In this document: positions 1-64,000 of the stretch, in pieces
How positions within the stretch are numbered: the first letter of the stretch is position 1
Layout: each line of letters opens with the position of its first letter
Made by a program: the position numbers and the translations under genes
The notes under the pieces: model-generated
Told to the model about the DNA's origin: nothing
Databases searched by the model: none
The model's input: only the letters and a program-made list of their open reading frames with translations
Source: Brachypodium distachyon
Lineage: Eukaryota; Streptophyta; Magnoliopsida; Poales; Poaceae
NCBI RefSeq assembly: GCF_000005505.3
Contig: NC_016134.3
Location: 43,005,150-43,069,149, forward strand
Length of the DNA stretch: 64,000 nt
Direction of reading: 5' to 3'

Positions 1-304
1 AGCTTCTCTCGGAAATTCAGCTTCATGCTGGTTTCTGAAGAAACCGAAGCCGAAAAGAAGGGGGCCCATGTTGATTTATAGTATCCAAGATGATCAATGA
101 AGAACGCAGACTCCCAATACCTCGCAATCCTATGTGTGTATAATCCTTCATGGAAACATATGTTTTATCTTGAATGCCACTTCCGATGAAACGCCAGGGT
201 GGAAGTGTGCTGTAGATGATTGTCAAGAGCTTCACAAGTGTGCTAAGTTTCTACAGGTGTATCGTACATGGTGTCTAGCTAGTGGCCTGGATCGACAATT
301 TATA
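1..304 (-). ncRNA. Putative 21-PHAS locus (miR2118-type target at 111-132)
   Basis: The plus strand at 111-132 resembles miR2118 (ATACCTCGCAATCCTA at its 3' part), so a minus-strand transcript would carry the target. A TATAAATT box lies on the minus strand at 297-304, about 165 bp upstream. The predicted cut falls between 120 and 121, and the phasiRNA body leaves the window on the left. The segment from the site to about 540 is similar to units at 1,460-1,940, 5,840-6,340 and 6,680-7,080. No ORF is convincing. The class is inferred from known grass miR2118/21-PHAS biology. Confidence 0.6.
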
Positions 305-309
305 GAGGT

Positions 310-1210
310 AGGGGCTTGAGTCGTGCCTTATCATGGTCATGGTCAGTTGGTCGATCAGGTGCTTATCCTTGGGATCTTTTCTTTTTTGAAACGACAAATG
401 CACTTAAGCACATCAGTGAAATCTGACTGATTGGGTCATGCATGCATCTTATTGTCCATGCATGGATTAATTGGTGACCTCACCTCTACATATGTATACC
501 TGAAGAGTTTTGATTCAGATCAGCGTCGAAATCACTAATCGATCATTAATACACATGGCCCTATCCTCCGACACTCCCTCCATCGAGGCCGCCGCGACAG
601 CCTCCCTCTGCCTGAGGCCAGCCTCCTCGCGCCCGACGCGGCATTGCTCTCTCAGGCTGCCTCCATTGAAATTTCATTGACTGCGGATGAATTTGGTCCC
701 ATGCAGATTTGCTTAGCTTTTGGTTCCATGCAAATTCGTTTAGTTCCATACAAATTTCATAGACGGCGGATGAATATTTTTTTTATCTCATAGATTTCTT
801 AGTTCTGAAATAGGATTGTGACTCTTTTTTTTTTTGTAAATTTGTTGTTGTTTGTACATAATTTCATTCGCTCCATTGAAGGTTCGTAAATTTCTCATTG
901 ATATCTTGTTGAAATTTCATAGATATATCATTGAAATCCATGATTTTGTTTTCGCACCGATCGCATTTCATACAAATCTTATTGAAATTTCACAAATACA
1001 ACATTGAAAACCCAAACGTGCAATTCTTTCATTGATACATCATTTAAAATATGTGTATATCATTGAACTTTCATTGACAAGTCATTTAAAATTTAATTCG
1101 TTAGCATCAGCCATTTCAATGGTATAACAATAAAAAAATCGTTGGCACCAATCATTGCAAAACTCGTTTAAATAGAAAAGTGTAGTGCGGTTTCATCCAC
1201 AAAAAGTTAA
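310..1210. other. Gene-free AT-rich stretch
   Basis: No gene is seen. Positions about 395-540 are a copy of a PHAS upstream segment also found at 1,805-1,925 and 6,190-6,330. It contains GGGTCATGCATGCATC and GGATTAATTGGTGACC in the same order in all three copies. From about 660 to 1,130 the DNA is low complexity, with many variants of ATTGAAATTTCAT. Confidence 0.6.
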
Positions 1211-1220
1211 GGGCATAAAT

Positions 1221-1610
1221 GAAAAATTGTCAAATGCTCTAGTTCCGTTCATTAGAATCAGATTGGATGCTCAAGGTTGCTTCGAAGCATGACACTGTGT
1301 GAGAGCACCTCATGGTTACGTAGCACTAGAAATCTCCTCTTGTTCGGTTGTATCTCATGGTTACGTAGCACTAGAAATCTCCTCTTGTTCGGTTGTATCT
1401 CACCGAAACACAAGGCGTCCATGTTGAACCAAAAGGATCTGGTTCTCTCAAGTAGCACGTGGATTCCTGATACCTCACAATCCTATATGACCAGGCATGT
1501 AGATGCACTGAAGAGGGATTCCGCATGGAAGAAGCAGCGAGAGTGGGTGCAGTGTGTCGTATATATACCTGGTGCCTCGCTACCTAGTGGTCCTGGGCAA
1601 TATATTTATA
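1221..1610 (-). ncRNA. Putative 21-PHAS locus (target at 1464-1485)
   Basis: The miRNA-like strand at 1464-1485 reads TTCCTGATACCTCACAATCC at its start, among the better matches in the window. A perfect minus-strand TATAAATA box sits at 1603-1610, 118 bp upstream of the target. The predicted cut is between 1473 and 1474. The body runs leftward and includes the 45-bp tandem repeat. A plus-strand locus starts about 300 bp to the right, so the two promoters are divergent. Confidence 0.7.
1309..1398. repeat. 45-bp perfect tandem duplication
   Basis: Two identical 45-bp units (1309-1353 and 1354-1398), each starting CTCATGGTTACGTAGCAC. They lie in the predicted phasiRNA-producing part of the locus whose target is at 1464-1485. 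Confidence 0.95.
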
Positions 1611-1910
1611 GAGCTGGCCTGCATACAGAGCCATGCCATGTCAAGGGTCTTGTGCTTCATTAATCATGTTAAATACCTTTCTCTGTCATGACACTATGGT
1701 CATGTGCTTAACGTACCTATTTTTTAAAATTCTACATGTTGATTGAAATCACACAAGCTTTGTGGTATTTTAATTCCAGAGGGAAGTTGAAATTTATATG
1801 TTGATGCTGGACAAATGCACTTAAGCACATCAGTGAAATCTGAATGATTGGGTCATGCATGCATCTTATTGTCCATGCATGGATTAATTAATTGGTGACC
1901 TCACCTCTAC

Positions 1911-2335
1911 ATATATATATAGCTTTAAATTGTCAAGGCCACCCCCGCCCCCCGTACCAGTAAGAGAATGCTAGCGGTGAGGTTGTCTTATATTCTGCAC
2001 AATCTTTTCCTCATCCATGGCGTAGCATGAATTCACTGTCCATTTCCCAACTGTATGGGCTGTAACAGATATAGAATTGCGAGGCACCAGGAAACCTCAT
2101 GCTTCCAAAATAGTCAGATGCACACCAGGAAATCCAAACTCTGGTGTCGCACATGCTTCAGCAAGCTGACTCACCTAGCTGTCGCGCCGCAACGTTGAAG
2201 CTTATGGTTCAGGAATTACCAACTGCAGGCAATTGGATAGAGTCAGTTACCGAGTTGGGTTAGGGGATGAGGTGTCGGTGAGGATCGGTCGGATTTGTCC
2301 CGGCGCCGTTGGCCGGCAGCGGCGATTCGTTTCCG
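1911..2335 (+). ncRNA. Putative plus-strand 21-PHAS locus (target at 2072-2093)
   Basis: The plus strand itself reads as a miR2118 target (GAATTGCGAGGCACCAGGAA within 2074-2093). A TATATATATAG box at 1911-1921 lies about 150 bp upstream. The predicted cut is between 2083 and 2084. The promoter abuts that of the minus-strand locus at 1,464, giving a head-to-head pair. The body runs into GC-rich unassigned sequence. Confidence 0.5.
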
Positions 2336-2339
2336 TCCT

Positions 2340-2632
2340 GGCTCATGGCGGAGGGAGCACTGATTTTGGGGCGGCAGCCGGCAGACGACTTCTCCGCCGT
2401 ATGGATGGATGCATACGGCGGCCGAGCGATCAGAGCGATGGTGGTGCTTGCTGGGCTTGGGCTGCAGTGCAGAGATGGTGGCTGGGGCGCTGGGCTGGGC
2501 AGTTTGCACGTTGGGCCTGGGGTGTTTTGTTCGGCCTGGGGGCTAAGCCTTTTCAGAATTAAGTTCTGTGGGCTAAGACATTTCCTATATACCCTGTGTT
2601 GCGTTGCGCACCTGGGCTGGGACTGATACTAA
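2340..2632. other. GC-rich stretch, no gene recognised
   Basis: Overlapping short ORFs in several frames are low-complexity and G-rich, with no recognisable domain. It could be a captured gene fragment, but I cannot name a source. Confidence 0.4.
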
Positions 2633-2638
2633 AAAAAG

Positions 2639-2717
2639 CTGACCGAAGGAGATTTCTCTAAAAAAAAAACTGACCGAAGGAGATTAATCTAAAAAAAAAA
2701 AGCTGACCGAAGGAGAT
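2639..2717. mobile_element. Three copies of a 15-bp word separated by A-rich inserts
   Basis: CTGACCGAAGGAGAT occurs perfectly at 2639-2653, 2670-2684 and 2703-2717. The two spacers (16 and 18 bp) are mostly poly(A). This looks like two successive extremely short retroposition events, each leaving a 15-bp target duplication and little but an A-tail. A tandem duplication of one A-rich unit is an alternative. Confidence 0.6.
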
Positions 2718-2974
2718 GAGAACTGAACTTGCGATTCATTTCCAAGTTGTAAATTAGCAAAATTTAGAACATGGAACCGATTTCTTGTAAATTAGCAAAA
2801 TTTATGTTTTAATTTTTTTTCTGAAGATCAAAAACCATGTAGTTAATACATGGATAGAAACTTAGGCTTGTAAATTTCCGTAAATACTAAGATTTGTGAG
2901 CCAAGCAAAAAAAAAATCACAAAAAGAATTATGCGACAAGTCCCTATAATATAAATTTGTAACTTGTTATACTA

Positions 2975-3095
2975 CCTCCGTCCAACAAAAGATATCTCAA
3001 CTTTGACCAAATTTGAATGCATCTATACACTAAGTAATGTCTAAATCCATCTAAATTTTGACAAACTTGAGACATTTTTTGTTGGATGGAGGGAG
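2975..3095. mobile_element. Stowaway-type MITE
   Basis: Terminal inverted repeats CCTCCGTCCAACAAAAGAT and the complementary TTTTTTGTTGGATGGAGGGAG flank about 120 bp. TA dinucleotides at 2973-2974 and 3096-3097 are the target duplication typical of Tc1/mariner-derived Stowaway MITEs. It has no coding capacity. Confidence 0.9.
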
Positions 3096-3453
3096 TACGT
3101 TTTCTCGCACCAGAACTTTACAAGGCCTAGTTTCTATCCATGTGCTACTTGCGTGAATTTCTTAAAGATAAAAAACTATTTTGGCTAAGGTTTTAGAAAT
3201 TGAGTTTATACGGTCCCACGTCTAGCATGTTACCTTCCGGCACAGCTCCTCTGACTTACGGCACGGTGCCTAATTTGGGTCACCGTCAAGTTGAACCCAC
3301 AACTGAAGGGCCCACCTGTCAGTGACTCAAAGGCACTCTGCAGTACTGCAGATAATCCATAGCGGTTCCCTCCCTGCGCTATCAAGTATTGCCCTAAAGT
3401 TTGGGCTGCAAGCATTAATACTACCCATCGATAATGAACCAGCCTTTCAACCT

Positions 3454-3853
3454 TATAAAAGCAAGAGCATGCAACGGCCACGTTTGATGTGTGTAGTGTG
3501 GGCTGTGTGGAGGTGAAGCTCTGAAACCATGACTGCTCATGAATATTCCATTTTTCTATCCCTTCGTCACCTTTTACATCTAGCAGTTTGAGGATTGGGA
3601 GGCATAAAAAAGTTGGTTCTCTAGAAAGATGGCTGCAATTGAAAAATACTAGGAATATAAATCCATGTTTCAGAGCCCACTAGAAGGGGATGTAAACACG
3701 AGAAAACTTTCACAGTGCTATTTAGTTTTAGTTGTGAAAAAGCGGAATGTTAAGATATGTATCAAACATGTGTATAGGTAGAGATGCGGTTGGGTTTGTA
3801 ATTCTCAGAGGGTTAGACGTTTGAGTCAAGCATGTGTAAACTGAACCGAATAT
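3454..3853 (+). ncRNA. Putative plus-strand 21-PHAS locus (target at 3590-3611)
   Basis: The plus strand carries GAGGATTGGGAGGCAT at 3590-3605, complementary to the centre and 3' half of miR2118. The part facing the miRNA 5' end is an A run, so pairing there is poor. A TATAAAA box at 3454-3460 lies 130 bp upstream. The whole segment from about 3,400 is duplicated at 7,245-7,483, where pairing at that end is better. The predicted cut is between 3601 and 3602. Confidence 0.55.
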
Positions 3854-4139
3854 ATAAACACGGCGTAGTCCAAATAGACTGAAAACAAAATAGAAATAGA
3901 CACGCAGAGCACCTAGTGTGGCCTATTGCAGTATTACGGGGAGGAGCGTCCGTAGTCATGCCCAGGAATGTCAGCTTCGGCTAAACCTCTCATTAACAAT
4001 CATCATGCCTGGGTGTCATTGATAGTGGATCCGCCGAATTCCATAACACGAAATAACATGAAAAGATAAATACAAAAAGAGGAGACAATTTTTTTTTGTT
4101 TCACTAGACTGCATATATTTCAATACGAGTTAATTTTTC

Positions 4140-5125
4140 TGAATTTGATAAATTTTGCCTAAAAAGAAAGAAAATGAGCAAGCACATAAAACATCTTTCA
4201 TAAAATGCTCTTTCGCGAGCGCAGGCGTCGCCGCCTCCCTCCTCGGTCGTCTCCCTTCGCCGTGCGGCCGCACAGCGATGCATCACGTACCTTCTCAGAC
4301 GAACGAACCCCCTGCCCAGCGTCGCCTTCTTCCGGCCCCAAGCCGCCGCTGCCATTGCGCACCTCTGCTCCTCCCCACCATCTCCGGCGGCTGAGGGCCA
4401 CTCCTCGACCATGGAGCACTTAATTTGTGGTTCCGCAACTACCTCCATGTCTCTTGCCCCACTTTCCTTCGATGCGGCTCCCTCCTCATGCTCGGCCTCC
4501 TTGCCGTTGCTACCCAGATGGCCGTGTTGGATACCTAAGCCGTCGAGGATCTGCTGCCGCCTGTTGGTGCTGGTAGACATCATCGTGATATCGTCCGGCG
4601 ACGTTTGCCGCCGTGGGCTTGCCGCCGGCATGCATAGACAAGCTTGTCGATGCCGTCGCGGTCACCCTCGGCCCCAAAGGTAGGTTCTTTTGCTCGCCTC
4701 GTCTCTGAGTGCAGATGTATGAGTACGTCTCCTTTCAGATTTTCGCTAATGTTTTCTATCTACCAATACAGTGAAGTAAAGAATTACCACATATGGATCT
4801 CTTTTCCCCTCGTAGTTAAAAACTGATTAAAGTGGGAACTAGATGCAAAATGTTGGGTTAACTGTACACAATGGTTTATGACTTGAATCCATTAATTTGT
4901 GCTAATATTTTATAATGTTAGGAATCGGATGTTATTTTCCAATTGGCCTTAGGATGTTTCACTAGCTAGAAGCTTCTATTTTGAACATTCAGTGAATGTT
5001 GGTTGTTCTTTTTTGCACAATTTAGTCCGGTAATTTGACAATAGAACTAGATATTTGTCGTTCTTTTTGCACAATTTAGTCCGATGATTTTACTAATCCA
5101 TGTCTCAACATTCAGTTACTGTTGA
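4140..5125 (+). pseudogene. CPN60 first-exon pseudogene (duplicate of 8.25-9.2 kb)
   Basis: Matches the 5' UTR, first exon and first part of intron 1 of the intact gene at 8,593. The ATG is at 4447 and the exon would end at 4679 before GTAGGTTC, the same donor as the intact copy. The reading frame starts MSLAPLSF and keeps the transit-peptide region. It then shifts near 4,630, where a small insertion turns the apical start of the chaperonin domain (AAGINKLAD in the intact copy) into an unrelated frame. Similarity ends in intron 1 at about 5,125 and no later exons follow. Its neighbours repeat the order seen beside the intact gene: plus-strand PHAS locus, then CPN60 exon 1. Confidence 0.85.
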
Positions 5126-5319
5126 AATATTTGTTGTTCTGCAACTACATCCATGTCTCACAAATATCGCATAAGAGGGGAGAGGCATAAGCACGAACCC
5201 TGATTCGGCAAACCTAACTTTTTAATGTTGGGTGGGGAAAACACTATAGTTTAATATTAGATGGGACAAATACACTGCGATTTTATTTTTTGGTAATTTC
5301 TATTATAAAAGTTTTTTTT

Positions 5320-5795
5320 TTAATTACTGGGTGGGGCGGGCCATTCCCAATCTTCCTGTTGGGCCTGCCCCGGAGCAGCACCGCCCCTGGAAGATTCCGC
5401 TGCGCCGCCACCTTGCCGGGCACGAGGAGCAGAGGGGCTTGCATGCTTGGAACAGCCAGCCCCCGCTTGAACTGAAGGAGCCGCCAACCCCGGCCCCCGG
5501 GGCGACACCAGCTGCCACGGCGGGAGTTGATGATCCCATGTTCCTGACTTCCTGGTCGCCTGGTCGCCAAGCATTGGCGACGTAGGCTGCGGAATAGGCC
5601 AGATGTTCAGACCAGCAAGATGTTGAGGAGCCGCAGGACGCTGCTTCCGTATCCGTCGACCTCGTCATCTTCTGCTCTCGCTGCCGCGGCCACCCTGTCC
5701 GCCGTCCATCAGAACGTCGCGGAAGGAGAGGGGGGAAGAGCTTGGTGACGACGAAAGAGCCAAATCCTGCTGTAGCCGACAACAGACTAAAAGGC
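5320..5795. other. GC-rich unassigned stretch
   Basis: A GC-rich island with overlapping ORFs on both strands, the longest being 152 codons on the minus strand at 5324-5782. No domain is recognisable, and its proline/serine/glycine-rich composition fits either a captured fragment or chance. It lies in the body of the PHAS locus at 5,840. Confidence 0.35.
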
Positions 5796-6007
5796 CTCTA
5801 TTTTCTGGCGGACAAAGAAAAACAAGAGGCACATCGTCCCTCCTGATACCTCACAATCCTATTTGATCAGACATTCAGGCATGGAAACAGATCTACATCT
5901 TGCATGCATTGCCATGGAAGAACTACATCTAGCTAGAGTGGGTGCAGTGTGTCGTATATATACCTGAAGCCTGGTGCCTAGCCACACAGTGGCCTGGGCA
6001 ATTTATA
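5597..6007 (-). ncRNA. Putative 21-PHAS locus (target at 5840-5861)
   Basis: The plus strand reads TCCTGATACCTCACAATCC from 5841, nearly identical to the 1,464 site. A minus-strand TATAAATT box occupies 6000-6007, 139 bp upstream. The interval between site and TATA shares GGGTGCAGTGTGTCGTATAT with the 1,464 unit, so the two are recent duplicates. The predicted cut is between 5849 and 5850. The body enters the GC-rich stretch. Confidence 0.7.
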
Positions 6008-6434
6008 GAGCTGGCCTGCATACTGATCGAGCGTCTGAGCCATGCCATGTCTGGTCCTGTGCTTAATCATCATAAAGACCTTTTCTGTCATGAAACTATA
6101 TGGTCATGTGTGCTTAATGTACCTTTCTTTTTCATGTTGATTGAAAGCTGAACTTTGTCGTCTTTTTTTTTTCCACGGGAAAGCTGAAATTTATATAGTG
6201 ATACAGGAGAAATGCACATCAGTGGAATCTGAATAACTGGGTCATGCATGCATCTCATCGTCCATGGATTAATTGGTGACCTGTACATATATATACCTCA
6301 AGAGTTTTGAATCACATCCGTGTCGAAATCAACACACGCTTTAGAACCAGACGAGGGACCATTGGTGTCCGGTTTCAGCACTTGGGAGACGAAAAGTATA
6401 CGAATAAAATTAAAGGAGCATTCGCTTACTTTTC

Positions 6435-6867
6435 GATAAGTCAAGGTACAAAAACATACTTTTCTCCTATTAGTATTACCGTTTTATTGATTACGACTTG
6501 ATGAAAAAAAGGTGGAATATGCCGGGTACCGAAGAGATGGAGCCACATCCCTGTCCATCGCTCAGCCACTATGAATGCACCGCTATAGGCACTCATCAAG
6601 CCTAGCAGTAATCTCTTTTGCCTGCAAAGTGTCCGTGTCGATTTACAGTATTTGGGAGAGTAATTGTGGAACACAGATTCCCAATATCTCTCAATCCTAT
6701 TCCTATATGAACCGGGCGTTGAAACAGATTGATCTTGGATGCCACTGCCGTGGATCTGTGGATGAACCAGAATGCATGGGTGTGTACTGTAAGTGATTGC
6801 AAGAGCTTCACTAGCCTTCTAACTTTCGGTAGGTGTATCTTCTACATGGTGGCTCAGGCAATTTATA
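6435..6867 (-). ncRNA. Putative 21-PHAS locus (target at 6678-6699)
   Basis: TTCCCAATATCTCTCAATCC begins at 6678. The minus-strand TATAAATT box is at 6860-6867 (161 bp upstream). It is closest to the locus at 111, sharing GATTGCAAGAGCTTCAC-like sequence between site and TATA. The predicted cut is between 6687 and 6688. Confidence 0.65.
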
Positions 6868-7106
6868 GAGGTAGGGCACAGAGCCATGCCACATATCATG
6901 ATCGGTGCTTATATTATAAAGACCTTCTCTTCCTAAAACTGTGGTATGTGGTTTTTCCCCATGTTGGTTGCCAACTTGCAATCCCATAAATTTGGTTTGC
7001 CTTTTCTTTTCCCAAAGGAAAGCTTCAATTAATTTATACACTAACAGATCGATGACAGTGTAAATACTACTCCAACGCACTAGTAAATTTTACGGTAAAA
7101 CGCCTT

Positions 7107-7161
7107 TTTTTTTTTTGAGGAATCGGGCAGTTGGGGCTGCCATTTCATTCAAGGAGTTTTG
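7107..7161 (-). mobile_element. Probable LINE 3'-end fragment
   Basis: A run of T followed by GAGGAATCGGGCAG and CCATTTCATTCAAGGAG resembles the 3' end and poly(A) tail of minus-strand LINE copies elsewhere in the window (for example at 37,041). It is very short and no target duplication was found. Confidence 0.35.
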
Positions 7162-7294
7162 CTAAGCTTTTAAAATTGGTTTCATATAGACCTAGGACAT
7201 CTAGCATTTTCCACCCGTGGGCTGTCAAGTTTTGACTGGAGTCTAGGCTGCAAGCATTAATATTGCCCATCGATAGAACTAGCCATCTCAACCT

Positions 7295-7725
7295 TATAAA
7301 AGCACGAAGATGCAACGGGCCTCGCTTGATACAAAGTTTTGTGTAGTGCTGTGTCAAACAAAAAGAGTAGGTGTAGTGAGGAGGCCAAACCCTGAAATTA
7401 TTGCTGCTCATTGGAGATTTCATTTTTCTATGATTTGGCCACTTCGTACATCTAGAAACTACAGGATTGATAGGCATCAGGAATTTAGTTCTCCAGAAAA
7501 TTAGAATAGGTAGAAAAACAGTAAAAACTCAAGCATCAGTTTTTCTGAAGCAATGAGAAAGATGTTGACACAAGTCTTTTGCTTGGATGAATCCAGTGAC
7601 GACTCCCCCCTCGTTGGCGTCTAGAGCATGAAACTTTCCTTTAGAGGACAGACAAGCATGATGATGTTTCTTGTTGTCTTTGTCCTCCATTGCAGCTGCC
7701 TGTGAAGCTGATAGTCTTAGAAGAG
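7295..7725 (+). ncRNA. Putative plus-strand 21-PHAS locus (target at 7462-7483)
   Basis: The plus strand reads CAGGATTGATAGGCATCAGG from 7462, a good miR2118 target. The TATAAAA box at 7295-7301 is 161 bp upstream. This is the duplicate of the 3,590 locus: TGCAAGCATTAATA and CCTTATAAAAGCA are common to both. The predicted cut is between 7473 and 7474. Transcription runs toward the CPN60 gene 1.1 kb downstream. Confidence 0.65.
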
Positions 7726-7729
7726 GTGG

Positions 7730-8240
7730 TCGGGGGAATGCCAACACAAAAAATCCATGCAAAGCTGCAAAAGGTGTTTGAGGAATACACTAAGCGCGAC
7801 GGTGCTTGTGTTTGAGCATCACCCCTCCTTGCGCGCCCGTGACAGATTTATCTTCTTCTTTCGTTTCCACAATAGCTTTCAGAGGCTTCTTTTTTTAATT
7901 GAACGCATGGCGTAGCTAGGACCTCTCACTCATGTTTGAGCCTATGTTACCTAGGGCCCAAAAAGGATAATTCTAGAATGCCAAGGCAATTTACCTTTTC
8001 TCTGGTGCATGCTCAAAGACTTATTTTCCTGTTTAAGTTTCATAAAATGGAACGGAATTTCTGTCGTCCCTGTCTCTCTAAAAGTGTAGACGTGAGAAAA
8101 GTTCAACGGTGACACATATGTTTTGAGAAGGAAAATCATGTGAAATAAAAAATGAAAGACATGTGCATTTTTTTTGTAACTAGATGATTATATAGGAGTA
8201 TTGCTTTGTTAAAAATACAGGTGCAAATGTTTCATGCGAT
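7730..8240. other. Upstream region of CPN60, no gene seen
   Basis: No convincing ORF is present. From about 8,245 the sequence matches the region upstream of the pseudogene exon (4,155 onward), including AAAGAAAATGAGCAAG. That match likely marks the start of the duplicated promoter/5' UTR. I could not fix a TATA box with confidence. Confidence 0.4.
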
Positions 8241-8592
8241 AATTTTTGCCAAATAAGAAAGAAAATGAGCAAGTAGATAAATCTTCTTTCCTAAAACCCT
8301 CGCACACACTACTCCCCTCTCCTTCCTTGACTGCACAGTTCACACACTCACCTGCTCGTCGCGAGCGCAGGCGCCGCCGCCTCCCTGCCCAGCCGCCTCC
8401 CTTCGCCGTGCGGCCGCAACGCTATACGCCGCGGGCCTTCTGAGACGATACGAATCCCCCGCCCGAGCGCCGCCTTCTTCCGGCCCCAAGCTGCCGCCGC
8501 CGCCGCACGTCGGTGCCTCCCCACCATCTCCGGCGGCCGAGGCCCACTCCTCGACCCTGGAGCACACAATTTGTGGTTCCGCAACTACCTCC

Positions 8593-11500
8593 ATGTCTCT
8601 TACCCCACTTTCCTTTGCCGCGCCCCCCTCCTCCTGCTCCGCCTCCTTGCCGTTGCTACCCAGATGGCCGTGTCGGATACCTAAGCGGGCTAGGGCCTGC
8701 CGCCGCCTGGCTGTGCGGGCAGACGTCAAGGTGATATCGTCCGGCGACGCTTGCCGCCGTGGACTCGCCGCCGGCATAAACAAGCTCGCCGACGCCGTCG
8801 CGGTCACTCTCGGCCCCAAAGGTAGGTTCTTTTGTTGGCGTTGTCATTGGGACCAGATGTATCACCATAATTGAGTCTCTGTTAGAATTTTTGCTACACT
8901 GCATTTAGATAATTGTTGCTACCTAGGAATACAGCGTGGTAACGGATTGTCACATATGGATTTCTTTTCCCTTTGTAGTTAAAAACTGATCAAGGTGGGA
9001 ACTTTAGTGCAATTTGGATGCAAAATGTTGGGTTAACTGTACGCGATGGTTCATGCGTTGAATCCATTTGTGCTAATATTTTAGAGTCGTGAATTGGATG
9101 TTATATTTTAATCGGACTCAGGATGTTTCACTAGAAGTTACTATTTGAAGATTCAGTTATGGTAATTAGTCCGGTAATTTTACAATAGGACTAGATACTT
9201 TATGTTTACCTGTCCCGTTCTGTTGAAATACGTGTCTTAGTCCCCACTTGGAAGCAACAGTCTGAACTCTGAAGTCTTAAATCTGAAACTGTTTTCTCAG
9301 TATCTTTCCTGCTACTATGCAATTGCTCTATTCTTCTGCAAATTGTGACAGTGTAATTCAGTGCATGTAAGTTCTAAAGCTTATAAGGGATTGTTTACCC
9401 TCTGTATAAGATATAAATTTGATGAAGCTGTCAGCCTTAAATCCAGCGTATATTAGAAATTGACCTAACGCACTGTTAGCTTAGACATAGGATGACCAAA
9501 TGATGCCTTTTGCGTTCTTACTCTTCCTGGTTAAATCTGTTACCTCTGGCACATAGGTTTATATGATGTTCCTGTTGTTTGAATCATATTTGCCTGAAGC
9601 CATGAACAATTTTTTTGATTGTCTTGTAGTGCTATTGATTGTTGAAAACATAAAAGTTTGCTGCAGGGAGGAATGTTGTCATCGACCAAGACGATGTCCC
9701 TAAAGTAATTAATGATGGTGTAACAATTGCCAAGGCTATAGAACTGCCAAATGCACTTGAGCATGCAGGTGCCATGTTACTTCAAGAGGTAGGTTTTTAA
9801 TGTTTTCAAAATCTTAAATTTGTAATATCACTGCTGCTTAATCACTGGAAACTTGTTAACCAGATAGCATCCAAGACAAACAGTACTGTTGGTGATGGAA
9901 CCACAACAGCAATAATTTTAGCCCGAGAAATCATCAACCTTGGGTTGTTGGCAGTTGCCAATGGTGCTAACCCAGTTGCTCTGAGAAAAGGCATTGACAA
10001 AGCTGTTCATGAACTGATAGGGATCTTAAAGACTAAGTGTATCCCTGTGAGTACAAAGGAGGACATAAAAGGTACTCTTCGTCTCCTGACGAGTCCCATA
10101 TCCTAGGTGAAAAAACAAGAGAGTATAAGAATGAAGAAGCAACTACTGGGTTTCGTCTGACATCTGCAAAACTGATTATCATCGCTAAGCTGAAATAGTG
10201 TGTGTTTGAAATGGAACTGCACCCTATACATCCTAAGTTGTAAAGGAAGCACGCTATCATTTACCCCCTTTTCCCTTCTAAAAACATTCTGTAATTGTAA
10301 AATGAAATATGGAGTATGGATGCATGCAATTGAACTGTTGAACAGGGTCAGACTAGTCATATTGCTAAATCTTCAAATTTCAATTTCAGCCGTCGCTTCA
10401 ATATCAGCTGGTAATGATGAATATGTTGGCAATCTCATTGCTGATGCATTGGAGAAGATAGGTCCTGATGGAATAATCAAAATTGAGTCCTCATCTTCAA
10501 TATACACTACAGTTGAGGTGCAAGAAGGGATGAAGGTATATTTTTGTTGCCAGTAATGAATTACAACTATATTTAGTGGATCTGACAAAGCAAGGCATCT
10601 CAAACAATTGTCAAGTAATTTGATTGTTTTAGATAATTCAACAGTGCAAAAAGTGTATGTTCAAGATTTTCGGTTACATGAAAACATAAATGTAGAGTGG
10701 CAAGCTCATAAGAATTTCTTCAAAAAATAAAAACTATCAGAACAGTATACTAATTAATTAATGATACTCCATTTGATCCCTGCAGATAGACAAGGGTTAT
10801 ATTTCTCCTCATTTCATCACAAATCCAGACAAAGCAATTGTTGAATTTGAAAATGCTAGAGTGCTTTTAACTGATCAACGGGTGAATGAAATCCAAGAGA
10901 TACTTCCTTTGCTGGAGAAGACCACACAGTTGAGTGTCCCTCTGTTGATTATTGCCGAGGATGTTTCGCATACAGTGTACTCAACTCTGGTTCTTAACAA
11001 ACTGAATGGATTACTAAATGTCGCGGTGGTCAAATGTCCTGGTTTGGGAGATGAAAAGAAGGCTATTCTTCAAGATATTGCTATTATGACAGGTGAACTT
11101 GCAGATTTAGTACTGTAATGTTTCATGCCTACAAATTTTATGCTGCTTGCGTTATTTTGCCCATCAAAGTACATAATTTTGTTTTAGAGTGTGATATGTT
11201 TACTGGATTGATATTATTTCCTAAAAGCCCTTTGTATACATTTTTATCAGTGGCTTGTGACATTCCTCTCTGATGGGCTACTAAGATGAGCCTTTTCTTG
11301 TATTTGGTTTCTTCTTTATAACTTCCACTGATGTTTTCGGGCATCATAAGGACTACTCTTCATTTTGCATTTGCATGGTGCTTTGCTTTGTGGAATTATC
11401 TAGTTCCCTTAGTGCCCGATTACAGCCTAAGTACTTCTCTTCAATTAAGCAGGTGCAGATTTCTTTGTTAGTGACCTTGGTTGGGGTCTTCAAGCTATTA

Positions 11501-12750
11501 CTTCTGATCAGCTAGGTATGGCTCAGAAGATCACCATCACGAGTGAATCTACAACTATAATTGCACACCCCTCAATGAGACCAGAGATTGAGGCCAGGAT
11601 TATGCAACTAAAGAAAGATCTAGAGGAGACAACAAGTGCCTATCTTAAAGAAAGGTTTTCTGCAAGAATTGCTAAACTCTCAAGGGGTGTTGCAGTTATC
11701 AAGGTGTGTCACTGTCTCAGTAAACCCAATTCTAGACGTTTTAGTAGTTCTCATACTGAATGATGTATTGGAGCTTGCTGCATGCATTGCATACTTTTTT
11801 AGTGTAGATAAGTGCATAATGCAGAAGTCATTTTAGGAAACTTGAGGATGGGAAACTGAGAGTGAATTTGATGAGTTTTGAGTATTATTTTGAATGTAGA
11901 TCAGGTATAAAATTTCTCTTTTGTTTCTGGGAATTTGAAGAGTTCTGAGTATTATTCAGGTCGGAGCAGCTACTGAAGCTGAACTTGAGGATAGGAAACT
12001 GAGAGTTGAGGATGCAAAGAATGCAACTTTTGCAGCCATTAGTGAAGGCATAGCACCTGGTGGTGGTGTAACATATGTTCAATTGTCAAAGCATATTCCC
12101 AGTATCATGGATCTCGTGGATGACCCAGAAGAGAAGATTGGTGTAAATATAGTTGGGAAGGTTGGTTCTCCATGCATTTAAACCTATATCTTTTTTGCAC
12201 ATGGCCTGTTGCTCATTCATATCACTGCACTGCTGATAGTTTGAAAGGTGGCCTGCTTTTGTCAACCTAAACATCACATAACTTGCTAATGTGCTAATCT
12301 CTTAAGTGACTGACCAGCCGCTGGTATTCAAGGTGTTCACAAAGATGCATCACAGTATACTTACAAGTTCTTCTCTTCTGCAAAGTACTGGTATCAGTTG
12401 CATAGCATCCTAACTCTGAAGTCTGTTATATGCTGCTATAGGCGCTCCTTGTCCCTGCTATGATGATTGCTCGCAATGCTGGCGCAGATGGTTCAGCTAT
12501 TGTAGAGAAGCTTCTTGAGAGCGAGTGGCGAGTTGGGTACAACGCGATGACCGACAAGTTTGAAGACCTCGTCGATGCCGGTGTGGTCGATCCGTGCAGG
12601 GTTGCCAGATGCGTGCTCCAGAACTCAGCCTCCATCTCGGGGCTAATTCTAATGACTCAAGCTATGATGTTTGATAAAATAAAGAAGAAAAAGTCACCCA
12701 TCCCTGAAATTCCTGGCCTCCCACCATTACAGATAAATCAAAATGCTTAG
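8593..12750 (+). CDS. CPN60A: Chloroplast chaperonin-60 alpha-type subunit (8 exons)
   Basis: Plastid GroEL homologue that folds imported and newly made stromal proteins. Coding exons are 8593-8821, 9667-9788, 9864-10071, 10390-10535, 10786-11092, 11453-11703, 11960-12160 and 12442-12750. All junctions use GT-AG and keep frame, giving 590 residues, normal for the family. The N terminus (MSLTPLSF to about residue 43) is a Ser/Arg-rich transit peptide. Visible chaperonin signatures are [18 protein letters not shown] (ATPase Asp), GDGTTT (nucleotide binding), [21 protein letters not shown], the [14 protein letters not shown] segment with its catalytic Asp, and [26 protein letters not shown] and the [12 protein letters not shown] form match alpha rather than beta plastid subunits. 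It is divergent from housekeeping alpha (for example CPGLGDEKK for the usual APGFGERRK, and a Lys-rich tail), so it may be the minor alpha-2 type. Pieces of this gene are copied at 4.1-5.1 kb and 15.9-16.1 kb. Confidence 0.9.
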
Positions 12751-13056
12751 GTCTGAGTGATTCTTATCCTACTATCCAAGAATGCTCCACAAAACAAAGA
12801 TTCTTGGTCCTGGCTAGATTGATTGGATGAGGTGAGCCAAGATCTGGGAGGGAGACCTTCAAGCAAACCACACTGGCTACAGTAACTGTTGACAGATTTT
12901 GTTGATACGGTTCAGGGGTTTGGGGTACTGTAATTTCAACTGTAACTAGGCAGAGGGAAAGGTCCTACACTATCCTGTCGTCCATAGCTCTGTTATCTCT
13001 CTGTAGTGATGTTAGGTGGTGCAGTATTTTTCATCTCTGCACAATTTTGTAACACG

Positions 13057-13422
13057 TAATATAGGATGCCTAGGCTGTTATGTCAATCTCTTCAAGTTTA
13101 AGTAGCGTTTTCTTTTTACTTCTGATAATGTTCAGAGAAGTACGGGCTTCTGGTTGTGATACCAGCGGTTGGTGCCTTTTATTTTCTGCTTCAATATTTG
13201 CTGTGTGGTATGTTTGCTCTGCAAAGCTAGATCGAACTACAGCAAGTGTCTGCATGTCAGTACGATGCTTCAATACCATTACGCACTTGCGCAGGAAGAT
13301 TCCCATGGCCTCCCACGGTTCCTGGAGAGATGGTCTCTCTAATCAAGCAGCTAGCGAAGTCAAGCCAGGTTAAATGAGATGCAGCAAATATCCATGGGCT
13401 AGTGAAGTGAGGCAAATTTATA
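13057..13422 (-). ncRNA. Putative 21-PHAS locus with eroded target (about 13300-13316)
   Basis: GATTCCCATGGCCTCCCACGG aligns with intact sites in sibling loci but lacks the AATCCC block, so miR2118 3' pairing is lost. The minus-strand TATAAAT box at 13416-13422 is intact. The upstream module CTGACAACACAAA is at about 13,455 and ATTGATAGCGC at about 13,518, both shared with the locus at 15,361. Transcription on the minus strand would run into the 3' flank of CPN60. Triggering is doubtful. Confidence 0.5.
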
Positions 13423-13519
13423 AAGACCCTTCTACGACCAATGGACGCGGTCACCCTGACAACACAAACCACTCAATTCAATTTGTTTTAAAAAAGACTG
13501 AATTATAGTACTACACATT

Positions 13520-15110
13520 GATAGCGCCGTTCATGGCTTTGCTGCTACATAATTTCTTAAAACTGGGACAAAAGTTTTGCCACGTCTTATATTAATAAAG
13601 AAGAAGTTTAGATGCCAAGCCAATTAGCAGGAAACCGGACCGAAACTATTACAACATGCTCACAATGTCTTCAGGGACATGACCGCGCCTAAGGCACCCT
13701 TAGCCGTCCTGACTACCAACGTGCACTCCACACAAGCAGCCGAGAAAAAGAAAACCAACCTCGAGGGTTGTATGCATGTATCATCGCCATCATACGTCAC
13801 TCTTGGCCTAGTGGCCTCGTACTAGCGACTCCGACTTCAATGTAAACAACCAACCAATGTAGCCCTCGCTGAAGTAATCGCACGGAGCTTGTGGCGGCCT
13901 ATGCCAAAAAGTCGACCAACAGGCATGAGGTCGAGGGCAAGGTGGCTTTGATTTGATGAGAAGCGTCGAAGAGGAAAACCGTTTATCAATCTTCCCTTCC
14001 GAGGCATACCAAATCGTCCATGGAACTGGAAATTAAATCCAGCGTGACCATTTTTTTTAGCATGTCGACCAAGTGCCCCAATTAGTGTGCAACGATCTAG
14101 TCATGTCCCATCAATATGCGTTTCACCGCCAAACCATGTTAACAAAATCATGCCTTGATGTTGTATTGTTGTGATTACTATGCCTCCACATTTCTATCAA
14201 TAGTTGTCATAAGCAACTATTTTTGTTACGTTGCAGCAATTAATTCACGTGGGTAATCATCAATGTACCATTTATAAATATGAGTAACTGCAGGTGTACA
14301 AAAACTGCGGGTGTGTTTAGTTCTTGCACATTTGTGTTCTACCAATTTTCATGAACCATTTGCTAGCCGAAAAATTAGCTAAAGGGTTTGTTAACCCATG
14401 GTTGCCCAAAAAATGGAGAAGATGTTGTGAAGTGGTTGGCAAGGTTCTTTTGGGTGCCAACCAAACAAAAGACTAAAATAATATAGGTTGACATATTTTT
14501 GGTAGGCCAAATTAGGCAAGAGCCAAACACACCATGCCTTTTTTTTTCAAAGGAGGGAGTCCCATCCTCTCATTTGGCTGATGAACACAACCACATTTTA
14601 TAACGAAACACTTGAAAGTGCCAAACAACAAGTCTGCAAGTCCAAAAGCTAACGAAGCAAAGCAAACAAAGAATACAAGAAAGGCTACAAAGAAGAGGTT
14701 TTTTACAGTACCTTTGATGCTACAGGAAGGAGGGAGTAGTAGAATTTGTCGGTTGCCATTTTTGTCCATCCAAAACGCTATGGGCCTGATCGGATGAGGC
14801 CTATTAGGCCCAAACGGCTCCAAAACGCTACAGGCCTGATCGGAGGAGGCCTATTAGACACAAAACTACCAATCGCCAACTTTGTTCATCGCCTGCATCC
14901 TGAGAAAAATAACGCTGGCGACGCTCTGCTTCATCCGTTCGTTGTCGCGCGCCCTGCTTCTCCACCACCCAGTTGCGCCCTTCTCTCCCCCGATGCGTAG
15001 GCCGCTCCTTCCTCTGGATTTGGTTTTTGCGGCCGACGATCTGTTCTGTGTTTGGAGTAGGGTGGGAGGGATGACGGACGATTTCGTTCCTGTTTCGAGA
15101 GAGAGAGAGT
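13520..15110. other. Intergenic, no gene seen
   Basis: No coding region is convincing. Positions 13,950-14,070 resemble 21,060-21,180 (CATACCAAATCGTC shared), so this is old PHAS-unit DNA. At about 14,528 a T run is followed by CAAAGGAGGGAGTCCC, possibly the 3' end of a minus-strand retroelement. Positions 14,880-15,110 are GC-rich without an identifiable domain. Confidence 0.4.
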
Positions 15111-15117
15111 TTTGATA

Positions 15118-15507
15118 CTCTTGTTTTTGGATCTACTAAAATGGATGGTTCACAATGATTTGAAGGCACTGTAAAACTGGTGGAAAAACCGTGTGCAACC
15201 ATCTTCAAATTGTTTTTTTTTCCGACTAACCATCTTCAAATTTTTGCATCCACATCCCATGGAGGAAGCCCATGTATCCGCGCCCTGAATTAGGGACAAG
15301 TAGGGCCAGCTAGAGAACTTAAACAAAGGACGAGTAGTGCTGTTACGTCGCACATCAATATTCCTGTAACCTCCCAATCCCATGAATGGTGCGTGGAGAG
15401 ACTCGATCGATCATACAGCTAGAGAACTGAAGAAAAATGAAGGACGAGTTAAATGGGACACAGCTAATATCCATTAATTAGCTAGTGAACTGAGGCCAAT
15501 TTATAAA
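15118..15507 (-). ncRNA. Putative 21-PHAS locus (target at 15361-15382)
   Basis: TTCCTGTAACCTCCCAATCC begins at 15361. The minus-strand TATAAATT box lies within 15498-15507, 116 bp upstream. The upstream element CTCTGACAGCACAAACAACC at 15,562 recurs in the loci at 13.3, 20.9 and 29.6 kb, and GAATTTGTTTAAAAA follows it. The predicted cut is between 15370 and 15371. Confidence 0.7.
15197..15242. mobile_element. Ultra-short T-rich insertion with 15-bp target duplication
   Basis: AACCATCTTCAAATT occurs at 15197-15211 and 15228-15242 around a 16-bp insert that is mostly poly(T). This is the signature of an L1-type insertion truncated to its tail. Confidence 0.7.
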
Positions 15508-15911
15508 TCCTGCAGCTAATATCGATCATAAAGGTCTTTCTCTGACCCGATGGACGTGCTCACTCTGACAGCACAAACAACCAGATTGAATTTGTTTAAA
15601 AAAATGCTGAAAAATATACTGCCACATATTGATAGCGCTGTAAAAAAAAAAGTGGATGGGCTTTGCTTCTTCGTAATTACTGCATCGATCCCCCGGCCCC
15701 CTTTTGAATCATAAAATGTTCACAGTTCACATCGGTCATTGAACAAGAAAATTAATCCATCAGTAAATCCTGCGTGCTCCTTTTTAATAATAACATGTTC
15801 ACAGTTCACATCGATCGAGCTTCAGATCACGACGGAGAGGGGATTCTTGTACGTCTCACCACCAAACCGATAAAACAAAAATGCATTTATTCAAGGTTCA
15901 AGGTGTTCACA

Positions 15912-16141
15912 ACGTGAGTTGGGTACAATGTGACGAGTGATGACCGACAAGTTGGAACTTCGAAGACCTTGTGCATCCGCGAGTTGCGATCCGTCCAGGG
16001 TTGCGAGAAGCGAGATACCAGATGCGTGCTCCAGAACTCATCTCAGCCTCTATCGCGGGGCAAATTCTGATTACCCAAGCTGCGAGGTCTGACAAAATAA
16101 ACAAGAAGAAGTCGCCCATCCCTGAGCTGGCAAGAAAAAAA
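15912..16141 (+). pseudogene. CPN60 last-exon fragment
   Basis: Matches part of the last coding exon of the gene at 8,593-12,750, from about 12,525 to 12,720. GTGCTCCAGAACTCA is kept, as are GATGACCGACAAGTT and GTCGCCCATCCCTGA, but small insertions and deletions break the frame. The longest exact match seen is 23 bp (16018-16040). No upstream exon accompanies it. It lies inside the predicted body of the minus-strand PHAS locus whose target is at 16,224, in antisense orientation to that transcript. Confidence 0.9.
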
Positions 16142-16245
16142 AAAGTCGCCCATGCACGTGTACATTCCAGTCCCTGAGGTGTCAAAAGAAGTTGCGCTGA
16201 GTACTACTTCCTTGGCATCAAGATTCCCGTCGCCTCCCAATCCCA
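15981..16245 (-). ncRNA. Putative 21-PHAS locus (target 16224-16245) reading antisense CPN60
   Basis: TTCCCGTCGCCTCCCAATCC begins at 16224. The predicted cut is between 16233 and 16234. Registers from about the fifth onward fall in the CPN60 last-exon fragment. The expected TATA is missing: sibling loci read GTGAGGC(C/A)AATTTATAAAG, but here GAGGCC is followed directly by TTTCGCG at about 16,358. Expression from this promoter is therefore uncertain. Confidence 0.6.
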
Positions 16246-16428
16246 CGGTGCACGTGGAGAGACTCAATCGATTATGTTGTAGCTAGTGAAGTGAAACCAA
16301 TTCATGTGTGTACGAGTAAAATGAGAAGCAGCTAATATTACTAGCTACTGAAGTGAGGCCTTTCGCGACCGATGGATGCTGGATACCAGTGCTACTTGAA
16401 TTTTTCTTTTTGCGGGAAACCAGTGCTA

Positions 16429-16541
16429 CTCCCTCCCATGCATACTACTTGTTGAAATATTACATGAATCTAGACGCTTTTTAGGCATGGATAGATCCAT
16501 ATTTAGATAAATTTGAGACAATTAATATGGATCAGAGAGAG
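16429..16541. mobile_element. Stowaway-type MITE
   Basis: Starts CTCCCTCCCATGCATACTAC, ends ATGGATCAGAGAGAG, with imperfect complementarity between ends and TA on both sides (16427-16428 and 16542-16543). Confidence 0.7.
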
Positions 16542-17081
16542 TACTTGATTGACCTTTGTAACCCTCGATAGCCAGGGATCGATGGATCCAGCCGGTGTTA
16601 AGGGTGGGTGGGGCGTCCCTAAGATTTTGGCTCGGTCCATATTTCAGTGATAAAAGAAGAAAAGAGAGAAAATCCCTCTCCACATATATAACGGAAGATC
16701 TTGATTGCCCCAACGTAGTAGCAAAAAGTCCAGACGCCATATTGTCGACATCGTTGCGTTCACTAGAAATTGAAAGTTGCATCGAGAAAACATGCTCTAC
16801 GGGTTGGAAATAATAATATTTGATATGTAAGCAATGCTTTAAAGATGTAGGCATATGGACTTTTGTTCCCTTGCGTGCATGAAAAATTTAAGGTTTCACA
16901 TCCGGTATAAAAAAAATGACAAGTTTACTGCTCGAAATCTTACTCTTTAGAGCATCGAAATTTGTTTCTTCGCTCAAGGTTTAAAATGATTGTTGGTGAT
17001 GAAAATTTACAAGAATATATAAAATACATAAATATTTATATGCGTGTATTTCTTCAGAATATTTTGATATTATTGTAGTCA

Positions 17082-17168
17082 CTCCGATCCAGAAAAAGTG
17101 TCGTCCAATTAACGAAATTAGTACTAACTTGGTACAAAATAGGTGACACTTTTATGGATCAATGAGAG
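17082..17168. mobile_element. Short Stowaway-like MITE
   Basis: An inverted repeat of about 25 bp (CTCCGATCCAGAAAAAGTGTC at the left, GACACTTTTATGGATCAATG at the right) bounds 87 bp. The right flank is TA and the left flank is CA. Confidence 0.75.
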
Positions 17169-17353
17169 TATATATTTTTTATTTTACTGTCTATTATCTC
17201 GAGAGAGTGCGGGACCATTTCTCTTACATACTGGAAGCTTGGAATTGTTGGAGCTTGTTTTGATTCTGAGTTGATATATCATCCAACAGAGAAAATACAC
17301 ATGTTATGGTCTTCCTGTTTTGAATTATTACTGGGCATGCCATGCAGCTTAAG

Positions 17354-17730
17354 CAGCAGGATCAAGAGAATGATTTGCTTCAAAACGAAGCTGCAATCGT
17401 GGAGACTGGTTTCGTCGCACGAGGGTCTGCACGCCGGCCCTGATCAGTGGTTCAGAGCAACGTCCCTACACACCTAAATCGCACTCCTCATCCAATCCAT
17501 TCCTATCCTATCTCCTTCCAATTGGTCCGAGGCCGGGAACCGAGAGGTGTGGAGAAGATAGCTGCGTTGATGCGTTGCAACATCGGCGTGTGTAACTTCT
17601 CGGAGCCTCCCAATCCTACTAGTATATGCCTCAGGCAAAACCGCAAAAGACATTGAGAAAAGGAGTGTGGCATTGAGTAAAGGGCTAAAGGCAGGGGTGT
17701 AGACTGTAGAGTGCTTGCTCGTTTTAAATA
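17354..17730 (-). ncRNA. Putative 21-PHAS locus (target at 17597-17618)
   Basis: TTCTCGGAGCCTCCCAATCC begins at 17597. This locus belongs to a second promoter type: the minus-strand TATTTAAAACGAGC box lies at 17,717-17,730, 105 bp upstream. AGAAAAGGAGTGTGGCATTGAG between site and box is shared with 29,410. The predicted cut is between 17606 and 17607. Confidence 0.7.
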
Positions 17731-17925
17731 TGGTGTCTCGTTCCTCCGTGCAAACGCTTATTCAACGGCACATCCATTGGTGGTACCATGCTCAACGAAT
17801 TAGAATAGTAACAATGTGCAACTTCTATTTACAAATTTATTGGAATTGTTTATTCAAGAAGATTATTATTGAAAGGACTTATGGAAAAGTACGGGCTTAC
17901 CTCTTATTATTGAAAAGACTTATAA

Positions 17926-18237
17926 CTCGTTTGGCATCCATCATTTGACACAGAATTCTGTAATTTATTTTAAATTTCAGAAAACAACTTGTTTGGTTGG
18001 CACAGAATTGGCCATAGAAAGTCAATCTCAAATTACATTGAATCACACTATAACTAAACTCAATTTCTGTCTAAAAATCATCATTTCTCTGAAATTGTTT
18101 CTCACTCTACAATTCCACGTGCTAGACAAACATGATTTTTCAATCCGGAACTCAAATTCAACCAAACAAAATCCTATCAAAAATTAGATTTCATTTCATT
18201 TCTATCAAACGAAATGAATTATTGGTTGCCAAACGAG
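17926..18237. mobile_element. MITE with CTCGTTTGGCA inverted termini
   Basis: The left end is CTCGTTTGGCATCCA and the right end is the complementary TTGGTTGCCAAACGAG, with an AT-rich non-coding interior. Superfamily is uncertain (Harbinger- or hAT-like); no clean target duplication was seen. Confidence 0.65.
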
Positions 18238-18552
18238 CTGTTAATCTCTTCATGTTTAACATTTCTTTACTTCTCACAATGTTCATGGAAAAGTACGGGC
18301 TTATCCGCTTATGGTTGATAGCATCGGTGCCTTCTGTAAGATAGACCAAACTTCAGTGAGATTCTGCATCCAGCCATCCAGTACAGCCTGCTCCTTTGCG
18401 ATTGAAGCTGTGAAATCTAGATAGGCAACAAATGGGATTGCGAGGCCATCCATGCTTCTCCAGGTTCTCTGCTGTGAGACATCGCCTGAATAGCAAGCCA
18501 GACGAAGGAATTCCTCTTGGGCGGGGCCTCGAGTTTCCAGATCGTCTTGTTG

Positions 18553-19036
18553 TGCACAGAGGGAGTGCAAGATGAACCGGAAGCCACCAGTGTATATCCC
18601 GCCCATTGTCCGTCCATTTTCGAAAGATTTCTCCTCTGCGACTTTCATGCTATTTTTGTCAGAGGTTGCACTAATGTAATCTGCCAAATTAGGCCGTCCA
18701 TCGCACACTCTGCCCTTTGATTTGGCCGTAGTTGTGTAGCCAGCAGCTGTTTTGGCTCACTTGTGCTGGGTGCTTCCTTGGCTTCCGCATCAAGATTCCC
18801 GTTGCCTCCCAAGTCCCAACCCCAGGGTGCGCGTGGAGAGACTCTCGATCGGCACCCAGTCGATTCATGCAGCAAAGTGGAGTGAAACGCAAGTCAAGTA
18901 CTCTCTCCGATTCTTGTCGTGGTTTTAATATAAATTTGAACTAAAAGCCCGACAAGAATTTACGATCGGAGAGAGCACGAGTTAAATGAGATGAAACTTA
19001 TATGTACTGCCTAGTGAAGTGAGGCCAATTTATAAA
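18553..19036 (-). ncRNA. Putative 21-PHAS locus (target at 18796-18817)
   Basis: TTCCCGTTGCCTCCCAAGTCC begins at 18796, with one extra base in the 3' half relative to siblings. The minus-strand TATAAATT box is at 19027-19036. A 75-bp MITE at 18,901 accounts for the longer spacing. CATCAAGATTCCCGT before the site is identical to the 16,224 locus. Further into the body, GAAGTACGGGCTT-like sequence at about 18,290 recurs at 13,137. Confidence 0.65.
18901..18975. mobile_element. Small Stowaway-like MITE inside a PHAS leader
   Basis: Termini CTCTCTCCGATTCTTGTCG and the complementary CGACAAGAATTTACGATCGG then AGAGAG. TA precedes it and CA follows. Confidence 0.7.
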
Positions 19037-19258
19037 GGCTTTTTACAGTACAACTTAATAACACGGAGGAGGAGTATTGACGTGGGTATTTTTGTCATTT
19101 CATATTATGCTATTTCAATTATTTATTTTATTTTGTAAGTGCAATCTCGTCTCGATCAGAAGCCCCCTCCCCTCGCAGGCGCCTGACCCCGAGTGCTTTC
19201 CATGGAGCCATGGAGGAGGTATATGCGTGGTCATTTGGACAATAAATTAGATGCTCAT

Positions 19259-19327
19259 CCGCAGGGACTCTGTCTATTTTTTTTTTCTTTTTTGAGAAAT
19301 ACCGCAGGGACTCTGTCGTGAGCGCTA
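19259..19327. mobile_element. Ultra-short T-rich insertion with 16-bp target duplication
   Basis: CCGCAGGGACTCTGTC occurs at 19259-19274 and 19312-19327 around 37 bp that is mostly T. Confidence 0.75.
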
Positions 19328-19342
19328 ATAAATTTACCTCCT

Positions 19343-20574
19343 CGAACCGGCCCTGAGGGGGCAAGAGGGGTGGCCGCCCTGGGCCCATGAATCCAGGGGC
19401 CCCCAAGTATGACATGTGTACTATGTAGGCCTCAGTGCTGATTGTTGTGTGCATTGTACTCTGGACAGCTGGGCTGTGTATTGGGCCAGGGTATCTGGCC
19501 CATAGAATGTCAATGAAATCGGCAGGTTGGCCCATTGAATCGTCCCAGTTCCAATCTGATCGCACGCCGCCAGACGCAAACCGCGCCAGCACGAACACGA
19601 AGGTGCGAGACGGCGAGATGAAGTCAACAGAATCCAATTACAAATCATCGTGACAATCGGTAAGATTTTGTTGAACTGATCTAGGCTAACTGGCAGCTTT
19701 GACTAGTTTCTAATCGCTAATTGTTTCTTAAATTTGAGGTCGGTAATGTTCCAAGAGAGGTTCTATGATTTGACAACTGTATGCATTGAGAAATTGAACG
19801 AGAATGGTACTGAAAGCATCATCAATTACCAGCGCCGGATCTAGGTTTTTGAGATAGGGTGGTCCAATGTATAAATTTTTATCATAATATAAATTATAAC
19901 CAGCAAATTTTTATCTCAAACATATTAGTAGTATTAAATTTCGAAAGAGAAAAAAAAGGCATTGGAACAATTTTGCGATAATTTCAATTCGATCAATGAG
20001 CAAATCTTAATTTGATTCAATGAAAGACCGAGAAAAATGTCACCGGCTCCGTGTAAGCTGCTGCCTCGTCGCATGCTCACGGTGACGAAGCGTATGTTTG
20101 CCGTCCGCTGACAGTCAACGATGATGATGACGAGAAATACGATGCGATGTTACTTACTCATGCTCGTTTGCTCGGCAAAAATACGATACGATGCCAACTG
20201 GTCGTGATCGATCACTAGGCTGCTACAAGACCCGATCTGATGTGGTGACGCGTACACTACACAACAGAAAGAAAACGAGAACTGGCCGGGAAAATGAGCT
20301 ATTTGATCGGACTGATTTTTCTTTTTTGGTGGGTTTAAAATACACTAGTGTATATGTATACGGGATGTATTTCCAGGGTGGTCCATGGACCACCGTGGCC
20401 ACCCTATGGATCCGCCGGTGTCAATCACTTTGCAACTGAAGAAACTGTATGCTGATTTCCTTAATGAAACCGGGGGCAATATCTATGAATTATTTATTAT
20501 TTTGATGTTTATTTAGGGGCCAGGTTTTGGGTTTGCCGTTTGGCCCGGGCCCGAAAATCCCAGGACCGACCCTG
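19343..20574. mobile_element. Possible decayed hAT-type element
   Basis: The left end has CCGGCCCTGAGGGGGCAAG then GGGCCCATGAATCCAGGGGCC. The right end has GGGGCCAGGTTTTGGG then CCCAGGACCGACCCTG. This arrangement resembles inverted ends of TTF-zinc-finger hAT (Tip100-like) elements of grasses. No transposase ORF was found and the target duplication is unclear. Confidence 0.4.
19830..20420. mobile_element. Non-autonomous hAT element, nested
   Basis: The left end CAGCGCCGGATCTAGG pairs with the right end CCTATGGATCCGCCGGTG. Internal GGGTGGTCC and GGACCACCG extend the inverted repeat. Flanks TCAATTAC (19822-19829) and TCAATCAC (20421-20428) form an 8-bp target duplication with one mismatch, as expected for hAT. 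There is no coding capacity. Confidence 0.75.
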
Positions 20575-20740
20575 ATTCTTTGTCGTCGTTATTTCGGGAA
20601 CAAAAATCAGCTTTTCTAGGTAGCTGTTTCTTCTTTGAGCATTTCCCTATTGTTAAGCACCGGTATTCTTCCCTCGCCATTGGATTTGGCAGACAATCTG
20701 GTCTTCCACGTGCTTGTTTCCTCACTGCTCTGCGCATGTA

Positions 20741-20847
20741 GTGCTATGAAGTAATCTCCGTTCCTAAATACTTGTCGTACCATCACAGTGAGATGCTATG
20801 AAGTATTTTCTCCATTCCTAAATACTTGTCGTGGAACGGAGGGAGTA
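20741..20847. mobile_element. Rearranged Stowaway MITE remnant
   Basis: TTCCTAAATACTTGTCGT occurs twice (about 20,761 and 20,814), and GGAACGGAGGGAGTA closes the right side. It looks like a MITE end that was duplicated. It truncates the PHAS unit to its right. Confidence 0.55.
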
Positions 20848-20849
20848 CG

Positions 20850-21030
20850 AATTAACGATGAGGAAGCCAGCCAAGCCAAATAACCTACGCGAAGAAAAGC
20901 CACCTAAACGGCTAAACCTGACCAAAACAAGCGCAAGATGAAAGCAGAAACGAGGGGCAAGCTTTAAAGACCTGGTCTGACAACACAAAAGACTCGACTT
21001 AATTTGTTTGCAAAAAATGCTTGTACGCAC
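20850..21030 (-). promoter_or_regulatory. Orphan PHAS-type promoter without a target site
   Basis: CCAAAACAAGCGCAAGATG, GCAGAAACGAG, a TTTAAAG box near 20,963 and CTGACAACACAAAAGACTCG followed by TTAATTTGTTTGC line up with the promoters at 29.7 and 33.7 kb. No miR2118-like motif follows on the minus strand; MITE sequence is found there instead. Confidence 0.5.
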
Positions 21031-21059
21031 TGAGCTCTGAAAATGTTTATGTGGTTTTC

Positions 21060-21610
21060 TGCTAGATAGATTTAGTATCGACCGTCTTCACCTCCTAACC
21101 ATACCAAATCGTCGATAGAACAGAAAATCAAAACTATCATTAGTCCTGAAATAGTCTAACAAAAACCTGAAACTCCAACCCGAATTTGAACTCTTATTTT
21201 TTAAACGATTATATTCAATCAGTTCTCAAACATATTTGTGATGTTAGTTGGAGGTGCTAAATTGAAGTTAATATGGACCCTGGACATGGACTGTTCTTCA
21301 GATAAAATGAGGAAAAGAACATGAGAGAAACAAATGTTGAATAATCTTTATTGAGTCACAAGATCTTTTTTACACCCATTTAAATTGGGCTTCACGAGAG
21401 TATCTTTAGTACAAACACCATTCTATTAAGAAACCACATAAAATTATAAATTTGTTGAATGTCATTTGGATTTATTATTGAGTTATTGTATGAATGTTTT
21501 CTTTTCAAGCCGTCTCCTGGCCCATGCTACGTAAATATAACTTTTCTGTCTCACTTTTTACTTTTCCTTGTCTAAATAGAATTTGCAAAGCGCCTGCCTG
21601 TTCCTATAAA
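21060..21610. other. Intergenic, no gene seen
   Basis: AT-rich. The left part resembles 13,950-14,070. No ORF or element was recognised. Confidence 0.4.
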
Positions 21611-21616
21611 AAAGAG

Positions 21617-22460
21617 AGTAAAATACACCACTGGTCCATGAACTCGGCAGAAATGAACACTTTAGTATATGAATTCGGAGAACGCACACTTTAGTCCATG
21701 AGTTCGGATTACTGTGTCACTTGAGTCCAAAAACAGTTCGGCGGGTCTTAAACACGCCACGTGGCCGCCACGTCGGCTTCGGCCAAGACTTCGCACTACT
21801 ACTCCGATTTCTCGGGTGGTTATTTGGAAAATTACCACGCGGGTAAAATCCAGGCCTGAGCTCCCCAAAATCGAGCAAATCCCTAACCCTAGTTTCTCTC
21901 TTCCGCATTGCCCGTGCCCTCCATCTCTCTGCCTGCTGCTTGGTGACGACCCCAAGGAGAAGGCCGGTGCGGCGAAGCAATTCTCGTCGTCGACGGGCCT
22001 CCCGAGCAGGCCGAACCGGAAGCCGCCAGAAGCCCCCCCCCCCACCCCCCCGAGTTGTTGAGCACGGACGAGCTCGAGGATCCGGAGCCCGCGGGCGACT
22101 CCACATTTAGATCCAGCACCATCTCCGATTCAGGAAGCCAAACGAACGCTGCGCCGCGCCCCTCTCCCCCGCGCTCCTCGCTCGCTGGCTGGCTAGCAAG
22201 CTCGATCGGTCGTCGGACTCGCGCGTGTCTATGGCATGGGAGCTCGTTTGCAAATAACCCCCTTAGAAAACGGAGTAGCAGTGCGAAGTCCTGCCCGAAG
22301 CCGACGTGGCGCCTACGTGACGTGTTTAAGCCCCGCCGAACCGTTTTTGGACTAGAGTGACACAATAATCCGAGTTCATGGACTAAAGTGTGCGTTTTCC
22401 GAGTTCATGTACTAAAGTGTTCATTCCTGCCGAGTTCATGAACTAGTGATGTATTTTACT
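21617..22460. mobile_element. Mutator-like element (Pack-MULE) with about 215-bp inverted termini
   Basis: The left terminus (21617 to about 21833) and right terminus (about 22247-22460) are long, imperfect inverted repeats. Each has AGTAAAATACA at the edge, GGACTAAAGTGTGCG-type blocks, CGGTTCGGCGGG-type sequence and CCACGTCGGCTTCGG further in. The interior is GC-rich and carries part of an AP2-type gene. Long termini plus a captured gene piece fit a Pack-MULE. The 9-bp target duplication cannot be resolved because both flanks are A-rich. Confidence 0.8.
21940..22122 (-). pseudogene. Captured 5' end of an AP2-type (SNB/IDS1-like) transcription factor gene
   Basis: A minus-strand frame from 22122 begins MVLDLNVESP, then a Ser-rich run and VLN. 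After a G homopolymer that shifts frame it continues GGFRFGLLGRPVDDENC. MxLDLNVESP...SSSSVLN...FRFxLL is the N terminus of SNB/IDS1-class APETALA2 proteins, which regulate spikelet meristem fate in grasses. Neither AP2 DNA-binding domain is present, nor the miR172 site. It lies inside the Mutator-like element, so it is a transposon-captured first exon plus some 5' UTR. Confidence 0.75.
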
Positions 22461-22514
22461 TAAAAAAAAACATTGTCCACACTACACAATTTTGAATTGC
22501 ATGAAATTATCCAC

Positions 22515-22863
22515 CGAGACAATTGCTTTTAGACAATGAAAGACTTAGAGATATATTACTGCTGGCCTCTGCACATAAGATCCACCAAAACCTACATAGC
22601 TAATTTGAAAAGAGTAGGACCAAGCAGGTTTTTTTTAGACGAAGGAGCCATGCCCCCGATTTCATTAATGAAAAGTTTAGAGATATATTGCTGCTGGCCT
22701 CTGCACATAAGATCCACCAAAACCTACATAGTAGTACAGCAGTTTAAAAGTAAACAGGTCCTCAAGTCTTCCTCAAATAGAGAAAAAAAAACAGGATTAA
22801 CACGTCGAAACCAGGCCTCCAACCTGGACTACAGCATATCACAAAGTTAAGGACCAAGCAGGT
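22515..22863 (-). mobile_element. Two nested retroelement 3' ends
   Basis: GCTGGCCTCTGCACATAAG occurs at about 22,561 and 22,695. The second copy follows a T run and CCCGATTTCATTAATG, so it is the tail end of a minus-strand LINE or SINE. GGACCAAGCAGGTT at 22,619 and 22,852 brackets the second copy as a 14-bp target duplication. The uninterrupted arrangement is seen near 41,310, where TTATGTCTCTGAGAAACGAG follows directly. Confidence 0.55.
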
Positions 22864-23224
22864 TATGACTCTGAGAAACAAGATATGACCTCGGGATGGC
22901 ACGGTCTTGCGAGTACCCGTGGCAATACAGTCACAAGGAGGAAATAGCGATTGTTGCTCGAGTGGTAAATCAGGACAAACAGCCTGCATCTGATGCGATC
23001 AATTAACTATTGATTGACCAGATTGTCGACCCAAAGGTATGTCCGTATTCCTAACACCTCCCAAGCCCACAGCGTCCGTGCAAGTGCATCCATTTTCTTG
23101 TATGTCCGCAATCCACCTTTGTTCGATTTAAGAATGAATCGACCTTGTGCTCCTATACAAGTACACGGAAGAATCCATAGAGACAACGCCCGGGAGGAAA
23201 CTGGATGCCATGGAGATATATAAT
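22805..23224 (-). ncRNA. Putative 21-PHAS locus (target at 23048-23069)
   Basis: TTCCTAACACCTCCCAAGCC begins at 23048. It shares CACCTCCCAAGCCCACA with the 38,355 locus, so these two form a subgroup. A minus-strand ATTATATA at about 23,215-23,224 is a candidate TATA. The body runs into the nested retroelement tails and then the Mutator-like element. Confidence 0.55.
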
Positions 23225-23229
23225 GGAAG

Positions 23230-23507
23230 AGGGAGGACCACGTGGACCATAACTGCTACTGTCAAATTAAAGCGAAGATGAAAGGCATCAAGCTGCACAT
23301 CAAACAGCTATGAAAGATTTATTTCATGGAACCAACCAGCCAGGGAAATGGTATTTATGTTACCCTGTCGTCCATAGTTTGATCTCTTCTCCCTTTATAG
23401 TGGTCACTACCTGAAGAACAACAAACGGTGTTCAGTCATCAGTGATGGTTGGACGTCAACAATACAACTCAACTCTGGCAGGCCCAACGACGCCCGTTAG
23501 TGATGAC
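23230..23507. other. PHAS-type segment without a site
   Basis: TACCCTGTCGTCCATAG at 23,361 recurs at 12,971 and, with changes, at 30,317, each followed by a TAGTGGT/TAGTGAT stretch. This marks remains of a duplicated unit. No gene is seen. Confidence 0.4.
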
Positions 23508-26500
23508 TGTAGGATTTTTGTGTCCTTCAACTTTATTATTTATTGGAATTCTAATACTCGGTTATCTCATTATGGAATCACGTGCTCATAGTTATATGAT
23601 GCATGGAATGCATGCTTGTGGAAGGTACTTAAATATACTTCTGTGTTTTAACAAAGCTAGCGATTATCAATGGAATATAATATATCTTGTATGAATATTG
23701 GAAAGACTGCCCGGACACGTTGATAATCGGAAGGAGCTAGATTACAGCCCTAATGTCGACCTACATGATTAGTGGAATTTAAACTTGATCATGGCGCATT
23801 GCTCACAGGTGCGTGTTTCGAGAACCCACGGTTAGAGTCCCTAATGGATGAACTATATTGTGATTGATAGTTTAATCTGAACTCTATCTGAAAACTAGTT
23901 TAAATCTGATGATTTAAAACTATAACTCTTATTTGTAGATGCAGTATAAGAAGGTACTTATCCCCTAGTCTCAGATTGTGGAATTATGAGCGGCACCAAG
24001 GAAAAACGCAGAGGAATAGAAGGCAGACCACCAAAATTTCCAACATTGGTATCAGATCACACGGCACGACGGTGAAAACTCCGGTCCGCTCCAAATCTCA
24101 CCGTCGCACGATCCCGGGAATCTTTGAGGTCGGACTCTGGTTCACCTAACTCTCACGAGGAATCACGCTGGAACAGAGGAAGAAGATAGGAATCAATCTA
24201 CTCTGCCGTCAACGACCCACCGCTCCGACGCAGCGACCTGCGGCAACACTCTGGAACAGAGGAACAGAGAAATCTCCAGCTGCGCTCCAGGAAGCCGATC
24301 GATCGACCAAGAGATAGGATCTGACACGCGCGTCGCCGGTTAATTCATTATGTGATTCTTTACGAAGCACGTGATTGATAAATCAAGTAGTCGTCTTCCG
24401 ATGTGTACTTTAACCTGGATTAGCAAACAATACGCTGGAACAATTAGGAATCGATCCAACTTCACGCTTCACCGCGGACTCCCTGCTGCTAGCCCGACGA
24501 GATCCCTTGCGGCATGCTCCATCCACTCAAGTCACCGCCGCCTTGAGGAATCATCACTGCCGGCCGCTAACTCGCGTCTCCGCCGCTGCCTGCTGGTCCA
24601 TGCCGGCCGCTGCGGTACCACCACTGGATCCGCTGCCCGTAATGCCGGCCGCCTCCAGGAATCGTCGTCAGCCGCCACATCGCTGGCTTCAGCTCCGTCG
24701 AGCCGAGGCCACCGCCCCACACTCAAGCCGCCGCCGTCGCGCCGCCTTGAGGAAGCCAAGCCTCCAGAATCGCCGCCACCTTGATCCGTCGCCCGCACCC
24801 CGCCGGCTGCTGCTCCCGTCGCACACGGCCCGCTAGCTGATGCCCGCTGAATCGCGCGCCGCCGGGCCGGCCGCCACCCTGCCCGCCGCTGGCCCGACCT
24901 CCTCCCAAGGACTCTGCACGCACAGGCCTGGGCCGCCTGGGTGGTGTTTTCTGGACAGTAGCTGTCAAGATTCAATAATTGGTTATTTGTTGTTTGTTGA
25001 CGCACAGGTGTTGTGGCTTCTCACTTGATTAATCCTCAAGGAAAATCCGCTGGATTGCTTGCTGCTGCTATTACGAGACAAATTCAACCCATCTTTGCCA
25101 TGTCTGGATGGAAACAGTAGTGACGATCAGGAAATTCGTTGGCTTAATCCGGAACTTGGGACTTCACGCACGCATCTCCGCTAGGTGTATCGACGAGCTC
25201 GCTGCAGCTCATCAACTCGTCGAGACGAGGAAGGGGAACGAAAAAGCATGATGTGGAAAAGGATTTTGGAAACGTGTCAATTATTGAGCATTTACTTGCT
25301 TATGGAGGAAGCTACAAGTCACTCAATGGAAATGAAATTTGCTCTCACACGTAACGGTATGTCCTGTATTTTTATTTGTTCGTTATTACAACTATTTTTT
25401 TTTTTGAAATAGTTGGAATATGCTCTCCACTGCTACATCATATATAAGTAGAGTACTATAGCGACTTTATTGATATATAAAGACAATTCCAAAAAAAAGA
25501 TATGGGTACACTTATACTAAGGAATTAATGTTTGACTATACTTTGGAGCTGGAAATTATGTCTTCACACTCCTTCGAGGAGGAAAAACATTGATATTACT
25601 ATAGGACACTACACTCCTTCTTCACGAAGGAATTTAAATTAATGTTCTCCATTGGAATTTGTTGGTTATGACATACTATTTGGAAAAGGAAGAGTGGAAA
25701 TATTGCTCAATGGAGAACATTAGTGCAACATGGATGTAAATACAATGGTCTCTTTTATTTGCGATCCATTGGAAATTAGTAACCTGTATTGTTTATCTGA
25801 TGGAATAACTCCATAGGGAGGAATACTCATAAGAGGAACACATGCTCAAATTTTTATTAATGATGGTATTTACAACTTGGTCATATTTAAGAAACAAAAT
25901 TGAATATCTTGTTGATTCTGGAATTCTAAACTATAAGTGGGAGGACTATATTATTGCTACTTGGATTATTTATTTTCAGTAGCACTCCCGCTAAAGGTCG
26001 GATGTTTTAATTTTCATCTGCTTCATTAATGATTGCACTTTATATGGTTATGAGTATCTTGTAAAATACAAGTTGTGAGGTTTATCATGTGTTCGTAACA
26101 TTTTATACTGAAGTGGAAAATCAGTTCTTAAGAGATTTAAGTACTGATTGGTGGGAAAAGTACACACTTCAGGAATATTAAATGAAAGTTATGGAATGAG
26201 CATGGAATTTTACAATTTTACACCACATTATACTATGTCCTGTACTCCAAAGTTCAATGGAGGAATAAAACATATGGATACTCTCTTGATTTTTCTTTTG
26301 GAATATGCATTATATATTGTTGTAAGTTTTATGATTAATCACCTAGCACAGTCACTCCTTATGGTTTGGAACTGGAAAGGAATTCTTCTATTTACATTCT
26401 GACAGTGTGGAACTGAAATAACTACAAAGCACACCAACATTTATTTTGATTGGGTATTCTACTGGATCAAATAGTATGAATTTTGATCTGGAAAGGAAAA

Positions 26501-28545
26501 CTGGTGGAAAGTAGGAACACAATATTTATTATTTTGATCAAGAGTGGAATAATGTTGACCCCACTATAAAGCACAAGTTGAACTCCGGACACTAACGTGC
26601 TTAGGATAAGTGGGAGGAATAAACTTGGACTATCATATATGTGTTCTTGGGGGAAGTCACTCTAAATTTTAGAGGAATGACTAAAGTCATATCAAATGGC
26701 TAGAGGTTAACATTAACGTCAACTATGAGTGGATAATGCGAGAAGGAATAAAGTTTTGGATTTATATTTTCAAACTTCCGCCAGCTCATAGGTTGTAAAT
26801 GAATTCTATTTACAAGGATTTATGGCTCAGTGGGATTCGTTGATGCTAAACGATTCATACAAAGGAAATTTATGTACTTTGTGGAAACTCTTTCTCCTAT
26901 TACAATTATTGTTTTTGGGAATTTAGAGGAAGAGGAAATAAAGACAGATTTGCAATCCGAATAGATTAATTTATCATATCCAACAAGCTTCACATCAATG
27001 GAATCTAACGTTATATGTTTTTCCCTAATGACGGAAGGCGTTCATGTGCAAAGGTATGTTTAATTATTATTTTTGTTATTATTTATACTAATGCTATTCA
27101 TGTTTCTTGTGTTCACAAAGTCACATTGATGGAAGTGAAAACTTGGTTATTGTTCCATAAATGTTAAAATAAAATAAAAACATAGATACCAATTTTTTAA
27201 TTGTTCATCCATGGAAAACTGCAAAACCTGGAATGATACTTAGCGAGGAATAGTTTATGAACTCCTAAGGAAAATATTCATGCAACCAAAACCTTAATCA
27301 TGTCGCTGGAATTATTTGTTTTCATTTGCATCAAGATTGGCATTTTCTGGAATTATTGGTTAATGTCAAGCAAAACCTGGAAGGAGCATTCGAATTATTT
27401 GACATATTTACTTCATAATATCAAAGGAATTATATGTACTATTCATTATGTTCAAATGGCAACAATCCTCGACTGTTTTTTTTTTATTATGCTACATGGG
27501 AGGAGGATTTTGATGATTGGAAATCTAGCCACTTCATCTTAAAACTTCGATGCATTTTAAGCATTGAAGGAAGTCTCATGGCTAAGGGAATTTTTCGCTA
27601 TACTTAAGGTTGCGGAATGTACATCAGAAGGTATCATTATTATCTTGGTAATGTGGAAGCGTCAAAGTGTTGTTTTATTGTTGATATGAAATTATTACAC
27701 GATGAAATATGACTTGAGGAATTTATACATACTCAAGGTGTACTTAAGTAAATACTTAAGAAATATTAGTATTGGAACACGGTATCAATATACTGGAAAT
27801 ATCCCATACTCCACAGCAAGAGGAAAAATATTGAGGGAAGGTATCACAATATACGTTGTGTAATTAATGGGCTTAAAGTTTGTTTGGATTTCTAACGTAG
27901 TATTAATATGCATGCTGATCCCTTGACTAAGTCCCTTAGTCATGTGGTATTTGGTAAGCATGCTAAAGCTATGGGTCTACGAGTATTTGAATAATCGTTT
28001 TGGACAAGTGGGAGATGTAGGATTTTTGTGTCCCGCAACTTTATTATTTATTGAAATTCTAATACTCAGTTACCTCATTATGGAATCACGTGCTCATGGT
28101 TATATGATGCATGGAATGCATGCTTGTTGGAAGGTACTTACATACACTTCTGTGTTTTAAGAAAGCTGGCAATTATCAATGGAATACAATATATCTTGTA
28201 TGAATATTGGAAAGACTGCCCAAGCACGTTGATAATCGGAAGGAGCTAGGTCATTGATTAGAGATTACAGCCCTAATGTCGACCTACATGATTAGTGGAA
28301 TTTAAACTTGATCATGGCGCATTGCTCACAGGTGCGTGTTCTGAGGACCCACGGTTAGAGTCCCTAACGGATGAACTATATCGTGGTTGGTAGTTTAATC
28401 TAGACTCTATCTGGAAACTAATTTAAATCTGATGATTTAAAACTAAGACTCTTATCTATAGATGCAGTATAAGAAGGTCTTTACCTCCTAACCTCAGATT
28501 GGGAAATTGTGAGCGGCACCACGAGACCAACGAGAGCCTAAATCA
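23508..28545 (+). mobile_element. Copia-type LTR retrotransposon, almost non-coding
   Basis: The 5' LTR is 23508-24045 (TGTAGGATTTTTGTG to TTTCCAACA). TGGTATCAGA at 24047-24056 is the initiator-Met-tRNA primer site typical of Copia. The 3' LTR starts at 28016, right after the polypurine tract AAGTGGGAGA, and its end is rearranged at about 28,545. Just before the tract a minus-free plus frame reads HADPLTKSLSHVVFGKHAK, the C terminus of Copia RNase H. No gag, protease, integrase or RT could be recognised across the 4-kb interior. Its first kilobase (24,480-24,960) is unusually GC-rich. The LTRs differ visibly, so this is an old, LARD-like copy. Confidence 0.85.
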
Positions 28546-28599
28546 CCACTGACGGTTAGTAGTGTCAGAGGAGTTGCTAGCCAGCCTTTGGTCGATACG

Positions 28600-29340
28600 A
28601 TAAGCTACTTTTTTTTCGAAACATAAGTACTGATGCTGCACCTAATTAACTTGCTTGCATAATTACCGGCTCACCAGTTGTGTGACCATATACACCTACG
28701 TGCCTTAAGAACCGGTTAGTAGCGTCAAAGAATTAGCAAGACTTTGTCCATGACTTGACTGAGTTTGTTTTTTAAGTTGCCCATTATAATAAGCAAGGAA
28801 AAAAGAAGAAAATGTGTGGTCCATGGTGTAAATATGGTAACATGGAAATGCTGCCGTCCAGAGGCGGGGAGTTATAGCTACACATGCAAATGCCCAGACA
28901 AAAGATTTTCCTTAAAGGATATAAATTTGCACTAAAAGGATATGATCCAGAACAGATTTTTGTTCTCCTATACATTAATTTTTTTTTAAAATGTAGGCAT
29001 ACAGAGATATTTTAGTTCTTTATGCGCTTGGAAAGTTCTGTGGAAAAAAAAGTAGTTTTTGCCCGAATAAATAAGACAAGATTAGTGTTTATGTTTTAGA
29101 GTACTGAAATTAGTTTTTTTCCTGCTAAGGAAGGTAAAATGGTCAGAATGGAAAATTTACAAAAAACATAGTAGAATGCCTGAAGTTTTTTTCCACAATA
29201 TTTTGACAATCGCTTACTTATATATCCATGTTTTCTTTCCAGTAAGACCGACGCTGATGTTCATTGGAAGCTTAATTAATGAGTTAGAGCTAGTTCAGAT
29301 TATGAGTACGTACATGTTATGCTTGTTTCTTTACGAACTA
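28600..29340. other. Intergenic with a shared PHAS-body module
   Basis: No gene. Positions 28,985-29,210 resemble 16,840-17,075, 35,205-35,375 and 55,795-56,010: a poly-T/A-rich block ending in an AATATTTTGACAAT-type sequence. Confidence 0.45.
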
Positions 29341-29344
29341 TACT

Positions 29345-29455
29345 ACAATTAGGTGTGCCATATGCCCAATCCTACTATGCAGGTATATTATGCTTCCACA
29401 AATAAAATTGTGGGAAAAGGTGGGGCGTTGAGCAAAGACAAAGGGGTCTATATAG
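29345..29455 (-). ncRNA. Eroded 21-PHAS unit (site near 29353-29374)
   Basis: GCCCAATCCTACTA at 29,364 keeps only the miRNA 3' half. GGGAAAAGGTGGGGCGTTGAG follows, as in the 17,597 locus, and CTATATAG at 29,448 replaces the TATTTAAA box. It is probably not a working target and overlaps the body of the next locus. Confidence 0.35.
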
Positions 29456-29775
29456 TGTATAGACTATGGAGTACGGTGTCTTTGGATAAAGACAATGATC
29501 AATTTTTCTTAGTGTCGCCTGTAGGCTTGTCGCTTTTACCTGTTCCAGCGCTCCTTCCCGGTTTGCCCGTTGCTACGCGGTGCGCATCCAGGTTCCCGTC
29601 GCCTCTCAATCCCATGATGCCAATTACGTAACCAACTATAAACATGCATCGAGAGACCCAATCTATCTCCAGTATTGTGTATATATGTAGTGAAGCCAAA
29701 TTAAGCGATCACATGAAGAAATTAAATCTATCTAGCCAGAGCCAAAACAAGTGCAAGCTGAACCCAATTTATAAA
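29350..29775 (-). ncRNA. Putative 21-PHAS locus (target at 29593-29614)
   Basis: TTCCCGTCGCCTCTCAATCC begins at 29593. The minus-strand TATAAATT box is within 29766-29775 (152 bp upstream), followed by the CCAAGCTGGCAGCAGAAACGA module. The predicted cut is between 29602 and 29603. It is a close sibling of the locus at 33,623. Confidence 0.7.
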
Positions 29776-29899
29776 GGCCCAAGCTGGCAGCAGAAACGAC
29801 CCAGTGCTCTTGAGCTCTGACAGCATAACTAACTTAATTTCATTTCTTTACTAAGAATACTGAGCCGTAGTACTACGTACCCACCTTACTAATGTGATA

Positions 29900-31400
29900 C
29901 TTATCAAGATACACGTCATGCACGCTGATTTAAGGTTGGGAAGGATTTTGTTGAAATATCACTTGGATCTAATACAGAGTGTCGACTCTTTTCTGCTGTC
30001 TACTCCTGTTTCTCTCTCTCTCTTTGGCCTAGGCCATGTAAATAAACTTTGTTTCACTGGTTCTCACTTTTACTCATCTTAACAAAGAGCCTACTTCATC
30101 CCCTATAATTTTTTGTTCTACATCATAGATTTCTGAACTTTATCAGATTGTCCACCGTCTGAATTGAAAAGGCGAAGGAGGTTATGACCGTCTGAATTAA
30201 GGAGGCGAAAGCAGGTTATGATTCAGGCACATCACCAACTAGCTAGCTGAAACCACTGGCAGTCGTAATGGATGACCGATTTCTGTGAATTAAACCATCC
30301 AGGGAAATGCCATATGTTATCCTGTCGTCCGAAACTTGATAAATTCTGTCTTCATAGTGGTGTTAGGCGCATAATTTTCATTTCTCCAGTCTCCTGATAG
30401 CAAGATAGGGTGGCTAGTACACTAATATGTGTCAACAAAAAGGAGATCTTACTATGTTCGAGAAGGTAATTTTTGCTTTTACTATTATCATATTTTCTGA
30501 AGTGAAATTTTGATATAGTCAATGGAAGAGTATGACCTTTTTGGATGATACCTAGCGAAAGTGGTCAAATCTCAAACACCTTATGTGTTATCCACGTTCA
30601 TTTTTTCTTGTCAAAATTTAAAATGAGAATAATCTCCAGGACACTGATAGAAAGACTGCCAAACTTGAGTTTACAACAATTCAAAATTAGAGACTACAAA
30701 TGCCAATTTAAATTTTCAAAGTGGAAAGAATACCACATTCTAGTAAATGTACCAACTTACAACCATGGTGGTTCTATTTTATTTTATTTTGAACTGAACG
30801 GAAGGGGAGTCCCCTACCTTGATTTTATAAACATTGTCAAGAAAGGCATCATCTTACAGGGAGATATGCAAGAAGTACCGGGGGGAGAGGAGGAACAAAT
30901 GCAAAAGACTACTTTTTGATTACATCATGTAAGAATATCACATACACATTTAATCAGGCCATGAGTCTATCTTTTTTTTTGAAACAAGGCCATGAGTCTA
31001 TCAAGTGATGGGCAGCCTGTTTCTCGATCTTTTTCATACGTAAAAAACCACAATTTGAGGGTATCTTGATATTGACGGACAACCATGGGGATAGTAAAAC
31101 GAACATCGTCAAATACTTTACGGTTTCCTGCTAACCATGGTGGTTGTATTGACAACTCGGAAAAGCGTTTTTTTCCTACGGTGTACAACATACTCATTTT
31201 TCACCTGCCATGGCTCACTAACCACACCATTTTGGTGGTTTCCATGTCATATTTCTCCCTAGCTAAATCAAGAAGAGAAGTAAGAGGAAAATGCACGTAG
31301 GCCACTGTGAACTTACAACCATGGGACGGCATCCTTGATGTTTCCTCCTCCACTATTGAAGGAGGGGTAGATAGAGAAATAAACTTTCCACTTTGTCCAA
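29900..31400. other. Intergenic, no gene recognised
   Basis: The plus-strand ORF of 124 codons at 30545-30919 has no recognisable domain and biased composition. A TATCCTGTCGTCC module is at 30,318. The stretch would be the far body of the locus at 31,646. Confidence 0.4.
30956..31002. mobile_element. 15-bp T-rich insertion with 16-bp target duplication
   Basis: AGGCCATGAGTCTATC occurs at 30956-30971 and 30987-31002 around TTTTTTTTTGAAACA. Confidence 0.8.
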
Positions 31401-31402
31401 AT

Positions 31403-31789
31403 TAGATCAATCTGCGGCACTTTTGGTTACTACGGCCCTGCAGCACGTTGTAGAACAGCTGCAAATTAAACACCTCTCTAGGGATCCTTCTAATAACACC
31501 CGACTTTCTGGTAAGTGTTCACTGTTCTTTACTTCCCTAAAATTTATGATTAAGTCGGGCGAAAATGTGAGTCACATGGAAATGACTATGAGTTCATGAA
31601 GTCAGAACTTAAGCGCCGATGCACCGTGATACTCTTGTGTGCTACATCCTGCTGCTTCCCAATCCTAGCTACCTAAGCTAGCTACGTCATCGATCGTAGC
31701 TATAGTTGTAAAGATGTGAACCTAGTGAGTAAAGGAAGTCTACGTGCAGTTTGATCAAATCACTATCGCGCGTGGCCGCTCATTTTATA
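31403..31789 (-). ncRNA. Putative 21-PHAS locus (target at 31646-31667)
   Basis: ATCCTGCTGCTTCCCAATCC begins at 31646; it lacks the first miRNA base match and is the loosest full-length match. A minus-strand TATAAAA box lies at 31783-31789, 116 bp upstream. The predicted cut is between 31655 and 31656. Confidence 0.55.
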
Positions 31790-32149
31790 TGGGTCTGTCA
31801 TGCGCTATGTGCAATCCTTTATTGGAGTACGTCCGTTGGTACAGTATTCAAATTCATTGAAGTACTAATAATATATGTGCAAGTGCTACACCTACATCGG
31901 TTACATTGCAGCAATTATTTATCCCTTAATTCACGGGGATAATAAACGTACGTGTAAAATTGTCAATATATGTACCATTGCAAACATGGTAGCTTTCATG
32001 GGTTGCCGAGGTAGGAAGAAAATGCTGGTGTCCATTGCTTTCAAATTGGGATATTCCGTTTTCTACAATTGAGAAAAAAAAAGTTGAGTCCATTTGCATA
32101 TTTTCTCTTTTTTATTTACAAGTTGATGTAGTGTCCAGCTGAAATAACT

Positions 32150-32760
32150 AGAGTTTTTACCGTACCCTGTACTGTTTGGGGGAGACAATCAGATCGATCT
32201 GACCGTTGAATCAGGAGGATAACTTTGGCTTTACATCTGTAATTAGCCATTTTATTTTTGGACAGTTTGGTCATTTGCCTACCCGCAAAAGAAAAAAGCT
32301 TGGTCATCTGCCTTGTTGCCTTGTTGGCTTCTCTGATCCAATTAATCGATCCTCTGTTTTTTTCTGTTCACACAACTCTCTGCCGCCGTGGTGGTGCACT
32401 TCCCTGCTTCTGCCGTGAGATCGCACGTCGCAGTTTGTACTGTCTTTGCTCGCCGCCAACTTCAGTCGCTCGGCATCATCTCTCAGCTGCTCTTCTGTCG
32501 CTGCTGTTCCTGATGCCCTGCCGTACGTTAGTCCGCCGCTGTCGAATCTGACCGAAACTTGCTTGGCTCGACCGCCCGAGCGATATTCACCAGCCTGTGT
32601 GTTCCATCATCTTTCCAGAGTTTGTGTTCTTCCCATGTTAAGAACGAGTGAACAAAAAGATCAATGCAATGGAACCGGCCGCCTAGCTATGGTGTAGATA
32701 GGAGGGACACGAGCAACTTTAATTTTCTGTACAGGCTATAGTTTCAATGTAACTCATGTC
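32150..32760. other. Unassigned GC-richer stretch
   Basis: Short overlapping plus-strand ORFs rich in Cys, Arg and Ser occur at 32,200-32,700, with no recognised domain. It may be a captured gene fragment or noncoding. Confidence 0.3.
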
Positions 32761-32988
32761 AGCAATTAATCAGTTAGGTTTCTCTAGCATGCTTGACCAA
32801 GCATATAATCATTACAACAGTAGCTTCATACTTGATCTCCATGTAATGGGTTTTACTGCGTTCTTGGACATGATATATACTTATAATTTAACTAAATATT
32901 TTTTCCCATTTCTTGCGTTGAGACTTGAGGATCATATCTATAGTTACCGCAGCAATGCGCGGGGAATCATCTAGCTATCAACAAGAAT

Positions 32989-33160
32989 CACTACCACGAA
33001 AGGGCACATCAGTAACCAACCCGCCGCAACCTCATTGCCACACCGATATGGGTATCATCAGTGGCGGACTGGCATATGCCCGACACTGATGCTGTGTAGC
33101 ATCAGTGTCGGTCACTTGTAGACCATCAGTATCGGGCCGGCAGCCGACAATGAAATATTT
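32989..33160. mobile_element. Possible CACTA terminal fragment
   Basis: CACTACCACGAAAGGGC at 32989 looks like a CACTA left end. It is followed by palindromic GACACTGATGCTGTG / AGCATCAGTGTCGG subterminal sequence. No matching right end was found nearby. Confidence 0.45.
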
Positions 33161-33379
33161 CATTAATTCAAAAAATAATTAAAATAATTTACTCCAGAAC
33201 ACAGAATGCACATAATATGAACATCACATATATTTCGAATTAAAACTGCACCCATATATTAAAATCATGAGAAAATTAAGCAAAACCACCACATTTGAGA
33301 CAACCTTCTAGGAAAACTACCATTTTTAAAAAAAAATTCAAATTACCACCGCTTTTGTGCACGTAGTACTCCCCTGCAC

Positions 33380-33778
33380 TAATTAGCGAGTTGAGTGTGT
33401 TTTGATGGAAAAACTGACAACGGGGCCTACATGTCAGTGCCACCGTGGTGCAGATTATGTCGTAGTACTTCCCTGCACTAATTTGCTAGTTAATGTTAAT
33501 GTCCTATGAAGGACATTAATGTTACCCGCGCTATTCTTCGTCTACCTTCTGATTATTTTGGACATAGGTTTGCATCAGCTCATCATGCGGTGCAGATTAT
33601 GTCTCTGGTCTGCTCATCCAGCTTCCCGTCGCCTCTCAATCCTACGCTGCGAAGGTACGAACAAAATGTGTTTAGCATGCATCGAGATAGAATTGATCGA
33701 TTAATCATGCAAGAAAGTGAAGCAGCCCGGCCAAAACAAGTGCAAGCTGACAACAGAAAACGAGAGCCAATTTATAAA
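33380..33778 (-). ncRNA. Putative 21-PHAS locus (target at 33623-33644)
   Basis: TTCCCGTCGCCTCTCAATCC begins at 33623, identical over its first 20 bases to the 29,593 site. The minus-strand TATAAATT box is at 33769-33778 (125 bp). CCAAAACAAGTGCAAGCTGA upstream of the site is also shared. The predicted cut is between 33632 and 33633. Confidence 0.7.
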
Positions 33779-34710
33779 GGCCCAAGCTCTTGAGACGTTG
33801 GCCACGTGCTCACGTACTCTCGTGATGATCTGGTCGACCTAATTTAATTTGTTTGCAGAAAAATATATTAGCAGTGTACCTAGCAAGTTTCGACTGCCCG
33901 TCAGAGAAGACATATAACTGTTTTTTTAGTAGCGACCAAAAACTTCGAAAAAAATAACAATTTGCCATGTGAGTGTTTTACACGCAGAAAAACTCAAGTA
34001 TTGTGAAAAGATGATCAGACTATTAGTTGCTCAGTTGCTCTAAAGTACTTTTTTATTTAGTTTCTGAATAAAAGGGTTTCTCTCGCCTCTAATTTCATTT
34101 TGTATGGAACAGTATACTACTAGCAATTAAGGTTAAGACCGGAGTTGCATTAATCCAGTCGATCCAGTACATAGTGTTTGTGTGAAGCTTCACATTCCGA
34201 TTTCCGGAATGATAATTGAGCAATCGCATTTTCACGCCATATTTTGACCACGTTAGTCTATTCGATGCACTTATAAAGCTTAAAATTCATTCTTTGTTTG
34301 TTACTTCACGCGAGCGAACAACAATTCAGCAATTTTTAACTTTTTATCACCTCACATTCAGGAAGTAGATACAAGGAAGGGTAACGGATGATTTTACCAC
34401 TTTGCTCGCTTGCTCACTTGCCATTCTATATGAGCTGTTTTACGAAATGGAGGGAGTACTTCATTTGCACACTTTGGTGGTTGACCAATTAATATACAAA
34501 TTTGCGTTTTGTGACTACTAGGAAAAATTTATCAAAATAAAGGGAATGTCTATTTCTCAGTCACATAAGAAATAGTTATTTCTGTCAGCAATTGTAGCCA
34601 TCCATAGAAGTTTTTTTTATTCATTGGACCTACATTAATATTACACGAATCTCAATGATTGAATCAAAAAGTTGTTAGCATCGACTAAGAACCTAAGAAA
34701 TAGCAAAACC

Positions 34711-35061
34711 GTTTCAGAAAACCACACTTTTTGCGTTTAGATTTTCACAGAAGCACAATTATCGCTAATTGTCTCAGAGAACCACCAATCTTTTTGACAG
34801 TCGTGGCACGTCAAATGTGGGCCACAACTGTGTTTCTATGAAAACATTGACATAAAAAAGCATGTTTTTGTGTTCTGTGAAAGACTATGCGCATGCATGT
34901 TTGCATGCTATATATGTCACTTGACATTTGTACCACAACTGTCAGAAAACCTTTCAAATGGCTTAATCTGCCAATTTGGGCTCTTTCAGGCTCCTTAAGA
35001 TAATTAGTGATAATTGTGGGTCTTTGAAAACCTAAAAACAAAAGTGTGATTTTCTGAAATT
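34711..35061. mobile_element. MITE with about 60-bp inverted termini
   Basis: TTTCAGAAAACCACACTTTT at the left and AAAGTGTGATTTTCTGAAA at the right are complementary. The match extends inward to AATTATCGCTAATTG and GTGATAATTG. The interior is about 230 bp and non-coding. The long termini suggest a Mutator-like MITE. Confidence 0.7.
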
Positions 35062-35428
35062 TATTCTAAGAATAAACATGTCACAGTGGCTGATGTGACC
35101 GCAACCTTCCCACCAAGTATCGTTTTCCCACGGCCAATCGTTAGGGTGAAACTTGTTGCCTGAATGTTGGGTTAAATTTACTCAGGGCAAGTTTTGTGTT
35201 AGGTGCAAAAAAGACAAGTTTAGTGCTTAAACTTACTTCTTAGAGAACCAATATTTCTTTTTCTCAGGGCACACAAAAAAAAGTCTTCTGATAAATACGT
35301 ACAAGAACACATATACAGATTACGCGCATTATATGCTGGACTTTGTTTAAAATATTTTGACAATAATAAGTTTTTTATGGTTTTACTGTTCAACTTGGGA
35401 GTAGTATGCGCTCATGCACGGGATCCAT

Positions 35429-36150
35429 TTTTTTTTCGAAAAAAAAGGATATCATTGCAAACTCAAAGATGCTTACAATCGTTGGTCACCACAGCTTGAA
35501 TGCCATCAGGCACACTTCTAAGCCAACACGAAGTGTGGCGTTCTAAGCGTCCCAAAGAAGTTAAGTTATGACTAGCGCCGTTCTGATTGCGAGAAACTTT
35601 CAGAACTGTGATATCCCTAATTCCAGTCAAATGACGACGAATTTCCAACACACTGTGAACATACCGGGATCTGTTCTCTCCGTGGTCCTTCATGAGGGCA
35701 ATTGCCTCAGAACAGTCGGATTCCATTGCAATTGGGAGGTCAGACCATTGCTGAGCAAGCGACAGTCCTTCCTCACAGGCTGCGAGCTCAGCCCCTGACG
35801 GATCATTGCACCAAGGCAGGAAACGACAAGCTGCAAAGATAACTTGGCCCAAATGATTCCGCAGAATCATGCCTGCACCAGCACTACCATCTTCATGCCT
35901 AAAGGAACCGTCCACATTTAACTTTACCTTGCCAGGATCTGGGGGACGCCACGGTTCCGGGTCAGAGGCCTGGACACACGGCTCCTTCAGTTTCCTCCTA
36001 TTCCCACTGCTAACAACCGGCTGTTTGCCCTTTATGATATCTTCAGTTGAGGAGGTCTGAATAGAGATTAAGGACTGGATGTAGCTGCATAAGAACCGGC
36101 ATGATCCCTCAACGGGCGACCGAGGTTTCTCATGGGTCATTTCATTAATT
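35429..36150 (-). mobile_element. 5'-truncated LINE fragment with RNase H domain
   Basis: A T run at 35,429 marks the poly(A) tail of a minus-strand element. The minus frame at 35463-36140 (225 codons) holds an RNase H fold of plant LINE type. KLNVDGSF carries the first catalytic Asp, then GAGMILRNHLG, AELAACEEGL with the Glu, and MESDCSEAI with the next Asp. The final motif is altered (ASHNLTSLGR where family members usually have A-N-x-x-A-D/R). No reverse transcriptase is present. It lies in the body of the PHAS locus at 36,533, in the same orientation. Confidence 0.8.
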
Positions 36151-36289
36151 ATTTATACAGCCATACATTGTTGATCTTCGTTTGAAGCTTCCAACTCGTC
36201 CAGCATTATCTATGCATGTTCTGATTGTTCCTTTCTGATTTGTGAACTGCGATTGCGCATGATCTGTGCCGAAGATGCAAGAAGGATTC

Positions 36290-36665
36290 TGGTCACTTCA
36301 GGTTTTACTGTTCAACAAGAACAAATGTAGCCGCTGTGTTCAAGTTTTTCGCACATACTGAGTCCGCACCCCAAACTCTGAACACTGGCTTGAAGTACTT
36401 CGGAGCAACGCCCCTGCACTCCAAAGACGATATCATCTCCGGATTCAACGCAATGATGTTTCCATTGGCCGGAGGGAACTGATTGCTAACCAAAACATCG
36501 GGTTGATGCCTTGCAACACCCATGTGTGTAACTTCTCGGTGCCTCCCAATCCCACCACACATGTATACTTGTTGTATACATTGCCTGCCTAAAAGAAACA
36601 GTTGAGGAAGAAGTGACGTCGAGCAAATCTAAAGAGAAAATGACAGTGTTTGCTCGCTTTAAATA
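36290..36665 (-). ncRNA. Putative 21-PHAS locus (target at 36533-36554)
   Basis: TTCTCGGTGCCTCCCAATCC begins at 36533, one of the best matches. The minus-strand TATTTAAA box lies at 36658-36665, 104 bp upstream, in the GCTCG(C/T)TTTAAATA context of the second promoter type. The predicted cut is between 36542 and 36543; the LINE fragment starts about 390 bp further along. Confidence 0.7.
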
Positions 36666-37040
36666 CGGTTGACAAAAGAATGCTCGCTCTAGGCGAGGCC
36701 TGTGCAGTGCTTTAAAGGCAAAGAAAAGTGAACCACTGTGCTTGCCAAAAGAAAAAAGGGTCTGAAATGTTTTTCAACTATATTAATTATGGCACACCGT
36801 GAAAAATGGAAAATGGGCTGCGCTCCAACCCTTCCTGCGAAATAGGCACTCCCAGGATCTGTGGAGGGGTGTGCGAAAGAGGAACTCAGTGGAAGATTGT
36901 TGGAACCAAGTTCACGTGACGAGTTGACGGGCTGAAAGACGTCGGACCTTCGGTTAGCCTTTACCACCACAAGACACAAGTCACAACTGCAACATGTCAA
37001 GAGGTGAGCGAGTTCGTCAGAAAAGGCTCTCGTAGGAGAA

Positions 37041-38315
37041 TTTTTTTTTTTTAAGGGCCAGCAGGTGGAGCTGCTGCTTCATTAAAGGAGGAGAACGACA
37101 GTACAAATACAGGTTAGCTCGAGCAGAGCATTACCAAGGAACAAAAGAAGAACAAAAAGAAAATAAAAACAGGAACAAAGCAGAGAAAAGCCTAATCTCG
37201 CGACATGGGAAACCTTCTTCTTGAGCTGGACCATAGGGTGATGGCGTCCAAGATACGTCGCACGAGCTGTCCAGCCCAGAGTTCAACCTCCCGGAAGATA
37301 CGTCGGCTGCGCTCGAGCCAGATTTCCCAGAGTGTAAGGAGGGCCATCGTCTTTAGCCAATGGCGGCCATGCCCAGCAATCGAGAGGCCCTGGAACCAGT
37401 CGAACGGCGTCGCGGGGAGCCGCCAGGCGCCTGGACGGAAGGATGGAGCTGCCATCTTGATCCCGATCTCATCCCAGATGTGGCGGGCTCAAGGGCAGTC
37501 ACAGCAGAGGTGATCCAAGGTTTTCAGATTGCGCCGGCAAAGCTGGCAGAAATAGGAATTGGGCCAGCCTCGACAGAGGAGAACATCGGCAGTGAGCAAG
37601 CGCCGCTTCTCCAAGAGCCAGAGGAAGAACTTACACTTAGCTGGGGCCTTGATGGACCAGATGCTCGACCGCAGGTTGGACCGAGTTGCGCCGGAGAACT
37701 GCAGCAGGTATGCCGAGGTGGCCGAGTATGTCCCAGCAGCGGAGAAGCGCCATCTGAAGCCGTCGCTGCCCGTGCGCAAGGTGACGGCGGCAGCGCGTCC
37801 CCATAGCTCGACAAATTCATGCAAGTTCTGGGCATTGACACGCCCCCGAAGGTCTTGGATCCAGCGCCCGTCGCGGAGGGCATCGGCTAGGGTTCTGTTC
37901 TTTCGGATGGAGCAGCTGAAGAGGGACGGCATGGCGACGCGGGGGGCATCCCCAGCCAGCTACCATTCCAAAAGGAGATGGCCGTTCCATCCGCAACCGT
38001 CGCCGTGGTGGCCACAGCGAACAGGTCGCGATCGACGTCGGAGCAAGGCATAGGCAGTCCGGTCCAGGGTTTGCTAGGGCAGGTACGCTCAAACCACAAC
38101 CATCGGAGACGAAGGGCCCGGCCGAAGAGGTTAAGGTCAAGCACGCCCAGCCCCCCGAGCTCCCTGGGCCGGCAAACCGCCCTCCACGCCACCTTGCATT
38201 GCCCGCCCGTCGCAGCCGGTTTCCCAGCCATAGCCTGCCACGTCTAAGCTTGTCGCAGTCTTTAATGAACCAAGCAGGGAGCTGGTGCACCGTCATGGTG
38301 TAGGTGAGCCTGGCC
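37041..38315 (-). mobile_element. 5'-truncated LINE with 16-bp target duplication
   Basis: Flanks GGCTCTCGTAGGAGAA (37025-37040) and GGCTCTCATAGGAGAA (38316-38331) are the target duplication. A T run at the left is the tail. Minus-strand frames cover the C-terminal end of the reverse transcriptase (ELGGLGVLDLNLFGRALRL) and the zinc-finger RVT domain (FKLW-like SIKAPAKCKFFLWLL, then CQLCRRNLKTLDHLCCDC). The last part is LLTLWEIWLERSRRIF. Frameshifts separate these blocks and the endonuclease and most RT are absent. Confidence 0.9.
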
Positions 38316-38445
38316 GGCTCTCATAGGAGAAATTAGTTCGAAGACATATTGGTATTTCTGACACCTCCCAAGCCCACAAGAGTACGGCGAGAGACCCAAC
38401 AGCATACATAAGCGTGCTCCCTTCTCCTCCTAGTTATATTATATA
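38112..38445 (-). ncRNA. Putative 21-PHAS locus (target at 38355-38376) with LINE in its body
   Basis: TTTCTGACACCTCCCAAGCC begins at 38355. A minus-strand TATATAA box is at 38439-38445, 63 bp upstream, the shortest spacing seen. The predicted cut is between 38364 and 38365. The LINE begins at 38315, so from the third register onward phasiRNAs would be LINE sequence in the LINE sense orientation. Confidence 0.6.
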
Positions 38446-38449
38446 CTGT

Positions 38450-39035
38450 ACACACGTGGCATGAAAGAATAGGAAAGTAGGAAACTATATGCAAGGGAGT
38501 TGGAGGCCGTACAGTCGCTCGAGGTTATGTATCCGCCAGTGTTTGTAGATTGTCGTAACTTGTATACCTGTCTAAAAACACGGACCGTTTTTTTCACCGT
38601 CGTCTGTCAAATTTTCCATAAAATTTGTGGGCTCTCAGAATTGCATGTATATTAGGCTTATTTAGCCACATGCACCGAATCTATCTATATATATTCCATA
38701 AAATTTCTGGGCCCCCAGAATTGCATGTATATTAGGCCTACTAAGCCGGCTAGCCCATTACCTGCACCGAATCTATCTATATCTATATCTATACCAATGT
38801 AAAAAATACTGACCGTTCCACCTTTTTTCCTCCTTTTTTTTCGTCAAGCCCCCGAGACCCACCTCGTCCGCCCGCACGCAAACTACTCCTTCGTCCGCTC
38901 CAGACGGCCAAGCTACCCTCTCCTGGCGCAGCCCAATAGGAGACCCTTCCTAATCCAACAAAAATATTTTCCCTGACACGGCGGAGGAAACACAATTAAA
39001 AACCCAAAGATCTCTCTTCATACTTTCGACCTTAC
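38450..39035. other. Intergenic, no gene seen
   Basis: It contains a local duplication (ATTCCATAAAATTT...TGTATATTAGGC, at about 38,615 and 38,692) and short ATCTAT repeats near 38,770. Confidence 0.4.
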
Positions 39036-39039
39036 TCTC

Positions 39040-39560
39040 CTGCTTTGGTGATGCTCGTTATCTGTAGGTGCAACGGCAGATTGATCCTGCGATGCAGCAT
39101 ATGGTCCAGCATGCGGTGCCTCCTTCCATCCGAGAGCCCATGGCTCTGACATGCAGGCTCCATCTTGTCATACACCGTCTAATTCCAGAGAAAACAGGGG
39201 AACAATCTCGTTCTCTCAGCCCTCGTCCCCGCCGTGTTGATCTGAGCCACTCTGACTCAGTTCGCATCCCACTGGTTCCTTTCGGACTGAGCTCGTCTCT
39301 GACTAGGTTAGACCCTCACAGCACTAAGACAGGCAGAGCTGAGAGACTCTTAGTTGTTCAAGTAGCTAGCCGGGGAGGCACCCCCCGCAACCTGTAAACA
39401 CTCTTAAATCAATCGAATCCAAGCACAAAAGTAGGGCGTAGGGTATTACACCTCCGGGTGGCCCGAACTGGGTAAACTCCTCAGTGTCACACTTCGTGCC
39501 TTCGCCACGTCGGGGATCACTCGGGAGCCGTTACGACAACGCGCGTTAAGACGGTTCAGC
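39040..39560. mobile_element. Probable Gypsy LTR-retrotransposon fragment
   Basis: GTAGGGTATTACACCTCCGG followed by GTGGCCCGAACTGGGTAAA, and a CTCAGCCCTCGTC-type upstream region, resemble the edges of grass Gypsy elements. No partner LTR was identified in the window. Confidence 0.45.
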
Positions 39561-39564
39561 CATG

Positions 39565-40620
39565 ATTATGGGGGATGATTGAGGAGGGGAAAGGAAGGGA
39601 AGGGCCATGGGATACGGTTCAGAGCACCTGGACGGGTCACGGGCCGAGGAGGCATCGTCGAGGGCGGAGATTGCGGCGGCCGGCACGTGTGTGTGTGTGT
39701 GTTGCTTTTGGCACGAGGAGGAAGACATGCACGGGCGCTCGTCCGAGCATGGGCTGGACGCTCTCGAGGAAGCTGACCCAAGAGAGAGAACGGGTGTGAG
39801 AACGGGTGTGGCCCAAGAGAAAGAAAAAGAACTAAAAGTGGCTTGCCTAGACCGTGGCAACGCACGGACATTCTGGTAGTAAAGCATAAAACTACAATTT
39901 TCAGAAAATCTTCTCACGGAGCCCACTCTTTTGCTAATTTGTGTGAAAAACAACAGTTTTACCGGGATCCCTCCCCGACGCCTAAGCGCGCGGGGCGGTT
40001 GATTTGACACGCTAAAAATCTGGCGTGGGGCCCACTTCTTCCTAATCTCTCCTCTTTCTTTCCTTATCTCCTTCTTCCTCGTTCTTTTCTCCTCCCGACT
40101 CCCGACGTTTCTCCTCCTTCGCTCCTACTCCCGAGCGGCAGCGGCGGCGAACCGAAGCCGGCGGCGCCGCGGCCGGCCGCGGCGCAGGTGAGTCAAGTCC
40201 AAGCCGGATACGGCGACGACGGCGAGGGCGAGACCGAGCCGCAGCGGAGGCAACGCGGCGTGCAGCTAGGCGACGGCGGAGGCGAGGAGGTGATGGAGGA
40301 AAGAGGCAAGCCCAAGGAACTTAACTTAGGGTGAGGGGGGGTGGGGGTGGCCGGCGCCGGAGAAGATGAAGTCATTCCCGGGCTTAGAGGGGTGGCTGGG
40401 GCGGCGGCGGACCGGCGGTGGTGGCGGCGGGAGCAGGGCGGGGCGGCGAGGCCACGCGGCGGGGCCTCCTTTCTACGGGGCCTTTGGCATCCTCCGGCGG
40501 CAGCGAGGAGGAGGAAGGGGGGAGCTTGGTGGTGGCGATACCCACCCCGCGCGCTGCCACCAAGCTCGGAGGGAGTATATCAATTCCTGAAAATCATGTT
40601 AAAGTAAATTGAAACAACAA
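39565..40620. other. GC-rich unassigned stretch
   Basis: ORFs of 60-154 codons occur on both strands, rich in Gly/Arg on plus and Pro/Ser on minus. There is no recognised domain and no spliced model I can support. A (GT)n tract sits at 39,690. Confidence 0.35.
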
Positions 40621-40643
40621 ATTGTACAAGGGAATCCTCGATT

Positions 40644-41120
40644 CATCCCACATTCACTTATTATTGTGCACTAAACTACAAAAGCTCTTATAGCTAACCA
40701 AGAGACATAAACATCGAAGAACATAGATTTGGAGAAGATGACATTGACGAGTTGTGTGTTGGGACGATAAGACTATCGATTGGTGGCGGACGGCTGGTCC
40801 AGCCGTTCCCTGTTCCCGTGCTGGCGATGTCCAGTCCAGGTCAAGCCCTAGCGCGCGGGCGGCAAGCCTGCGGCGGCGGCCCCAGTCGGTGCGGTGTCTC
40901 TCTGACTCTCTCAGAGCCACGCTGCAACCAACCTCTCTGCGTGCGTGCGTTTTTCTTTGGCCTGGGCCATGGATCTCTCTGTCCGCAGGCCAAATCGATG
41001 GCTGCGCCCCGGGCTGAAGCCCAAATCTTCACTGCTATAGGCAAAAAAGAAATGCTACGACCCAGGCCATGCTCCGGGTTGCCTGAGGCCCAGCTCCTCC
41101 TGGTGCGCTTTTAAATGGAG
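40644..41120. repeat. Dispersed 0.5-kb repeat, copy 1
   Basis: Matches 57,877-58,440 in the same orientation. Both copies start CATCCCACATTCACTT and share TGCGCCCCGGGCTGAA, CCCAAATCTTCACTG and CTGGTGCG/TTGGTGCG near their ends. Function is unknown. The minus-strand ORFs do not agree between copies, so coding is unlikely. Confidence 0.75.
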
Positions 41121-41502
41121 GCATGAACGGCCATTTGTACAACCCCCACGTCGTTGTTGCCTCTGAGAAACGAGATCAGACCATATGGGTAAACAAACCT
41201 TTTTTTTTCCCCATTATGCTATCTTAATAAAATTTACAGAGCTCCCGTCAGTTCCATTTAAAAATACTGTGTACGCTTTATGCCCGTATCTCATTGGAGA
41301 CTTACCTAGCTAATCTGAAATGAGAAAGAAAACGCTGGTTATGTCTCTGAGAAACGAGACCAGACCTCAACTGAAACTGCAAAATCTATACATGTACTCC
41401 CCCGACTTTTGTATGCAAACTGATTTTTTCTATACATTTATCACATACATAGAGATGTACATAAAAAAAGAACAAAAATATAGTCCATGCAAACATTGCA
41501 TT

Positions 41503-44271
41503 CACTACTACAGAAACTGCCTTCAGTGGCGGTTAGAAATAGGGGTTGGTGGCGGGCATACAACCCGCCACCAACCACGCGTCACTGGTGGTGTGAGCAA
41601 CAATGGCGGGTGAAATCACCGCCACCGGAGCTACCTCTGCTGCTGGCGGGTCGAAATGACCGCCACTGGTAACCATTTTGCAATTTAAAAAAAATGGCAG
41701 GCCACGGCCTGCCCTCAGTTGCCGGGATGCAAAAATACAACAAATCGCAGGCCGGAACACATGAAAATCCGAGAAAATGAAATTACACATTTTGTCGCCT
41801 GTTAAATGAATCAATAGTTCAACACATACAACACATGGAACCAAATCGAGTTACAACACACATAACCAAATCGAGTTACAACAAACAGAAACTAAACTCG
41901 ATTTAACAATCACAAACACATCTCTCTGGATCTTGATGTGCAGCACGGAGAAGACCTACATCTGCAGCACGGAGAAGAGGACATAACTACATCAGCACGG
42001 AGAGATCGCGAGGGAAATAGAGATGGTGAGAGTTAGAGAGAGGGAGAGAGCAGTGAGAGAAGACGGAGAGAGAGGGAGAAAGCAGTGAGAGAAGACGGAG
42101 AGAGAGGGAGAGAGCAGTGAGAGCACTTACCTCGCATGGGCCGTTGCCGTCGCTGTGCCGGAGATCAAGGGACCCGCACGGGGTCACGGCCGCATCTCTG
42201 CCGGTGCTGCCTGCTACTGGAGCCCCGTTGTTGCCTCTCCAGTCCGGCCGCTGCTGCCTGCTATGAGGAGGAGGAAGAGGGAAGGGAGGGTGCTAAGCGC
42301 TGGGGAAGAGGTCGGGAAGGAGGAGATCGGCTTGGATCTGGAGAGGGAGGGAGGGAGGCGGCTGGGATCTGGAGAGGGAGAGGAGAGGAAGAGGCTGAGA
42401 TCTGGAGAAGGAGAGGAGAGGAGGAGGAGGTCGTGGGGGAGAAGAGGGCTAGTGGAGGAGGGACTCGGTGAAAGGGGACGGACGGAGTCACGGGTACGCC
42501 AGCTCATCGATCCACTGCGCCTAGCCTCAGCCAATCAGGGATGAGCATCCGACTTCATCTGGATTGGCTTTTTTTTGCTTTCTATCTCCAGTGGCAGGTT
42601 TTATTGCAAAACCGCCATTGGAGGTTTATAAATTTGTTAAAAAAATATTTTTTAGTACAATATACTTGTGTTTTGGATTACACTATGTTGGGTTATAAGT
42701 TTATGAATCTATTACATTCTGTGTAAAAATTGGGTGCCATTTTGAGCCATATTACTTGTAGTTGCTTCACAAAATATCTCATGTTTTGTGTTTAGAAATT
42801 GAAAAACATTTTTAAAAACTAAAAATTTGTAAGCTCTTTGGCAATATTGTTTGGCATGCAAAGACACACATGTGTGCAAAAATTGGATTCATTATCACGA
42901 ACTATGATATAGAAATGGCTGTGCGTTTGGTCATTTGGCTTAAAACTCATAGTCAATTTTGTGAAAGATTTTTTTGAACATTTGTCAAAATACAAATTTA
43001 TCATTTCTCATGGCAACTAATAAACATAGAAGGACTCCATGCCAAAGAATTGACTTTTTTTTGACAATTTTTTCATATTATTCGCATTTTCGCAAGATGG
43101 GGTGAAAATTGTCGGCACATCTTTCCATAGAAAGATATTGGATATTTCAACACCCTATATGAATCTTACATAATACTTACTTGGGTACCTTAAAATGATT
43201 TTTTGAATTTTTTAGGAACAAACTATCACACACTTGTAGTTCAAATTTGAATTACTTTTGGGAAATCGCTAGAAATTCATTTAAATGGAGAAAAGTATCA
43301 ATATTAGCTAGAAAATTCAAAGCCTTTTGGACACAAACATTTAAATATGTTCTAGTTTGTGTGAAAATTGTATAGGTTCCATTTTGAACCATAAAAATAG
43401 TACTTGCTTCACTAACTATTTTATTTTTTGCATTGAAAAAGCTAGAAAATGCAAAGCCTTTGGACACAGACATTTAAATATGTTCTAGTTTGTGTGAAAA
43501 TTGTATAGGTTCCATTTTGAACCATAAAAATAGTACTTGCTTCACTAACTATTTCATTATTTGCATTGAAAAGGCTAGAAAATGCAAAGCCTTTGGACAC
43601 AGACATTTAAATATGTTCTAGTTTGTGTGAAAATTCTATAGGTTCCATTTTGAACCATAAAAATAGTACTTGCTTCACTAACTATTTCATTTTTTGCATT
43701 GAAAAAGCTAGAAAATGCAAAGCCTTTGGACACAGACATTTAAATATGTTCTAGTTTGTGTGAAAATTGTATAGGTTCCATTTTGAACCATAAAAATAGT
43801 ACTTGCTTCACTAACTATTTCATTTTTTGCATTGAAAAAATGGAAAATCATATTTTATGAGAAAGACCTTGTATTCCAACATGTTAATCAATAAAAATGA
43901 AGACTTAAGCAAAAAGAATCACATCATTTCGATTTTTTTTGAATTAATTATGATTTTTGCAAGTTTCACCGGTCTCAGGGGGTCACCAGTGGCGGGTTTG
44001 AGATTAGAACTTCACCAGAGGCGGGTTTGAGATTAGAACTGCCACCGGTAGGCGGGGGGGTCACCAGTGGCTGTTCTAAGAGGTCACCAGTGGCTGTCCT
44101 AATGACCGCCACCGGTGCTCGAGCACCAGTGGCGGTGATATTTTGAAACGGGAATCACCGCCACTGGTACTGTTCGTGGATGTCCCGAACGGCCTCCAGT
44201 GGCGGTGATTTTTTGGGCCCATTTTAACCGCCACTGGAGGGGGTCCATGAAAGGGGTATTTTGTAGTAGTG
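41503..44271. mobile_element. Non-autonomous CACTA (En/Spm-type) element
   Basis: Starts CACTACTACAGAAACTGCC and ends TATTTTGTAGTAGTG. The 3-bp target duplication ATT is at 41500-41502 and 44272-44274. Subterminal CCAGTGGCGG words in both orientations crowd both ends, as transposase-binding repeats do in CACTA elements. The 2.77-kb interior has no transposase. It holds a purine-rich tandem repeat (about 42,034-42,122), a GC-rich segment with overlapping low-complexity ORFs (42,136-42,544) and a 133-bp tandem array. Confidence 0.95.
43308..43841. repeat. Four-copy 133-bp tandem array inside the CACTA element
   Basis: Units begin CTAGAAAATGCAAAGCC (first copy CTAGAAAATTCAAAGCC) at 43308, 43442, 43575 and 43708. 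Each ends TTTGCATTGAAAAA. Copies differ by a few bases. Confidence 0.95.
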
Positions 44272-44522
44272 ATTGCATTGCATGTGGCTGCAGAAAAGAG
44301 CAGGGACACATCCGGTTGACACATACATGAGGATGAGCGCAACTAAGTACTGCTTCACCAAAACTATTCACTCACAAGAACACAAGAACTTCGGACAATA
44401 ATTCATAGGGTATGTAAAAAAGCTATAAATCGTGTGGTATAGTTGGGTGCACTTCTGTAATTAATCGGGAGCATGTGGTTTATTCACAGAAGTAATTTAG
44501 AAGCTCTAAAAAAAATTCACAA

Positions 44523-44907
44523 GTGATTTTTCATAGTTGTGTGATGAACGCTGAAAGAGATAAAATGGACATATAATGGGTCGTTGGGTGGTTGAAAAAT
44601 ATGGGTTGCTTATTTTGCTAGATGGATCCCACTACTAAATATTTTTTGACAGCACCACATGGAAACGAAGACACACAAATAGCACCGGCCGGTAACAAAT
44701 TTCGCTTTGGCACACTACTCGTGTCTTTGCAGGCGTAGATGCCTAGCGACACCTGCATGTGTTACTTCTCGATACGTCCCAATCCTACTACGGCAATAAA
44801 CACCCATGGCTAGTAACTTTAAAAACAACGACGATCCGTTTGTAGTTTGTACTGTGCAGACAAGCTAGGAAAAGCAAACAAGGAAACCTTCCTTCTCGTT
44901 TTAAATA
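44523..44907 (-). ncRNA. Putative 21-PHAS locus (target at 44766-44787)
   Basis: TTCTCGATACGTCCCAATCC begins at 44766. The minus-strand TATTTAAA box at 44900-44907 is 113 bp upstream, in the CTCGTTTTAAATA context. The predicted cut is between 44775 and 44776. The CACTA element begins about 500 bp further along the transcript. Confidence 0.7.
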
Positions 44908-45189
44908 GACGTCCATGAATTCATTTAATTCAATCGTGCATCCCTCGGTATAATGCACACTTTAAATTACTCCCTCGGTCCCTCCGATCCCAAAAATAAC
45001 GACAACAATTTAGAATCGGTAGAAGTACAAAACTGTCTTTTTCAAAAATAAAAATAAATTACAAAGTTGTACGGAGTACTAGATTCTAAAAAATATCCGG
45101 ATGCTAAAAAGTATGCACCATTTGGTCCGGGTTGTCAGAAACACCATTAAGCCGCCTAATAGATTAGGGTTTTTTGAGACTTCTTACCA

Positions 45190-45287
45190 CAAGAGTTGTG
45201 GTTTTGTGAGACTGTTAGCAACAACTATGGTTTTGTCCCAAGAGTTGTGGTTTTGTGAGACTGTTAGCAACAACTGTAGTTTTGTGA
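45190..45287. repeat. 49-bp tandem duplication
   Basis: AAGAGTTGTGGTTTTGTGAG starts at 45191 and again at 45240, with two differences per unit near the end. Adjacent sequence (TGTGATTCTGTGAAAT) resembles the termini of the MITE at 34.7 kb. Confidence 0.8.
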
Positions 45288-45588
45288 GACCACTGCCACA
45301 AAAAGTGTGATTCTGTGAAATTTTCTCGGTTTATATTGCCAAGCTACCATAGCTATGACATGGATATCCTTCCTTCGGCATATACATTTTCACACAAAGA
45401 TGACGTACATAATCAAAGAAATACTGCAGTTGAATCTAATATTAGCCGTGCATACAACTCAACACGGATCGACGAATAACACATGAGCAAACAACCGACA
45501 GATATACGTATCGGGCTGCAATCATTATCTTTTATTGGACATCAGATCACAATGTGATGGATGGACGAAATTCCACACAAGTCACGGA

Positions 45589-46523
45589 TCAAGCAGGCAT
45601 ATATACAAAGTCTATGATATTGGCCGCCTCCGCTCGCGTGGTGACACCGATTTTGCTTAGCTTTTTTCTGTTATTCTCGCTAAGACTCTTGAGGTCTCCG
45701 GTGGTATATAATTGGGAGAGCGCACTCCACGCACCGGTGTACTTGGCGTCCTTCTCAGTGAGAGTTCCACCCTGCTGCCAGAGACGAACGCAGGCAGCCT
45801 GAATGCTCTGGATGCGTAGAGATTCAGAAATCATAATGGCAAAGGTTAGCACGGCCTGCTTGGTGAGTGTTCGTCACTCCTGAACCCCAACAAGTAAAGG
45901 GAATCCATCCTAATATACAGAGCAGCCCTGAGTGGAGGCGGCCCTGTATATAGCTCGACTACCATCCACATCGCCGGGGGAGCTAGTATATCCCTTGGTG
46001 TCGCTGCAAGGGCATCATGGCCGAGAACTGTTTTACCACCGGGAGAAGACTTCACCTCACCACGGATCAGACCCCACGACTCCTCGTACAGTGTTCCCTT
46101 GCTTGAGTTGAACTTTGCAACTTTATTTGGCTCCAAGTCCTTAGCAGGGGTGGACCTATAACAAAAAGAAATCCTCGATAGCTTAATTGCAGTGTTGTAT
46201 AAGAATTTATTTGCATGTTGATGTTTGCACTCGATCACTGGAGAACAATGCTTACCATTTTACCAATCCTCGTTGAAGCGATGATGAAGTGTTTAGTGGA
46301 AGCGGGAGAGGAGCTGGAAGGTATATATAGAAGCGCAGGAGTCAATACTTAGGAAATAATGTCCATGGCCGATGAAATAACAAAATGAAAATGCACGCAA
46401 TAACCTACATATATACTCACATTGCTGGCTTCTCCTTGCAGACAACAACTGACTAGCTTGTACAGGAAGACCTGTACGTACCAAAATTAACAAGACAAGT
46501 GCTGCGCATACGACACTCTTCAT
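45589..46523 (-). pseudogene. Ribosome-inactivating protein (RIP) gene, internally deleted
   Basis: Type-1 RIP family N-glycosidase that depurinates 28S rRNA; cereal members are seed or stress defence proteins. On the minus strand an ATG at 46523 starts a hydrophobic signal-peptide-like segment (MKSVVCAALVLLILVRTG). A GTGAGT donor follows near 46,428 and a TTATAG acceptor borders 46155. The next exon (to about 45,860) matches the N-terminal domain up to LYLLGF. The frame then breaks, and a second frame (to 45589) resumes with the conserved helix carrying the active-site Glu and Arg (SESLR) and the C-terminal domain. The segment between them, where family members carry a catalytic Tyr, is missing. 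The break and loss make a functional product unlikely. Confidence 0.75.
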
Positions 46524-46619
46524 ACCATTTTTCGTACTACAAACATTGGATGGATGGCTTGTGGTTGAATCGTCGTACAAGAGTCGCAGTATTCAAGCAT
46601 CGTACGCAAAGCTATTCCG

Positions 46620-47715
46620 AGGCAAATTAAGAGCTGGAGTATTACTGAACACTGCTACCTCAGAATTCAGAAAAGATGCTCTTCTCGATTAGCTGGGACA
46701 ATGCATGCAAGCTTGTTGATACCGTGTGCCCAACAGTAGGGTTTTAGAAACAATCCAACCGATCTGGCTGGCGAGCTAGCTGGCTACTAGCACTTGTGCC
46801 CCAAGCCTCTTCCTGTCTTTCCTCTGCTGCACACCATTTCCATCGATCGGTTACCTTCCTTTTTCTCTGGTGTCCAGGAATAGCGAGGCTAGCTGTAATG
46901 GAGGTAACTAGACAAAACACTGCGCGTTAACGTTGCTAGGGGATCAAAGTAATTATACAACTTCAAAACACTATGCAAAAATGAACCAACGATTAGCACT
47001 TAATATACAGGAGTACTACTTGTTGCACCTAGCTACAACTTTGATCTGATAATTCATTCAAGGTTTTTTGTGCCTGGGAATGTATAAACCTGCGCATGAT
47101 TCATTCATGATCTGATAAAACCATTTATCTCAATACACTGACTGGTTTTACCAGCCGGACAGAGATTCAGTGAAGCTGCGAGTTGCGACTTAGGCCCTCC
47201 CATGTGCCCTTCAATTTAGATCCAATGCCAAGCATGACACAAAGGCAAAAAAAAAAAAAAGGTTCACACTTGGCTGATTTCAGATTCCAAACAGGTAAAG
47301 CAAATCTGCAACTCTACTTACTGAAGCAAATCTGGATAACTGAGCATATATATTATGAAAGTCAAAAACTGAACATATTATGAGTGAAAAACCTAAACCA
47401 ATTACGAGGGGAAAATCTTGATAATTGAACAGATTATAGGGAAAAATCTGTAGCAAAAACTGAATCAAAAATCTGCAGCATAACACTGACATTTTGTAGC
47501 ACTTACCATTGAAGGTCTGGAGCAATTGCGGTCACATATTACATTGAAAATCTGAAGGATATTCATTACCAGGAGATAACAAAATTACAGATAGATCATT
47601 TCCACTAAAGGATCGAAGTTCACCATCCAGAAACTAAGTATTATAGAAAAAAAAACCCTGCAGAAACTAAAACAGAAAACAAAAGCAAACCCTACGAAGA
47701 TGGGGATTGTAATGT
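46620..47715. other. Intergenic, no gene seen
   Basis: AT-rich with no ORF of note. CAAATCTG-type words repeat between 47,300 and 47,560. Confidence 0.4.
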
Positions 47716-47732
47716 GAATTGCATACACTAGG

Positions 47733-48260
47733 TCAGTTTTGGGGCAAAAAAAACCAACTCAAAGACCATGGACCGGCATGTGACACCACGGCGGTCTTCA
47801 TCTCCATTGGCAATGGCGCCGGTGTCTGTTCTCTGATATTGTACAGGCCGGATTCGAGAAAATCATCCTCAGGCTTTCTCCCGTTGGCACGGTCGTTGAG
47901 TTCATGCTCGCTCAGAAAGTAGACACAATCTTGATACTGATTCGCAACAGGGAGCGACCGGGAGCAGTCTTGGCTGACAAAGAGAGCACGCCCCTTCAAA
48001 TTATCAACCTTAGTCCAACGTCCATTGCCGACGCCATTATGCAGGTCCGTTGCCTCAAAAACCTCGAGCCGGCGAGTCCGCATGTGTTTCCCAGAGCGCA
48101 TATGGAATTCAATCTCACGGTCAATCATGTGTTTCCCAGGTTGGTGGTGCTGGAGCGCCACGGCCGGCAGACCGCGCGGAGGCGGACGCGGTCGGCTTGG
48201 GACGGCATGCGCGACAGCACCAGGCCCAGCAACTCCGGCGGCAGGTCCGGCCATGGCGAC
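47733..48260 (-). pseudogene. F-box/DUF295 protein gene, frameshifted and shortened
   Basis: F-box/DUF295 proteins are a large, fast-evolving grass family of SCF ubiquitin-ligase adaptors. One minus frame (to 48125) shows an F-box: PDLPPELLGLVLSRM then RVRLRAVCRPWRSS, and stops soon after. A second frame, 193 codons ending at 47733, carries the DUF295 C-terminal part (WTKVDNLKGRALFVSQDCS, then DCVYFLSEHEL). The beta-propeller-like middle of the family is missing and the two halves are in different frames. A small repeat, CATGTGTTTCCCAG, lies at the junction (48,080 and 48,126). Confidence 0.75.
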
Positions 48261-48783
48261 GAGACTTGCTGTGCCATGGCCTTGCCTTGGCTTGTACGGG
48301 AACGGGAAAGACACTGGTTCCTTGGCGGCGGCGTGAGGGAAGACCTAGACTGAGCCAGATGCCCGCTCTCCAGTCTCCACACCCACAGGGGAGGCATTTG
48401 TATTTGTATTTGTGTCCTCCTCTTTCTTTTGGGCCGCCCAGCCTCCAAAAATGGGCCGGATCCCAGCTGAAAGGCTTCTTCAGCATAAGAAATGGAGCAT
48501 ATGGGCCGGGGGTATTTAATTGTATCAGCTCCATCTCCTTTACTGCATACGCACATTCCATGCAAAATTCCTGATCCTGACCGAGTGAAAGGAAAATGAA
48601 TTTTGAAATCCCTCTGGATGTGGTTGTGACCCAGTTGACAAAATGAATATGCATGTTTTCACTCTGTACTGCCCGGCATCTATGGTGTGCTTAACAATAT
48701 ATATAATGCTTTCTTAAGTCGATAAATTTGCTAAGGTGATCATATGTCAGACTTAGGTTTTAGATTAATTTACATCTAACATA

Positions 48784-48916
48784 CTCCCCCCTCCCAAAAT
48801 AAATGGCGTGAATTTGTATAATATCAAATAAGTGACGTGAATTTGTATAAGATCCAGATCAAAAAAGTGACGTGGATCTTATAAAATCCACGTCACTTAT
48901 TTTAGGACGGACGGAG
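48784..48916. mobile_element. Stowaway-type MITE
   Basis: CTCCCCCCTCCCAAAATAAA at the left, complementary TATTTTAGGACGGACGGAG at the right, TA on both sides. GTGACGTG words repeat inside. Confidence 0.85.
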
Positions 48917-49039
48917 TATATGATTAAAATAAGTCTAAAATTTTAGGTGTCCGGTATTTGAATTTCCTATCCAACGGTTCACATAAACAACCAACAAAGA
49001 GAAATACAGATTCTTCTATAGATATGCAATGATACATTT

Positions 49040-52000
49040 TTTTTAGTGGAACGGCCGAAGCTTTATTAGCTAGAAAAGTTCATAGGGATACAAATATTGG
49101 CTGGTGGATGATCCAACCAGACATAACGTCCAGCCTCAAAAGACGTTGCTAGCCGAACTAATCTATGAGCTTTCCCGTTTGCTTCGCGTCGTTCGTGACC
49201 AAAGATGGTCTCCCGTAGCTGTAACCTCCTTGTCGCAATACCTCGAATGATCATTGCATGCGGTCCAAACTGCTTCTCCCCATTGATCTCCTTGATAACA
49301 TTCAAACAATCCGAAGCAATCTTAATTCGTTGGGCACTAATATCCACCACCAGAGAGATGGCTTCATCACAAGCATGAGACTCCAAGATTTCAGGATCCG
49401 ACAAACCGTCGAAGACCACCGCAGAAGCACCAATGTATAAACCATTTTCATTCAGACACACGGTCGCTATCGCTCCCTTTGGCAGGCCCTTAGCAACAGC
49501 CGCATCAACATTAATCTTGTGAAGCCCCGCTGGAGGGGGGATCCACTTCGGAATAGAGGAACTAACCGAAGGAACTCTTCTAGGGGCGACATTCTTGGCA
49601 AAACCCAACTCTTCAATATATTTGTTAATGAAAGCTTGAGTTGATAACGGGCTCTGAAACTCCCTTTCATGAATCGCTCTCTGCCGGCCCACCGAATGGC
49701 CCAGAGAGTAACCAAAACTTCCACAAAATCTTGCTGGTTCAGAGTGCGGCAAAGAGACATAAGCCAAAGCTTCGGATAATCTGTTTCATCACCATAAAGA
49801 GGCAAGATCACATCATCATTGTGCAGAGACCATACAGACTTGGCCATGTTGCAATCAAGTAAGGAGTACCGCCAAGAATCAGTCGCTGCATTGCACAGCG
49901 AACACACTGACGAAGTGGCCATCTGACGCCTCGCCCATTCCTGGCTCGTGGGCAGCGAGGCACGTGCCAATCTCCAAGCAAAAATACGCAGCTTGGATGG
50001 AACACAGACACCCCACAACTTCTTCCACTCCTTCTCCCGATCTTCTCCATTAGATCCTTCAGCAGAATGCTCCAGCCAGGCAGTTCGACGGTGCTTAATT
50101 TCGATCATCATTTTGTATGCAGATCTTACTGAAAAAATTCCAGACTTCTCGTAATGCCACGCCCAAAAGTCTGGCTGATGAACAAAGCTAATCGGGACTT
50201 GCCTGACTGCCTCATCATCCATCGGTAGCAGATGTGACCTCAAAGATTCCACATTCCAGGTCCTTGTCGAAGAACAAATTAATTCGGACACAGCAACCGG
50301 TGGCGTCGACGACAAAGAGCCAAAAGGCCTCAGTTTAAAATCTCGCGGGATCCAATTATCATGCCAAATAGACGTGGTCACACCATCCCCCAATCCGTCT
50401 AATCAGGCCCATCTTCAACATCTCTTTCCCGTCGCATAGCGACCGCCAAACCTGCGAAGGATGACTTCCAAGCTCCGCCTCCAACAAACTGGAATTAGGG
50501 AAATAACGTGCTTTCAGAATACGAGCACTGAGCGAAGACGCATCCTGCAAGAGCCGCCAAACTTGACGAGCAAGCAAAGCAAGGTTAAAAATTTCAATAT
50601 CTCGAAACCCTAATCCTCCTTTATATTTTGGCATTGTCATTGAGTCCCATGACACCCAAGCCATTTTTCTTTCTCCTTTCTTATTGCCCCACCAAAATTT
50701 TCGGATCAAAGAAGTAATGTGTTGACACAGCCCACGCGGAAGCTTAAACACAGCCATAGAGTACGTTGGGATTGCTTGAACAACGGACTTAATAAGTATT
50801 TCTTTTCCACCAGACGACAAAGATTTTTCCATCCATCCTTGAAGCCGCTTCCAAACTCGGTCCTTGAGATAACCGAACGCACCATTTTTCAATCTCCCAA
50901 CATCAGAGGGCAAACCCAAATATTTTTCCTTGAGAGTTTCGATTTCAACATTAAGAATCCCCTTCACTGCAGTACGGATACCAGCTGGGCAGCCCTTCCC
51001 AAAGAAAATCGAGGACTTCTCCGCATTAATACGCTGGCCGGAAGCGTGACAGTAGACGGTCAACAGATTGGACAAAGTCGTAGCTTCAACAGTAGTAGCC
51101 TTCCCAAAAAGAAGGGAGTCATCCGCAAAGAGCAAATGATTCACCTGAGGAGCTGAACCAGTAATTCTGATGCCACCCAATTCTCCAACTAGTCGGGCTT
51201 CCTTCAACAAACAGGACAGACCCTCGGTAGCTAATAAAAAGAGATATGGCGACAGAGAATCTCCTTGTCTAATACCTCGAGAAGGACGAAACTTCCGAGT
51301 AATCCCTCCATTGAAGAGGACTGAGAAAGCAACCGTTCGGACACCACGCATAACAGCATCAATAAATCTCGGGGAAATTCCCAAACGGTGCATTATAGCT
51401 TCAAGATAGTCCCACTCCACCCGGTCATAGGCTTTCATCATATCAAGTTTCAAAGCAAAATGGGCATTAGTCTTGCTCTTATTCCCCTTCATGAAATGCA
51501 AACACTCATAAGCCGTGATGACATTGTCTGTGATAAGACGACAAGGAACAAATGCCGATTGTTCTTCGGAAATAATCTCAGGGAGGATCTGCTTCAATAT
51601 ATTAGCAAGTACTTTGGATGCAATTTTAAACACCACATTGCACAAGCTAATTGGACGAAACTAAGATAGAGATGTAGGGTTCAGTACCTTAGGAATAATA
51701 ACGATGAACATCTTATTTATCTCATCAGCTGAATCCTCACCCTTGAGAATACGAATCACAATCTTTGTGATCTCTTCACCACATAGATGCTAGTACTTTT
51801 GGAAAAAGTGAGCAAGAAACCCGTCCAGACCCGGAGCCTTGGTCGGGAACATTTGAAATAGCGCAATTTTAAGTTCATCGACACTATATGGTGCATTGAG
51901 GATTGAGTTCATGGCGCCTGTGACTTTACAAGGTACATGAGATAAAACCTCCTCCATGCCAATAACTCCTTCCGACCGATATAAGTTTTCATAAAAGGCC

Positions 52001-53507
52001 ACAGTCATCTCCTCCAGCTCAGCTGGATCTTCGCATAGCGTACCATTAGCTCGAACCAGCCGATCAAGGTGATTCTTTTTAAGGCGGCGATTTGCTTTTT
52101 GATGAAAAAAACGTGTGCTACGATCTCCCTCTACTAACCACTGCACCCTGGCCCGCTGCCTCCACATCACCTCTTCCTGAAAACTGAGCTCAACAATGTG
52201 TTGCTCCACCTTCTTCTCCTCATAGCTCGGCCCAACACGACCAGACTCTCCCCTAAGCTCCTGGAGCTTCCTCCTAGCTCCCTCAATTCCTTTCGGACTG
52301 CACCAAAAGTACTAGTACCCCAGCTCACCATTGAACTCGTTGCATCACGTAGCTTAGCAACCAGGTCGCCCACTGTAGCAGCCTTGTCCAGCCCCCATGC
52401 ATCATGAAGTACGGTGCCAAAATCCTCATGCCTATCCCACATGAGCTCATACCTAAATGGCCTTTCCCTACCAATCCGCCTGTTGTGAGCCTCCATTTCA
52501 TTCAACAACAAAATTGGCGAGTGATTTGACTTTGCTGCTACCAGATGACGCACTGGCGCAAACGGGAAAAGGTGGCACCGGTAGCCCAATGCCAAAGCCC
52601 TATCCAACCGCACTCGGCAATAAGCGTTATTCTGCACACGACGCTCGAACGTCCAGTCTAAGCCAGTGTAGCCCAGGTCACATAACTCACACGCATCGAC
52701 AGCCTCCTGAAACAAATTAATCTGGGCCATGTCTCGTTCATTTGGGCCGAATTGCTCCTCGCGCCCCAGAACTTCATTAAAATCTCCAATACACACCCAT
52801 GGCAGCGAGCAATCTGCCTTCAAGAAGCGCATGATGTCCCAAGTTTTATAACGTAAACTTCTATTTGCTTCTCCATACCAGCAGGTCATCCTCCACACAT
52901 CCTTCCCCGGTTCATGTACTTCCATATCAATATGATACTTCAAGAAATTTCTCAACATCAAAGACACTGTATTCTTCCAGTAGACACATAAACCACCGCT
53001 CCGACCAGAACTTCCGACACCAAAAGCATCATTAAAACCTAACGTACCAGCCAACCCTTCCACCCGATACTTTGCGATCTGTGTCTCCAGCACACAAAGG
53101 ATCAGCGGCGCATTCTCCTGCACAAGCGTGCGCAACTCATGCATTATTGCAGGATCACCAAGCCCGTGACAGTTCCAGCACAGAATACTCATTGGAGCCG
53201 GCGATCCTCAACAACGGAGGTCGCCGACGCAGATTTCACCAGAAGATTTATCTTTCTTCATCTTCTTCTGCTCCCCTCACCGCTAGGAACTAACAGGAGA
53301 GATACCCCAGGGACTCAAAATAGAATTGAAGTTTAACCAGGATACGACCCAAAGTCAGAGGTGGACTCACCGTTGGGAATCGACGGGAGGAAAAAGGACT
53401 AACCGCCAGAGATCGACGGGAGTAGGTGGACTCACCGCCAGAGTTCGACGGGAGTAGGTGGCCCGGCCACACGGTGGCGGCGGCTGTCAGCTCACCATGA
53501 CGGCTAG
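49040..53507 (-). mobile_element. Near-complete L1-clade LINE without ORF1
   Basis: The 20-bp target duplication AGATATGCAATGATACATTT lies at 49020-49039 and 53508-53527, perfect on both sides. The poly(A) tail appears as T at 49,040. Minus-strand order from 53,507 is a 5' region with three roughly 33-35-bp repeats (about 53,360-53,463, GACGGGAGTAGGTGG), then endonuclease, reverse transcriptase, zinc-finger RVT and RNase H. No gag-like ORF1 precedes the endonuclease, which starts only 315 bp from the 5' end. Confidence 0.95.
49066..53192 (-). pseudogene. LINE ORF2 (endonuclease-RT-RNase H), broken
   Basis: From 53192 the minus frame reads MSILCWNCHGLGDP, the start of an APE-type endonuclease. 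WVCIGDFNEV and KSNHSPIL are its catalytic motifs. Reverse transcriptase blocks are SAFVPCRLITDN, LKLDMMKAYDRVEW, SRGIRQGDSLSPYLF and HLLFADDSL (the catalytic FADD). The zinc-finger RVT region is at about 49,467-50,393 (WKKLWGVCVPSKLRIFAWRL) and RNase H at 49,066-49,767 (KINVDAAV). In-frame stops lie at about 51,662 and 51,787, and shifts at about 50,385 and near 49,600-49,760. Damage is light compared with the other LINE pieces here, so insertion was fairly recent. Confidence 0.9.
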
Positions 53508-53729
53508 AGATATGCAATGATACATTTGAGTGAAAGTTTCAAGACCTGAAATGCCGTAGTAAAAACAAAAAATAGATGACTGGGCTTTAATGGAGCTGGA
53601 GCCTTGATGGGCTTGCAATGACTGGGCTGAGCAGGACTTCTGAGGCGCGCCATCACGTTCCTTCACGTTGGCATCCACCGCCTCTCTCGTCCTAAATCCA
53701 GATCCTCGTCCGTCCGAGCTACCTAGGCT

Positions 53730-53840
53730 ATGGCCATGGCTTCCATCGTCTCCAAGCTCGCGCGGGCAGCCTTCGCAACCCGCGCCTCTCCCTCCGCCGT
53801 TGCTGCCGCCGGTCGCCCTACAGCCGCAATCCCTAGCTAA
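53730..53840 (+). pseudogene. Short gene fragment encoding an organelle-targeting-like peptide
   Basis: ATG at 53730 opens a 36-codon frame (MAMASIVSKLARAAFATRAS...) rich in Ala, Arg and Ser with no acidic residues, like a mitochondrial or plastid presequence. The frame stops at 53840 and no mature domain follows. The source gene is not recognised. It sits in the far body of the PHAS locus at 54,201. Confidence 0.4.
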
Positions 53841-53957
53841 TTTACGGAATTCCCAAAGGAGTTGTTATTTCGATACGAATTTAATACCTGATTATTTCTG
53901 TATTATCTCTTAGATATACGGGCCGGGCTTCAGTACGAGTTCTTCTAATCACCACAG

Positions 53958-54370
53958 TTGCAATAAGCATGTTGTTTGGTTTATTAATACCAACTGTTAC
54001 AATAGCTCTGCCTTCCTAGGCTAAATCAATCAAATTTACTCTGATGAGAGAGCAATAGTACAAATGATCCACAATTCATGTCTCAGCTACCAATCCAGCG
54101 GCGTCACGTTTTCACTAGACCGAGATATTGGGGCCTCAGAGTTGGTACAATTGGAGTCTTCACTGTTGGTGTCGATACGTCACGACACCGCTCATGTAAC
54201 TTCTCGATGCATCCCAGTCCTACCGGACCAATATGCACGCACGCATGGCTCAGACAAGAAAAAAGGAAGTCATTGAGGAAAGAGGTGTGCACTGTGCATT
54301 CGAGGAAAGGCAAACAAGGCCAACTAGCTTGCAGCATGTGCGTTGCTTGCCTTTGCTTCATATAAATGGA
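53958..54370 (-). ncRNA. Putative 21-PHAS locus (target at 54201-54222)
   Basis: TTCTCGATGCATCCCAGTCC begins at 54201. The box at about 54,360 reads CATATAAATGG on plus, a variant of the TTTTAAATGG seen at 59.5 kb; it is a weak TATA on minus. GGCAAACAAGGCCAACTAGC between site and box matches the 44,766 and 59,196 loci. The predicted cut is between 54210 and 54211. Confidence 0.65.
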
Positions 54371-54435
54371 TGTTGTGCGGTATAGAAACCGTTTCTTCAA
54401 GTGTACATTCAGAGGCATAATGCACATATTAAAGC

Positions 54436-54486
54436 AGTGATGTACTGGCCTTTTTTTTTCTACAATACAAGAGTGATGTACTGGCC
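54436..54486. mobile_element. 21-bp T-rich insertion with 15-bp target duplication
   Basis: AGTGATGTACTGGCC at 54436-54450 and 54472-54486 flanks a short T-rich insert. Confidence 0.8.
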
Positions 54487-54489
54487 TTG

Positions 54490-55990
54490 AAGTTGCGAAA
54501 TTGTAGGTTCTAAAAGAAAAAAGTGAGTTATTCGATCATTGATACAGTACAATTAATGCCCAAACTAAGACAATCTTCACTACAAAACCGTACATTCTTA
54601 AGGAAAATATACAAAATTGTAGCATGTCGTATTCAAATCCTGCCATGTATCCCGCGCCGTGCTGTGCTTGAGCAAGGACCCAATGTTTGCCAATAGAGCA
54701 CCAGGTAGGCAATTGGGTTGTAGAATGTAGATGGAGCCCCAAAAAATGGAGGCTGTGACTCAGCTTTAGTAATTTGTCAGTACAGTGAGTACCAAACTGC
54801 CAATAAACGGAGGAAATCAGTTCTTCACCTCTCATTCCAGATAGCTTTAGCATGCCGCACATGCTGACGAAATATTCATGCCTTGTTTTTTTATCTGTTC
54901 ATCATGCTCATTCTGATGAGTTCTTTTGGTTCATTGCCTGGAATCAAATGTTATCTTGGTGTTGGAGAACCTGAAGCCTGTTTTGATGCGGTACAAGAAC
55001 AGACCGATTATGGCAAGTGATGAAGAAGAAAAAAACTGAATGCGGCTGCAGAACTGAGCTTTTAGTGTGTTTGTTTACTACTTTCAGTCAATTTTCAGTG
55101 AATGAATTAAGCTGATGCTGAGGGGAGGAAGGAGTGAAGGACACGAATCTGGGCGCTTTGTAGGGGGTCAATGCAAAAATCAAAACCTGCAACGGAAATC
55201 TAAGCACGTGATTTAAGGTTTAAACTTCCTCAGCTCCTCAATGGAGTGAAGAACCTAGCTAGTGTGAAAGCTGAATGCTGCCATCTTCATCGTTAATTTT
55301 CCTAGCATAAATCTACAGGTGCGTTCATCTTTTTCCTCTTAGCAAGTCACGTCAATCCCGCGTGTAATGTAAAATTCTAATTTCTAGTTTTGGGAACAAA
55401 CGCCAACACAACATCAGCGAGAAAACTCAATCCATAAATATTAGTTATAAGAAAATTCAAGGTATCGATACAAACATGTTGGCAGTCTTCCTCTGCATCT
55501 CCACCTCATATTAATGTTCGAAGTTTCGAACCGAAGCGTAACATAACTTTAAGACCTAAAGGAACGGCAGTTAATTTTGTTCGCAAAAAATATTTGTTTT
55601 CATCGCTACCATTGATAAACATTTGTTGAGCTTTTTTTTTTATAATTAGTCAAATTTTGAAGATAGCTTTGCCGTGTGGTAACATTTGTTGAGCTTGACA
55701 GTGTTGTGATTGCAGAGTACAGTAGAAGTACTAGAAAAACAAAAGTGGCACCTGCTCCGCAAATATTTTCTTGAAGTTAAAGAAAATGTAGAAATATAGA
55801 TGTCTGGGTCCTTTATGTGCTTGAAAATTTCATGTAAAAAATTTACTTTTGCTTCTCTGGTATAAAAAGACAAGTCTACTGCTCATCTTAGAGGATCAAT
55901 ATTTGTTTTTTTCACTCGGGTCACAAAATCCTTTGTTTTGGTAACATGAACAATATTTGTTTGAGCTTGTTTAGAATATTGTGACAATAT
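54490..55990. other. Intergenic, no gene seen
   Basis: The 108-codon minus ORF at 54536-54862 has no recognised domain. Positions 55,795-56,010 carry the PHAS-body module shared with 16.9, 29.1 and 35.3 kb (GACAAGTCTACTGCTC near 55,870). Confidence 0.4.
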
Positions 55991-56000
55991 TAAGTATTTT

Positions 56001-56383
56001 TTTATGATTTTAGTACAAGTATGATATATGCGTTCGCTGGATCGCTATTTCATTTGTACAACCACGTCTCGACGTTGATGTTTGTTACAAGCTTCCAAAT
56101 AGAGCTTTTTTTATTTGACAGAAAGACCGTAGGGGAAACCCCTAAAGCATCAAATAGAGCTTCTTGTGATTATAAATTGTTACAGTGTCTAACTGAGATC
56201 TACGTATATTTTTATGATTTTAGTACAAGTATGCTAGATGCGTTACTGGATCGCTATTTCATTTGTACAACCACGTGTCGACGTTGATGTTTGTTAGAAC
56301 CTTCCAAATAGAGCTGCTTCCTTTTTTATGAAAAGACTGCAGGGGATACCCCTAAAGCATCAAATAGAGCTTCTTGTGATTTA
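56001..56383. repeat. Tandem duplication, 210-bp period
   Basis: TTTATGATTTTAGTACAAGT starts at 56001 and 56211. Each copy ends CAAATAGAGCTTCTTGTGAT (about 56,152 and 56,360). Copies differ at scattered positions. The LINE at 56,385 lies directly after the second copy. Confidence 0.9.
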
Positions 56384-56384
56384 T

Positions 56385-57876
56385 ATATTTTGAAATAAGG
56401 GATTCCTCCCCAACTTTATTAACAAAGCCATATAAGTTCTACAAGGTTTAAAACAGAGAGGAAACAGCTACACATAGCTGTATCAAACTTCAGTTGCAAG
56501 GTTGCAAGGAGAACATCCAGATGCAACTGGGAATCCCACCAAAACAGCAGCTCGCGAGGCAGCGCCACACAGCGCAAAAGTCTACAGGAATCGCCAGAAA
56601 ACCAAAACGAGAGACGCTACACATAGCAGCCTGATTAAAACAGCGCTAATAGGGAGAGTAGAACTCATGCAGTAATTCTTCTTCCAGCAGGCGCCCATCC
56701 TTTGGATCTGTTGAAGACCTTGCATGCCACTTTCCTCATCAGCTTAGCTCCTGCCTGCAACCCCCTTCTCACCTTTGGCTTCTGCAAATCACACCAAAAA
56801 TCAAGCCAGTGACAAACCTGAAATATCACCCCAACGGGATCAGCAGGAATAATATGATCGAAATAGACTCGATTTCTGGTTTTCCACAAGGTCCAGACAA
56901 CAGCAGATAAGAAAATCTTAGCAGCTGCAAGATCAACCCCACGGAAGCGACCCATCCACTCCCCAACTTGGTCCATCGATCTAGGAGCATCTCCAGTATC
57001 AAAAGCTACTTGCAGAACTCCCCAGACAAAGATGGCCAAAGGACAACGAAAGAAGAGGTGACCGATAGTTTCATCCCCTGCACAAAACATGCAGTGATGA
57101 TCACCAATCCACCCTTTATTAACCAAATTGTCTTTGGTTAAAATTCTGCCCCATAGGACCAACCAAAGAAAGATTTTGATTTTACCAGGGAGTTTTAATT
57201 TCCACAGCTGTTTATATACTTTCTTTGGCTGTCTTGTTTGCAAAGAATTATGCATTGACTTAACTGAGAACTTCCCCCTATCAAGCTTCCAGCTAACTGA
57301 ATCATTAATTGAAGATAGCGAGGTGCCTTGGATAATAGCAAAGAGATCATTCCAAGCTAGAGCCAAATCCCCCCACAAACATCTCCTGAAACTCAAACAG
57401 CTTCCAACATAAAGCACCACCTTATTGACAGTAACAGTCTTACTGAAAGTTAGCAAACAACCGTGGGAATTGTTCAGCAAGCGGAGAGTCTCCATGCCAA
57501 CAATCCTCCCAAAACCTGGTCTGACATCCAGATCCCAGCACCCGTTTGCATCTATGAAAACACAGATTCTTAATCCCCATTAAACCACCCCAGAACTGAG
57601 AGATGCCCCAGCAGGCTGAGCCTGGGACAAAGTCTGTTTCTGCAGATATTTTTAAAAAATACACAACCCAGAACCATTTTCTATCTGCCACAACCATTTA
57701 CTTAACAAACTACATTCATGAGATCTAAATCTATAACCCCCAATCCACCTAAATCCTTTGGTGTGCACACAGAAGGCCAATTCACCAAATGATACTTGAT
57801 CCTCTTGCCACAGAAGCCTAGATCTGAAAAGGTCCAATCTCTTTTCCACCCCTTTTGGCAAACGATAAAAGGACAG
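56385..57876 (-). mobile_element. 5'-truncated LINE (C-terminal half of ORF2)
   Basis: The minus frame at 56665-57495 (276 codons) carries the zinc-finger RVT domain (LWKLKLPGKIKIFLWLVLWG, then CMFCAGDETIGHLFFRCP). Frames at 57440-57880 give the RT C-terminal region (LGGLGVIDLDL, RLPKGVEKRL). No endonuclease, RT catalytic core or RNase H is present. It is bordered on the right by the dispersed 0.5-kb repeat. Confidence 0.85.
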
Positions 57877-58440
57877 CATCCCACATTCACTTGATTGTAG
57901 ACTATACTACAGTACAGATGCTTTGAACTAACCAGAAGGAATAATAGCAAAGAACATATATTTGGAGGAGAGGACAGAGTGAGAGAAGAGTTGTGAGTTG
58001 GGACAACAAAAGACTACCGATTGGGGGTTGCCGGCTGGACAGCTGTTCCCCGTTCCCGTGATGGGGCTCGGGGAGGAAGACGGGAGTTGGCGACGCCGAC
58101 GGCCAGGCCATGAACTAAGGCCGCGGGCGCGGGTAGCCGCAGCCGCGTGTGGCTACTGGCTTGGCGAGGTGGGAAAAGCTCCTGGAGGCTAGAGAACGCC
58201 GGCGGGCGGCGACCTGCGGTGGTGGGTGGCGGTGCCTGCAACCAACCACCCCGGGCCAGGGAGTCTGCAGGATGGGCTGCGCCCCGGGCTGAATGCCCAA
58301 ATCTTCACTGTTGTAGGCCCAAAAATAATACCACGACCCAGGTTGCATGGGGCCCAGATCCGCTTGGTGCGATTGTTTTGTTTTTTTGTTTTTTTTTTGC
58401 GACTGTGCTTGGTGCGATTTTCATGGAGGCAGAAGCGAAA
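57877..58440. repeat. Dispersed 0.5-kb repeat, copy 2
   Basis: Partner of 40,644-41,120. This copy contains an extra T-rich micro-insertion (58375-58406) absent from copy 1. Confidence 0.75.
58362..58419. mobile_element. 32-bp T-rich insertion with 13-bp target duplication
   Basis: GCTTGGTGCGATT at 58362-58374 and 58407-58419. The homologous repeat at 41.1 kb has the empty site (TGGTGCGCTTTTAAATGG), confirming an insertion. Confidence 0.85.
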
Positions 58441-58450
58441 CTGAAACGAT

Positions 58451-58510
58451 CGAAAGCTAAAACCCTGTTGGCCTCAAAAAGAAAAGAAAACGAAAGCTAA
58501 AACCCTGTTG
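58451..58510. mobile_element. 20-bp A-rich insertion with 20-bp target duplication
   Basis: CGAAAGCTAAAACCCTGTTG at 58451-58470 and 58491-58510 surrounds GCCTCAAAAAGAAAAGAAAA. Confidence 0.85.
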
Positions 58511-58866
58511 TAATGCAATCCAGTTGATTGATTAACATTTTGTTACGATGTAATCCATATAGAGTATATATAGACAGTTGTACACTTTTTGTTCGCAGAT
58601 ACGTATATGAATACTATTAGTGTACAGAGCGCAGATCCATGCATGAATGTTGATCTTTGTTGGCAGCTAGCTTTGAATTATGAAAGGATGGTTTGTTTTG
58701 ATTATGCTGGTTGTTCCCATCGGAACGGAAGTACGGAACTACAACAAACGGGGGTGCCTGCTGAATCAGGACAGGGAGCATGGGCGGGATTTGTTAGCCC
58801 CCGTAAGGCTCGATCGTTATGACATGGCGTGTCCGCTGGACCAAGGAGGTGCTTCTTTCGTAATTC

Positions 58867-58972
58867 TTGTCTCAAATTTATCTAAAAATACGTGAATGTA
58901 TCTATTTTAAAACAAACGTCTAGATAAATATAATATTTCGACAAGAATTTAGGATCCGAGTGAGTAGGAGGG
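58867..58972. mobile_element. Decayed Stowaway/Thalos-like MITE
   Basis: TAATTCTTGTCTCAAATTTA at the left pairs loosely with TATTTCGACAAGAATTTAGG at the right; GAGTGAGTAGGAGGG ends it. Confidence 0.5.
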
Positions 58973-59532
58973 AACACTGAAACCACCGGTACTGGCGGTA
59001 CATTTTCTAGTTCGCAAGATCAAGAATGCTAGAATGGGCAAAGATGAACTTTAGCACTCCATCGCACCTGGGTTGTGGTTGATGTCACCCACTGACCGGA
59101 CGCGATGCTGTTTCCAGCAGGGCCAAGGCGCTGGAGCACAAATTGGTGCCGAGGTATTGTCGGAGCCGATGCCTCACGACACCCGGACGTGCAACTTCTG
59201 GATGCATCCCAATCCTACCACACCAATATGCATGCATGATGACAAAAACTGTTACTCTTTGATGCTGTTTGTGGTCTGTTTGACGGAATTTGGTTTATTG
59301 ATGAACCTGTAATAGAAATCGTAGGAGTTCTCAAGTTGTTGGTCGTCCAGGGGTTTCTGGCGGCTCTTTTATTTCCTTTGCGGAACCTCACTGGATGTGA
59401 TCTGAACTATTTGATTTCAATGAAATCGGAAGCTTGCTCCTTGTTCCAAAAAATAAATAAATGAATGGCTTCAATGAGCAAAGGCAGACAAAGCCAGCTT
59501 CTAGCATGCGCTTGCTTGCTCTCGTTTTAAAT
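58953..59532 (-). ncRNA. Putative 21-PHAS locus (target at 59196-59217)
   Basis: TTCTGGATGCATCCCAATCC begins at 59196. GAGCAAAGGCAGACAAAGCC (about 59,477) and the CTCGTTTTAAATGG box (59,521-59,534) match the 54,201 and 60,466 loci. The 308-bp spacing is explained by an insertion at about 59,250-59,460. That insertion ends TTTCAATGAAATCGGAAGC then AAAAAATAAATAAATG, probably a plus-strand retroelement tail. The predicted cut is between 59205 and 59206. Confidence 0.65.
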
Positions 59533-60222
59533 GGTTGCATGTTGCGCGCGCGTTTCCATAAAATCGTGTAAAGCAATGGTACGGGTACATCGGTCCATCG
59601 GTGTAATGCACACATTAAGTCTATGTACTACCTACCTTTTAAATTACAAAATTGTACTGTAGTTTCTAACAGGAAATACAATAAAACTGTATCGAGACAC
59701 ATTTAAATGAAAAAAAGGCCATCTGAATTATTTTTTAAGTTTCATATAGTCTTTAGTCCTTATTCTGATCTCATGGCAATTTGTCAAATTAAACTTTCTA
59801 GTGAGATGACCCCCTTCGCTCAAACTTGATAGATTTCTGAGTCCTTTTTTTTTTAAAGACATGAACAATGATGTTTTGCACCAAACAGCCAACAACTTCC
59901 CCACCACCCTCATTTAATTCACCTCTCAGTAGTACTGGATCTATGCCCTAGCTTGATGCTCCTCTGCTCTCATCTCAGTTCCATTCACTCATGCTTCCCT
60001 CCATCGATCTCTGTTTCCCGTGACCTGTCGCTCTATATGCTCACGGTGTCCAATACTCCATGCATCTCGGTAGTAAGCTTGATGCTGCCTGGCGCCCCGG
60101 CCTCCCTTTGGTTTATCACCGACCGTGACGTCCTATGGACTTAGCAGTGGTCAGCCGTACGTCAGGGCAAGAATGAGTAACCACCACTCTCCAAGGTGGG
60201 GTGATGATGATTTCTTAGCTTG

Positions 60223-60633
60223 ATGACGCAATAGTAAGTCAGTGCTCGAGGGCCATCAAGCCTATTGGTTTTGGGGGAGAGAAATCAAATTGTAGCATCC
60301 CCAGTGGTCCAAGGGATCAAAAACAATTAGGCCTCGTTGGTTCTCACGTCAAAACCAAGGGGATTGGAAGGGATTCAAAATGAACTACAAACCCTTCCAG
60401 CACATGTTGAGGAACATATAATGAAGCATGCTAACCATGAAAAAAGGTCCCAAGCTGGACGAATGTTCCTGATGCCTCTCGATCCTATGCAAACAGACAA
60501 AAAAAGACTAATCGTGGAACCATTGGGGAAAAAAAATGTTTGCTCAGAGTGGGCGAGGCAGTGTTGTGGAGTCAAGCAAAAGGCAAAGGGAACATGTGCA
60601 GAGTGTGGGTTTGCTCTGTGCTCATTTTAAATA
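60223..60633 (-). ncRNA. Putative 21-PHAS locus (target at 60466-60487)
   Basis: TTCCTGATGCCTCTCGATCC begins at 60466, matching known miR2118 variants closely. The minus-strand TATTTAAA box is at 60626-60633, 139 bp upstream. The predicted cut is between 60475 and 60476. Its body (59,960-60,310) has a diverged copy at about 61,400-61,640. Confidence 0.75.
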
Positions 60634-60659
60634 CTCATCAACTTCTTATTCAGTAAAAT

Positions 60660-61640
60660 GGAGCACCTTCAGCAAGTTGTCCTTTAAATGATCCCTCGAG
60701 GTTGCTTCTTCTATGCATATTTTTTCCTACTTCGAAAGAAATGTGTTTCTCTTTTTAATAACGGTTTTGCTATTGATAAGTTGCCTGTTTTTTAATTTGA
60801 GATCAATCGACATATTAGCCATCTAGGGGCGGATTGGAACAGTGGTCAACCTGACGCACACTTTCTACTCAACTTGATGCATTAGCCTTATTAAACACAT
60901 AGTTAACATTAAAAACATTTTTTTACCTTGATGCCTGTGCATCAGGTGGGGCCTATGCAGCTCCGCCCCTGTAGCCATCGGATATTAATTCAACGATAGC
61001 AAAACAGGCGACTTAGAAATAACCACGTCCTTTTAATAAAGGGTGTAATTACTGCATGTGCAACCGATTATTTCCTTTAAAAGTTTCATAGTCCTTCCAA
61101 TCTTTCATTGCAATTCGCAAAAAATAATGCGAGTTGTAATGAAATTAAGATTGACTCAAACTGGGGAGACTTTTAATACCTTTTTTTTCGAGGAAGTGAA
61201 TACGCTTTACAAAAAATACTCAACAACTTCCGTCATCTTTTCACTAGACGACTAAATTTACCTCTTAATCTATTAATAAATTGCAGTATGTCTTTTGACC
61301 TACTATTTCCATATAAAAAATTTACCTCTTAGCCCCTGCTTGGAAAAGGTGTAAATTTTATGGATGGACCGGTATTTAATTCAAAAAGAAATGCACTTAT
61401 CCCAAACAGGTTTATCGTTTCCATTTTCCTGTGCTTATTCCCTCCATGTCTTTGTTTCCGGGTACTCTATCGCTCTCTCTATATATGTTGTCGATGCCCA
61501 TACTCCACATTCGTTGGTCATGCCCTTGTTTGAGAAACCTTGAAAATTGTGTGACAACATCCCAGTAGCCTAAGGATCAATTTTCCTTCAGGGAGTCCAC
61601 GGAAATCGAATGATAGCATAGCATTCCCAGTAGCCTCAGC
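60660..61640. other. Intergenic with a site-less PHAS-body copy
   Basis: No gene. Positions 61,400-61,640 resemble 59,960-60,310: CCCTCCATG, a CTATCGCTCT block, CCCATACTCCA, then AGCATTCCCAGTAG. No miR2118-like motif follows. Confidence 0.4.
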
Positions 61641-61692
61641 AATGAACCTTTTTTTTTTCGTTAGTGAAAATCTCAGAAATCAAATCATGAAA

Positions 61693-61739
61693 TTGACCAG
61701 GTGCTGTCCTCAAAAAAAAAAAAAATTTTGACCAGGTGC
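61693..61739. mobile_element. 23-bp A-rich insertion with 12-bp target duplication
   Basis: TTGACCAGGTGC at 61693-61704 and 61728-61739 flanks TGTCCTC plus an A run. Confidence 0.7.
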
Positions 61740-61997
61740 CAGCTTGCAGCACATGGACCACGTCTACCGTCCCTGCTAAACGAGGTCCACCGGCGGTTGA
61801 CCCTACGTAGACAGAGCCGGCCCATCTGACCCGTGTAGCGGGCCGTACTGTGGACTGTGGTGGTGGCCTCAGTCTGCTCCACGTCCATATCGCACGACAC
61901 GCACGCGGCAAAGCGGCGGCGAGGCAGCAGCAGATAGACAGCGACGAACGGACGGACGCCGACCCCTGTGCTTTCTCCGAAACCCAAACGAGATACG

Positions 61998-62004
61998 TAT
62001 AAAT
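61998..62004 (+). promoter_or_regulatory. TATA box of the DCD-domain gene
   Basis: TATAAAT at 61998-62004 in ACGTATAAATCCC precedes a GC-rich leader with CCGCCGCC runs, typical of a grass 5' UTR. Transcription would start near 62,030. GTAAGA at 62150 and GTATGC at 62227 are candidate donors for a 5' UTR intron. Confidence 0.55.
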
Positions 62005-62941
62005 CCCGGATCAGAACCCCGAAAGAAACCCCCATTGCAAATTTGGAACCCGGAGCGGTTCGCCATCCATCCGCTCCTCCCATCTCAAATCGATCGCGCC
62101 GCCGCCGCCGCCACCGCCGCCGACGACGATCTTTAGTCCTCTCCAGCCCGTAAGATATCCAAACCATCGCCGCCGCCGCCGCCGCAGCAACTTCGTCCCC
62201 GACGCCGGCGCGGTGAAGCGCAGCACGTATGCTCTCGCCTACCCCACCCCCTTCCTATTTGCAAGTTCACCATGGCATGGCGTGGCGTGGCGGCGTTCCA
62301 TGGTAGATGATTGGCCGAAAGGGAACTTTTTTGGGGGGATATAGGATGCCCTGCTTTGCTAGTTCGTCGGCCGATTTTCTTGTTCTTGTTCGGCCCCGGG
62401 GTTATCGGCCAGTCAATTTGGATCCACGCATGGTCGCGTTTTTACCTCCGGGTTTTCGATCTGAATTTTTTTAATCTTGGTTCGATGGAGACATCTGGTG
62501 GACTGGGTCCGTTGTTACTCTGACGAGGGCTTGCTGTACTATGCCAGTAATCTATCTTTGCGCACGCACACGAATTTTTTTTCCAGGTTGAGATGATTGC
62601 CTTGACAGGACCCAAGTATATCTGGACTGTCAGAACAAGTGTATCTGGACTGTCAGAACACAAGTGGAGAAGTAAGATCGATAGGAAAGGAGCTATTTTC
62701 GGTTATACTGTGGCTAGAGCCAAAGCCATATGAACAATATGGTGGCTAGGGTTTAACCTTACAAGGGAGAGATGGGGATCGAGCCCGAGTTCACTGGCTT
62801 TATAGCCTTGCATTCAGTAGAAAGTAAAAGCAACAGGTGAAGGTGATAAAAGCTGAAAAGCAACGTTGTCGGATTTGGTATAGTGACTCTGGGGCAATGT
62901 AGACCATCAGATGAACGATGAACGGCTCTGAAGAAAGGGAC

Positions 62942-63180
62942 CAGTGGCGCGAAGCGGTAAGTGAGAGTCAGCGCTGGTTCCTTTCTTTGAAAGAAAAGGA
63001 GCAGTGGCGCGAAGCGGTAAGTGAGAGTCGGCGCTGGTTCCTTTTTTTAAAAAGAAAGGGACCAGTGGTTGCGAAGCGGTAAGTGACAGTCGGCGCTGGT
63101 TCCTTTTTTTAAAGAAAGGGACCAGTGGCGCGAAGCAGTAAGTGAGAGTCGGCGCTGCTTCCTTTTTTTGAAAGAAAGGG
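62942..63180. repeat. Four-copy 60-bp minisatellite carrying splice-donor-like sequence
   Basis: Units start CAGTGG at 62942, 63002, 63063 and 63123. Each holds GAAGCGGTAAGTGAGAGTC (one copy GCAGTAAGTG, one GTGACAG), followed by GCGCTGGTTCC and a T run. Confidence 0.95.
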
Positions 63181-63184
63181 ACAT

Positions 63185-63297
63185 GCCTTCATTCATAGGA
63201 TGTGTGCAAATCCAGCAGGGGATGATTGCCTTCATTCATAAGACGCGTACGAATCCAGCAGGATATGATTGCCCTCATTTATACGATGTGTGCAAGC
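63185..63297. repeat. 43-bp tandem repeat, about 2.6 copies
   Basis: Units start GCC(T/C)TCATT at 63185, 63228 and 63271 and contain AATCCAGCAGG. It follows the 60-bp array directly. Confidence 0.9.
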
Positions 63298-63742
63298 CCT
63301 ACTTTTGGCCACACTACTGTTCTTGGCCTCTGCCCCCTCGTTTGTCTGCTGGTATTTCTCTTGGATCAATCTGCATCACTGAAGTACTGAACTTCTATGG
63401 CCATCATGAACTGGCCAATGTACTTCTCTGGATCACCTCTGCCTGTTCTTCTTGTTTCTTTTATTTTCTACATTCCCATGGAGGAAAAGAAACTTATTGT
63501 GTCTTTATGCCTTCCTATTTTGTTTCTCTGGCTGTCATCTGGATTCCCGCTTCAGTTGGTATGATATTACACATGTTTTAAACTTTCCCTGCAAAGTTCC
63601 ATCTTTGGCAAAAATACCATGAATGCGCATTCTAATATGGTCCATAGTGTTGTTTATCAAACACTCCACTGCAGCCAAAGTTTATGATTTTGGACGAGAC
63701 TTGTTTCTAATCTATTTCGCATGTGCATGTTACAAGGCTAGG

Positions 63743-64000
63743 ATGCGGCCCGAGTTGCCCAGGTGCTCTTTCAGACAAGGGGCCAACATGGCGGGCGCGA
63801 TCTTCATGTCCAACAGTGAGACAAGGGAGCAGTGCTTTCGCACCAATGTTTTTGGGCTTCCTCCAGAGTATGAGCCCTTTGTGACAGATGTCAAGCAAGG
63901 GATGCCTTTGTTTCTCTTTGACTATACTGAGCGTAAACTTTACGGAGTCTTTGAAGCTACCTCTGATGGCGGAATGAATATTAACAGAGCTGCATTTCGG
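63743..64000 (+). CDS. DCD-domain protein, N-terminal part (runs off the window)
   Basis: DCD (development and cell death) domains occur in plant proteins induced by stress or pathogens, such as the NRP/B2 and Kelch-DCD types. The exon begins after the acceptor TGTTACAAG at 63738, and the ATG at 63743 starts MRPELPRCSF. A second in-frame ATG (63788) begins MAGAIFMSN. The domain core is visible: GAIFMSNSETREQCF, VFGLPPEYEPFV, GMPLFLFDYTERKLYGVFEA and NINRAAF. The first ATG is preferred because it is the first in the exon, though the domain itself starts near the second. Introns and one or more untranslated exons probably separate it from the promoter at 62.0 kb. Which DCD subtype it is depends on sequence beyond 64,000. 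Confidence 0.85.
   Translation, partial: MRPELPRCSFRQGANMAGAIFMSNSETREQCFRTNVFGLPPEYEPFVTDVKQGMPLFLFDYTERKLYGVFEATSDGGMNINRAAFR

Follow-up and report, generated by a model that had tools for sequence, protein, structure and literature searches.

A 21-nt cytosine register in the DNA of a probable miR2118-type phasiRNA supercluster in Brachypodium distachyon

Probable precursor loci of miR2118-triggered phasiRNAs carry a trace of their predicted processing in genomic DNA. Downstream of the predicted miR2118 cut we find a new feature: C is in excess at predicted phasiRNA 5′ ends, with a period of 21 nt and in step with that cut. The loci lie in a 64-kb stretch of the Brachypodium distachyon genome (the window), very probably the central part of a supercluster whose members are precursor loci of 21-nt reproductive phasiRNAs (21-PHAS). 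A first-pass annotation had read it as a putative miR2118-type 21-PHAS cluster, and the sequence supports that reading.

Each locus would be a short non-coding Pol II unit with a TATA box, a 22-nt miR2118 target about 70–220 nt further on, and then an siRNA-yielding body. The genome encodes miR2118 in hairpin clusters at other locations; this miRNA would cleave the transcript across from its own nucleotides 10/11, RDR6 would make the 3′ cleavage fragment double-stranded, and DCL4 would dice it every 21 nt. We infer that the loci are transcribed, cleaved, phased and expressed in anthers.

Target sites, their strand and their TATA boxes

Read-back confirmed the motif at all 23 coordinates annotated previously, 20 plus-strand copies and three reverse copies. 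We scored the sites by the rule published for Brachypodium (a mismatch counts 1, a G:U pair 0.5; cut-off 5) against 15 distinct hairpin-borne MIR2118 matures from the same genome. By this measure 21 of the 23, scoring 2 to 4.5, are good miR2118 target sites; the other two had been called eroded, correctly. The cut positions given earlier, between the tenth and eleventh letters of a plus-strand copy (p+9/p+10), are also correct as predicted cuts. The sites follow in window coordinates, with the target strand.

111..132, minus strand, target site, score 3.0; TATA 297-304
1464..1485, minus strand, target site, score 2.5; predicted cut 1473/1474; loose TATA (TATAAATA) ~125 nt upstream
2072..2093, plus strand (predicted transcript strand), target site, score 4; loose TATA ~160 nt upstream
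3590..3611, plus strand (predicted transcript strand), target site, score 4; TATA 3454-3461
5840..5861, minus strand, target site, score 3.0; TATA 6000-6007
6678..6699, minus strand, target site, score 3.5; TATA 6860-6867
7462..7483, plus strand (predicted transcript strand), target site, score 3; TATA 7295-7302
13300..13321, minus strand, eroded target site, score 5.5; TATA kept, 13415-13422
15361..15382, minus strand, target site, score 4.0; TATA 15498-15505
16224..16245, minus strand, target site, score 3.5; no TATA found
17597..17618, minus strand, target site, score 3.5; TATTTAAA at 17723-17730
18796..18817, minus strand, target site, score 4.5; TATA 19027-19034
23048..23069, minus strand, target site, score 3.0; loose TATA ~153 nt upstream
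29353..29374, minus strand, remnant site, score 12; little left beyond the segment opposite miRNA nt 13-22
29593..29614, minus strand, target site, score 3.0; TATA 29766-29773
31646..31667, minus strand, target site, score 4; TATAAAAT at 31782-31789
33623..33644, minus strand, target site, score 2.5; TATA 33769-33776
36533..36554, minus strand, target site, score 3.0; TATTTAAA at 36658-36665; predicted cut 36542/36543
38355..38376, minus strand, target site, score 3.5; loose TATA ~69 nt upstream
44766..44787, minus strand, target site, score 4.0; TATTTAAA at 44900-44907
54201..54222, minus strand, target site, score 3.5; no TATA found
59196..59217, minus strand, target site, score 4; no TATA found
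60466..60487, minus strand, target site, score 2; TATTTAAA at 60626-60633; predicted cut 60475/60476

The motif is far more frequent than chance allows. A search of the window with TTCCTGATGCCTCCCAATCCTA at up to five mismatches returned 18 plus-strand and three minus-strand matches, against 0.17 expected per strand. Over 500 trials, scrambled motifs averaged 0.05 matches and never exceeded 2, and the reversed motif gave none in the window. Seventeen of the 18 plus-strand matches were already annotated; 18796, at six mismatches, falls outside this set. The one new match, 51164 (score 5), we dismiss as a target site: it sits inside a LINE reverse-transcriptase ORF and has no register signature.

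The cluster extends past both ends of the window, which is its core. In addition to the 21 intact sites within 64 kb, further sites in both flanks make up a supercluster of roughly 100 kb in the 271-Mb genome (window coordinates about −13.8 to +86 kb), interrupted by one gap of about 23 kb. The DNA-testable features agree with the earlier description of one 21-PHAS cluster, except that the window holds only its core. Transcription almost entirely from the minus strand, as had been proposed, fits the sites beyond 7.5 kb. Orientation is mixed at the left end and in the left flank: all three reverse copies lie left of 7.5 kb, and six of the 36 listed window and flank sites point the other way. 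The strand bias (18 versus 3, binomial p 0.0015) is not a count of independent events, because the loci are paralogues.

A TATA box precedes most targets on the target strand only. The strict pattern, TATAAAWK or TATTTAAA with letters picked after seeing the window, occurs about 50–220 nt upstream of 14 of the 21 good sites, against 4.8% of random stretches. Across all 36 window and flank sites, weak and eroded ones included, it precedes 21, whereas the mirrored place on the other strand has it in 0 of 36. A looser pattern (14% background) recovers 18 of the 21, leaving 16224, 54201 and 59196 with no TATA. The loose-pattern distances run from −69 to −217, so the "similar distance" of the first-pass annotation holds only loosely. 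The box lies on the predicted strand far more often than by chance. The strand-specific box replicates outside the window: a generic TATA pattern marks 15 of 22 sites elsewhere in the genome on the target strand versus 2 of 22 on the opposite strand, and 37 versus 4 of 55 other-cluster loci, a set that partly overlaps the 22. An upstream k-mer scan also returned, beside TATA-related words, GCCTTT, TGGCTA, ATTAAT and TACGACA, uncorrected for the some 3,500–9,300 words tried.

Seven ORFs overlapping or adjoining sites gave no Pfam match above cut-off, in a search that took in 19 of 58 listed ORFs (two of the 19 near-identical in coordinates). No site lies within five mismatches of two miR2275 consensus sequences; a third 21-mer has two weak matches, at 47735 and 88481. 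Period 24 is flat in the window and flank loci (z −0.20, rank 15 of 24) and ranks 4 of 24 in other clusters (z 1.18). With no consensus site and no 24-nt period in the window loci, we reject a 24-PHAS (miR2275) identity.

A 21-nt register downstream of the predicted cut

The C excess appears on both strands, and its phase is exactly that set by the predicted nt 10/11 cut. Over registers 1–10 of 30 loci from window and flanks, C frequency in register is.340 versus.219 on the top strand and.313 versus.228 on the bottom, the best of 21 offsets; block permutation gave p 5e-5, the lowest value it can return. The signal sits mainly in registers 1–10 and spans about 10–15 overall, with no excess beyond register 20 (z −0.2) and none at some individual registers (4 and 12, for instance). 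Upstream of the cut there is no register signal (z 1.1 and 0.4), and five other periods gave z −1.4 to −0.1 in the window and flank loci. The 30-locus set leaves out the flank PWM matches −7305, −4493, 84118, 85252 and 85985 and the eroded sites 13300 and 29353; when −7305, −4493, 84118 and 85985 are restored, the 13 copies in the flanks keep their rank of 1 of 21, more weakly (z 2.05).

The signature is noisy in single groups. Among nine subfamily groups from window and flanks, five rank 1 of 21 and group C ranks 5. The single locus at 38355 ranks 18 of 21, without a register signature of its own. Within paralogue pairs, in-register gain of C is weakly suggestive; the pairs lack independence, and the comparison is given without a significance value.

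The register replicates in other clusters. The first look, which supplied the rule, was exploratory; the rule was then fixed before the replication loci were examined for register. In 56 loci from 23 other clusters, registers 1–12 show.308 versus.223 and.284 versus.237, again the best of 21, with a cluster-block p of 2e-5, the floor of that test; five of the 23 clusters fall short of the null mean rank of 11. The set comprises 40 loci hand-picked to cover clusters from 100 listed of 138 matches, plus 16 more. One too-short site was left out, as were 20 other stretches because they offer only about 190 nt on each side. Register signal was absent from 194 decoys (z 0.28), from 21 MIR2118 sites (z −1.27) and from the wrong strand (z 0.73). 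The window set also showed a U at phasiRNA position 14, which failed to replicate in other clusters.

Known systems and the origin of the register

These loci are of a known kind, since B. distachyon is reported to have more than 1,100 phased loci, 288 of them initiated by miR2118a/b (PMC4053937). Species, trigger family and scoring cut-off (met by 21 of our 23 sites) are the same, and the published loci most likely include the present ones; they were defined by small-RNA and PARE reads (PMC4053937), whereas ours were read from DNA alone. Rice miR2118 21-PHAS superclusters are described as likewise intergenic and clustered, with a miR2118 site near one end (Johnson et al. 2009, cited in PMC4788661). 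The Brachypodium sites differ in having U opposite miRNA nucleotide 17, and add the TATA box and the DNA-encoded register as features. Eudicot reproductive 21-PHAS loci have other triggers (miR11308, miR14051), and in strawberry the target site is reported to be the only conserved precursor region (PMC8368212); the present loci also commonly share a strand-specific TATA box.

The likeliest cause of the 5′-C excess is selection for 5′-C phasiRNAs that load AGO5-type Argonautes, of which rice MEL1 is one and which prefer a 5′ C; that selection would have written the rhythm into the DNA. In the rice MEL1/AGO5c system, sequenced germ-cell phasiRNAs start mostly with C, and rice anther phasiRNAs also favour G at position 19 (PMC7562718, PMC7305157). 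These are the two places enriched here, though the rice bias was measured on sequenced RNAs and ours is one of genomic DNA at computed register positions. The miR2118-dependent class of the rice anther wall, reported as U-rich, also at the 5′ end (PMC7305157), is unlike the pattern at our loci. On balance we favour the view that selection keeps C at in-phase phasiRNA 5′ ends on both strands of the genome's miR2118 loci, with drift elsewhere in the precursor.

DCL4 dicing-site preference or small-RNA-linked mutation bias, rather than Argonaute loading, could also place C in register. The excess is symmetric at both dicing ends, and the present data do not separate dicing from loading. We nonetheless regard this origin as unlikely, since 5′-C enrichment is published for germ-cell and MEL1-bound phasiRNAs (PMC7562718, PMC7305157), and methylation-driven decay would presumably take C away, not add it.

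If selection for loading is the cause, it would act on individual duplexes, as a genome-encoded 5′-C register that fades away from the cut suggests. PHAS sequences are reported hardly to match from grass to grass (PMC7057497), and rice without miR2118, RDR6 or DCL4 to be male-sterile (PMC7562718). On the loading view, individual phasiRNAs would be selected for entry into a 5′-C Argonaute and not to match any particular target sequence. The phase register would be readable from DNA alone, and live and dead locus groups separable without small-RNA data. Such a read-free test could be applied to any sequenced grass and would predict functional registers; should the register hold in rice and maize, the selective value of PHAS loci would be tied to Argonaute sorting.

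The loci might instead be real but dead PHAS relics, their sites kept only through recent duplication and now unused. Erosion has affected two of 23 sites, no TATA box is found at three, and flanks are common to paralogues. Yet the closest paralogue pairs have diverged to 55–72% identity in their flanks while their motifs remain about 81% identical. In a flank-derived tree of 31 loci, the target site evolves more slowly than its surroundings: flank columns (n=93) average 10.0 steps, against 0–10 in motif columns, with 9 of 22 at three or fewer. Information content averages 0.09 bit in the flanks and runs from 0.30 to 1.90 in the motif. The register, present in intact sites, is missing from the two eroded ones pooled (z −1.23), a comparison with little power at n=2. 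We consider decay of the whole cluster quite improbable.

Still less probable is descent from NBS-LRR genes, the ancestral miR482/2118 targets, with the sites conserved as P-loop code or fossil. The target strand admits the reading G-L/M-G-G-I, which we take to be P-loop-like, and the split between A17 and T17 sites described below would suit an L or M codon. Four translated sites, however, show no P-loop continuation (no G-K-T-T), and Pfam found no NB-ARC in the 19 ORFs searched; a distant origin in such genes may still hold.

MIR2118 genes and the mismatch at nucleotide 17

That the plus-strand copies are MIR2118 genes themselves has almost no probability left: at 20 sites the plus strand does read like mature miR2118, not its complement, and MIR2118 genes are clustered in this genome too, but the register and TATA signals sit on the opposite strand and folding refutes the gene reading as far as it goes. 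An Rfam search of the window gave no MIR2118 match. A model built from 18 hairpins, run over 144 kb, gave one weak match, which lies in a flank, away from the sites. Motif–flank pairing at 24 sites stays within the random range (10 to 90% of random flanks equal it), the best reaching −20 kcal/mol. True MIR2118 hairpins lie at 13.92–14.00 Mb of contig C6, where 18 of 21 motif copies pair with their 5′ flank at −16.7 to −27.7 kcal/mol. Genome-wide, at least 19 MIR2118 genes exceed the Rfam (RF01911) cut-off, all outside the window, a lower bound from scoring 36 of 20,279 first-look candidates.

Targets and miRNA share one systematic mismatch. In 20 of the 21 sites the target U faces miRNA U17, and T17 is present in all 18 aligned hairpins, the 15 distinct matures and an 88-bit Rfam gene (the last read by eye). 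A cognate miRNA with A17 was sought and rejected: none of the MIR2118 hairpins read carries A17, and the eight A17 sites listed outside the window, one mismatch from the A17 consensus, have no MIR-like fold. The Rfam search scored 36 of 20,279 genome candidates, and an A17 gene may lie among the rest. The letter-17 split between clusters rests on matches with at most two mismatches; at that level the cluster at 4.7 Mb of contig C1 is uniform, and A17 sites appear there at three mismatches.

Predicted targets and precursors of miR2118

The window holds a dense set of predicted miR2118 targets. All 23 miR2118-type motif coordinates in the first-pass annotation, 20 on the plus strand and three reversed, proved right, and the motif occurs far beyond chance expectation in this stretch (43,005,150–43,069,149 of contig C5; 271.3-Mb genome, 11 contigs). 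Scored against the genome's own MIR2118 matures, 21 sites are good predicted targets and two, at 13300 and 29353, are eroded, as that annotation had called them. A position-weight scan of the window and 40 kb on each side placed the left start of the cluster near -13.8 kb and gave no match between ~60.5 and 84 kb. At 84–86 kb lies a second group, somewhat different from the window sites, in which the letters facing miRNA nucleotide 17 vary and the strict TATA box is missing. The dense set of miR2118-type target loci is thus confirmed, and its interpretation as a putative 21-PHAS cluster is supported. The cluster, of an already known kind, is probably among the published phased loci (PMC4053937).

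Because the plus strand spells the miRNA itself, hairpins needed ruling out. We rejected the window sites as MIR2118 hairpins: their flank pairing was not above random and they had no Rfam match. As a positive control, 18 of 21 motif copies on contig C6 (13.92–14.00 Mb) can base-pair with the sequence on their 5' side (-16.7 to -27.7 kcal/mol). Genome-wide, at least 19 MIR2118 genes exceed the Rfam cut-off, 17 on C6 and two on C5 at 7.47 Mb, a lower bound since 36 of 20,279 first-look candidates were scored.

MIR2118 genes and target-like sites outside the window
C6:13.924–13.999 Mb and C5:7.469 Mb (stretches L001, L002, L008–L017): MIR2118 gene clusters, 17 + 2 precursors above the Rfam cut-off
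C5:43,089–43,091 kb, window coordinates 84118–85985 (L024): small group of target-like sites, set apart from the window cluster by 23 kb

A MIR5070 match also lies within the C6 MIR2118 cluster (L009:5657–5772). In the right flank, L023:5246–5367 matches the MIR2118 hairpin model weakly (17.5 bits, E 0.024), at no listed target site.

The motif and a TATA box are conserved. Motif columns carry 0.30 to 1.90 bit; flank columns average 0.09 bit, with three single columns at 0.65–1.03. When 31 loci were placed on a tree inferred from flank sequence only, 18 of the 22 motif columns took 0–5 steps and the 93 flank columns a mean of 10.0, while motif columns 5 and 14 varied as freely as the flanks. 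A strict TATA box, mostly TATAAATT or TATTTAAA, occupies the target strand at 14 of 21 window sites against a 4.8% background, and the mirror position at none of 36 sites. Because its letters were picked after inspecting the window, a fair test has to come from the other clusters: there a generic TATA was found in 15/22 versus 2/22, and in a further set, which overlaps those 22 sites, in 37/55 versus 4/55. The box predicts a transcription start ~30 nt downstream of it.

A 21-nt register of cytosine

If miR2118 cuts opposite nucleotides 10/11, the expected 5' ends of phasiRNAs can be derived from the DNA sequence alone. Over 30 loci from the window and its flanks, predicted 5' ends in registers 1–10 had an excess of C on the top strand (.340 versus.219) and also on the bottom strand (.313 versus.228), where a 2-nt 3' overhang was assumed; register 0 was omitted because it overlaps the target site. 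Offset 0, the phase set by the predicted cut, was the highest of 21 offsets, and periods of 19, 20, 22, 23 and 24 gave no C signal at these loci. The excess falls with distance, from.380/.347 (top/bottom) in registers 1–5 to.300/.280 in 6–10 and.253/.253 in 11–20; it was absent beyond register 20 and not significant upstream of the predicted cut (z 1.1 and 0.4). With a random offset per subfamily, 0 of 20,000 trials attained the observed value, and subfamily groups ranked 1, 1, 2, 5, 1, 1, 18, 1 and 3. The 21 intact window loci by themselves ranked first (z 6.0), as did the three reverse copies (z 2.9) and, weakly, 13 flank copies (z 2.05). At least one 5' C was present in 53.7% of duplexes in registers 1–10, versus 40.9% at other offsets.

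The signature recurred elsewhere in the genome under an unchanged rule (registers 1–12, top offset 0, bottom offset 18). At 56 loci from 23 other clusters, C frequencies were.308 versus.223 and.284 versus.237, rank 1 of 21, and other periods gave z of -1.2 to 1.2. With whole clusters as blocks, 0 of 50,000 trials attained this value; the mean rank over the 23 clusters was 5.96 versus 11, yet five ranked worse than 11. Single registers are noisy, and registers 4 and 12 had no excess across all 86 loci. The controls lacked a register signal: z was 0.28 for the 194 weak motif matches, -1.27 for the 21 MIR2118 sites, -1.23 for both eroded window sites together, -1.34 for the extra match at 51164 within a LINE, and 0.73 when the 18 plus-strand window sites were scored from the wrong strand.

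What the register may mean is suggested by rice. Most 21-nt germ-cell phasiRNAs there begin with C, and MEL1 binds many of them (PMC7562718); MEL1-bound phasiRNAs are mostly 5' C, and anther phasiRNAs in addition have G at position 19, which is attributed to the 5' C of the complementary strand (PMC7305157). Those features belong to sequenced RNAs, whereas here the same two places are enriched in genomic DNA. Unlike the U-rich phasiRNAs of the rice anther wall (PMC7305157), predicted top-strand 5' ends were not enriched in T (.225 in the window and flanks,.234 in the replication set). The simplest reading is that the C register reflects selection for 5'-C loading; possibly it reflects a dicing preference instead. 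The register signature is the part that deserves specialist attention. We found no report of a DNA-read register or a shared TATA box in the open-access literature, mostly seen at listing level; related work on phasiRNA composition exists in other journals.

The letter facing miRNA nucleotide 17

All MIR2118 hairpins read have U17, and a U faces this nucleotide in 20 of 21 window targets, giving a U:U mismatch. Among the matches listed genome-wide, 88 non-MIR entries comprise 39 U-facing sites (A17), 48 properly paired and one G:U, and the letter is uniform (A or T) in 18 of 20 multi-site groups. Looser matching brings A17 sites into one T17 (paired) group. In the replication set the register occurs at one and the same phase in both kinds, A17 (n=32, z 3.1) and T17 (n=24, z 4.2); the mismatch therefore apparently neither prevents the predicted cut nor moves it. 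A putative A17 trigger would be a 22-nt RNA with the end CAAUCCUA.

Other features of the window

Genes, fragments and repeats, in window coordinates
4204–5056 and 8281–10556: two diverged gene-fragment copies, ~78% identity over an 879-column alignment
49066–53207, minus strand: LINE-type retroelement, with different ORFs matching endonuclease, reverse transcriptase and RNase H
35463–36152, 37489–37959 and 56665–57579: more RNase H and zf-RVT pieces
47733–48658, minus strand: two frames that overlap, with matches to F-box and KIB1-4 beta-propeller
43306–43839: tandem array, four 133-bp units, 97% match
62931–63182: tandem array, about four 60-bp units

The ORFs at 8281–8874 and 10194–10556 had no Pfam match; by eye, we take the duplicated fragment to resemble chloroplast chaperonin-60 alpha. 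The F-box segment is either a gene or a pseudogene.
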